From Tubiluchus corallicola (Eukaryota > Priapulida > Priapulimorpha > Priapulimorphida > Tubiluchidae): a stretch of DNA of 64,000 nt. The stretch covers positions 1 through 64,000 of the forward strand of contig JAQGDQ010000178.1 of NCBI GenBank assembly GCA_030141605.1. Reading direction: 5' to 3'. The first letter of the stretch is position 1, and each line of letters starts with the position of its first letter. Position numbers and translations under genes: made by a program. Shown piece by piece: positions 1 to 64,000 of this stretch. Below the pieces are notes generated by a model that saw only the letters and a list, made by a program, of their open reading frames with translations, did not search any database and had not been told where the DNA came from.

Positions 1-2207
1 ATAAGTAAAAAAATACTGGCATTTATGGGAGCACAGGATATTTTCCCTGCCATTTATACCCTAGTGAATATGGAGCAGATATCACAAGAATCTATAATAC
101 ATATATATATGGTTGATTAACATCCATTTCTATGCATATATCAGACCAGCCCTTAGACAAGTTACTAACCAGCTACTATTACTCTATTTAGACTACAGAA
201 CAAATACAGGCTTTCCCAAACCAATCATTAAATGACAAATAATCTGCAGTTGAAGCAGCAGTATTGATCATTTGGGGGGAGTAATAATCATCGATAGAAT
301 TTTGGTATGTGTATTAATTAATTGCCATCTATTGACTAGGGCACTTTAAAAAACAAAAATTTGGATAGCTGAGTTTTTGAGAATGCCTTCAAACATCTAA
401 TACTATTATAGGTCACTGGTGGAAATAACATAGCTAATGTTTAGGCTTTCTTATATGTAATATATATTTTCTTTGCTTAATTATATTAAGTAAATTGGTC
501 AAGCTCTGTTTACTACCTTTATATAACAATTGGTCCATAATTGGCCATAAATAATGCCTTTGGGCATTGCTTAATGGGGCACGCTCATTTAACCTGCATT
601 TTGAGGAAAGTGGCAGACGGAAGCACAGGTTAAAATGGTATAACAATGTTACGTTACTTAATCCTTGAATATAGTGGCAAGTAGCACGTTTGAGGTCACT
701 GGCCATTGTGAATTTTGGTTTGTGGTCATCCTTTTGAGGTCATTTGGCCATAGAAACTCCACAAGTGTTCCTTTCATAGGTGACAAAGTTTGTAAAGCTA
801 GTTTTAACACCAAGAAAGTAGTATAGAAAAAACAAACTTTGTTTAAATTATTAAGTTATTTAACATCCCTAGCTGTATTTGCTAGTATTTATATGTTAGC
901 AATCAAATTAAAATTCATATTTGAGTGAAATAGGTATGATTATATTGGCAGCATAACAGGCCTAACATATAAAGAGGCTTTCAGTTTATGTAAAAATTGC
1001 TTATTTTTAATCGCTTATAAACCTTTCCTACTTTGATAAAAATGTAAGTTATAATCAGTGCCGCTGGTATCTAGTTGATGTCTGGAGTTTTAAAGCTGAT
1101 AACTCGTGGAATTAGTGCTCTAGTCAGAATCTGATGTAATATGAAGTGTTAAATGTTTTTTACGTTTGGTAAAGCTTTCACAGCTTGACATTTTGTGCTG
1201 TCGGCATTTTATGCTGCAAAGTAGCTAATACGTCTGGCGTTTTTGTAGTATTTTTTAAGCCACAAATGCAACTGATACAACACGTGTTGCATCGTAAAAT
1301 ATGTAGAGCATCGTAAAGAAGTGCTGCGAATTTATGGAGTAGAATAACTTTTGTAGACTTTTGGTGAGAATCTCAGCATTGTATGTAGAAGGGAACTTCT
1401 TTCAATAGAGTTTAACACTTGCATTTATGTATTAAACTATATCTTTCTTGATTGTATATCAACCGTGATAATTTTTTGTACTGGGTTTTCTGCGCAATTG
1501 TATTATAATGTAAAGTATACAGTTTATAGTAGGCTGTCGAATTTGTAATGTTGACCTGCGTGTTGTCTACTTTCCGATTTTGAGAGTTTTGTTCGATGAG
1601 ATATTTTTCTGACCTTGGGCAGACAGCTGGACACTGGTTAGAAGGTAACAATACTTCATTACTTTGTAGTTAATTAAGTTGATATTTAAAATTTAACTAG
1701 TACTTTTTCATTGATAATAGAATAACGTATTTGTGCTAAGTTTTGCTCTAACAACCATCCTTCTCTGTAATTCTTAACTAAGACATTTAACCAATCTAAG
1801 CAGCTTAAGCAGCTATGCCCAGCTAATGACATTGAAGTGATTCTAAGGCTACCTTTGACAAGGCTCAGTGGCTCTCTAGGTAATTTCTTTGATGAATAGC
1901 AAATAGTTAAGAGGCATTAGGGAAGATGTATACAAAGTGGAACATGCGCGTTATCATATCACGTCATCTTATTAGTACCTTAGTCATGGCAGACGTTATT
2001 AGTCACGAATCTACGCATTTATTATCTAATTTAACCGTTAGAGCTAAATTATGGATAGGGTTAGACCGTTAGAGGTATAAGGTGACAGCACATGATTTAC
2101 ATAAGTAGTGAATACGTTTGCAACATGTATGGCATTAATTTTTGATAATAACCACGTTGCAGAGCACCAGGTGAATAATAAGTGATGTGGCTACAGCAGC
2201 ATAGCCA

Positions 2208-2209
2208 TA

Positions 2210-2242
<33 letters not shown>
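2208..2242. repeat. (TA)n microsatellite
   Basis: About 17 TA dinucleotides interrupted once by TG. No coding context. Confidence 0.9.
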
Positions 2243-4842
2243 CCTGCCTTCTGTTGCATTCGTGTATGTCTTACACACGCGTACAATGCACATGCTCTTA
2301 AAGCAATACGTGATACGTATTGGGTAAAAAATGGCAGTGACTGAAAACAGTAAGTTGTATTCAGTTTTATTTACGTTGGGCAAATGTACCTCGTGAGCAC
2401 AGGCTATGTCTTTGTGGAGAAATTCAGACAGAAGAGCATTTTTTGTGCGAGTGCCATGAAAATGCACTTTATAGATCACTGTACGCGTTAAATTATAGTA
2501 ATATAGCAAATTTATTTGACAGAATTATTGTCGATTGGAAATTTCATTTACGACTGTATGCATAGATTTTTGAATTAAATAGTATACCTTTGTTACCGGA
2601 CATATAACCGCATTACTGTGATTATCATATAGGTAAAATATTTGTTTATCACATGTGTACAAATGCTTAGTAAATAGTTTTTTCGCTTTATAGAGTTTAC
2701 AACTAAATTTTTATATCTGTGTATATACCTTATGCAGCTATGTTGAGTCAAATTGTTAGTATGATCTGGAAATCATTACCCGAGCTCTGTCCGCTGATAA
2801 AACCATCGGGTATGCGTTGATTTTGTAATTTTCGTGTTGGAAATTTGATTTTCAGAAATAATATATCTAACTATCTACGCGAAAAAGAGATACGCCTTGC
2901 TTTTGGCTAGGTTTGTTTTGCAAATATTTGTTTGTAATCAAGGCATGCATGCATGAGCTCTTTTCACCAAGTAGTTAAATTTATTTGGTGCATTGTTAGC
3001 CTTGCTTGTTGCAAGTCTGCCGTAATTGCCCATGCAAATATAAGTGCTTTACTAGCATTCCACTTACCTATTATTCTGATTCATTATTTAGTTGGTTTAC
3101 GATGTACTGTCTTCTGGAAGGAAAAAGAAAAATGGAAAATAATACTAAATACAAATATTAAATTTTATAATTTATAACACATTCAGAATCACCAATTTAA
3201 TTCACTAATTTAGTACACACAGGTGCGACAAAAAAAATTCAATAACTCAAATATCGGAAATAGCACAGCACTGCAGAGACAAGGTATGTAATATAGTGCT
3301 TATTCAGTGGTGGTGTTATATGTTGTAAAATTTAAAAAAAATATATTGTTTTGTATATTAATGCATTGTCTTCTACATGAAAATAGTATATAGTATGGAC
3401 TGAAATTTTGATTCTTTTTAATTCAACTTGTTCATTTAGTAACACTTCGTTATATACTGTGGAGCTCCATGACCTACTGAAATCATTTTTGAAAATTGTT
3501 GAATTGTGGTGGGGTGAGTGAGTCAGATTGTTATCAAATTTCACCTTGTTAGAATTAAATGCAAAAAAGGCTGTATAGGCTGCAAAAAAGAATAATTCCT
3601 AGTATTACTAGTATGCTGTAGTAATGTGGCCAAATAGATTATATCATAGCAAATGTGTCAAATGATACAACTATGTAAGTAAATGAGTATAGGTCGGATA
3701 GTAGATTATGCATCCTTTATGGCTCTCCTTGGCTGTTACACTAAAAGTAGGAAAATAGCAATATTTAGTGTGGTTGTCAAATAGATGGTACTGATAGTAG
3801 AATAAGCACTATGTTATCAATTTACGTTTTTAAAATTCAATTAAAGAGGTTTTAAGTCCCTGCTTAGAGGTCATTAAGTATCAGGTATGATTCAATGACA
3901 CCCTGTGCCCAATTTGCTAAGTCATAAATGATAAGAAATTAGGCATAGAAAAAGTGGTTGCACTTGAAATAGTATTAAATTTACTTACCGAGAAATCATT
4001 GCTGTATCAAATTATAAATTATCATTCATTAATGGCTTTTATAGTATTTTGCTGTATTCATGATCATGCATCGTAACACCTATTTATAAATTGCATATGG
4101 CTGACAAGAGACCAGGTGACCTTTAATGTATACGTACGATTATGTATACACACATCATGCTTATAAGCAGTCCTGACCATATCAATTTCGTACACAAACA
4201 CGATAATAACATTCAAATACATATATAACCTGTAGTGCCATTGGTCACTAGTACCTCATTCTGTACTTTGATACGTTTCTTCAACTACTGCTGTGCATTG
4301 CATTACTTGTGTGAACTGGTCACTCACGGTTGTAGCAGTCAGTGCAGATGTGAAAATATAAGTTTTCACGTAGTGTCTTTACAGAATACACACTTCACGG
4401 TATGTCTTTCCGCAAGTTTCATTTGTTTAGGCATACGGTAAGACTTTTTTACACCTACAATAATTAGCCACATTGCAAAGACAAATGTTTTTTATCCCAG
4501 TTCTCTGATGAGAATAATAGATGATCAGTTTGTATGCTCGAGTAGTAATACTGAGTCTAACAGTTGCTTTACTTTTGTCACTGCTACTTCAAGCCAACAC
4601 TAAAGCTTTAGCTTTTATGCAATGAGATTTATGTTATCTGTTCAAAGGTGATCATATTAGTTAAACAATATTAGTAAAATGTTTGTACAATAGTTATTTG
4701 TGCAAGCCGTAGTTTTTGTACTTCTGGTAAGTATGTAGATAGATAAGAAATATTCTATCTACATGCTCGATTATTACAGTAAAAAATCCATAGAGTTAGC
4801 GTCGATTGCAAATACTAAGTGGAGCTTTAGTACAGAAGTTCC

Positions 4843-4980
4843 GTAGATTTACATAACACATATCTGTACATTTACATGACACGTATCCGTACATTTACAT
4901 GACATGTATCTGTACATTTACATGACACGTATCCGTACATTTACATGACACGTATCCGTACATTTACATGACATGTATGT
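4843..4980. repeat. 23-bp tandem repeat, six units
   Basis: Unit GTACATTTACATGACACGTA plus TCC, starting at 4843, 4866, 4889, 4912, 4935 and 4958. The first unit is the most diverged. The rest differ mainly by an alternating CACGTATCC / CATGTATCT variant, so units 2 to 5 look like recent pairwise amplification. Confidence 0.93.
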
Positions 4981-5324
4981 GAATACTTCAAAACTGCATC
5001 GTCCATGGACTATTTTTGCCATACTTACGAATGTAGTTTTTTACTGTACAATATGGTGCACATCGTTTGCCATATAACAGACCATAGGATTTGTATTAGA
5101 ACATGCTGTCCATTGTTGTCTCCGTTTTTGCACGAGTTTAGCAATCTCTCTGTGTGCACTCATGGCATTTAAATCTATGAGAACTTCATTGACATGCCTT
5201 TCATCATAGTACGATTTTATTATGTGCAGGCTGCCTTGTGACCAACCCTTTTATTCCTACATAACCTTGGGAAGGAAATGAATTATTTTTTTGGCTTTTG
5301 GATCACGAGAAAGTACCATTGTAT

Positions 5325-5380
5325 CATTGTACATTTTATGCTTTGGCTTATTCATTGTACATTTTATGCTTTGGCTTATT
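5325..5380. repeat. Perfect 28-bp tandem duplication
   Basis: CATTGTACATTTTATGCTTT followed by GGCTTATT occurs twice head to tail (5325-5352 and 5353-5380) without mismatch, so the duplication is recent. Confidence 0.93.
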
Positions 5381-6506
5381 ACTATGTAACATGTACTAAT
5401 GTATGTATTTCATTGTATATTAGATCATAATTTATTTCTACGTATTTCATCTTCAATTGCTGCACACCATTTCTTCTTCCTGAGGCCTCTTTATCAGTGG
5501 TAACTGTGGCCAGAGGTTTATTTGTCTCTTTGACAGCAATAAACATACGTTTGTAAAAAAGAAGACATCAGCGTTAGTTTTCCATAATTTTAGCTTTTAG
5601 ATTATAAGAAAGTATCAGCTTTAGTTTTCCTGTAGAATGCCATATGATTTTAATACAGTATGAGAATAATTGCTAGTAATCTAGTTTCTTGGTTGTTATA
5701 ATACATTGCTCATTATGCAAAGTATTATTCCATCACTATTTGAGAATCTGGAAATTTATCCTGTGCACACTTTCTTGTTTAAATCTGGTCCCTGAAGACT
5801 TTTTTTATATAGTTGTGCACCTTGCAAGCTGGAATCCAGCACTGGAAACTGATTATCAACGATCTCTGCAGAGGTGTCTTTGTCTCATAGCCAGTACACT
5901 TTTGGATAAGTATGTGTCTTCCCTAAAACGAGATAAGATGTGAAGGGCAGTATGGCCGCAAGAAGCTACCCAAGTGCAACTTTCCCTGAGATTAACTTAC
6001 TGGCCAGGCTTGACTTTGCTTAACTTTGATCACTAAACAGGCTTTGTGACCATTCAGATATTTTTTCTTCAATTGTAATCCCAGGTCTTTTCTTTTTTAT
6101 GCATTTGTATATTTTTAAATCAGTATATGTATTTAGGTTTAACCAGTATGACAACCTGTGTACGATGTCTAAGATATATGTCTATGAAAACATCCCAAAT
6201 GGAGACCTTGTAATTTTGCGCTGGTCACATGTAAGCAAATGTTGTCAAGGCCACCCTTCCAAACTATTGTCCCTATGTAACATGTTTACCTGAGTATCTA
6301 CAGTAATAGTTCATATATACACGAGTTGTGTAGTTTATTTACACAGTCCGTACAAATATTAAATTTATGTCGTCTTACCCGCCAACGTAAGAGGATAATA
6401 TTATGAGATCTGAGTCACTTGATCGTACACTCTGTTGCTCTGCACTCAGCATAAAACCAGAAATTCCTTTATTTGTGGTTTGAGGTGTACACCTTGGTAG
6501 ACGGGT

Positions 6507-6653
6507 ATGTCTTTTATACGCATGTTTAGAGGTGGTGATAATGAAAACGGAAGTGAAGGTGTGAGTTCATCAACATTTTACATCGGATCACTAAAATCGA
6601 GGTCCATTCGGCCCATTTTGAAGGATGGCAGTAGCAAACAAGGCAAGGAAGAG
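6507..6653 (+). CDS. Alternative first coding exon 1 (49 codons), AHCYL N-terminal variant
   Basis: ATG with G at -3 opens a 49-codon frame, MSFIRMFRGGDNENGSEG onwards, ending KQGKEE just before GTACTG. The end is phase 0, so it can join the cassette at 8937 or the exon at 20958. The peptide is Ser/Gly/Arg-rich with no fold. It has RSIRPILKDG at residues 33-42; PILK resembles the PP1-binding SILK motif but lacks its first Ser or Gly. It is too short for ordinary ORF finders, which is why it is easy to miss. The donor is weak (GAG|GTACTG). Evidence is start context, composition and phase. It could be a chance frame, but the same phase 0 end recurs in three further first exons. Predicted isoform 569 aa with the cassette, 534 aa without. 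Confidence 0.55.
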
Positions 6654-8936
6654 GTACTGCAGTAAATATTCATTTTATGAGAATAAATACGCAGTGACTG
6701 GTTGCTGCTCCGTAGCTTGATTGATATGTACATACAGTTTAAAAGGATTTTTCGTATCTGTTAGTGGATGTAGATACAATCTTTAAGAAATGCTATATTA
6801 CTATGTGTCATGGCTGTGAAAATTAGAGTACAATATATACGAAAAAAGTTCAAAATATGGGTGGCATTGAGTTTAATGCAAGGAGAAATTAAGCTCCTGC
6901 GGTTTTTTTGGAATACTAGTACATCTTTGGATTGTTATTTAGAATGTTATAAACCTGTAACAAGTTTCATTAACAAGACAATTTTTTGTTGTAATATGTT
7001 AACAGTTTTTCTTTTGTGAAATGTTTAATAAAAGATGGAAAAACTAGTTATTAGCAGGAGCAAATCTCAGCATCAGTGCTGTTAAATTATTTGCGGTTAT
7101 TGGTACTTGAAAATTTGCCTTTAGATTTGGATTTGAAAACTTACCTGTATTTTCATTTTTATTTCTTTCGAGTTTTTAGATCTATCGTATTTCAATAGTT
7201 CAATGTAAGATTTCACTAGTTTTTTTAATTATCCAAGCTAATAGTTTTATCTAAATGATATTATAGATACCATCAATAGTTTGGTGTAATTTGGTTTTCT
7301 ATCACTTTAAGATTTAAAATTAATGATTGTGCAGCATCATTGTGGTGCAATTTATGTTCATGAAAAAAACATTGCAAGAACCTCAAAAATATTTTACCTG
7401 AAATACCGGTATTTCTGCAAAGTCACACTGCTGTATTTGCTGAAATAACATTTTGCCAGTTAAAAGTGTGTTGTTCTTAATTTTCAGGCTTATATTCATG
7501 AGTGTAAATGCCATAAAATAATGTCTCTACGTCAGCTCCAATTTTCCATCACAATGTCTACCATTTTTCTTGATCTTATATGCATGTAATGATCAATAGT
7601 TAATGCTGTTTCTGAAGTTCAAAAAAGCTTTTATGGAGTGGTGTATAATCTACTTTCTTTTATCCTTGTTACTGCTGACAACTTTTCAATCCTTCCTTCT
7701 CTGATTAATTATCCAAATATTATTGAAATAAAGCAGGTTTTTCAGGTCTGTGGAGTTTTTCTAGTGTTTTGCCCTTCCACTTTTTATATAGCACACGCAA
7801 GGCTCATTACAGTAAAAATATCAGTTAGTATGAAGCATTTGCACATCGCACTTGATGAACTTTGTACTCGCGTCATTATGTATACAAACTAGCATGGCCT
7901 GTTATCATAGATAATTTTGTAAACCAACACTAGTGGTCTTTTGTTGGAATATATTTCAAATTAAAACTGCTGATAATACTTAAAGAGATAATGAGGCCAC
8001 ATGCAAAGACAAAGCAACATTAACACTAATGACTATTTAGCAACTTACATTTACAACAATACAGCTGAGGAATAACAGGCAAATGATAAATAATATGTAG
8101 GATATATGCCTTGGCTTTTGCAGCCCGAAATCTAGACCACTCGGCCACACAACCCACGACAAAATTGCAAGGAAAAAGGCCAAGAAACTATCCAAATTAG
8201 CATTTTTTCTGATTAAATTTTATATGGATAAATGTAGAACAGCAGTGAACATGCTGTGAACTTAGCCAGTACATTTTGGCAAAATTGTGCATGAAATAAT
8301 TTTAAGCACATAGACCCAATTTCAGATTGTAGCCTCCTAGGAAAGAGCTTCTAAACAGACATTGTTACCTGGGAGAGGTTGCTTAACAAATCCTCTTGAT
8401 ATGGCAACAGTCTTGGAGCGCACTACACATTTCTTGATTTTGAAAATAATATCATTCTTGATATCCAAATATTAAAATGCCTTTCTAGTCTCAAAAATTG
8501 AGTGACATTTTTCATCCATAGCAATACCAGAGTGCCAATTGTTAATGAAAGGATTCGTTTTTGTATTTGATGCTGATCTTGTGCTGCCCAGGCTCCATTA
8601 AATTTGAAAGCATTTTGTTTGTGCACTTGCTGGCAAAAGTCTATGGTTTATGTATTGTCAGAAACAATACACGATTGACTGAATCAGAAATTTCTAAATA
8701 TGGGCACATATAGTCTGGAGTCTCAACAGAATGACGTGACATGACGTGTGCTCACAGTGGTTTCCTCGCACCACACATCATTTTTGATTTTCTTCAAGGC
8801 TCAGTCATTGGACCTATACCTTTTGTCATAATATACTTGTACAGAGTTCCTTTCAAGTTAACATTACATTAAATTTTGAGGAATTTCATTTCAGCAGTGC
8901 AGTGGCTAGCAAAGTACATATTTGTTTGTTTTTTAG
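6654..8936 (+). other. Intron between first exon 1 and the cassette exon
   Basis: No gene, recognisable transposon or array seen. It is AT-rich and ends in a good polypyrimidine tract and acceptor (TTTGTTTTTTAG). Confidence 0.6.
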
Positions 8937-9041
8937 TCTAGCAGTGCAGAGGTCTACAAAGCCAGTGAGGAGATAGCAGAGACACGCCGCACTGAGGGAT
9001 CAAAACAAAGTGCTGGACGCAGGAGCCGACACGCGAGCCAG
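8937..9041 (+). CDS. Candidate cassette exon (35 codons, phase 0-0), AHCYL N-terminal variant
   Basis: A strong acceptor (TTTGTTTTTTAG) is followed by an open 105-nt segment that starts SSSAEVYKASEEIAETRR and ends RRSRHASQ, then CAG|GTGAGC. Both ends are phase 0, so it can be included or skipped without shifting frame. A second donor, GGA|GTAAGT at 9051, lies nine bases downstream, stays in frame and adds Val-Ser-Gly. The stretch is charged and disordered with basophilic-kinase-like sites (RRSRHAS). It fits between exon 6507 and exon 20958. There is no known homologue by eye; support is the splice sites and frame. Confidence 0.6.
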
Positions 9042-9984
9042 GTGAGCGGAGTAAGTACTCTTAAAGTATTTATAAATGTTTTTTGAGCTATGTGAATATT
9101 GTAGTTTGAGCGATTTCCAGCCGTTTATTGTAAAAAGGGTTCAGCTACTACCAGTATTACTAAATTATCAAGAATAAATATTAACCACAGGCAAGCTAAA
9201 TGATTTTGAAGAGGATGATGTTATTTTAGAAATATGCTCTTAATTCTTGCATTGTATGAGCACATTTTTATATACTGTAAGACAATCTACGAGTTTGTGC
9301 CAGTTCTTATTGAAAATGTTCAGCGTTTTGAGCAAATGCAGTCATACGATTTGAAGCTTTGTAAAGGTTAATAATGTGAAGAGAATGAAGTTTTTAGTTA
9401 AAATGATCACTTGACTAAAATAGGCTAATTCTCCTTCATAAAACCTGCGTAGGTACTGAAGACATTAGTTTGCTGGTGTTACTTAAATTCGTCTGCCTAC
9501 TCTATCAACTGCTTTGCTACGATTGTTTTTTCTGCTCACACTATCTCATCTTAACACTATCGGATCTATCTGATCGCACTGCAAATGTTCAATAAGGATA
9601 TATGTGCTCCGTTGCGGTAGTTTCATAGGAAGATATCAAGCCTGTCTGAACTTCGTTTTGACATTGTCACATGTTCTGGGGGGGGGGATTACGAGGAGGC
9701 ACCTACAGACGATAAGTTTAACACTAAAATTACCCGTTGGCATACAACCTGTTTCCAATTCTTATTTGCTTCAGCATTTGTAAGTTTCAATCCATATCTC
9801 TGTTTTCACAAGATCATGCAGTACAAGAGTACATTGATAGATATTAATCATTGTATTTAATAGTGTTGTAGGTCTGTGCTAAAGTTCAGAGTACGCAATG
9901 TGTTTCATTACACAAATTCACAGTTTTGTTGCATTGATTCACTTTTATATCCAACATATCATGTGAAAGTCATAGTTCTCTATT

Positions 9985-10068
9985 ATGTCTCGAAAGATCA
10001 GTTGGTTGCCGACCGTAACGGAGGAGATTTCTCCGGCTGGAAGCAGCGAGTTGCGGGAGAGCACTCAC
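9985..10068 (+). CDS. Alternative first coding exon 2 (28 codons), AHCYL short N-terminus
   Basis: ATG with A at -3 opens MSRKISWLPTVTEEISPAGS and ends LRESTH before a consensus GTAAGT donor, phase 0. Joined to 20958-21042 and the common exons it gives a 513-aa protein, the closest in size to vertebrate AHCYL1 (about 530 aa). KISW at residues 4-7 fits the RVxF consensus for PP1 docking ([KR][VI]x[FW]) and sits some 35 residues before the RSFS site; vertebrate IRBIT has its PP1 site (QIQFADD) in a comparable place. Start context, perfect donor, phase and motif agree. No upstream acceptor is needed if transcription starts nearby. Confidence 0.65.
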
Positions 10069-12069
10069 GTAAGTTTCTCCTGCTTTAGACCCTTTATTTG
10101 TACTTCCGTTAGCAGTTCTAACTTTGCTGTGCTTTGCCATATTGTCCATGTTTCTGAACGCTTAATTGCCCAGAGGATTAGAAACAAATCCGCCATATTT
10201 AAGCCATGTTTACCACATCCATATTCTATTTCCTTGTTGTTGATATTAGTGATTCTGATCAGCCTTGGAGCAGTTTCAAGCATGGCTTGCCTTTCATGTC
10301 TTGGTTTTTTAATACTGTATATGCTTCCTTGTTATTTTTGATATTAAAAATCGTAAATTGGATGTTGATCTTATATGAGTTCAGTTTTGGCCTCTGTCCT
10401 GCAAGTGATTTTCGCTTTCACGAGGAGACAGCAACAGGCAATAAATTAACAGTTAAATTAGCCACTAGTACACAAGATTTTGACCAGATTTTTTGGTTTA
10501 TTGTTGAAATTGGCAATCAGTTGTGCTTCTATTTGGCTTTCCTAAAGCAGTTTTGGCTAGAGCCGTATTAGAATGTAAATGCAATTATACAAACATTTTT
10601 TAGTGTTTCTCAGTCAATCTTTAAAGGAAGTAGAATGAAACCAGCAGAATGTCTAGATTTCAAGGAAATAGCTGTTCTGAGAATCGAGCTAATAATTCTT
10701 TGATGTTAGGTACTCACAAGGAAACAAAGTTGCACATATAGTGTTTTAGATCACAGGTTATTTTGAGTTACTGTCCAAGTTGGTCACTTTTTCCCTTTAA
10801 TACTAAAATCTGTCTTGTTAGTTTCATTTAGTCAGTGATCAGAGTCTGAACATCATTGTTTTTCATCATTTTTGCTGGCAGTTTCTTTGCTTCCTTTGGC
10901 TGCTGTGTTGGAAGGTGATTGACCTATCTATTTCATTTATTGTGTGACTGTGTGAAAATCATTTACTTGTGATGTATATATAGCTCAAGATCCAATACTT
11001 GGTAACATCCTGCTGCATTGTGGAATAATAATTTCATTAGGGTAGGCAATCCTGAATCAGTGATATGCATGTAATGTCCCCAAGCCCTCTTGATCAATGA
11101 AGCAAGCTTACATTAGGTGCTCCATTGCACAAGCATGTATAGATACTGCTGTTATTGCACAGTCACTTTGTTATGCATTTAGTAGAGAAAGCAGTTTGAC
11201 GGATCTCACAAATTTCAGATATTTTATAATCCTCAAAAAGTGCGACATTGATTCTAGGTTGCTCCCTAACACTGTAAATTCTTGTTTCTTCAAAAAACAT
11301 ATTTTAATTGTCACAGAATTTATTATTGTTACTTTATATTATCTTACATTTGTTTACTTCTAAATCACATTTTTTTTTCACCGTGGCTGGCCTCTAATTT
11401 GCTTAGTTGACATTTATTTATTTTTATCTTCATTGTATCGTGGTGACATAGCTCTTGGGACAAATATAAATTATTTCATTGCTTTCTGGAAAGCTTATTA
11501 GCAGCACTGACTTGCACTGAATTAAGTCATGTTCAGTCTTTCACTAGGGATATGTGTTGTTTGACTGATGACTCTTATGGTAGCCATCTTACCCTGAACT
11601 GTACAAGTTTATATTTCTAACCAGTCATTAATGCATGAGCCAGGCAGGTGATAATGAATGTCAGTGAATGATCAGTGAATCACAGGTGTGGAGATTACAC
11701 AAGAGACCATTAAAGTATATTAGTTGTGAAGAAATATTATGGGATACATGGCCATTGACTGCTACATAATGCAGTATATTAGTTGTGATATTTCTTGAAT
11801 GTTATTAGATTTTTGCTCTTAAACATTCTCATAAAACTTGTTGAACAGTCTAAAATACTGCTGAATAACTTCTTTGTTTCTCTGCCACGTTTGCTATTGT
11901 AAGTTTCAATCAATTTCTGCATAATAGCCACTGATTATTGCAGTAGTTACATATATATATAGTTTTAGAAATGACTTGGTGCTGCTATTGTCTTCATTTT
12001 TTAAATTCAGTTTATTCTTAATTATCAGAATAAAAAAGAATTGTATCCTTATGACAATGAACCCTTGCG

Positions 12070-12310
12070 GAACTGCACTTCCTGCATTTATTGCTTAAAA
12101 ATTCATGAAATATTAGACTGTGCACTAAAAGTTTCCGTTACTCAAAAAAACTGCATTTATTCCCTTTATTGTTTAGAAATCTGTGAAGCATTTGAAATTC
12201 AAACACTCAAACGTGTGAAGCACCCTTGTGGCAAAAGTTTGAACTACATTTGCTGCGTTTATTGCTTGAAAATTTATGGAATACGGAATACAAGAAACAT
12301 TGCACTTTGA
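12070..12310. repeat. Degenerate repeat, about three copies
   Basis: The string TGCATTTATTGCTTAAAAAT and relatives (CTTTATTGTTTAGAAAT; GCGTTTATTGCTTGAAAAT) recur near 12088, 12165 and 12253, each followed by a similar A-rich stretch. Translated, they read YCLKI or YCLEI three times. Spacing is uneven, so this is an old, decayed array rather than a gene. Confidence 0.45.
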
Positions 12311-14867
12311 AGTTTCAGTGTAATGTCACCTGATAAATTTTGTCGTCTCCATTAGAATTATTTTAGTGGTTTAAATTAGCTTGTCAAGTGAGTAGAATAA
12401 GCAGTAATTGGTCTAATAACATTGAATCAATTGTATTATTAAAGAACAAGAACACAATGGTATAACACTATACACAAAATATAGGCCATGAGTAGTATTG
12501 GTTACTAAACTAAGTACTCATATTAACATTTAAAGGGAAAAATGGTAATTTTTTAATATCTAGAAGTTACAGCAGATGTGAAATGTTATAGTTGAGGTCT
12601 TGGATCAACAGTCCTTACCTCTTTCAAGCTAGCACTGTTTGAGTTTGCCAGAGCTTGCATTTTCTGTTGTTTTCATCAAACTAATGTGGAATGTTTTTGT
12701 TTGTTTTGGCCAAGGTGCTATAACTGTTTTACAATGTCACTAGCCCATCATTGGAGTAGTGTCTTTACATTGAAGTCGCTAGGGGGGCAGTAATGTACTA
12801 GTGTTTTTGTTTTCATATGCTTACAGCCAATTAACGGAAAATAATAGTACAGTCCTACAACATGTAAGTTAAATTCGCTGTCAGAAGTTAGTTTAGTGTT
12901 TGTACCCAGTATTGTGTTTGATGATGGTATATTCTGTTGCAGGAGTGTCCAGCTGAATTTATAAAAATACCTGAGTTTTTCGTATTACAGCTGCAAATCT
13001 ATGATTCTTAAGGTCATAGTTAACAGAAAGTGCTAAGCATAGTCTGAATTTGCTAGATTGGCTTGTTTTTCATATTGAGTTGAATTGATGGTTGTTTGTA
13101 GCCTAAGGTGTTCTTGCAGTGTTATAATTAGGAATTAATAGTGCTAGCGACTTGACTATGTTTCCACTGATTGTCACGGCCTTCGCTCAGTTTTCTTCAG
13201 CTGAGTGTACTGAGTGGCATTGTGATGGTCGTGGTGGAACTGGTGACTGTAAATTGTGTAAATTGTGGGATTGATGAAAATGAGAGTGAGTAGGCTTTGC
13301 TTGTTTTTCAGCACAAGTTGTCAGTCAGCAAATTATGTTTTTTTTCATAACTGTGCATTTTCGTGTAAAGCGTTTGATTATTTTTGCCTAATGTCAAATG
13401 TAATTTCTTCTAATATTTACGAGTTTCTGTCGTATTTTCTGTGTTGCTCGATGAGGGGTTATTGTTGCTTGGTAAATAAGCAAATCAGCGTGATCAGGAA
13501 TGACAGGTTCTTGTAGATTAGATAGGAGCCATTTTTGAATGGACGACAAATACGGTCTCATCTGGCTTGAAGTAAAATCTGAGGAATACTTTTTGTACAT
13601 TCATTGATTTCATGAAAATCATGGTAGCATATCTCGTTACATACTTGTTGTTATTTTAAATAGGGAATATCATCTTGTGTTTATTGTAGATTTAGATAGT
13701 CTACAGTAGAAACCACTACTATTTATTTTATGCAGTAACTGTTGTGTAATTCCATTTATATTGTGAGTCCTGAGTATTTTTGAGCTATTTTTGCAAAGTT
13801 TTTTAAAGAAAAATGTTATACTAGAAAGGTACATATTTCTTATCGTACGCTTTAGTTTTGCTCGTTGTAGACTGCTCGCTATAGTCTGCTCATTGTAGAC
13901 TCATCGAACATTCCATCAAATATTTGCACATTATAAGCCATTACAGTATATGTTGACATGAAATGCACAGCATTGTGTTTTATTTTAAGCCCCTTTTGGA
14001 ACATTATGATTGGTAATTAAGCACTAAACATTCCATTCTATGCTTGGCCACAGGCCTTCTCATTTGAAAGTGAACATCTACCAGTATCGCTTTTTTGTTT
14101 CATCTATAATTGCACATTTCTGTATGAAAGCAAACGTAGGACACTTGTAATGTTTGATGAAATATGCATCAGTCACAGCACGACGATATTAAATAAGAAC
14201 TTCCTTGTTGTGTTGCTAGACTATAGTAGATGAAAGCCTCAGGCTCGAGCATTTTACGGCGCATGTTGACTGGATAAGATCAAACTCTCGTTGAACTGTA
14301 TACAGTGTATAGTAAATACGTAGTCGCAGTCCAAGAGGGTCAGTTGCCGGTTATCGGAGCGTTCTGTACTAGAAACAAAACAAAAGGGCGGTCTGCGCAC
14401 ATTGAAAACTGATCAGCTCTCCGCTTCAGAAGTTGCCATATTAATAGAACATGTCGCAGTTGTTGACGTTTGTAAACTCAAAACTGCTATGACTGATAGA
14501 CTAACTCAGTAGTCACGTTGCTGCTGTACACTGTCGTTTATAAATAGAAGATAACGCTTAGGGTCATTTGCGAAACCAAATATGCACACCATTGAAGCAA
14601 GTTGGTCAGCAGTATTTGGCACCAAAACCCCATTGCCCCTTTGTCTTGTCTGTAGCGTTTGCACTTTCGCAAATAGTTATTATTCTGGTAGATAGTAGAA
14701 TCTGTTATAATCGTTATTATAGTTATTAATGTCAATTCTGCTCTGGCGTGTCCTAAAAACGCTAAGCTGGATCTCTTGCCGTTTTGCATTCAATCGTTTA
14801 GCAATGCAAACTCACAGGACAGGGCAAGGGCACTGGGTTTTAATAGTTTAACCGTTTCATACCCGTT

Positions 14868-14895
14868 GTATCCCATGGGATACGAGAATATTCTC
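14868..14895. promoter_or_regulatory. Two abutting perfect palindromes; the second is heat-shock-element-like
   Basis: GTATCCCATGGGATAC (16 bp) is directly followed by GAGAATATTCTC (12 bp). The second contains AGAATATTCT, which fits nGAAnnTTCn. No basal promoter is visible beside it; it lies 1.1 kb upstream of the exon at 16044. The function is only a guess. Confidence 0.35.
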
Positions 14896-16043
14896 TGCTT
14901 TTAAAATCAATAAAATTTTAAAACTGAGAGTTATTTGATTTGTTAATAGTTATTTTGTTTTAAGTCAATAACAATAGACTAAAAATAGTGATAAAATGGC
15001 AAACTAAAAAATCTACATACCACAAAAACTGTGCAAGGTACAATACTTTAGAGATGACTTTGTACAGATCAGCATAGCACACATACTAAATGTCTTAAAT
15101 ACTTTAAAAAAATATCAGCATTTGCTTTTTATCATGTTTATCATTTTATCACGTCATACATGTAGGACGTTGTTATCTCCGATTGTGATTCGTTTTAGCA
15201 GTGAAGTTAATGACTGCGAAAACAAATCTTTTTATTTCTTTATTAATTTAAAATATTTTTTGCTTTTTGTTGGCAAGATGAAATAGTTAGCTTGGTGGCA
15301 AGCCAATTAACTAAACCGTGCGTCAGTGTTGAACTAAAGTAATCAGATATAACGTATTGCTGTCTAGCGACTTACCTGAATAGATAACGATGTTGCTGCT
15401 GCAGATGCTGTTTTAGATTCTTCATAATTAGCAGATGATTGATGCAACAAGAGGATTGGGGAAACATGTAAACATAACCGCAGAGGATGTTCTGTGGTAA
15501 TACTAACTCTCATTAGATGCACAAAATTAATTTAAGACATTGACGAACTACCAGTAAGGAGCTATAAATTTACGCATAAGCCTTGCCCTCTTTCTTTTAT
15601 TCACTTTCCATGAGCCGTCATGCGTTGCTCGGAGATATTTTGGAAATACTGTACTGGATTTGCTCGCATTTTTTGTTGCTTCCTGTAAAAGGATGGGATG
15701 TATAAAAAAATTGGATGTATAAATAAATTTTGAAATGCGTAGCTTAGCTCTCCCAGGTGTTGGATGGATTTTCAAAGCATCCTGGACAAGTGAAAGTGAT
15801 GCATTGTGGAAAACTTTTTCTTGAGAGTGCAACGAAAGTGATAGATGGTGAAGAGGACGAAAGGAAAAGTGCAGATAGTGGCAATCTTAAATATTACTGG
15901 TGATGCTTACATAGCTCCATACTGATGAATATTTCATCGTTTCTGTCCAATGATGTGACAAAACATATCAGGTGGTACAACCAATGGAATAGTTTGAATG
16001 TAACCCGAAGTTGCATTGAGCTGGACTTCTTAGATGACGAACT

Positions 16044-16553
16044 ATGAATGAGAAAGGACATTACTGGAACATTGTCAAGAAGCAACTCGTCTTTGGCAAG
16101 TCACCAGTTAAAGACCAGAGGAGGGCCACTTGTCCGAGTGTAGCCATACCATTTTTCAATCATGAAATGGTCAGTAGTAACAGTCCAAAACCCTCTACTA
16201 CTATGTCGCCAACTGCAGTTAATGCAAGTAGCCCACTAACACCCCACAAAGAGGAAGACAGTGTTTTCATGAATGGAGTAGGAGAAGAAAATGTTTCTCC
16301 GACAACGTCAGAAGAAGCCAAGCAACCCACGCTACGGCGTCGGTCTTCACTCAGAAAGAACCTATGTGAACTTGGGAAATCAACCAGTGATGGTCAGTTT
16401 GCTCCCGAAGACGAGGAAGATGCAACAATTCAGAGGGGGCGCAGAAACACCACTGGCTCGGCGGTCTTGCAAAGGGAAATGCGGAGGCGTCAGGTGTCAT
16501 TTGAAGACGAAGTCCTGGAGGTATCAGAAGCTGATGATGAAGATGGTGACGAG
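16044..16553 (+). CDS. Alternative first coding exon 3 (170 codons) with IRBIT-type PP1 motif
   Basis: ATG with A at -3 starts a 170-codon disordered segment that ends EADDEDGDE before GTAGGA, phase 0. Residues 148-155 read RRQVSFED, a textbook RVxF PP1-docking motif followed by acidic residues. It matches in place and kind the QIQFADD site of vertebrate IRBIT, which lies just upstream of the same serine-rich segment. It also has RRRSSL (98-103, basophilic kinase or 14-3-3-like) and several Ser-Pro/Thr-Pro sites (S20, S47, S55, S63, T66, S85). Spliced to 20958 it yields a 655-aa protein. This is the best supported alternative tail after the one at 44974. Retention of the intron would stop the frame within four codons. 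Confidence 0.75.
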
Positions 16554-19451
16554 GTAGGAGTCAGATAAAAAATTTTCAGAGGCATCAGCCTTCAGTGTAG
16601 AGTTTAGCGATTTTTTTTCTGGTATACACCCATAACTTGATCATTGACGATATTCCATTCTTGGCTTTAGCAGAGGTTCTACGAAATTTTGGAGATCATG
16701 TCCTGTACTTACATGATGGACTAACTGCTCTCTTTTGCATGCATTAACTCAGCTAACAAGCATGTTTCTGCTTTTGCTGTTTAATAATTACAGTTTTGTG
16801 CAACATATTCTATCCAACACCAAGTACCTTTCGTACCCGTCTCCTTGACGACGAGTTTCCGTGCACCTGTCTCCCTTCCACACCCAGCAGACTTCTTTTA
16901 AGTTTAATTGACATTAAGCTTGATTTTAATGAAATCACCCCATTCTATTCATCTGGTTCCTGTTGTTTTTGCTTCTTCATGAGCAAAAGAAACCCGAAAA
17001 TGCAGCTTGAATGAAAACGTAATTGTTATTGGTCAGATGAGTAACAGTGTCAGTATACATGTGACGACATTAGATGTTATTTCGAACATTCTGATAGGTG
17101 TAGTCACTGTATGAAGCTTGTTGCGCCATTTTATTGACAGCACAGAAAAAATGTTGCAGTCTTAATGTCTGTTTAAAATGTGCTGTGTGCACGCAATACA
17201 TGGGAGCCAGACTTTTTTAATAATCATTGCCTAAAGGCAAATCATCAGCAGTAAAGTCACATTAGCATGAATTCTTTCATCTCTACACAGCTTGAAGTAA
17301 ATTTTCGTGACCAGAAAAAGACATCAAATTTCACGTGCTCTTGGGATTCTGTAAAGCCTTACGATCTTTGATGTGAAGAGATTAAAGACGCGCCATTGAT
17401 TCTTGCCCTTCACGCGACCTCTAGACAATCACATGGACTCTGTAGGTAGTTCAAAGACTGTTGGGAGGACAGTCCCTAATAACTGGCTTACAATCGTGTC
17501 TTTTTTGTAAAATAAGTGTTAAATCAGAGCCTAAAGGATTGTTGCAATGATTTGCCTTCTGCTGCTTCCTCAAAAAACTTACTTTTGCTTTTTATTTTTA
17601 TTAATTACTAGCAATCTATGGTGACCTCTGGCATCTATAGATATCTTTTTATGATTTAATTTACGGTTTTGCGTCTGTTTGTCTTTCTATGCAGAAATAT
17701 AATTTGCATAAATTTGAGGTTTTTCGTTTTCTTGTAAGCTAAGCTCCACTGTCTGATTTTTTGCCGCCGATCTTTGTTATTTACAAAATTACAATCAGAA
17801 GTTACTTGTGAAAAGAAAATCTTTAAGTTATTAAATAATTAAACAGGGGTAGCACATAGTAGCAAAATAGTAGTTTAAAAACTCTTTTGTTTTGAATAAT
17901 TTTAGTAGTCTGTCTTTATCAAGACTGTGTCTGTAAGCAGTAGATTCCAGTTTAGATGTAAAAGAAACAAACGCACACATTCTTGTCGTAACGCCTAGTT
18001 AATTTTTTAATTGACCAAGCTGCAAGATTCCTTTCCTTATGAAAGTTCGGTTGATAAAAATTATTGACTTTAACACAAGATTGTACACTTTATCTCTTTC
18101 TGCATGTATATAGTTTTCAAAGGCCAGTGACTTTCGAAGGGACTGAGTGAAGTATTTTCAGTGAACTCGCTTGCTTACATTCATTTACATACGAAAATTA
18201 GTGAAAACTTTTTCTAGTGTGTTGGCAAGATAGAAAAATATATAATTATCATTTTTGATGATAATTTAGCGTGTTTGGGTGATTTATTGTATACGTTTAA
18301 GTAAACTTCCTGCAGTAAGGAATAAAGAATTATAAGATTCGTTTGTACTGAACTTTACGTTACCGTTTTGAGAACCTTTGGTCAGACTGCACGTAACTTT
18401 CAAGTACACACTGACCTAGTTCGGTTAAAATAGCATCTCCTTTTCGTAACGGACAAAATCATATCCGCTTTCTGTAAGTCTATTCATTGGTTTTTTATGT
18501 TATATATTTTTTGCTTTGCAGTTTTGCTCGTGCGTAAATAAATGAGCTGCTAGATGCAACTTGACTGATGTTTTAATAGTTTTCACAGATAGTTTTCACA
18601 GACAGTGATACTATCATGTTATTTTTGTGCTTTACTAAAAATTGAGGGGCATTCGAAACGGCTTTCCACTTGTTTACTTGCCGCGGCTTGGTGGGAAACC
18701 AAGTGGTAAAGTAATTATGTCAAATTGTTAATGTTCCTGTGCTACTTATTCGTTATGCTTTTTGCCAAGTGGGGGCGTTTCTCTCAAGTGTACACCTGCA
18801 GCTGTTGCTAATCGGACAAAACTTTCTGTTCTTGGTAAATCCCTACGTGACTGTAAAAACCACGTGAAGCCAGTGTGATTCACACACGTTAAACGTTTTC
18901 AGTTATATTGCCTTCCCTGAGTAATGGCTTCATTCACTAGTTTCCTGTGACGTGAAGGTTTACTCATTCACTGAATCAGTCATTGTGGTTGAACAAACGG
19001 CAGGCAAACTATCACTGGATACTTCCTGATGTCCTAGATGCACGAGCATGGCACATTAGACCCCTACCACCTAGTCCTCCGAGTTATCCCAGGATTGGAA
19101 TTGCGCTTCACTTAAACGTTGGTCAACGTGGAATTAAAATTCATTATCGGTTCACTGATTGATGTATCTTGACTGCCTGTTTTTTGTCATCCAACATTGA
19201 GAGACAGCGAAACTGATTGGAAAAGAATTACTTGTGGAAGTTCGCCAACCGGTCATATTGGTGAAGTTTTTTGTGGCCATCTTGTACTGTTGCGGACATC
19301 AAAGAAGCTCACTGTCAGCCTTGTGATACATGCTGTTGGTTGTAGACTTAGTAAACTTTGCAGCAGTGATTAGTGGTTATTCTTGGAGGCAACGATACCA
19401 AAGTATTCCGCTACACAATAATTGTCCAGTGTTGCAGCTCTTCTTCACCCG
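16554..19451 (+). other. Intron / 5' region of first exon 4
   Basis: No gene or named repeat recognised. The last 500 bases are somewhat less AT-rich and may include promoter and 5' UTR for the exon at 19452. Confidence 0.45.
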
Positions 19452-19811
19452 ATGTTTCGCTGCGGTGACGTCTTCACGTTACTGAACCTTTGGCAAAACT
19501 GTGGGAGTCTTTCAAAACCAGCCATTGTGGACATTCCTGTAGACATTCCTCCGAAGTCAATTTTGGTGAACGGTACGCATAACGCACATTTGAAGATGGT
19601 CCGCCGTTGTGATTCCAGAAATGAGACGTTGAATTTGGAAGAGCTGGAGAAATGTTGTATGGAATTGAACAGTGAGAGTGGAAAGGTGCTTTCCCGCGTG
19701 AACTGGTATCAGTCATTGCCTTCTCTGTGTAAAAGTGAACATTTGAGCTCTAGCACAGAATGTCAGCGAGAACAACAAGAACAAGAACAACAACAACGAC
19801 AACGAGAACAG
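19452..19811 (+). CDS. Alternative first coding exon 4 (120 codons), Gln-rich end
   Basis: Translation from the first ATG after an in-frame stop gives 120 codons starting MFRCGDVFTLLNLWQNCG and ending in a Gln/Glu/Arg run (residues 104-120, encoded by CAA-type repeats) before CAG|GTAGAA. The phase 0 end allows splicing to 20958 for a 605-aa isoform. SRVNW at residues 81-85 fits the RVxF PP1-docking consensus, and PPKSILV (34-40) is a partial SILK match. The start context is poor (C at -3, T at +4). A non-ATG frame runs ten codons further up, so the true start is uncertain. This exon is less sure than 16044 or 44974. Confidence 0.5.
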
Positions 19812-20957
19812 GTAGAAACATTAGTTAGCGGGATATGATCAACAATCTGCATATCTTTAAAAGAAAAAGCAAAGCATATGTTTCCCTTTTTACATATATT
19901 ACATTGCATTCAGTAAGTAATACAGTAGATAATAAAAAACTAAAATCACTTGGCATAATGCCAGTGCACACTTAGTATGCAAGAACGTGGATGATGGTAA
20001 AGACTAAGTTGAATGTTTACCATTCCAGTCAAAACATTTTTTTTGCAAAAACTGGTTGTAAGAAACAGGTAGTTAATAATTATCAAATTATTGTGGTCAT
20101 AGGTTATGACGACAATAAACAAGTCTGCTTCTGCTCAGCTGTAATTAATTTTCACAACCTTTCATTTCCCTATACTTCTGGTTTGAGTAAAGATGGAGTG
20201 AAGTTCCAAAGCTGCTTTTCTGTATCATTTTTTAAATCGGAGAATGTATCTTCCACCCTCCTAAAAATGATAGACTACTCGATACGTCTTATAGCTTTGA
20301 TGGTTTTTTGGCGAGACCATATGTTGTCACTGTATTAAATCTTGACAGAAATCATTTGTTTTTTCCTTAATTTCCGTTAGTCGTTTAGTGAATGCTGCTT
20401 GCTGTAGCTAGAATAGTAGCGTTAGTCATCAGTAATTGAATCTTCTAGAAGTGATGTTACTCCACAGGAACCGACCTAATTTAATAATGGTCTTATAAGC
20501 GCTCCTGGGAGCCTTACTCAATTGATGTTGGCAATACAAATGGCACATTGGCTGCGTGTTGTTTATTGACAAAATTCATTTTATTTGCTTTAGACATGCG
20601 TAGGGTCAATCTGCTTAGGCAAAGTGTTGTATCTAGTTTGTTTAATACTGCTTAATTACTAGTTTTGTAATACATGTAGTAAAATTGCTAGGCTTATTAA
20701 GAGTATCTCATATGTTGTTTGATGCTAGTGAAAGATACAGAAAAGTACTACTGGTGTATTAATCTTGTACTGTGTAACTTAATCAGAGATTGATTGATGT
20801 GATGATGATGAAGATTGTGGTAGTGGTAGTGGTGATTGTTATGGTGGTGAAGATGATGATTGCAATGTTATTTCATGTTGAAAGTGTAATTCCATATTAT
20901 TATTATGAGCTAGGGCTCTGTATTGCCAGATTTCTAATGGACTGGTTTGCTTTTCAG
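19812..20957 (+). other. Intron before the serine-rich exon
   Basis: Non-coding, AT-rich. It contains a GAT/GTG trinucleotide tract at 20795-20863 and ends TGCTTTTCAG at the acceptor. Confidence 0.6.
20795..20863. repeat. Imperfect (GAT)/(GTG) trinucleotide tract
   Basis: Mixed GATGAT, GTGGTA and GGTGAT units about 95 bases upstream of a coding exon. Intronic. Confidence 0.8.
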
Positions 20958-21042
20958 GACTCGAAGGCTGGTCCTAAGCGTACGCCAAAGATTCGGACTC
21001 GATCTTTCTCTCAATCGTCCAACGACAGTTACAGTTCTACGG
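20958..21042 (+). CDS. AHCYL1: Serine-rich IRBIT exon (phospho-switch segment)
   Basis: An acceptor (CTTTTCAG) and a GTAAGT donor bound 85 nt encoding DSKAGPKRTPKIRTR then SFSQSSNDSYSST, phase 0 in and phase 1 out. Joined to the next exon this reads SSTASYTGSSSDED, aligning with vertebrate IRBIT SRSISQSSTDSYSS...ASYTDSSDDE. The RxxS site (RSFS, equivalent to human Ser68) and the serines at +3, +6 and +9 (Ser71, 74, 77) are kept. In vertebrates, phosphorylation of this ladder is needed for binding the IP3 receptor. This exon is shared by all four upstream first exons and skipped when exon 44974 is used. Confidence 0.88.
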
Positions 21043-24000
21043 GTAAGTTTACAAGAAAATTTTCTTCTGGTAGTTTTATATGCTCATTGTTTTTCAGCAG
21101 TACTTACTTCAAAACTTCTTTCTACTGGTGAAGGTTATTGGATTCCCTGTGTTATGGATTTGTTCATCATTTATTTTCCAATCCAATGTTTCAACTCAAG
21201 GTGCTCTTTGTTTTGATGGAGAACTTGAAACGTCTGGAATAGCACTATGGGCGGAAACTAGCTGAAATATTTTTCAGGGAATCAGTGTGCAGCAAAGAAA
21301 CGGGAGCATTGTGTAACTATTTGAAAAAACTGTGACTTTTTGAAGATCAAGAAAGAAAATTGTGAAAAACACTGGACTTATGGCTTGCAGTTACGGAAGA
21401 CTGCTTTCTGGATAGCTTTTCATGTTCTGTGGCAGTATCGGACAGTGTATGGTAAACAAGTGTTATTGAGCATGCTTGTATATTTATTTATGAAGCGACA
21501 TCAAGGCAGCAGATTCTACATTTTTGCTTTAAATATTCACTTCTGATTACTTTTAAATTAGCTAAATTGAATTTTTGTTGAACCTTGTTTTTGTTCATAA
21601 TTAACAGATGTCAGCACTCGACGAGAGTCTATTTGTCATTGGGTAGTTGGTTTTGAACGATTGCACACATCAGCGATAGATGGCAGCACAATGTAGATTA
21701 TGCTTGGACACTAATGTATTTTCTTTGCTGCAACTGTTACAGGCTGCAGTTTCATTAATTTTTATAGTTACGGAGTAAAATATTATTCTCAGTCATTAAA
21801 AGTTTATCTATCCCCTGAATTAGAAGGCCATTCTGCAAAGAATGTTGCTCGTGCTGTGACTTATGACACAATTTACCAATTTCATGTTTAGCGCTGCATA
21901 ATAAGTATTCAATTTTGTTGGAGTTTAATTGCGTTCATGTAAAATAATGACTTTAGCTTGTCTGAAAAAAGTGCTTTGCTTAGAGTAGTGGTTTGGTTCT
22001 GACTTCCAACAAAATCGTAAATCGCAAAATTCGTAACAGTATACTGTGCCAACGAAAAGCAGATGCAATTTTTGTTCGTAAAATGTTCGCTATGATAGCA
22101 AATATTTAGATGATATTAGGACCAACTTTCTACGTAATTGTTATGCTATACACTGAGCAATTGAAAATGTGTTTTTCTAATTGAAGTTAGCATACCAAGA
22201 AGCAAAATTGGTGATAATTTTGGCTTTAGGAAATCCTGTACAAAATTAAAAACAGCTAATCGCTAGATCTAGCAGGGACATGTTCGATGAGTACTGGGTA
22301 TGCAAAAGTGTTAGTATTTCTAAATGATTAGCTCCATTGGTTAATAATCAAGCGGTAAATTAAGTGATACTAAGCAAGTATTAAAAGCAACAGTTAAATT
22401 CTTGATTAATTTACTAATTAACGCCCACCTGAATCAGCGTTCCGTTTCCTTAGAACTTCCTGTGAAATTTTAAATGCGTTGTGCTACATTTCTTTTTCGT
22501 AATACAGACACATCCCCGAGTGACCTTAGTAATCTCCGTTTGCGCTCACTGGTTTCGCTGGCTTCATTTCTGAGAGCTGCAGCTTTTTCTGCTTATTATA
22601 TTTGAGGTACTTTTTAGCTTCTGACGACCTTTCGCAACAGCCAAGGTCATACTGAAGATTATCGGCAGGGCGAGTGTGTCGATTAAGCCGTCTGGAAAAT
22701 GTTCATGGTTGTTGCGTTGATAAGGCGTTATCAGTTATGCGTGGCTGTAAAGGCTCAAATTGTTCAACATTTGGAATTCTTAGAGGCTTCCGGTTGGCTC
22801 TGACGGCGAACAAAAATTACGAAATGGCCTTTTATTTTCACACGACTTTGACTAAATCTTTCTGGTTAAAGCATAGCGAGTGCACTGAGCCGTGGCACCT
22901 TTGGAAAATCAAATGTTGACAAATTGTATTAACTTAAGGTGAATGCACATGTAATCAGGGTTTATTAGCCCCGGATTGTCCGGAATTTTTCGACACAGTC
23001 AGTGAAAACTGTTCGTGCGCTACCGTATTAAATGTATTAAATCGTAAATCCACATTCCGTACAGACGAATAGGGTCGTTCGTATGTGATTCGCATGTTCT
23101 ATATATTCGGTTGCGACTTATTCTGCATGTGTGTTTAGATGTCTGTATTGAAAAGGCTTGTAAGCGAACGATAAACTGAGATCGGAAGTGCCTTAGCTTT
23201 GAAGGACAGAATTGTGAGGGCACCAAAATGAGTAAGAAGATGAGTAACTGAGTGAAAAGTAGATCTTTCATTTTCTTTGCGGGCATGTTAACGCTTTTTA
23301 ATTTGCATTGGGTTGCACAGCGTTACAGCATCATTTGCAGTTTCATCATTTTGTGAGGAGGGTTTTGCAAGCTCGGTTATTTTAGTTGTCTGTGCGTACA
23401 TACGTGGTTGCCTCTCATCTACACTGCTAAGACGATATATCACACCTGCAGTTCTATAATGGGCGAGTAACTTAAATGGTACCACCCGAAAGCGCAAGGA
23501 TCTGGCTTCATGTCCTGGTTGGCCTACGATTTTTCCGTTCCTGATTGGCATAAAATTTTTCGGCACCTCATTCAATAACTTTTCGTCGGGTTCATTTGTT
23601 GTAAGAGTCAATTGTTTAGATTATAATTGTTAATGCGTGTGGTCGCGGCAATTAGTGTTCGTGCTGTGCACTTCAGAAATTTGTCTCTGGCGTCGTGAAT
23701 ACAATAACGACGTTACGCGAGAAATTCATCTAGCTCGAGTACTGGTTTTTGAAACAAAGCATTATAATGGTTGAAAAAATCTCTCTCCTGCAAAAAAACC
23801 AGAATGATATTAAGCATCACAGCGTAATCCCTTTGGAAAATATCAACTTATGTGACGTGACTAGCAAGCAGAGATTATGCCTGAAAGCTTCAGTAAACTA
23901 ATTAAATAATCGATTTTTAGTGCCGCCTTCCGTATAATAAGATGTTGAGCAATTTAATTATCTTGCTTTCCTGCTGTTGTATGTGCAATAGCTTTAGGCA

Positions 24001-24589
24001 AAATTCCAATACTCCTATCAACTCGTTTTCAAGGTATTAGCTAATTCCATTATCTTGCTTGCTATAACATATATTTTGCAAATCGTTAAATGGTATTTTT
24101 GGTAGTTATTTAGGGCGGAGCCTGTTGTTAAAAGTTACACAGTTTTCGTTCAAAATTTGCAACCTTTGCAACCCTTTGCCTTCTTTCACTTTATTAATAT
24201 GTTTTTTTAAGTATCTAGTGCCTGATTCATTAGATCAGGAGATACGTGTATTGAAAAACTACATCATGTTGTATTCATACATTCAGGTCTAGCATTTTTA
24301 TATCAAGTGTCTGACGAAGTAATTATCACGCGTCTCAGTTTTTTTGGTAGAATTCATTGGAAGTTCATTGGACGATGCTTTCTCAATTGGCAGCAATTGT
24401 ATAGGATTTAACAGATAATACAAATTGAGAAATCAACACTTATACGATGGTGCTGTGTTTATCCAGTTCACCAAAGGGAGTTAAGCCATAGGTCTGTTTT
24501 ATATCTGGAAAACTGTCATGTCCTATTTCTCACCTTTCTCACCAATCCGCCTGGTAGATATATTATCTGTCAGCTGGTGAACATCTGAG

Positions 24590-24850
24590 AAATTGTCTCC
24601 ACCCTTGTCTGTCATCGTATCTGCTGTTTCTTCCCACTTCCTCTCTAGATGTTCCTCTTCTGAGAAGAGCTCTATCTTCTCCCCCTATCCATCTTTTCCT
24701 CCGACAGGACTGGGGGCCATTTCGTCTTGGTTCGCCATGAGTTTCTTGAGCATAAGAGGTATTTTACGCCAGTGGGTTGCCCTCCCCATTTACCCGGGCT
24801 TGGGACCGGCACTGAGTTCAGCTGGATTGCTGCCCAAGTGGCTGTCATGT
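24590..24850 (-). mobile_element. Dispersed repeat fragment (LINE-associated family)
   Basis: It contains CCGGGCTTGGGACCGGCACT, the same core found at 53.73 kb in the same orientation. Read on the minus strand it gives the AGTGCCGGTCCCAAGCCCGG string common in animal repeat families. The two copies diverge outside the core. It is placed on the minus strand because the 53-kb copy abuts a minus-strand LINE. Confidence 0.55.
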
Positions 24851-25925
24851 CCTATAACAAAGTGAAAGCAAATACAATAATGTGAAGCCTGGTGGAATTT
24901 TTGCTGCGACTTAAATGGATGACTGTAATGTCTAACTTAGTCAAATACAGATGCATCATTTGAACCGGATAAATACATTAATATTGGCTGCCGAATCCGA
25001 GATTTGTTTGAACACATCCTGTGTGAGGTCAGTTCGAGGTAGAAGTGCAGATTGGAACTTACGTGACTTCTGACTAAGGAATTTCTTAATAGGATTCATT
25101 TTCGTGACTGGGAGATGTCCGTGATAGAGGACACTCAAGTGTGATAAAAGGAAAATTAATTCTTCTTAATTTTTAATTGCAGTGACCCCGTAACAGGTGT
25201 TGGGTTACCGTATTAGTTTCTAAAACCAACACTAGAGGGGGCGTTTTTGTGACTCGTCTACGTTACTTTTATTAGGACTTGAAGTTGAAAACCCTTCATA
25301 TAGCACATAGTTCTTCAACCTTCACTCAACACGACCCCATTCGTAATGTAGTACAAAATAAAATTCATGACACTTTAACTTCTGATTGGCACTGAACTGA
25401 TAGTATTGCGTGTATTAATTACTGTTAATATAGTTAACTGTTTGAAAAATGTGGATGAAATTAGCTGTGATTTCCTATCGACAGAGCATGTTTCATGTAA
25501 AGTTCTTGACTATCTTAACTTGTAGTGGCACGCCAAGCGTTCCCCAAAGCCAGTTTCTTGAGAACCAACATACCATGCTGGCCTGGGAGAAAAACATTTG
25601 ATTTCGATTAACTTAAATCAAAAATTGTTTTAGTTTTTAGAATTTTGGCTCTTATAAATTGTTTTAACTCTGTTTCACGCCTATAATGTTACATTAAATT
25701 TTGGTCACTACTGTTGCTGCTATTGACGATCGAAACACATACTTATTGCATATATCCTAGTTTTTTCTTGCTTCAGTTTTTTTGCTACCCTGTGGTTTGA
25801 CTCGCTATTTTCTAGTAAATCCTTGCCATGAAAAGTCACTGTAACACACACAAGTGCACGGCTCAGTTGCTAAATCATTAAACGGCGTACAGATCGATCA
25901 ATTGTCTGTTAATTGGACGTTCCGT

Positions 25926-25965
25926 GTTCGGCGGGGCGGAAGCGGAAGCCAGGCGGCGGAAGCCG
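25926..25965. promoter_or_regulatory. GC-rich patch with three GCGGAAGC-like sites
   Basis: GGCGGGGCGGAAGCGGAAGC and a further GGCGGAAGCCG in 40 bases give three ETS-type GGAA cores in a locally CpG-rich island within AT-rich sequence. There is no TATA or clear donor nearby; the promoter role is speculative. Confidence 0.25.
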
Positions 25966-27540
25966 TTCTCGAACAGTCTCTTGAAGACACGGCGAAGCTG
26001 CGAATAAGTACACGATTGATTAGTGTTCGCAGGACCTTCCGCTAGAGGTGTTGAGCTACGACTTGTGGAGGCGAAAAACACTTTCATAATATTTATCGCA
26101 AAAAACTCTTGTAGAAGCATGCTGCTGATGCTTTTTCAGACATGCGCAGAGGCAGGTTGAAGTCACATTTATACACGTAGCTTAAGCTTGTTGATAACTG
26201 TGATGTTGAAAAGTTATCCGAAGAAACATCACTTGTTGAAACCGTGACCTCTGTAAAATAAAGACAGTAATTTAAAATGATATCAGCAATGATATCCAAT
26301 CGCCTTTTACTGTAACAACTTTTGAAATGATTTTTAAGTAGTGCTTGGCATACTGCAGACCAAACGTATTAGTGATGCAGCTATCCGTTTCACCTTGTTT
26401 CAACTTTGCAGTGAAAGAGCTCTTTCTTTAAGCTAACAGGCGGTACTGGATTACATCATTGTTTTTAATTTCATGAATAATTATTACACCTATATTGCTA
26501 CAGATTTTGTTAGCATTAATCGAAGTTTAGTACTACTGAATGTAGTCAAAAGATAACGCATGGTACTTAGATACCACCTCGTCAACAGATTCTCACGCAC
26601 TGCTCAACATTCGACCTTCTGGCATGTTTCCTTGGTTATGCATTTGCAACACTATCACATTAGTAGTATCATCCTGCTATCAGTTTTATAAATTACGTTT
26701 GTAATGATATCACAATGACCTCATACAACTTATAATGAAATCCGTATGGTAACTGTAACTATAACTGACTGTCATTTATTTAAAATACTGTTCTTTCTTG
26801 ACGATCTAGTTTTTGTCATGTCACGTGATAATCGGCACAAGAAGCTACAAAAATGCTTGCAGCCACAAAACAAAATAATTTTGCTTGAGTTTTAAATTTA
26901 TAGGCTGAGAATAATTGTTATAGCGAGAGAAATTTGTGCAATAATTGTGTATGTAGAAATAACAACTGTTTTTTCTGATTGTTTCTTTTTTGTTTCTTCT
27001 TCCTCCAGTGAAGTTTCAATCAAATTTTGTGATGTCATTGTCAGCATATTTCTCCAGGAAAAGTGTATATCTTTGTTTTGTGTATTTTGTTTGGTAATTG
27101 TCCTACGTAATCAACAACCAAATAAGCAAATAAACGTATACTGGTAGCTTTGCTTCGTTTTCATTTCTCTTTTTCTTCATATTCTCGCCTTCCATAACTT
27201 CCTTTTTTTTCTGTCGAGATATTATTACTTACAGGCCTAAGGCATCATCCGTCGCGTAAGGAATTAGTGTCTGAAAGAAACCACGTCCTTTTCGACCTAT
27301 GCTATTCTGTGCTCGTCGTTATGCAAAACAAACATGATGTTATTTCGTTAATTACGTTAATTTTTAATCTGGGAGATTCAAATTTTGATAATGAGCGACT
27401 CGCTAGCTGGCGTGACCATATCTTGTTCGCTTCATTTTTCTGCACTGCGTTTTTATTCGCCATTTCTTTCAAACATTAAAATTTTATTGCCCTTTTCTTG
27501 GAGGACCATTTTTTGTCGGCGAGAGATTCTTTACCGACTG

Positions 27541-27660
27541 TACTATAAATAAAGTCATGCGCGCGTCACGTGAGCCTCCCCACATGGCTACGCCGTGACG
27601 TCACGCCTGGCTGCGAGCTGTTTTGCGATGTGTACGCGGCTTCAGCGGTAGTTGTGCGTA
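27541..27660 (+). promoter_or_regulatory. Candidate promoter: TATA-like box, E-box, full CRE, CpG-rich
   Basis: Within 65 bases: CTATAAATA (27543-27551), CGCGTCACGTGA with an E-box CACGTG (27567-27572) and a full CRE, TGACGTCA (27596-27603), in an unusually CpG-rich patch. A consensus donor TTGTAG|GTAAGG follows at 27958/27959. A non-coding first exon of about 0.38 kb ending at 27958 would serve exon 44974, which has an acceptor-like tract 87 bases before its ATG. The sites are seen; their use is inferred. Confidence 0.4.
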
Positions 27661-30600
27661 ACACTGCCAATGTGCAGTGCAACATGTGAAAGCTTTACAG
27701 AATATACACTGACTATTGTGTCAGTGTGCTCTTCACAGCAAACTTAGTGCATGTGTGGTATTGTTTGCACAAAGTGCAGACGATGTTGACAGGACACAGG
27801 AAATCTTTGGTGGTAGAGTTGGAATGAAACTGCTCATAAGACGCTGGTTGTAAGCTCTATGACTCGGAGATTTTTCTAGAATTTTATTGATAGTGGTGTA
27901 GTAAAAGGATTTATGCCTCGCTAAAGGTTTACGCCATTCACAAACCTGCGATTGTAGGTAAGGGAAGAAAAAGAAAGCATGTATGCGAGTTCTAATGGAC
28001 GTGATGTTTTCAAAGCAGCTTCACCAAAGCTGAGATGTCAAGTGACGTGCTTTGCAATGTTAATGCAATGATTAATTTGTCTTTAATTTAAGTTAATTGT
28101 GCAATTTAGATTTAATTATAATTTGTAGGATTTCATGTTTTCAGTGCTCCAGCCTCTAGCAATAGCAACACTTCGTTACCTGTGAAAAGTGTTCATATCT
28201 CTGGGTAGTTTCTTGAGAAGCAAGCATTGTAGAATAATAGCCCTGAATCTTATTATTTTCTTTTTTATCAAAGGAATCAAGGGATCAAAAGAAACAGGAA
28301 CTCATTTGTTTTGATACCTTGTGGAACGTTAAACTGGCTAGCTAGGTATTTGCGTTTTCCATGTTAGTATGTAAATGAAATTGGCATGAATTTGAGCTTT
28401 CCCGTACTTTTCTTTCCTCCCTTGCTGACTTTTCATTTTTAAAAGCCCAAATTGAAAGTTCAAGATCATTAGATAGCACGCTAGATACGTCGCTATTCGA
28501 CAGTTATCGGGTAGATCTTTTTAATGGTTTTCGAGCCAGCTAGTTTGTCACTAGTTTCTTGAACATTGGTTTCAGTAATATAAGCGTCATTTGTCTCCGT
28601 TTCTTTTCACCTATGGACACTTCATACTTGTGACTTCCGGCGTAGATCGTGCAAAGAAGGGCAACAAAAAGGTCGTAAACTCGTAAACGTGGAGATTGAT
28701 GTTCGTGATCGTCTTGGCGTCAGTATGTGGCACAACTGATCTATTTTTTCCATCGTATAGGCCATTGACATTGGACATTCATGATCTGGCGGGATTGCTT
28801 GCTAAAATTAATATACTTCTACTGTAGAAGACAGAATAAGAATGGAGAGTGATTTCAGAGGATTATCTAGGGAAATGTTGTTGACAAAAGGGGAGTCAGA
28901 GCAGAGAAGGACGATGAGAATGAGAGGAAGAGATTGTACATGACTTCAAGAATATGAATGGGAATTTTTTGTTAATGGTAGAAAGAATCATCTTGTGAAT
29001 AAGGCCGTAGTTTCTCTTGGGCCCTTTGCATTTTCAATGTCCTCCAGTTACCATTGGTGCTGAGTGTGTTCATTGTAATGTTCTTGAGCAAACAGCTAGT
29101 TTTTTTCTGAATGCCCCGTAGTGTATAAGCCATTTGCTAAATAATTGAAATCAACTCATGCATTTACTATACGGTTAGTGAGCACCCTGTAGAGCAAAAT
29201 TGTTCGGTTAATGCACCTTTCCTGTAACTGTTGTCGTTTTTTCTGAACGTCCTGTAATGTGAAATCTTTCGCTTGTTGACGTTTATTTTGTTGGTTTTGG
29301 TTAGAGCTGCAGTTTTCCTCTTAATGTAGTTTTTTCTTCTGAATTCTTTACAGACAAGTGCCGCCTAGGCGTTGTTGAAATTCAAGTAATTTTATTTTTT
29401 TGAGGCAACGTGTAGCGTAAAATCCCCCAATTATTGACGTTTACTGTAAGTGTTTGTGAAGCTGTACAGACTTGACGTAGTTAATGCTCATTCGTGTTCA
29501 GCATGATGAGAGCCCTATCAGTTTGAGCAGGTCATATATCAAGCTGCATTTGAGCATGGCTTCTCTGAATTCTCTGGTGTATCTCTAACTGTTTGAAAAC
29601 TACTGCTGGTGGAGGGCTGCCACGGTAATGGAAATCATTAATAATAATATAGTGCTGAATTTCAAAGCTTTAAAATAATCCCTCTAGTAACAACAGTGAC
29701 ATAGTGCTATTGTAAAAGCCAATATCAAACGTCCTATCTGTGGCTTTATGAAAACCGAATAAATTGCATTTGTACACTGGATGAAGCAGAAATATGTTAA
29801 CTCATATTTGACTTGTGATGTTTGCCTTTTTCTCGTCTCACTTCACATCTTATTTCTACTTGTTTTAATTTTTTAATGTGAACGGTCTTTTGGTGTTTTT
29901 GCCACTTTTTTTATGTGAAGTATCAGTCTGTGTTTGGTACAAAGTAGTCATGTAGATTGGTTTTCCGATGCCGCAAATAACCTATTATTATGTCACTCAG
30001 TCTCATGCTATCTTCAATCTACTTGCCACAGATAATGTTCTTGACTAAGTTAACCGTATCACACTCAAGATCGATGGAACTGAATCGATGCAACCTTTGT
30101 GATGTGTCTTTAACAGGCGCTCCTGACCTAAACGCAAGCTGGGCACAGAATAAATTTTACTTGGTATAGATGCCGTTCTGGAGAACATTCTGGTAAAAAA
30201 ATTTTTGGGCCTAGTGCTGCTTATTGCTCGCATATCAGGTGTCAATTGCCTCAATGTAAGAATATTTGGCCCTTGTTGCATTTATACGTTTAAATCGTTG
30301 CTTAAAGGTTATGCGTTTGTCAATCCCGGAGGAGAGGGAGAGGGGATTCTTGACTGCGTAGTACGCAAACAATAGAAATTGGGAACAATGGGTTCATAGA
30401 GTTTGTGGAACAATGTATTGGAATGACTGAAAAAATAGAGAATTTCTTTTGTTGAACAATTAGTTAATAGTTAACAATAGGAGGAAAGATAATTATGACA
30501 AAACAAAACATGATATAAGAGAACAATTTGTCTTCAGAAACAATGGGAGAGATGTAAAGAATAGTAGGTGATCCCTAAAATTATTTACCTGCTTCTACAG

Positions 30601-31984
30601 TACATTAAATTTAATGAGTGTCTGAAAGCTTTGCTAAACACTTGTCTGTGTCTACAATACCTAAATCTTTGCAATTTTGTCGATAATATCACGCTGGACT
30701 GCTGCTGTTAGCGCGCATTGAGATTACTGACTCGGATAAAAGATGCTGTTACAACATCCTGGTAATATATCACAGTTAATGGACTGAAATTTCAATTTGT
30801 GCAAAGTTCTTTCTCAAACGTTTAAGCTTTATAAGTCACCAACGCTGGCACTAAATTGAGGGACGGTGCAGCCTTATTTGCACACTTTATTCAATGCATT
30901 AAAGTTGAGTAAAAATTTGTTAGCTGCCTATGCAGTGAATTTGAGTGGTTTTCCATGATGGTTATATCTAAATTATAAAACTGCATGTCTTTTCTCCAAA
31001 TCCAAATCATTATCTGATTTAATTTTGTAGTTTTATTTGCTAACATTTATCGAATGGTTAGTTGAGGTTGTTATGACCAACTTGCTACTTAATTGTTCAT
31101 CTTTCGATTATATTTTATGGTAAGTAGCTTATTATGTAAACTGTACTTAATACGCATTTACTAAAATCTGTACACATTACAACTTTATCGGGAATAGTGA
31201 TTCTTCGACATTTGGCTCGTGATTGCCACAGACGCATCACATACCGGCATCAGGTGAATGATATAGATAAAGATTAAAGAATGACGTACAGAAGCCATTT
31301 GTTGACCACATTTAACTGTGATCATGGTCACCTGACACTTGCTTACTTGAGCTTATCACAATTTCCTGTACTTCTTAATTGTCCCGTGGATCAGGTGTTC
31401 TTATTTGTGTTCCTCTTCAACACAGTATCCGATTTGTGCTCATCAGCTAAAAGCTTCTGATATTAATTTCCCCTCGTCATGATGACGTAGACGGAGTTCT
31501 TTTTAAACGCGTTTTATTCATCGTCTCGCGTCCTTCACCAAGGACACTTCACGGACATTGATTTGAAAGTGAAAGACGTACGCTTTGAATACCGGATTAC
31601 TTTTAAATGGTTTATCGCTTTTTGATCACCGTACGCTGTTTTGATTTCTTTGGAAGCCATTTTACCCTGTGTGACGCAGTGCAAAGCCTTGGCTGAACAC
31701 CGATTGATTTATTGGAGCGTTGTTATAGATTAAAAAGGTGCGCGAGACACTGAGAACTGATGTAATCCCCTGGGTTGGATTGAAAAACTCGTTTTACTTG
31801 ATTGGATTGAAGTTCACTTCAGTGAGCAGTATTGGTCTATTGGATTTTGGCTTTGTATGTGAAAATTGGATTTCAGTTCATAAATTTGATTACACCATAT
31901 TTAAGACTTTGAGTTTAAATGGAATTAACTTAAATTGATATACCAAGTTACCCCAGTTATGTGTGCTCGGGATTGTATATGGTT

Positions 31985-32345
31985 AGATTGTGTTTGACCT
32001 GAGTGAAGCCTTGTAGTTTGTTCGATTGATTCCAAGGTATTGGTGGAAACAAATCGGATTTTGTTCGTTTGATGTCACTTGCAATGCTAGGTGGAAATAT
32101 TATTGAATTTCGTTTGATGATTTCAAATTGTTTGGTAGAAGTGTGTTTGATTTTGTTTGATTTCAATTTGCAAGATGTTTAATGGAAATACGTCGGAGTT
32201 TGTTTGGTTGATGCCAAGATATTAGGCGGAAATGTATTTTATTTCGTTTAATTGATCCCATGGTGTCAAATGGAAATATATTAATTTTGTTTGATTGAGT
32301 CCAATGTGTTAGATATAAATACATTCGATTTCGTTCGATTGATTT
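31985..32345. repeat. Degenerate tandem array, period about 58 bp
   Basis: Repeated variants of GGAAATATATTGATTTTGTT then TGATTGAT.CCAA occur about six times with substitutions and small indels. The array is old and decayed, with no coding capacity. Confidence 0.65.
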
Positions 32346-33553
32346 AAATCAATAATCTATCTCGTTACTAAATTCAGTGTACTTGCGCCTCTAGTATGAT
32401 ATCAAAGTTTCTCATAGCTGCCTACACCAAAAATATGCCAGGTGTAATTGATCGGTGTACGTGTGTAATTAATGTGTATGCGTGTGTACATGATGTTAGC
32501 CAGTGCTGCCTGCAAACAGGGTTTGATTTGGTGTATGAATAGTAAAGTTTAGGGTCGATTTTTTCAAGGCGATACCGAGATCCTTTGAGACGTTTTGATT
32601 TTGATATCTTGATCAATTTTAATATTAAACGAATTTATTTTCGTTTTCGCTGCATAATTTCTCTGGTAGGAGAACATGATATTAGTAAATTGCTTTTGTG
32701 TTCGAGTCGTTTTACTAATTTTTATAAAAATAGAATGTTTAGCATTCTGAGGGTAACAATTTAGTCGTTGTGGTTATTTTAACGTAAAGTTGTCTGTAGT
32801 TTCTATTTTTGTATTCATTTTGCAAAGGTGTGATGTCAGTCTCGGAGAGTCTTGTTTGCCTCCAAGAGCATTTCAATATCTCGTGGATTATTGTTGAATG
32901 TTTAGTTGTCCATATACTATGTTTCATCTTCCGATACTCTTCTATTTCAGAGTATATAATATAATAAAATAAATACACATAAATGGCACTGAATTCTGCA
33001 ATAAAACAAATACGAATCACAAACAAAATAATATTGCCTCGCATGTAAAATTAAGGCGTTAAAAACAAAACATTAATCCATTTTTGTCACCTTGTTCAGT
33101 ACTTTTTTATTTCTTGCCTAGCTTATGTATTTGTGGCAATTTATTCTCGTTAGCTTTACAGCAAGGGTGCACAAATTAATTTCTCTTTAGTTGACATTAT
33201 TAATGACAGCGTCCATAGAGACGATGCCCAATTGGCTATTACGTTTATGTCTGCCAGACAGCTATATTGATCATCCTCATTTTTCATAATGGCATCTGTA
33301 AACATATGAAATATCGAATGTGTTATGCGAAGTACATTACATAACTACTCATAATGAATCGTACTTTTAAAGATATGTACTCTGTTTCTACCTCTATTTG
33401 TAGAACAGAGTTAATTGGGTCTAGAACATAAGTTATGGAAAAAAGTCACTTTTTAAAACTGCTGGATAGTTGGGATTTTGTTAACCCGGTTTAATCAGTG
33501 GCTTCATCTTCCCCCTCTCTCTTATTTTTCTCTCTGTTTCCCTCTTACCCCGT

Positions 33554-33560
33554 TTCTCTT

Positions 33561-33609
<49 letters not shown>

Positions 33610-33690
33610 GTCTCTGTCTCTGTCTCTGTCTCTGTCTCTGTCTCTGTCTCTGTCTCTGTCTCTGTCTCTGTCTCTGTCTCTGTCTCTCTG

Positions 33691-33724
<34 letters not shown>

Positions 33725-33732
33725 TCTGTCTC

Positions 33733-33786
<54 letters not shown>
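33554..33786. repeat. Compound (CT)n / (CTCTGT)n microsatellite
   Basis: (CT)n, then about 15 units of CTCTGT, then mixed CTCTGTCTCTCT and a terminal (CT)n. It leaves long open frames in several frames (Ser-Leu or Arg-Glu polymers); these are artefacts of the repeat. Confidence 0.97.
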
Positions 33787-33788
<2 letters not shown>

Positions 33789-34045
33789 CAAGATTTATTC
33801 GAACTTTTTAACGATCTGTAGTTCACTGTACATTGAGCTAAGACGCTCCCCCATGGGTTGTTGTTTAAAGATGATCAATGAGTTACGTATGGCAGCATTT
33901 TAAAATCCCTGAGGCGGTAAGACTTTATGTTGTGCCAAAAATTACCGTACGTGTTGTTTTTATAGTAAACTAAATTGAAACCAAAGTGTACTTATGCTTT
34001 TGGCAGTTGAGGTAGTGCTGGGAAATATATTGGTCTCGCTGACCG

Positions 34046-34183
34046 ATAATAAAGTCATCCGAAAAAAGTCACGGAAAAAGACACAGGAAAAAAGTTAATT
34101 AATTTTGGCTAGGTTAGGGTTAGGGAAAAGGTTAGGGTTAGTGTTGTTTTTTTCCTCTGCTTTTTAGCTGTGACTTTATTACC
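34046..34183. mobile_element. Small inverted-repeat element (MITE-like) around TTAGGG repeats
   Basis: Left GATAATAAAGTCA (34045-34057) mirrors right TGACTTTATTA (34171-34181). Inner A-rich arms (CACAGGAAAAAAGTT and AACAAAAAAAGGAGACG-like on the other strand) also pair loosely. The centre has GGTTAGGGTTAGGG (34112-34125) and GGTTAGGGTTAG (34130-34141). About 138 bp. No clear target-site duplication. Confidence 0.5.
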
Positions 34184-35663
34184 TGAATTCTTGGTTTCAC
34201 TAAAGCTGGTGACAGTTTCCATTACTTCTTGTTAAAGGATATTACTAGCAGAGTTTTCGAAAATTCAGCATTGTGAATGAATGTGTTTTATTGTTGTGCC
34301 GTGGTTGACATTCACGGTCGTGCACTGCTGATGTCCTTTTGAGTTTTCATTTCACAATGACAAAGAAATTGATTTCTGCTATTTACGAAGTGCAGCTGCA
34401 ATTGCAATTTGTTGTGTGAAAACAGTGTGTAAGTCTGAGAATTCCCAAATCCCACAGACTTGCTTCTGAGAAAAAGTTTAGAAGCGCCGTAGTTTATTGC
34501 GTTTAACATAGAACTGCAACTGAAATTTGCAAAATCTCATCCACGGATTGTTATAATACGTGGCAAACCTTAACCTGGGTTATTGCTGAAATGATTTATG
34601 CGCCAGACGCATTGGTCTACTACGTTGTTAGGAAGTAGGTTTCCAGAAAATCCGTAAAACATTCGTGTTTTGTGGGCGTTGTACGATATAATTCAATAGT
34701 TTTTTATTTGGCTGATTTGAACACAAAACATGAAACTATTTACATAATGAAAATAACAATGCAATAATAAAAGCATAAACGGTTTGGAAATTGCACAAAT
34801 CAGCCTCGAGGAGAGTGAGCTTTCGAGACTCACCCCGAGACTGCGCAAACACTTGTAGCACATACAAAATAGCTCAAAGTTAAAACAATATTCAGCTATA
34901 GAATCAATGATGATAATTAATGATAATAATTCAGACAAATGAGATTAGAGGTATTTAAAACCGCCAATTAGCAGGTTAAGTAAAGTGTTAGTAACATATC
35001 AAATATGTGCTTTTTAAAACGTTGTAATTGAAGTTCTTTTGCCCAAGGAGGATGTTGTATACGATGTTGTATATCTAATTAATTTTTGTAGACGTGGAGC
35101 ATTATGCGTTGCCAAATAGTGTCCAGAGAAATCAACTCACTCTACAGAGAGAAATATATCTTTTAGTTTAGTTTCACCGGTAGGGTTTTGTAATTTTCGC
35201 TTCTTTGCTTCGTAAACTTGAATATCAATCGACGAACATTTTTAGAAAAAAAAACCATTAATTTTTTTATGCCCATTAGCCATATTATCACAGTTGATAT
35301 GGCTAGTATTTATTACATTTCATTTTAATGCCGCATCATTTCTTGAAACCTGACACATTCCTGTTCTGCTAATAAACCTCTTGTTTGAAGCATGTCGCTG
35401 GACTGTAAAAAGCCCGTGTATTTAAATTGAATTCAAAGACTGAAATACAGCAGACTGGTTGCAACCAGGTTTACTCAAAAACGAACATTGATTACAGCCA
35501 TTCACAGCCATATAATACAACGAACGCTTAATATTAGTTGCTGCATAATATCAGTTTCACCAGTTGACCTGAAAAGGCTGCCTCGTGTACCAGTAGCCTC
35601 AATATCTGCAACCGAAATATTGAAAACTTTGTAACCAATAACTATCAGCGGTATGATCACCGC

Positions 35664-35787
35664 GTAGTTCAAAGGGCTATAATCAGCTGCAGCCGACTGT
35701 AGTTTGAGGGATATGGGTACGGTCAGTAGTTCAAAGGGCTATAATCAGCTGCAGCGGACTGTAGTTTGAGGGATACGGGTACGGTCA
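35664..35787. repeat. 62-bp tandem duplication
   Basis: GTAGTTCAAAGGGCTATAAT and the following 42 bases occur twice (35664 and 35726) with two substitutions. Each unit holds CAGCTGCAGC. Confidence 0.93.
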
Positions 35788-36204
35788 GCTGATTGTTGCG
35801 AACAACTTAAAAGTCTGTTAGCTGGCGAGAAATTGAAGGCCTCTTGACCATAGACTTGAAAGTCGATAGTCTTGTGGCTCTTAGCTTGATAATTCGCGCG
35901 GTCAGTTGTTGAAAATTCGATTATTTTGCCCGCTAATCAAACTACATGTATATTCTTTTCTCTGGATTATATAGAAAATCTCATAATTTTAAAAATTACT
36001 AATGTTTCCTATATTAAACTGATACCATTAATGCCCACCAGTGTCTAAAAAATCTTTTTATCTATATTCGGTAAAGGATAGCAGACTAGGTGACTTTATA
36101 GTCTTTTCGTTATCCTTTCTATATTTCTAGATCTATCTATACATTTTAACCATTTTTCAAAACTTATTAGAGATTGTTTTATTAATCATGTTTATTTTAA
36201 CACT

Positions 36205-36240
36205 ATAAAGAGATAAATAAATTGAAATTGAATTGAATTA
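36205..36240 (+). mobile_element. Possible LINE 3' tail
   Basis: GATAAATAAATTGAAATTGA followed by ATTGAATT resembles the short-repeat tails of non-LTR elements. The sequence before it is not recognisable as coding, so this is weak. Confidence 0.25.
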
Positions 36241-37132
36241 TTAAAATACTCTTTGGCATCTGTACCTGTTACTACTGTTCCGCTTTAAAATCTCTCAAAA
36301 ATTTATGTTTGGTTAGACCAGATCGATATTAAGCCTTAAAGAATCAGACATTATTCAAAAGTAATAGTGTTTGTAATGAAGTTAGCCTATCGTGCGCAAG
36401 CCATTTAACTCGCTACAACATTTTGTCTGACATTTGCGATACTTCGCGGATAATGCCTCTCATTGTAACCTCTCATTGTGGTGCTTGCGATAGTTGTAAA
36501 TATCACGAGTTCACTTGCTCAGCATTGGGTCCCTCAAGATCATGCCTCCATTACGGCACGCCATTTTCTCGTCTGTGCATTTCTGTCGAAATTGAGAGTT
36601 TAATTCCCTTGACCTTTCGTGCGTGACCTTTTTGAAGCTTGGTTATCTTCTTTACGTACAACGTGGCCGCTGCAGCTTTTCGCAATTATTAATCCGTTTG
36701 ACATTTTTTGTCATTCAAAGTAAATTGATCTCATATAATTGTTCCGAAATAGGTATAATGTCAACTAGATCTTTATGGTTACAGCGTCTCGCACTTGCCG
36801 CCCATATCTAAGGTAAGTGTGGTAAACGGAGTCATTTCAAAGTTCCAAAGAAGAAGAAAAAACAGCTGTAATCTAGATTATTTATCTATTAGTTTATCTA
36901 TTAGTTGATAGATTATCAATTAGTTCATTTAACCGATCTGCTGTACTACGATATACACTCTTCAGTGAACCATAAATGCTGGGAATAAAACTCCATATGA
37001 AAAGACATTTACCAAGTTGTCTTCTAAATGGCTTCGGCGCTTATACAATTTATCAGGAATTTTTTGTGTTAATGTTTTGCGCTTCATCATTATTTGTTTG
37101 GTATCAAGTTTATTTTATTTAGTCCATTGCAG

Positions 37133-37290
37133 CAGAGTGGGAAAAGGTTTGGGTCCCAGTTTCACACGTCGCGAGTACATTCTCTTAACTATTAGTAAGG
37201 ATGTTGTTGAGTTAGTGACGGTTTTGTGAAGCCGGGCTCAGACTTTTTCCACTCTGATGTTGTGGACTAAATAAAATAAAATTGAAATGA
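37133..37290 (+). repeat. Inverted repeat and A-rich tail, possible retroposon 3' end
   Basis: CAGAGTGGGAAAAGG (37133) pairs with ACTTTTTCCACTCTG (37242-37256) across about 95 bases. AATAAAATAAAATTGAAATG follows, much like the tail at 36.2 kb. A stem followed by a tail suits a non-LTR 3' end, but no coding remnant is visible. Confidence 0.35.
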
Positions 37291-38498
37291 ACTGCGCTGA
37301 AGCCGTGCCTTTCCCTTCCATTCATTTTCTTATTTGACGAAGCTTATAAATTGTGGAATAATAACCTTTATGTAGATTACACGTGCTTGATGGGTAATAA
37401 TTTTTGTTTATAGTTAAGAGTGTTGGCACCATTCGAAGAGGTAATCTGTGCTCATTAGTCGGTTGGAAATTTAGTCTGCGACATTGCTCCAGTGGGAAAT
37501 TAAAAACAACGTGCTTGTAATAGAATATTGAATAATGACAGGGTTTGAGACATTGATGGTTTTTGTGTTGTAACAGTATCTTGAAGCAGGTTTTTTCCAT
37601 GAAGAAATTTCCACTCATAATCCATCTCGCTTTACTGGCACGTTGATATTGGTTTCTAGGAAGACTATATTAAAGTCACTACGCAGAACGGCTCGTTATA
37701 AACATACAATTATCATCAGATCACGTTACAGCGGAGGCTGTAAAACTCAAATAAAACATTTACTATTGTTCTGTTATAGCATGCGTTGGAGGTCATAATG
37801 ACTTTGTGTTTAAAATATTTTGTGCGTCGTCATTGTTTTGTCTGTGTGGCTTCTTGTAAAAAGCTAGCAAGATTAAGGTTTGTTTTCTTAGAAAGGCACA
37901 AACCATGATAGTTTTGCTCTACGCATGTTCACGCACAGGGCTTGGTATCTCATTTCTTCCTCTGTGTCAGCGTCCGTGATACACCGCGAACTTCTGTGAA
38001 CCTTTTGATGCGCTGCCAAGAGCAGAGGTCAACTTGTCTTTAAATTTGCACTGTGTTTGAGGAAAATGTGCACGTTGGTGCCTAATAACTGTTAGAAACG
38101 AAGCTTCTTTCTGCCACAGCTTCCTGGGTATGTTGATTACTAGCACTGACATAAATATATATTGATACTTACAAGTTTAAACAGCTGCGTGGAACGTTCG
38201 CGTGTCGATAACACGTAATCTTGCGGCTAAACTTGTGTGCTCCAACTGTAGCGATGATTCATAGTTGGGATTTGGTTATGTGTTTCATAGTTAGGATTTG
38301 GTTATACGAGCAGTGACACTCATGTCTCTGATTGCCACATGTTTTTACCTGCGATATGAATGCGAAAGCACGACAATAGTGGCGAAAAATTGCCAATGAT
38401 TTTGACTTGAGAATCCACAAACTATGAAACTTTCGTTTTCAAGTATTGTTGCAGGGAGATTGCGCTACTTGTGTATGTAACAGATATGATGACATACC

Positions 38499-38604
38499 AA
38501 TATCGTTTGCCACGCGTTAAATGTACCTTTATCGTTTGGCACGCGTTAAAATGTACCCTTATCGTTTGGCACGCGTTAAATGTACCCTTATCGTTTGGCA
38601 CACT
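38499..38604. repeat. About 30-bp tandem repeat, 3.5 units
   Basis: Unit TTATCGTTTGGCACGCGTTA plus AATGTACCC, repeated from 38499, with one single-base length variant. Contains ACGCGT in each unit. Confidence 0.9.
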
Positions 38605-39254
38605 TCCCATGCAAAGATACTGATTCTAATTTCACCGCAATCTGTCTTTAATCGATTACCAGTTACTGGCTTTCACTACGCCCTGATAGATGCTTTTAAG
38701 GAAAGGGGTACCTGTCAAGCAGTAGGATTACTCCTGCCTGCTTTTAGGTAACCAAATAAGAGCAAAGAATATTCAGTGCAGAGGATAATGAAGTTTGGAA
38801 ATCAAAGTTGTGAATGCCCGAAAGCTATCTGACTTTTCTGTCTGGACTCTGGTGTCTGCTGTACTGTTCCAAAAATACTTTCTTCAGTTTTTCAGGGCAC
38901 ATGTCTGTTTCCTTCGCTCTGATTGCTACAATCCGCAAAAGCGGTGATCTGAGTAGCTTCGTGTTCACAAAAAAAATAGTGGGAAGCAGGGTCTTCATGT
39001 CCTAGAGCACGATGAAACTTTACAATAAAATCAGCCTGTTTTAAAAAAACAAAGTTGCCGTGCGTGCCTCAAAGAGTGCTGAATGTCGGTTTGTCCTAGA
39101 TGACACATGAACCGTTCTTGCACCCTTTTAACCCTAAAACTGCTGTTCCCTAAAAGAATCCAAAAAGGTTCGCTGCCTGAAATGGTATAACGTTATGAGG
39201 TTATCCGACTGGCTGACAAATGTCAATCGCGCCGACTTTGCTGCTAGGCCTAAT

Positions 39255-39310
39255 CATGTGACCCACACGCGTCACGTGACCTGCGACAGTTTTGTCTGTA
39301 ACTGAGCGTT
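39255..39310 (+). promoter_or_regulatory. Second promoter-like spot: CGCGTCACGTGAC
   Basis: GTCACGTGAC, a perfect palindromic E-box (CLEAR/USF type), at 39271-39280 inside CGCGTCACGTGA, the same 12-mer as at 27563-27574. TTTAATAAAAAC lies about 30 bases downstream. Donor-like GAGAG|GTAATT and GAAT|GTAAGT follow within 300 bases. The regulatory role is inferred. Confidence 0.28.
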
Positions 39311-41502
39311 TAATAAAAACGTGCAGTGATAGAATTCCTTGTTAGAGAGGTAATTTTAGCTGTCTTCCTCGCGAAGTAATGACAGAGCTATGCGCTCCGG
39401 CAAACTAAGGGGGAAGTTTTAATTAGTGAAGGACGGATGGAAAAATTTTAATCAGCCATAAGGACTGGTTTGGCTTCTTTGTCTGTGAAGTTGTAATTAA
39501 ACTTTTACTTCGGTTACCTGCTGAGAGGCATCAAATTAGTCTTAGCTGTGAATGTAAGTGAAATGGGGAAAGGTGAATAACAGTGTGCAAATCTTTCAGT
39601 GTGAGTCAATGGATTGAAAATCAGTGAAAACTCTAATACGTTCAGCTTCTGTCGATTTTGTTGTATGAGCTATTCGAGCGTTGGGTTCTACGCACCCACA
39701 GGAGTTTATACAGTATGACTGAAACCGCATAGACCTCGTCATGAGGTGCAGAAATTGGGGCGTTAAGCCTGTTCACACAGGTTCCTGGCCACTGTGATGT
39801 ATTAACTATGTGTATGAGTATAACCTTTCTGGTGGAAACGGATTTTAATTTGCATGTATGTATGTATTGAGAGACTGATAACTTTTGAAATTAAGCAAGT
39901 AAAGTTCTTATTTTGGTACTTTGGTTGCGTATATACGTTTAATCCATACTTGCAAGGAGTTATTTTTGGCGCTGTCTTGAAAACAGCAAATACTCTACAC
40001 TTTTGTTTAACTGCTTTGAACATCACTTGCTTCAGGGTTGCATTTTTCTTATCCTCTGGTACAAATTATTTGAGAATCGAAACTCGTTTTGTAAACTACA
40101 AAATATAGCAAGACCAGTTTTCCGATTTCCCGATACTAAGCGAATGTAGCATTCCAAATGATGAATTTTAATGATATCAGAAATAAAATACAAGTAGTCG
40201 TGTCTTTAGGGCAGTAACTTCTTTCTTTTTTTCGATAGATTCATGCATAATTGCATATTCCGTCCTTGAGGTGCCTTTGCTGCTTTTACATTTCGTATAT
40301 ACTCCTGTGGCTGGAACTTCTCCGTTAAAAAGATGCATACTCGTGAGACATTTGCTTGTAATTTGAAATTTGTTAGTAATTAGCAGTGCAACCTTGTGTT
40401 GATTGTTATATACCTACGGCGTCACAGAAGATATCCCATATTGACTTATGCGGTAATATGTTGCTGGTGACTTGGTGATTGGAAGTTTGGAGCGACACTG
40501 GTATCCTATTCAGTTTTTGTTATGACCAACAGTAATATCACCTAGTCACCATAGAAGTTTAATAGTTTTCTTAATTTTAGTTTGGTATTTAATTATTTTT
40601 GGTAAATCTAGAAGTAAAATGAATTATACAAGGTATTTTTACAGACATAAGAACATTTGTAGTTAAAGTTGTGTTGTTTTTAACTGCAAAGATATTTTTT
40701 ACTTTTATTATATCACGGCTGAATTACTTTAAATTTTGACAAACTTTTCGTCAGGATGGGAATTTTTTTAATATTCTGCAGTGTATTTACTGTAAACTTG
40801 TTTATAAACTTTGTACATTTGTTTTGAATTCACATAAAAACGTTAAATTTATAGTGAAAGCTGAGAAAGTAGACTTGATAACAAACACTTCTTGGATTCT
40901 TCTTGTGAACAAACGCTTTTCGCAACACTTTGAAACTCAAACTAATTTATTTTCGGCAAAGCAAAACTTTCCCCAGTTGATTTCTACTCCTTGTGCATCT
41001 GAATTTATATTCTATTCCCATTTGGCCCCATTATCACTATAAATTTTGATACGCGGCTTTTAGCATTTTAGACTTTTTTGCCTGCCACAGTCTGTTGCGA
41101 ATCTTTATGATCAAACACAAACCGCTTTCCAAGGCTGAAGTATCAATAATGCAGTTTGGAAAGATGCGTGCAAAAATTCTACCGGGTTTTTCTGCGCATA
41201 TACGAGTCATTTGTCCAATTTGTTTCTGTAGCAGCGCTTAAAAGCTTCCTTGTAATTGCCAAGAAGAAAGGCAAACTTACAAAAATTGTAAAATTGCCCC
41301 TGCAGTTTATATAGCGATACAAAATTAGTAATAACGCAGACGGAGGCACATCAAAGTTGTACTCTGTTTCTTCTGTTGATGACGTCACCGTGTCCCTGAC
41401 ACAAAAATGGTTACTTGTTGGTTCCATTGCGTTAGTTATGTTTCTTTTTGCCTGTGACGAAACTAAAGCAAAGTTATGTCAAAATTTCTGAAAAGTACAA
41501 GA

Positions 41503-41552
41503 GTTGTATGGTAACGATGTAACCTGAATTGTTACCATAGTTACCATACAAC
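41503..41552. repeat. 13-bp perfect inverted repeat (hairpin)
   Basis: GTTGTATGGTAAC at 41503-41515 and GTTACCATACAAC at 41540-41552, with a 24-base loop that itself contains GTAAC/GTTAC. No T-run follows. Purpose unknown. Confidence 0.6.
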
Positions 41553-43319
41553 CGTGCTAGATTGCTACAGTGTTCAGAAACTAGCTGCATACATAATACA
41601 TCTAACTGTATCAGATTTCGTTTATAATTTATGTGCCTGACTGTCATTATCTGAAACTTTACTTTGACAATTCAGCAATGGCACGAGAGCTCGTAAAACT
41701 TATACATAGGTGATGTTGAGCTTGTGATTACACGTGGGAGGTAACAAGTCACTAAAACTGCAGTTTGCGTGCCGTAGTTATGTAAAAGTGCTTCTCAGTC
41801 CAACGATGAATTATTAAATAATTCTGGCTGAGCTGGTATTGGTGATGTGCAATGTGTGTGGAAACACGACCTCTTTTCAAATCTGCTAACAATGTACAGC
41901 GTGCTTTCTTAATGGACTGCACTAGAGTAAGACATTCTTTTTAAAGAACTGTTTATTTGTCTGCGAACGCCAGTGTTGACGTTGTCTGTTCTCTTACCGG
42001 GCTTCTGGGGCGACCTTGCTACACGTAGAAACGGTTGCTATTTGCGGCATCCATTGGCTTTTTGGTTAGTAACAATACGCTTACCGATGCTTGAGTGTAT
42101 AGTCCGAACTATTTTTACTGCTGCAACCTATTTAAAGCACACCACGAAGATTTTTCGTTGCATGGGTTTAGCTGTAAAGTTGTTTTAAGTCTGACATTCT
42201 GTTAAGTTGTTTTAAGTCTTCTGCTAGGCCAAAGTTAGGCTTATTTCAATGTTCACGAAAAGTATTAGAAGGATTTAGAAATAACACTGCAATAAGCACC
42301 TCGTGTAATTAGTAAAATCACTTTAAAGTCACGGTCACTTCATGTTTGGGCGCTCCCATCTTCATCGTCCGGAAGATTTGTAGCTCACTGTTCAATCTTC
42401 GTCAAAAGTACAATAAGTTTTTACAAAAAAATGGGTAGCTAATTCAAGCTGCAGAGGTTTGAATTCATTTAAGCGTGCGGTTACGGAAAGCCACGATGCT
42501 CTTACGAAAAGTCACGAAGTCCCCTGTTTCGTCATAATTTTTAAGTGAATGGCGGCAACCGTTACACCTAAAAATTTCTATTCAGTGGTAATATATTTTA
42601 AATTTATGCTTTATAGATAATTTTCTGCAATTTTTTTTGCTATATTTTTCTAAGTTTAAGTGATAACAGTAAAATAAACCCAATATATCGAGTGAGTTAT
42701 TCTTTCCGTTAACAAAAGTCGCCAATCACTGCAACTCAAAATTTTAACGTAGAGAAATGATTTCTTTTTATAAACAGCGTTTTCTCCAACCATATTTTCT
42801 TTCCAAATAATCCTTTTTACGAATCTTTCATTGTAGAATGAATGGAAGATGACTAGCAAAATCTAATAAATGACTTCTTATTGAATTTGGGAGATAATCA
42901 TGTGCGTTTTAGTATGAAAAATGACTTTTTATTCACAGCGCAAGGCAGCCTGACTATACTACATGATCAGCAGCTTCAAGATTTTATCAACAAAATTCTT
43001 TTTTCTCGGTCCTCATCATTTGTCCTTTTCTAAGCAGCAGCATACCCAGTAGCTGAACTTTGCTATTTTTGGCAAGCCTGGCTGATGATCTGTATTGCTT
43101 CTCCATGGCTGTTACTCGGCACCCCTACTGTGAACTTTCCAAATGTTCTAGATTCTCGCAAACAACCTCGTATACTGAGCGAAGCCATGGCTTACTTTTC
43201 TGTGCTAAATCTGCTGTATGCCCAAGGCTAATAAATTAGTCATGAATGGGAACTTTTGAAATTGATTCTTTAGAGCTATGGCCTAGTCACCTTCAACTCT
43301 ACACTTTATAACAGTAGAC

Positions 43320-43696
43320 CAGTGTTTCCCAAACATTTCCAGTAGAGTTCCCTTTCAGTAGTACCAAACCTACCATACCCCCACCTTTATAAGCCTTCTG
43401 AAAACGTACCACTTTGTAATACGGGTAAAAAATGGGTGCAAAACACCGAACCCAACTATCAGACTACTTTGTCATTCTTGTGTATCTTCCATTAGCGCTG
43501 AGGGATATGTCATTATACCTGTTTTAAAGACAGCGAGAGGCTTCGTACGAAACGATAAACAACAATGGCTGATGCACCCACAATGCACTAGCGGTCCGCG
43601 CATGCGTTTAGGCCAGCGTCGAGACTGAAAATTCAGCCCCGTTCCGGCGAGCTGAATGTACCCGCCAGCTCATGACCCACAGTTTGGGAACCACTG
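43320..43696. mobile_element. hAT-like nonautonomous element (MITE)
   Basis: The ends CAGTGTTTCCCAAAC (43320-43334) and GTTTGGGAACCACTG (43682-43696) are inverted repeats with one mismatch. They match the CAGTGGTTCCCAAAC terminus typical of hAT elements. The interior (about 350 bp) has no transposase. I could not see a clean 8-bp target duplication, so it is old. Confidence 0.7.
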
Positions 43697-44973
43697 CTTT
43701 CAGACGCCTGTATGGAGTTGCTTGTGTTAATATTTAACGCCTTTAGAATTCGATCGATTTTAGCGCTAGAATTTTCCGAGATATTTGCTTAACGCGAGGT
43801 GTTTGTTGTCAGGATGCCTCGCACCTTTATTTATGTCATAATGTCATTGATTTTTTCCTTGCGAGAGTAAATTTGTTTCTAACACTATACGTGATGCTGT
43901 ACTGCCTGTGTTTTCTTAAACCACAGACATCGTTGCTGTTTTAAGGATGTTTTAGATTGAAAAACTTTTAGAAATTTCTGTTACTACCTTCTAAACAGGA
44001 GTAACTCAAAGCGTAGTAGTGAGCATTTCTTACTAGGTGCCGATACTGATTTTGTTTGTGTTTCATTAGCTGTCACCTTTTGGCGAGTACTTAACACTAC
44101 TTATGAATTATTGACTACCGTCTAGGTTTAATTTGGTTTCTCTGTAGTCAATTGTGTGACTCAGTCTCTGCGGCTTCAGTAGCCAAGTGCACTTCAGACT
44201 GAAGGTCACCGTGATTAGAATTAAAAGTTCAGATTTTCAGCTTCCTTCGTAATCTGTATGTTTATCCTATTTGGTTTATGATTTGCTTTTCTGCCAGCAT
44301 TATTGAAGATGGCCTAAGTTACATGTGCTGCGAATTATCTTCTTTTCTAAATGCTATTTGAGCAATAGCATTTTTCAAATAGCACACGTTAATTGATACA
44401 ACAATGCTTCGATTTCTTAAAGCATTTTCCATTGTTCTTTGTCCCATTGTGTAGAAAGATCTAAGGAACATTTTGAATTGTTTGAAGATTTTTACCAGTA
44501 AGAACTTATAATAATAATTATGGAAGCACTGAAAACGTGAAATTTCTTAAATTTGGTTGTCAGTCATGTGTGATTATGACAAAGCAGTGCGTTGCTTCGT
44601 TTATCACAAAGGGAGTGTATTATATCAATGGCCATAATGCTATGATGATGCTTAGACACTAGACAGATCAGGATATAATTCATTCAGTAATGGCGGTAGG
44701 TTTTGCTGTATTAAAACCTTTTTTGCCTTTCATTGAAATCATTTTCTGTTGTAGCATTCCTTCATCAAGTGCCAAGTATAGTTTCATCAAGTACAGTGCA
44801 TTGTGCCACAGGTGTAGTCAATGTGAATGATTTGCGATTCACTTAGTCTTAATGTGATAAAACAAATGTCTTTTCCTGTTTATCAGCAGTAGTGTGATAA
44901 GATGAATCTCTGTTCTGTTTCTGTGAGTTCTGGTTTCTAACGAAACTGAAATAAAACCTGCGATCACAACAAA

Positions 44974-45910
44974 ATGGATGCTCAAGAAAAGACAGAGGAT
45001 GGCGAGGGCCTGAAAACAGGCACAGGTGATGCGAAGTTATTAATTGAATTGGCTTTATCAAAAAATGAAGACGTTCAAAATGATGACAAGACACCCACGA
45101 CTGAAACGCACATTGCAGAAACTAAGCTAGAAGAGCCTAAGTCTAAAAAGGTGTCCATAGCTCAAGACAATGAAGTTACGAAGAAAGGTGTTGGTAAAGA
45201 CAATACCGGGTCTAATGGAAATAAAGATAAGCTAGCACATGTTGAGGAAGCGGAACATCACGTGCAGACAAAGTGTGACAAAAAGAAAGAAAACAAAACA
45301 AAGAAGCACGATAATAACAGTGGGAAAGACAATCACCATCACGACGATGGCAAACACTGGCACCTTCCACATTTGCCGAAGCTTCATTTATTTGGCCATC
45401 ACAAGAATGGCCACAGTGAGCATAAACCACACCCGGACACACCCGACAGTGATACAGATTCAATTAAGACAATCACATCTCAACCACAGTTGCATGAAAG
45501 TGAAAATGGTAAGGGTGCCACACAGCCAAAATCTAGTTCCACCCCTACTATGTCTGGAAATCCGACGCTTTCTCCATCTAGTGGATCAGTCAGTTCAACA
45601 TCCTCGCGAGATCATCCCACTCGATCCATCTTGAAAACATCAACGAATAACGTGCCATTGCTGCACCATACTCCAGTCCCAGCTAATCCCATCTTGCCAA
45701 TGTCAGCTCGAATAGCCCATCAGTCTTTGCTGCCATCCAACTCTGGCGAAAGCTTGTCCGACTTGCCGGAAAAGGTGTGCGAACATGCCCGGAAGGGCTT
45801 TAAGCTCAGTGTCTACAATGTAAAAGGGGCACAACGTCGTCGGTCCCTTCCTTTCAATGTGCAAGAGCCAAATCGAAAGATCAGTGTTAGCTCGGTATCT
45901 TCGACAACAT
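44974..45910 (+). CDS. AHCYL1: Alternative first coding exon 5 (312 codons), long His-rich AHCYL N-terminus
   Basis: ATG in a good context (AAAATGG) opens 312 codons ending RKISVSSVSSTT and a split codon at CAT|GTAAGT, phase 1. This fits the acceptor at 47820 exactly and skips exon 20958. The peptide is disordered and charged: acidic/Lys-rich (1-110), His-rich (112-153, 13 His, e.g. HHHDDGKHWHLPHLPKLHLF), Ser/Pro/Thr-rich (155-215), a canonical PP1 SILK motif (RSILK, 217-221) and a basic C-end (RRRSLPF, 288-294). Ser304 lies in RKIS and starts an every-third-serine ladder (304, 307, 310, 313), mirroring the exon it replaces. A pyrimidine tract and TTTATCAG at 44886 suggest the exon begins near 44887 after a 5' UTR intron. 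Total isoform 769 aa. Vertebrate AHCYL2 also has a long variable N-terminus, though I see no direct sequence match to it. Confidence 0.85.
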
Positions 45911-47819
45911 GTAAGTATGATACGTTCACATGCAATGTTTGACATTGTGTTTTCATTTATCTTATACCAACTATGGTTCAAATTTTTTTTACTAATTTTT
46001 TAACAATTTATGTTTTTCGGCATGGCACGGTTCCATCATCAGTGAAAGCCCGTAATTGAAGAATAATATGAAAAAACTATGTTAGAGATTGCAAAATAGT
46101 TGAAAAGTATCTAACAAAATCTTAGTGTTAAATAATAAGTTTTTAACTAAAGTTGTTTATACTAGTGTTGTTTAATATTAACTATTTGCTAAGTTTCAGC
46201 TAGTTTCTTTTCTCCATGAGTTGCCTTAAACATTTTTTCTCATTTTATTTCATAATCTTAGGCTTTCACTAATAGATGGGAATGGTGTCATTCTGAAACT
46301 TATGAAACATTTTAATAAAAAATTCTAACCTAGATGCAAAATACCAGCGTTGATTGAAGAAATGTGGTTAAACGTAAATAAATTATGTATCTTGAAAATA
46401 GTTTTCATTGTGATCAATACATTATCTTCTTGCCAGTTACTGTGGAGGGCCTCCATATTTACATGGCATCTCACTGTGTACACAGCATTCCCATTTATTC
46501 TCCATGTATAAACATAGCCACTAATCAGCGTGCTTTTGTGTGCTGGATAAACTGTGATTTAAAGCACATGACAGGGTCCACAGCTTGATTTGGGTATAGC
46601 TTATAATTAAAAGAATTGAATTAGTTGTTTCCATCTGTGCTTGAAGTGGATGTAGTTGATGAAACATGGCTGAATGTTCCTAGCTGAGTTTAGTATATTA
46701 ACGTGGATGTTTTGGTCCAAGAGCAAGATACAAAAGCCATGAGAGAAGCTGTAACACCTCGTAAGTACTGCATCAAATAAAGATGTAGGAATCATCTTTA
46801 GACTCATCAGACATTGATTTATACTTATTATGTTGAGATTTGTGGTAAAATGATCTTCTAAGATGAGACGCTGAGCTGGTAGATGCAGAGGTGTGTTATC
46901 CTTCGATGTGTTCCTTCTTAACAAGATAATTAACTGGAACCAAAAGAGTATAGTAGATGAAATCGCCCAAAAATGATTTCCTTGGCATTTGCCTATCTAT
47001 TTACAGTCATGCCTACTAATGCCTAACTACAGCTGCAAATACCTATAGTGACAGTTTGGCCGTTCCCCTCTGTTCTGTAACACTGTCCAGTGTCCAGTGA
47101 CATATACTGTGATATTAGTGCAATCTGTACTTTTTCCGTGATGTAGTAGCCTATTCCCTTTTTAAATTCCCCTAAAATACAATATTGTCCTTATACGTAT
47201 TTTGGTTGGCCTTCTGCTTGTTTCAGGACTTGTAAATTAAATATTTTCTGCTTGCTCTCACAATTCAATTCTATATCTCTTGAGAAAATTTCATTAGTTT
47301 ATCTCATTTCGCTATGAAATAAACCCAAAAAATGCAATTCCTTGTACAACTGGAACATGCTTTTTGTGCCCAGTTATTTCACAAATTGAATTTTAATCAT
47401 TTCGCCTCGTCATCTTGCGTGGACCCATTCGCCTTTTAATTGTAATCCAGTTTTGAGCAGAAACCGAGACTGGTACATATTGCATCATAGATTACCACAC
47501 CTGAACATTTGAAATTTATAACATTACGAGTACATTGTAGGGGTAGCTAGTTTTCATCATTCCGAATTAACTTAACTTCAAAAAAACTTCTTTCAGTTTC
47601 ATAAACTTTTCTTCTAGTTTCGTAATCATTTGCACATAATTCATTAGAAAGTTGAGCGTAAAAATTATGTATGTATTAGTACTTTGCATACTTAATATAT
47701 TTTGTTTACTCGAAATTTCCAGCATTTTTGCTTTCCCCAAAACAAGTTTTGCTGTCGGGGGAGTTCATGATGTCTATCCTTGTTGATTAGTCGATTACCA
47801 CGGTTTCTTTCTTTTTCAG
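45911..47819 (+). other. Intron between first exon 5 and the common exons
   Basis: AT-rich, no gene seen. It ends in TTTCTTTCTTTTTCAG, a strong acceptor. Reading through the donor would add about ten codons before a stop. Confidence 0.7.
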
Positions 47820-47878
47820 CATCCTATACCGGAAGCTCGTCCGATGAAGATGATCAGCATCCACGGGAAAAACAACAG
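47820..47878 (+). CDS. AHCYL1: Common exon: acidic end of IRBIT tail (SYTGSSSDEDD)
   Basis: Encodes SYTGSSSDEDDQHPREKQQ, phase 1 in and phase 0 out (CAG|GTAAAG). It aligns with vertebrate IRBIT SYTDSSDDEVSPREKQQ. It completes the phospho-ladder begun in exon 20958 or exon 44974; the first codon is Ala after the former and Ser after the latter. This is the point where all isoforms converge. Confidence 0.93.
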
Positions 47879-49639
<1,761 letters not shown>

Positions 49640-50689
49640 TAGTAGTGAGCGATAATCACTTCCATGTTAACAAAAAGCACCTCCCACATAAATGTCATCA
49701 GAGAAAGGACAGTTGCGTCATGCCTTTGTATGAGTTGCCGTGTTTGATGAGTTACTGCCTGTAAATTATCAAACTGTTGCGCACGTCAAATATGTTGGCT
49801 TGGCCTAGTTGTGAAAAAGCCTTAACTACTTCAACATTAGTAGCTGCTAGAATGATGACTCTTTGTCAACTTTTGTCCATTCAACATTAGGTTCATGGCA
49901 CAGTCACATGTCATCTTGATCTTCTAGCTTTATTCTAAATATTTTTTCACTTTTTTTGCATTTGTATCGTTAAAGGATATAGACCTGTGATTTTTGTTTT
50001 TTGGCAAAAATGTTACCACTGTACGTCGGCAAAAATCGAGCATAAAAGCCGTTAGAGGTGTTGCAACGTTTTGTTAAATACTTTTTGGCATTTCAACTGA
50101 TCATAGATTCAAATGTGCAGTGTTACTGCCATATGTACTCAGACCATAACAACAACGCAAACTAAAAGTCAAAATTAGAAGTCAAATGAATAAAGACTGA
50201 AAGAGCCTTTCCATTTAAAAAAATGGAGATTGCTTGCTCTCCAAATTATTACTGGCCAGCAGTGGTCATATTAAAACATAATATTCAAGGCGTACACAAA
50301 CACAGGAATTAAGGTTCGTTTGCAGGGCAAAATACCTCACATTGCTAATCACAGTGTGTAAACCTGTCATCACACTAGTTTGGTTTGCATAATACAGTAC
50401 TTGTAACTCAGTTATGATCATAGCGACTGTATTGACTGACCAGAATGCAAGGACTGCAACCGTTAGTGCATATAGGCTGGGTTTCTCATAGTTTTCAATT
50501 TTTATCCATTCAGTAACGTGTCATGTGACGCTAACTAATTATGTGTTAAAATGATAAATAGTTAGTAATGCTGTCAGAAATGAAATATGCTTACAAGTGC
50601 AAGTTGGACACTAAAATAGTGCAACTATAGTACATGAACATTTCCAAAAATAATATGCATGCATGCTCACGTGTGTGTGTTATAGATTA

Positions 50690-52300
50690 TTAAAGGTCAG
50701 ATGTAAGGTGAAAACAAGTTTTGTTTAATTAAGAAAGCTAACCTTAATTAGTTTTATTAAATTTCATGGCTTCTTTCCTAATAAAATTGGGCTTCGGAGT
50801 TGTATTTTCCCCACAAAGCACTATGTTCAGTTTTGCTCGTGAAATTTTGCAACATTGCAAAGCTAAACAAATGTGCTGACAACGACTTTGTTGCATACTG
50901 GGTTACTTCTTTGATGCTGAATTTGTAAACAATGCTACAAAGTGAAACATGTCATTCTGCTGCGCTTTTTACCCATTTACAAACCTGAAAGGGCTTTTTT
51001 TGAACTCCCAGAAAGAGCTTTTTTAAACTCCCAGTTTTCAATAAACCTAAATTGTTTGAACTAAGACACTGACCACAGTAAGGTTATGTCTCTGGACTCT
51101 GCTACAATAACCCGTGTGCACTACAGCATACGAAATGTGACTCATGATAAGCAAATGCTACCATAGTAAGGACTGAATTTTGTGGAGACATTTAAATGAA
51201 TGAAACGTGTGAAGTTAACTTCCAGATTTTCTGTGGAGCTGACAGCTTCGCACCTGATTCCTCTTATATAGGTTTTACATGTCAAATGTAGACCTGCGTT
51301 AACTCAAATGTAGATTTAGGTAATTCAAATGTGTCTTGGTAACTCAAATGTAGACTTAGGTAGTTCAAATGTGTTAACAATGGTTTTCAAGAAATCTTAA
51401 GCATTTTTGGTAAGTCAAATGTAGACACATGTCAAGTTAAACGTGACATTGGTATCTCAAATGTGGATAGGTGGTAAAGTTTAAGAATGTTAAATTTAAT
51501 CTCCTTTAATCTTAATTTAATAATTACTGTGAAAATAATAACTTTATAGGTCTACTAATAGTTCACTAATATTTTGTAAACTTTACATACCATTGGAACT
51601 GTTAGAGAAAACAATACATTCTTAAAATAAACAATGTTTCTTGAGAGAAACTAATTCATTAATGCAGTGCTAATGCATTACTTAAAAAACTAATTAGTGG
51701 TTCTGTTCATTGGGAAGGGATAAACAACACATTTTTCAAAGTTATGAAAGTGGTGATGACTATCTTTGGTTTTTCTTTTTGTAATTTGCAATTAAATGAG
51801 TTAATTACGTATTTATTCAAAGTAATGCATCTACATTTGACTTACCTAAGTCACATTTGAGTTACCAAAACTCATTCGAAATTCCTATGTCTACATTTGA
51901 CTTACCTAAGTCACATTTGAGTTACCAAAGCACATTCGAAATTCCTATGTCTACATTTGACTTGCCTAAGTCACATTTGAGTTACCAAAGCACATTCGAA
52001 ATTCCTATGTCTACATTTAACTTACCTAAGTCACATTTGAGTTACCAAAACTCATTCGAATTTCCTATGTCTACATTTGACTTACCTAAGTCACATTTGA
52101 GTTACCAAAGCACATTCGAAATTCCTATGTCTACATTTGACTTACCTAAGTCACATTTGAACTTTCCTGTGTCTACATTTGACGTGTAAAATCTGTATAA
52201 ACTACCAAGAAAAAGTTACAAATACCGGAAAATCTTAGTTAGAGCATTTTCTTTTTGTTTTTGTGTAAAACTATAACTTCGTAAAGTATGTTGTATTTGA
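50690..52300 (+). repeat. Dispersed repeat copy 1, interrupted
   Basis: Parts 50690-50960 and 52195-52300 match 57660-57925 and 58115-58235. Shared strings include AAATTTCATGG, TTCAGTTTTGCTCGTGAAA, GATGCTGAATTTGTAAAC and AATCTTAGTTAGAGCATTT. The middle parts are less alike. Orientation is the same in both copies. The family is not recognised. Confidence 0.75.
51273..52191. mobile_element. Nonautonomous inverted-repeat element with subterminal satellite arrays
   Basis: Ends TTTTACATGTCAAATGTAGA and (other strand) TTTTACACGTCAAATGTAGA are 20/21 identical. Inside the left end are loose repeats of TCAAATGTAGACTTAGGTA (51280-51475). Inside the right end is an inverted, expanded array (51831-52190) of a 60-bp unit built from CTACATTTGACTTACCTAAG and CACATTTGAGTTACCAAAG, about six units. 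Between them are some 350 bases of plain AT-rich DNA. The paralogous repeat at 57.66-58.24 kb lacks this segment, marking it as an insertion. Candidate target duplication TATA, not certain. The array leaves an open frame in + that is not a gene. Confidence 0.75.
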
Positions 52301-52380
52301 CGTTTAAACACAGTTTGCCGAAATTAGTAGTTAGTTCGAATCACTTCAATGGTTGGTGCATAAGTACTTTTTTATTGCAG

Positions 52381-52481
52381 AAATGCCAGGTATCATGGCT
52401 TTACGAAAACGAGCAGAGAAGGACAAGCCACTGGAGGGTTGCAAAGTGGTCGGTTGCACTCACATTACTGCCCAAACAGCT
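52381..52481 (+). CDS. AHCYL1: Common exon: KVVGCTHITAQTA segment
   Basis: Encodes (E)MPGIMALRKRAEKDKPL then EGCKVVGCTHITAQTA, phase 1 in and phase 0 out (GCT|GTGAGT). The HITAQTA string is diagnostic: true AHCY has HMTVETA, and the Glu-to-Gln change in this substrate-site loop is typical of AHCYL proteins. Residues 362-395 of the 769-aa form. Confidence 0.96.
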
Positions 52482-53284
52482 GTGAGTTTGAGTTCTTTTT
52501 CTGCAGGCGGCTAGTGCGCCACATTTCATGATAAGTGAAGTCTCAGAATGAGTGTGTAGCATCTCTCAGAGAACTAAGGATCCTAATCTTTCTTCTCTTA
52601 GTGGTTCTTTCTCAGACAATCTTTTCTAAGTCACACAAATACTTGCTATTGCCATCTTTTCATGCTTGAAGAATAGTTAGCCTGTTCAAAAAGTGAGAAT
52701 TTAGTTAAAAAAAACCTGTACATTTACATAAAACTTAAAAATTTGAATCATTTACATGCTGTCTTATTGCTTACAAGTTTTGTATTTGCAGTAACACGGT
52801 GTAAAACTTCGAAATTTAAACTCATGCGATAATCATTAGGTTCAGCCATTTTGAAAATGAGTCATTTGAAACAAGTTTGGATAACACTGCTTGAAGTTTG
52901 AAAAAATAATCACAGCATTCGTAGCACACACTTCAATAACTATACAAAATTTTTAATTACTGTATCTTGTCAACATGATTAAAAATAGTTTTTTTGTTGA
53001 GTGAGTGGTGCACACTGGAAATGCGAGTCAGAGTCATTGTATCAATTGGCATGAACATTTTAAATTGTAAAGAATTTTCCTTTCTAATTACATAAGTCTT
53101 TCAAATAAGTAAATGTAATGCTAAGTAATATAAGTTTGCATATAAAGCATTTTGGGACATAGTTTACCACTGCCTTTTCTACTGCTTTAAAATTTGTTTA
53201 TGCTGCTGATTTATTTGCTTGTCTATTTATAATCATTAAATATAAATTTATTCAGCATAATTTACAAACTATTGCTCAGTAAAC

Positions 53285-53665
53285 TCATCTTCTTCTTCTT
53301 CTTCCCAGCTTTTCCCTATGCGGGGTCGCCATTGTGAATGAGTCTTCTCCACGCATTCCTGTTGTTGACCATCTCTTCATTTATGTCTTCCCTTCCCACA
53401 TGATCTTCACCGACTCTTCTTTTCAGGTGTCCATACCATCGCAATCTTGCGAGGCTTCCACTACTTTTACTGTTCCTCTGATATTATTATTTCTGATTTC
53501 ATCTCTTCTTGTTATTCCCACCATCCATCTCAACATCCTCATTTCCACCGCACCCATTTTCTTCTCTTCGGTCTTCTTTAGAGAAGCTGCTTCCAGCCCA
53601 TGGATTAGAGCGGGTCTGACCACACCACTTCTTTGTGGACTTTGCCTTTAAGTCTCACCGACTCA
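53285..53665 (-). mobile_element. Decayed non-LTR retrotransposon (LINE) 3' end, reverse transcriptase C-terminus
   Basis: On the minus strand: RLKGKVHKEVV, VRPALIHGLEAASLKKTEEK, MRMLRWMVGITRRDEIRNN, then, after a frame change, WYGHLKRRVGE and AWRRLIHNGDPA with a stop at 53316, followed by a (GAA)n tail. These are the familiar conserved blocks at the C-terminus of LINE ORF2 (KLKGK, RPALLYG, MRMLRW, LRWYGH). At least two frameshifts show it is dead, and it is 5'-truncated. RTE-like by its short trinucleotide tail. Confidence 0.85.
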
Positions 53666-53674
53666 TTCATAGAA

Positions 53675-53800
53675 GGTTTTGGTGCAGTTTTTACAGGCGG
53701 ATGCCCTTCCTGGCCCTTACCCTCCCTATTTATCCGGGCTTGGGACCGGCACTGAGTTGGGCTGGCTTGCCCCCCCCCCCCGTGGCTAGGTTTGCTCAGC
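53675..53800 (-). mobile_element. Repeat core shared with 24.7 kb
   Basis: CCGGGCTTGGGACCGGCACT, GGATGCCCTTCCTGGCCCTT and a 13-base C run, directly 5' (in minus sense) of the LINE fragment. Read on the minus strand: GGAAGGGCATCC and AGTGCCGGTCCCAAGCCCGG, a string found in many animal repeats. Confidence 0.6.
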
Positions 53801-55120
53801 AAACTCATACTTTCCCAAAATAATAATCATAGGGCATAACTGTGTTATCGGGTGTCTCGTCGACAAATTTTCCAGTACGGTTAACAGTTGTGGGCGCAAA
53901 TATAGCTGAATGATGGAAATGGATAAATACATTGTGTCTGTTGGATAGGTTATCTAACTGAAGCAGACATTGTAGGCCAAGATGTGTAAAATCAATGTAT
54001 ATAACTAGGGCATACAAGAAATGGAGTCGTAAATTGTAATACGTCGAATCTCTGACGTTGCTTTTAGCTTGAAAGCAGAAGCGAGCTTATATTGCATCAG
54101 TAATGCCGTACATGGTCATAATTATAATCAATACCCACAATGCCATTCAGCTATCTGTACTTGCTGTTTATCAGCCAGCATAGAACCTTAATCGTTATAT
54201 AAGCCATGGTTTGTTAAATCCTTTTTTGTTATTTTTATCTCTTGGGGTAGAGGCGCTTTATATATCCCTGTTGTTGCTTCTTTTTGTATGCTACTATATT
54301 ATTTTCTTATAAGCTCCGACATTACCTCCCCATGGGGTGCTACAACCATTTTATTGTCAAGCTAGTGAATGTTGTGTGGATAGGTCATGGAGTAATATCT
54401 CGAATTAACTTGGCTGTTAATGGGTGTTTCATATTATAGCCAATTTGTCTATATTGTTGGCGACATCATGCAAGTACAGACATTATTGCTGTTTCTGATG
54501 CATGCATATAATGCTCCAGTAATTTCCAGTTGCTCTTTCCTGGCTGGTGCAAAACGTGTTGCAGAGTAACTAATATGCATAGTTACCTAATTTTCGCCAA
54601 AAATAAATTGGTACAATTGCTATAGACACAGCACAATTTATGGTTCTTGGACCTTAGTCTGATCTTTATCACGATAAACAAAATATGTGAGCTATTTATG
54701 ACACCCATGCATCCACATTGAGCTGTAATGTGCTGAAATGTTTCAAAAATTCATGAAAATGTAATTCTCTAGAGTTCTCGGAGTGTTAAATTCTCGGAAA
54801 GTTTAAATTGTTACTTTTTCTTTCCGAAGGTGTAATCCGCATTACTTTTTATTGTACCCATACGTGCCGGTGATTTATGAATTTTTACAAAATTTTAATT
54901 CACTTGTATGAGTACAATATGAGAAGTACAGCTTCAGAAGTCAAGTGCAAGGTGGTACATGCTCTGAAAGCTCCATCCCAGTCTGTGGTTTGACCTCAAA
55001 ATGTTCTCATGCTGAAGTCATTGACTGTCCCTAACTAAGTGAACCCATGCTTTTCTGTTTGTTTCTGTACATTTGCCTTCCCTCAGGTATTTACATGTTT
55101 TTCCCATCAGGTAACGTTAG

Positions 55121-60002
<4,882 letters not shown>

Positions 60003-60073
60003 CATGGACGGTTTCAGAGTTCTGAAGATGAACGAGGTGGTGAGGAACATCGACATTCTTATCACTGCAACTG
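60003..60073 (+). CDS. AHCYL1: Common exon: CMDGFRVLKMNEVVRNIDIL
   Basis: 71 nt, phase 2 in and phase 1 out (ACTG|GTAAGT). Encodes (C)MDGFRVLKMNEVVRNIDIL then ITAT, part of the NAD-binding domain. Residues 590-613. Near identical to vertebrate AHCYL1. Confidence 0.96.
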
Positions 60074-63384
<3,311 letters not shown>

Positions 63385-63391
63385 ATATTAA
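63385..63391 (+). CDS. AHCYL1: Last coding exon: end of Arg, Tyr, stop
   Basis: A completes the split Arg codon, then TAT TAA. The final two residues of the protein are therefore in a separate exon, which gives the expected C-terminus YYRY. Confidence 0.93.
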
Positions 63392-64000
63392 CATCACACA
63401 GGAGCATAAATTGTGCATTTACTTGGAGGGAAGACAGATAGACACACAGGAAAAGAGAGAGAACATGAAAATTTATTGACACTGTACATATTAAAAAACG
63501 TTTAAATAGTGAATTTTCCCATAGTTTTCTCTATTTACTCTACTACCGAGTTGAGTTTATTCATTGTTTATAAGCAATCTTTTTTGCATTTGAGTTTGTT
63601 TCTATATCAGTATTGCCAGACAAGTTACAGCTAGCCTTTGGGCATTTGGTGCCCTGATAAATGATTTTGTTCGTGAAATTTTGGGTAACTTGGTTTATAA
63701 GACCATCAGTAACATAGTCAGTCGTACGTGCTGCCATCTATGTGGGTGTTTTGGTAGATTGTGCATCATGCTACATTAGGCGGATAGGCAGGCAGTTCCT
63801 TGCATTTTCTTTCTGTTCTTTAAAACTACGTGCACAGCATGCACTGATTTTTCATTGTGCTGATGTGTTTAGCTTTGCTGAAATGCCCAGGTTTTTAACT
63901 TAGAAAAAAATGAAAATATCCTGAAAGTTCTTTAAGTACATTATTATTTGTGTAAGTAATGGGGCAATACAAACATTACTTGATGCTCCTGGTGCATGGA
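63392..64000 (+). other. 3' UTR and downstream flank
   Basis: Follows the stop codon. ATTAAA at 63490-63495 is a candidate poly(A) signal; no AATAAA is seen. The sequence beyond is AT-rich and without a gene, so the transcript end may lie near 63.5 kb or past the window. Confidence 0.6.

Follow-up and report, generated by a model that had tools for sequence, protein, structure and literature searches.

IRBIT is a regulator of calcium signalling; proteins of its family are without hydrolase activity and bind the IP3 receptor when phosphorylated. A locus of the priapulid Tubiluchus corallicola raises the question of whether one such protein body can be fitted with several alternative N-terminal tails, each encoded by its own first exon. 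The stretch of DNA that was analysed, hereafter the window, comprises 64,000 nucleotides (contig JAQGDQ010000178.1, positions 1 to 64,000). The gene in the window is, judged from its sequence, an animal AHCYL (IRBIT) gene. Thirteen exons were placed from position 20958 on by splice sites and translation (Table 1), and the best PDB match of the encoded AHCYL body is human AHCYL1 (3mtg; phmmer, E 7.7e-250), which agrees with the identification of the gene as IRBIT in the initial annotation. Human AHCYL1 and AHCYL2 are the PDB entries closest to the body, and the phmmer scores of 834 bits for 3mtg, 822 bits for 3gvp, and 568.5 bits for the best AHCY, obtained with a query whose last two residues were supplied from family knowledge, place it nearer to AHCYL than to AHCY. 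The short last exon of the body was not located, and the final codons lie beyond 62555. The profile PF05221 matches individual body exons. It has 14 matches on four contigs of the assembly, and no second AHCYL gene is among them; the matches on contigs C329 and C871 are AHCY, as judged by eye from their reading, and the assignment on contig C1799 rests on the profile match. Two related loci on viral contigs, with an identity of 58%, resemble the query within residues 78–302. No RNA family reached the gathering score in the window. The assembly gave no match to COX1, and none to Chitin_bind_4 in a search that had no positive control.

Table 1 Exons of the AHCYL gene and candidate tail exons, in positions of the window
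Feature	Position	Strand	Length	Characteristics
A1, candidate first coding exon	6507..6653	+	49 aa	donor GAG/GTACTG, phase 0; open frame
A2, candidate cassette exon	8937..9050	+	35 or 38 aa	donors 9041 (CAG/GTGAGC) and 9050 (GGA/GTAAGT)
B, candidate first coding exon	9985..10068	+	28 aa	MSRKISWLPTVTEEIS...; phase 0; donor 4.1 bits
C, putative first coding exon	16044..16553	+	170 aa	ends RRRQVSFEDEVLEVSEADDEDGDE; phase 0
D, candidate first coding exon	19452..19811	+	120 aa	phase 0; Gln-rich end
Shared exon with phosphorylation ladder	20958..21042	+		RSFSQSSNDSYSST; entry phase 0, exit phase 1
E, putative first coding exon	44974..45910	+	312 aa	ends RKISVSSVSSTT; exit phase 1; would bypass 20958
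Convergence exon	47820..47878	+		SYTGSSSDEDDQHPREKQQ; first exon common to every isoform, from frames and splice sites
Remaining 11 body exons	49550-49637, 52381-52481, 55190-55261, 55553-55687, 58349-58572, 58941-59093	+		splice sites, translation
Remaining 11 body exons, continued	60003-60073, 60421-60515, 60964-61062, 61355-61502, 62435-62555	+		splice sites, translation

The coordinates, ATG codons, GT donors, AG acceptors, and phases on which the initial annotation based an array of five tails are all present. The proposed joins 6653/8937, 9041 or 9050/20958, 10068/20958, 16553/20958, and 19811/20958 leave the reading frame open across all 13 body exons that were placed. The proposed route from E, 45910/47820, which bypasses exon 20958, is open through 12 placed body exons, and the join 21042/47820 is open as well. 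No stop occurs where any of the five proposed starts joins the body, and the isoforms range from 511 to 767 residues as placed to position 62555 (A 567, or 570 with donor 9050; B 511; C 653; D 603; E 767). At least two candidate first coding exons are thus in frame with one body, as in genes with alternative first exons. It had been argued that matching phases would be rarer by chance; however, six phase-0 ATG-led open reading frames of at least 25 residues with donors of at least 2 bits lie in positions 1–20957 of the forward strand, and three on the reverse strand, whereas 3.5 per strand are expected by chance from 264 kb. The donors at 6653 (0.95 bits) and 19811 (1.6 bits) are below this cut-off. 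Because comparable phase-0 candidates arise by chance in similar numbers, the phase argument is weak, and phase matching was rejected as proof of exons. Codon bias was likewise rejected as too weak a test, since it separates the candidate exons poorly from controls and does the same for the real body exons (-0.07 to 0.34 bits per codon). The 11 body donors that were scored range from 0.0 to 7.1 bits.

The shared exon 20958 has the acceptor tttgcttttcag and a donor of 7.4 bits, and contains the serine ladder S68/S71/S74/S77 of the AHCYL/IRBIT family (RSFSQSSNDSYSS). Joined to exon 47820, it aligns with human residues 50–90 at a score matched by 0/2000 shuffles. In passages of PMC5173324 and PMC4887697, S68 is described as priming S71, S74, and S77, and PP1 as docking at residues 40–44 and dephosphorylating S68. 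The role of the ladder is not fully agreed, because IRBIT with S68A or S71A still binds the IP3 receptor according to a passage of PMC4464172, contrary to one of PMC5173324.

At least three predicted starting exons, C, E, and B, are convincing, each on evidence other than phase: length, composition, and IRBIT-type motifs. None of 286 ATG-to-donor control frames, from which stretches judged to be coding or simple-repeat had been removed beforehand, is as long as C or E, and four of them reach the length of D. Among 292 donor-ended frames in 264 kb, with N alone removed and the longest donor taken per frame, E ranks third, C sixth, and D 14th in length. Besides E, four frames exceed C in length: one receptor-like exon, one simple repeat, and two long frames that are unannotated. 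C and E would be true starts, because in-frame stops precede their ATG codons by 9 and 27 nucleotides, respectively, with no usable AG in between.

The motif RQVSF of C aligns with KQIQF, the PP1 docking site of human IRBIT, and is positioned 37 residues ahead of the S68 equivalent. Judged by motif, C may therefore provide a site for PP1 docking that precedes the ladder. The alignment of its last 35 residues with human residues 40–80 is matched by 16/2000 shuffles; that of the whole of C with human residues 1–60 is not significant (180/2000). C is very likely a real first exon. The same grade is given to E, a long exon rich in His and Lys, with the start context AAAATGG, a GTAAGT donor of 4.6 bits, and at its end a ladder RxxSxxSxxSxxS of its own (RKISVSSVSSTTS). 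Ladders of four steps occur in 0.19–0.27% of shuffles, and those of three steps alone in 1.3–2.5%; the similarity of this stretch to exon 20958 is weak (73/2000 shuffles). B is also very likely a real first exon. Its GC excess is reached by 0/213 length-like control frames, and its score against the human AHCYL1 start is equalled or exceeded in eight of 1592 open reading frames, B included. The same comparison is matched by 34/5000 shuffles, or 9/5000 when anchored, the anchored test having been chosen after the alignment was seen. No resemblance to the human N-terminus was found for tails A, D, and E. Duplicated, mutually exclusive exons would be homologous to one another; in pairwise local alignments of first exons, B and C gave 57/2000 shuffles (11/500 in another run), and the other nine of the ten pairs gave 89 to 461 of 500.

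The remaining candidates are less secure. Cassette 8937 is probably a genuine exon: it has the acceptor tttgtttgttttttag, its donor at 9041 scores 8.4 bits, its GC excess is reached by 1/249 ATG-led control frames, and the required frame is the sole open one. D is probably genuine as well, and could be internal because an AG lies upstream within its open frame. For exon 6507, which has an in-frame TAG 9 nucleotides upstream, a weak donor, and ordinary GC excess (reached by 59/200 control frames) and length (70/286), the status of a real first exon is undecided. Of the proposed five-tailed gene, the exon geometry and the idea of interchangeable tails stand, and exons C, E, and B are supported; D and 8937 are probable. 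On the forward strand of 1–48 kb, an exon-like filter recovered B, C, D, and E together with a read-through of 20958 and an open reading frame at 13158; on the reverse strand it recovered one open reading frame. A1 was not recovered by this filter, which takes ATG-led frames and so has 8937 outside its scope. An origin of the tail exons from repeats or transposons is unsupported, as A1, 8937, B, C, D, and E each have a single match, themselves, in the 343.5-Mb genome; the search scored the best candidates and skipped simple repeats. Pfam domains were absent from the tails in all five queries.

From the observed sequence, frames, single genome matches, and motifs, we infer transcription, splicing, phosphorylation, and PP1 docking as follows. 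The locus is probably an animal IRBIT gene with several alternative promoters. Each would supply a separate first coding exon, which is very likely for C, E, and B and less sure for D and 6507/8937, and with it a tail that would tune PP1, partners, or turnover. Since E comes with a ladder already, it would be spliced straight to 47820; tails A to D would reach the body via the ladder in exon 20958. A priming kinase would act at S68, followed stepwise by casein kinase I at S71, S74, and S77. The body and ladder would carry out target binding, as in mammals, while the swappable tail would govern the action of PP1, other partners, or turnover on the ladder. Since an interchangeable tail would set ladder control, cells could tune IRBIT through promoter choice.

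How many of the first exons are real bears on this reading. It is rather unlikely, though deserving of weight, that only C, E, and perhaps B are real and that D, 6507, and 8937 are open frames or pieces of the 5′ UTR whose fitting phase is owed to chance and to selection in the initial annotation. The chance rate of about 3.5 phase-0 ATG-led candidates per 21-kb strand at donors of at least 2 bits and the ordinary length, composition, and donor of 6507 agree with such a reduction, as do the weak donor, low codon score, and CAA/Gln-rich end of D, which is exceeded in length by 13/292 frames. By contrast, the strong donor, good acceptor, and GC excess of 8937 speak for a larger set, as does the lack of further genome matches for 6507, 8937, and D. 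It is very improbable that E is instead an independent gene, consisting of one exon and lying within the intron: its frame continues past the donor to 45939 and AATAAA sites occur from 46314 onward, but the GTAAGT donor is in the sole phase that fits 47820 and directly follows an IRBIT-type serine ladder, and E has neither a Pfam family nor a second genome match.

If several tails are used, the purpose of their differences has to be weighed. Four of the five tails contain a motif for PP1 docking, counted as RVxF or SILK with loose forms allowed, with P of 1.8e-4 against composition shuffles and 4.5e-3 against the rate in non-coding open reading frames, SILK having been added to the motif set after looking at the sequences. 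RVxF alone is found in three of five (P 3.6e-3 and 0.046, respectively). C has a canonical RVxF, B has KISW, E has SILK, and D has RVNW, which does not satisfy the stricter RVxF pattern; tail A has no strict PP1 motif. The presence of these motifs suggests that the array may tune how PP1 resets the ladder; the statistics are modest. A narrower version, in which the promoters exchange the type of PP1 motif that precedes a CK1 ladder, whether shared or built independently, is unlikely; if true, isoforms would differ in the speed of ladder reset and hence in IP3-receptor sensitivity. Nearly an even prospect is that the tails are real, yet differ for reasons other than PP1, such as localisation, stability, or other partners. 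The modest motif statistics and the length and His/Lys-rich composition of E are in line with this, as is the variation of mammalian L-IRBIT variants in stability and target spectrum (in part of PMC7966362), whereas a PP1 site ahead of the ladder was expected beforehand and a motif is indeed present in four of five tails.

The gene with alternative promoters proposed here resembles vertebrate AHCYL1 in its body, in the S68/S71/S74/S77 register, in the upstream site aligned with KQIQF, and in the likeness of B to the AHCYL1 start. It differs in that several first exons would serve one gene, that the C tail has 170 residues, and that E would replace the ladder exon. E is the sharpest case, with an essential ladder exon that would be swapped for a sequence that retains the R-x-x-S and S-x-x-S spacing. 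The N-terminal splice variation of vertebrate AHCYL2 to which the initial annotation referred is confirmed by passages of PMC7966362, in which variants V1–V4 of mammalian L-IRBIT (AHCYL2) join one AHCYL body to alternative N-termini that alter target choice and stability. The accompanying statement that no such array had been described holds among the matches listed from open-licence PMC literature, which include no IRBIT first-exon array, but is qualified by these printed mammalian variants. The diversity of V1–V4 resides in one of two paralogues, whereas one AHCYL gene was found here, with up to five candidate tails, one of them bypassing the ladder exon. Genes with alternative promoters such as that of the anion exchanger AE2 also place varied N-termini on a constant body; AE2 belongs to another protein family, and the relevant passages of PMC4464172 describe no exchange of phosphatase docks. 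The natural tail swaps of the priapulid gene, if expressed, would offer a means of probing the function of the IRBIT N-terminus. The proposed array is an extension of variation already known in mammals rather than a new kind; if it is expressed, an animal in which a single IRBIT gene was found would obtain, through its choice of promoter, a diversity that in vertebrates is divided among AHCYL1, AHCYL2, and the splice variants of both.

The window covers a 438,627-base contig from a genome of 343.5 Mb from its first base to position 64,000, and the plus strand of the window carries an AHCYL (IRBIT) gene. The 13 placed exons of its body join into a stop-free frame that runs to ...GPFKPNYY; the short last exon was not located. 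The encoded protein scores 834 bits against human AHCYL1 (3mtg) and 822 bits against AHCYL2 (3gvp), far above the 568.5 bits of the best AHCY, which upholds the identity assigned in the initial annotation and makes it virtually certain. The other AdoHcyase matches of the genome are an intron-bearing gene on contig C329, which reads as AHCY, and intronless frames on C871 and C1799, perhaps DNA from an associated or contaminating organism. Therefore, one AHCYL gene was found. Two of its introns contain tandem repeats: 16.6 copies of a 21-base unit at 48758-49116, 3' of 47878, with open frames on both strands, and 5.5 copies of a 60-base unit at 51830-52160, 5' of 52381, open as STFDLPKSHLSYQ repeats.

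Features of the AHCYL gene and intronless AdoHcyase frames
Feature	Location	Strand	Size (isoforms counted to 62555)	Remark
Body exons	20958-21042 to 62435-62555	+	13 placed exons	each with AG acceptor and GT donor
Isoform A	6507-6653 (A1) and 8937-9041 or 9050	+	567 aa, or 570 aa via donor 9050	candidate first exon and candidate cassette
Isoform B	9985-10068	+	511 aa	candidate first exon
Isoform C	16044-16553	+	653 aa	candidate first exon
Isoform D	19452-19811	+	603 aa	candidate first exon
Isoform E	44974-45910	+	767 aa	candidate first exon; exon 20958 skipped
AdoHcyase frame L001	contig C1799		481 aa	without introns
AdoHcyase frame L002/L003	contig C871		439 aa	without introns

The best-supported reading of the sequence is that alternative promoters would feed this single body, each providing its own N-terminal tail. 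All coordinates and phases proposed initially are correct, and splicing to the body keeps the frame open for all five starts (A-E). The six candidate exons (A1, 8937, B, C, D, and E) have a single genomic match apiece, namely the exon itself. An in-frame stop lies 9 bases upstream of the ATG in C and 27 bases upstream in E, with no usable AG after it; therefore, if translated in this frame, both must start at that ATG. In-frame TAG codons precede the ATG of A1 by 9 bases and that of B by 12 bases, and the AG within them might in theory act as a splice acceptor. Upstream of the start of D lie ten open codons and an AG, and so D could be an internal exon. Because the window starts at the first base of the contig, more first exons may exist upstream. 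The two donors of exon 8937, at 9041 (8.4 bits) and 9050 (2.5 bits), are 9 bases apart and would include or omit VSG. A short upstream frame (16034-16051), which begins at ATG 16034 and reads MTNYE before its stop, extends over the initiation codon of C and could lower the translation of that exon; eight ATGs lie within 200 bases before that start. An additional GC-rich ATG-led frame at 13158-13242 (28 aa, exit phase 1) could also join exon 47820 directly, and is probably due to chance.

It had been argued that chance would match the phases less often; the counts show that phase is weak evidence. ATG-led frames of at least 25 aa ending in phase 0 were counted with one best donor per ORF, and the expectation was taken from 264 kb. 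With donors of at least 2 bits, positions 1-20957 hold six such frames on the plus strand and three on the minus strand, compared with 3.5 expected per strand; at 4 bits or more, three were seen on the plus strand and one on the minus strand, compared with 1.3 expected. The donors of A1 and D score below 2 bits, yet one of 11 body donors scores zero.

The candidates were also compared in length, GC excess over flanks, and codon score, a weak test in this genome, with 286 ATG-to-donor frames from both strands, from which the IRBIT gene and stretches judged coding or simple-repeat had been removed. At 170 and 312 aa, respectively, C and E exceed all controls in length, and D is reached by four. 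The GC excess of B is reached by none of 213 controls of like length and that of 8937 by one of 249. A1 is ordinary in both GC excess (59 of 200) and length (70 of 286). Because the removals could flatter the result, lengths were recounted with only N removed and each frame extended to its longest donor; among these 292 frames E ranks third, C sixth, and D 14th. Apart from E, C is outranked by a receptor-like exon (178468), two long unannotated frames (250880 and 78448), and a simple repeat (122361). Applied to 1-48 kb, an exon-like filter returned, on the plus strand, B, C, D, E, ORF 13158, and a frame reading through 20958 and, on the minus strand, one ORF; it did not recover A1. In our judgement, which also underlies the weight given to the gene, C is almost certainly a real first exon, E very probably, and B probably; D is likely to be a real exon, 8937 somewhat less so, and A1 is evenly balanced.

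Exons 20958 and 47820 encode RSFSQSSNDSYSST-A-SYTGSSSDEDD, with serines in register with human S68, S71, S74, and S77; none of 2000 shuffles matched its alignment with the human ladder region. Exon E, which has to bypass 20958, ends in RKISVSSVSSTT/S, an R-x-x-S followed by serines at +3, +6, and +9. When the whole exon is shuffled, a ladder of these four steps arises in 0.19% of cases and one of three steps in 1.3%; when the last 30 residues are shuffled, the figures are 0.27% and 2.5%. The resemblance of this stretch to exon 20958 is only weak (73 of 2000 shuffles), so that convergence and deep divergence of the two putative ladders are both possible. In mammals, once S68 is phosphorylated, casein kinase I is primed to act on S71/S74/S77, and the S68 phosphate is taken off by PP1, which docks at residues 40-44 (PMC5173324; PMC4887697). 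According to a review, IRBIT with S68A or S71A still binds the IP3 receptor (PMC4464172); thus, published accounts of the ladder differ.

Exon C ends with RRRQVSFEDEVLEVSEADDEDGDE, and its RVxF motif, RQVSF, lies 37 residues before the S68 equivalent. Compared with the human sequence, its last 35 residues match residues 40-80 (16 of 2000 shuffles), with RQVSF aligned on KQIQF; C as a whole shows no significant match to residues 1-60 (180 of 2000). Exon B starts MSRKISWLPTVTEE, the human counterpart of which is MSMPDAMPLPGVGEE. Its likeness to the human start is reached in 34 of 5000 shuffles, or nine of 5000 in a start-anchored version chosen after the alignment was seen. Eight of 1592 ATG-led contig ORFs, including B, reach its score, six of them higher.

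RVxF and SILK are PP1-docking patterns, and both were searched for in the tails. The RVxF matches are RKISW in B, RQVSF in C, and RVNW in D, the last of which does not fit a stricter pattern; E carries SILK and A only a SILK-like PILK. RVxF alone in at least three of five tails has P = 3.6e-3 by composition shuffles or 0.046 by the non-coding ORF rate. RVxF or SILK in at least four of five has P = 1.8e-4 or 4.5e-3, respectively, with a PP1 site expected beforehand from the literature and SILK added after inspection. Because of that addition, PP1 is given low weight even though a site was expected: that interchangeable tails would tune PP1 action is a rather doubtful prospect. It is at least as likely that they serve localisation, stability, or partner choice; variants of mammalian L-IRBIT differ in N-termini, stabilities, and targets (PMC7966362). 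The initial claim that no such array had been described holds among the open-licence PMC matches listed, which include neither an array of alternative first exons within one IRBIT gene nor an exon replacing the IRBIT ladder; it does not extend to N-terminal variation as such. N-terminal variants of mammalian AHCYL are already known, and the variation proposed here is likewise N-terminal.
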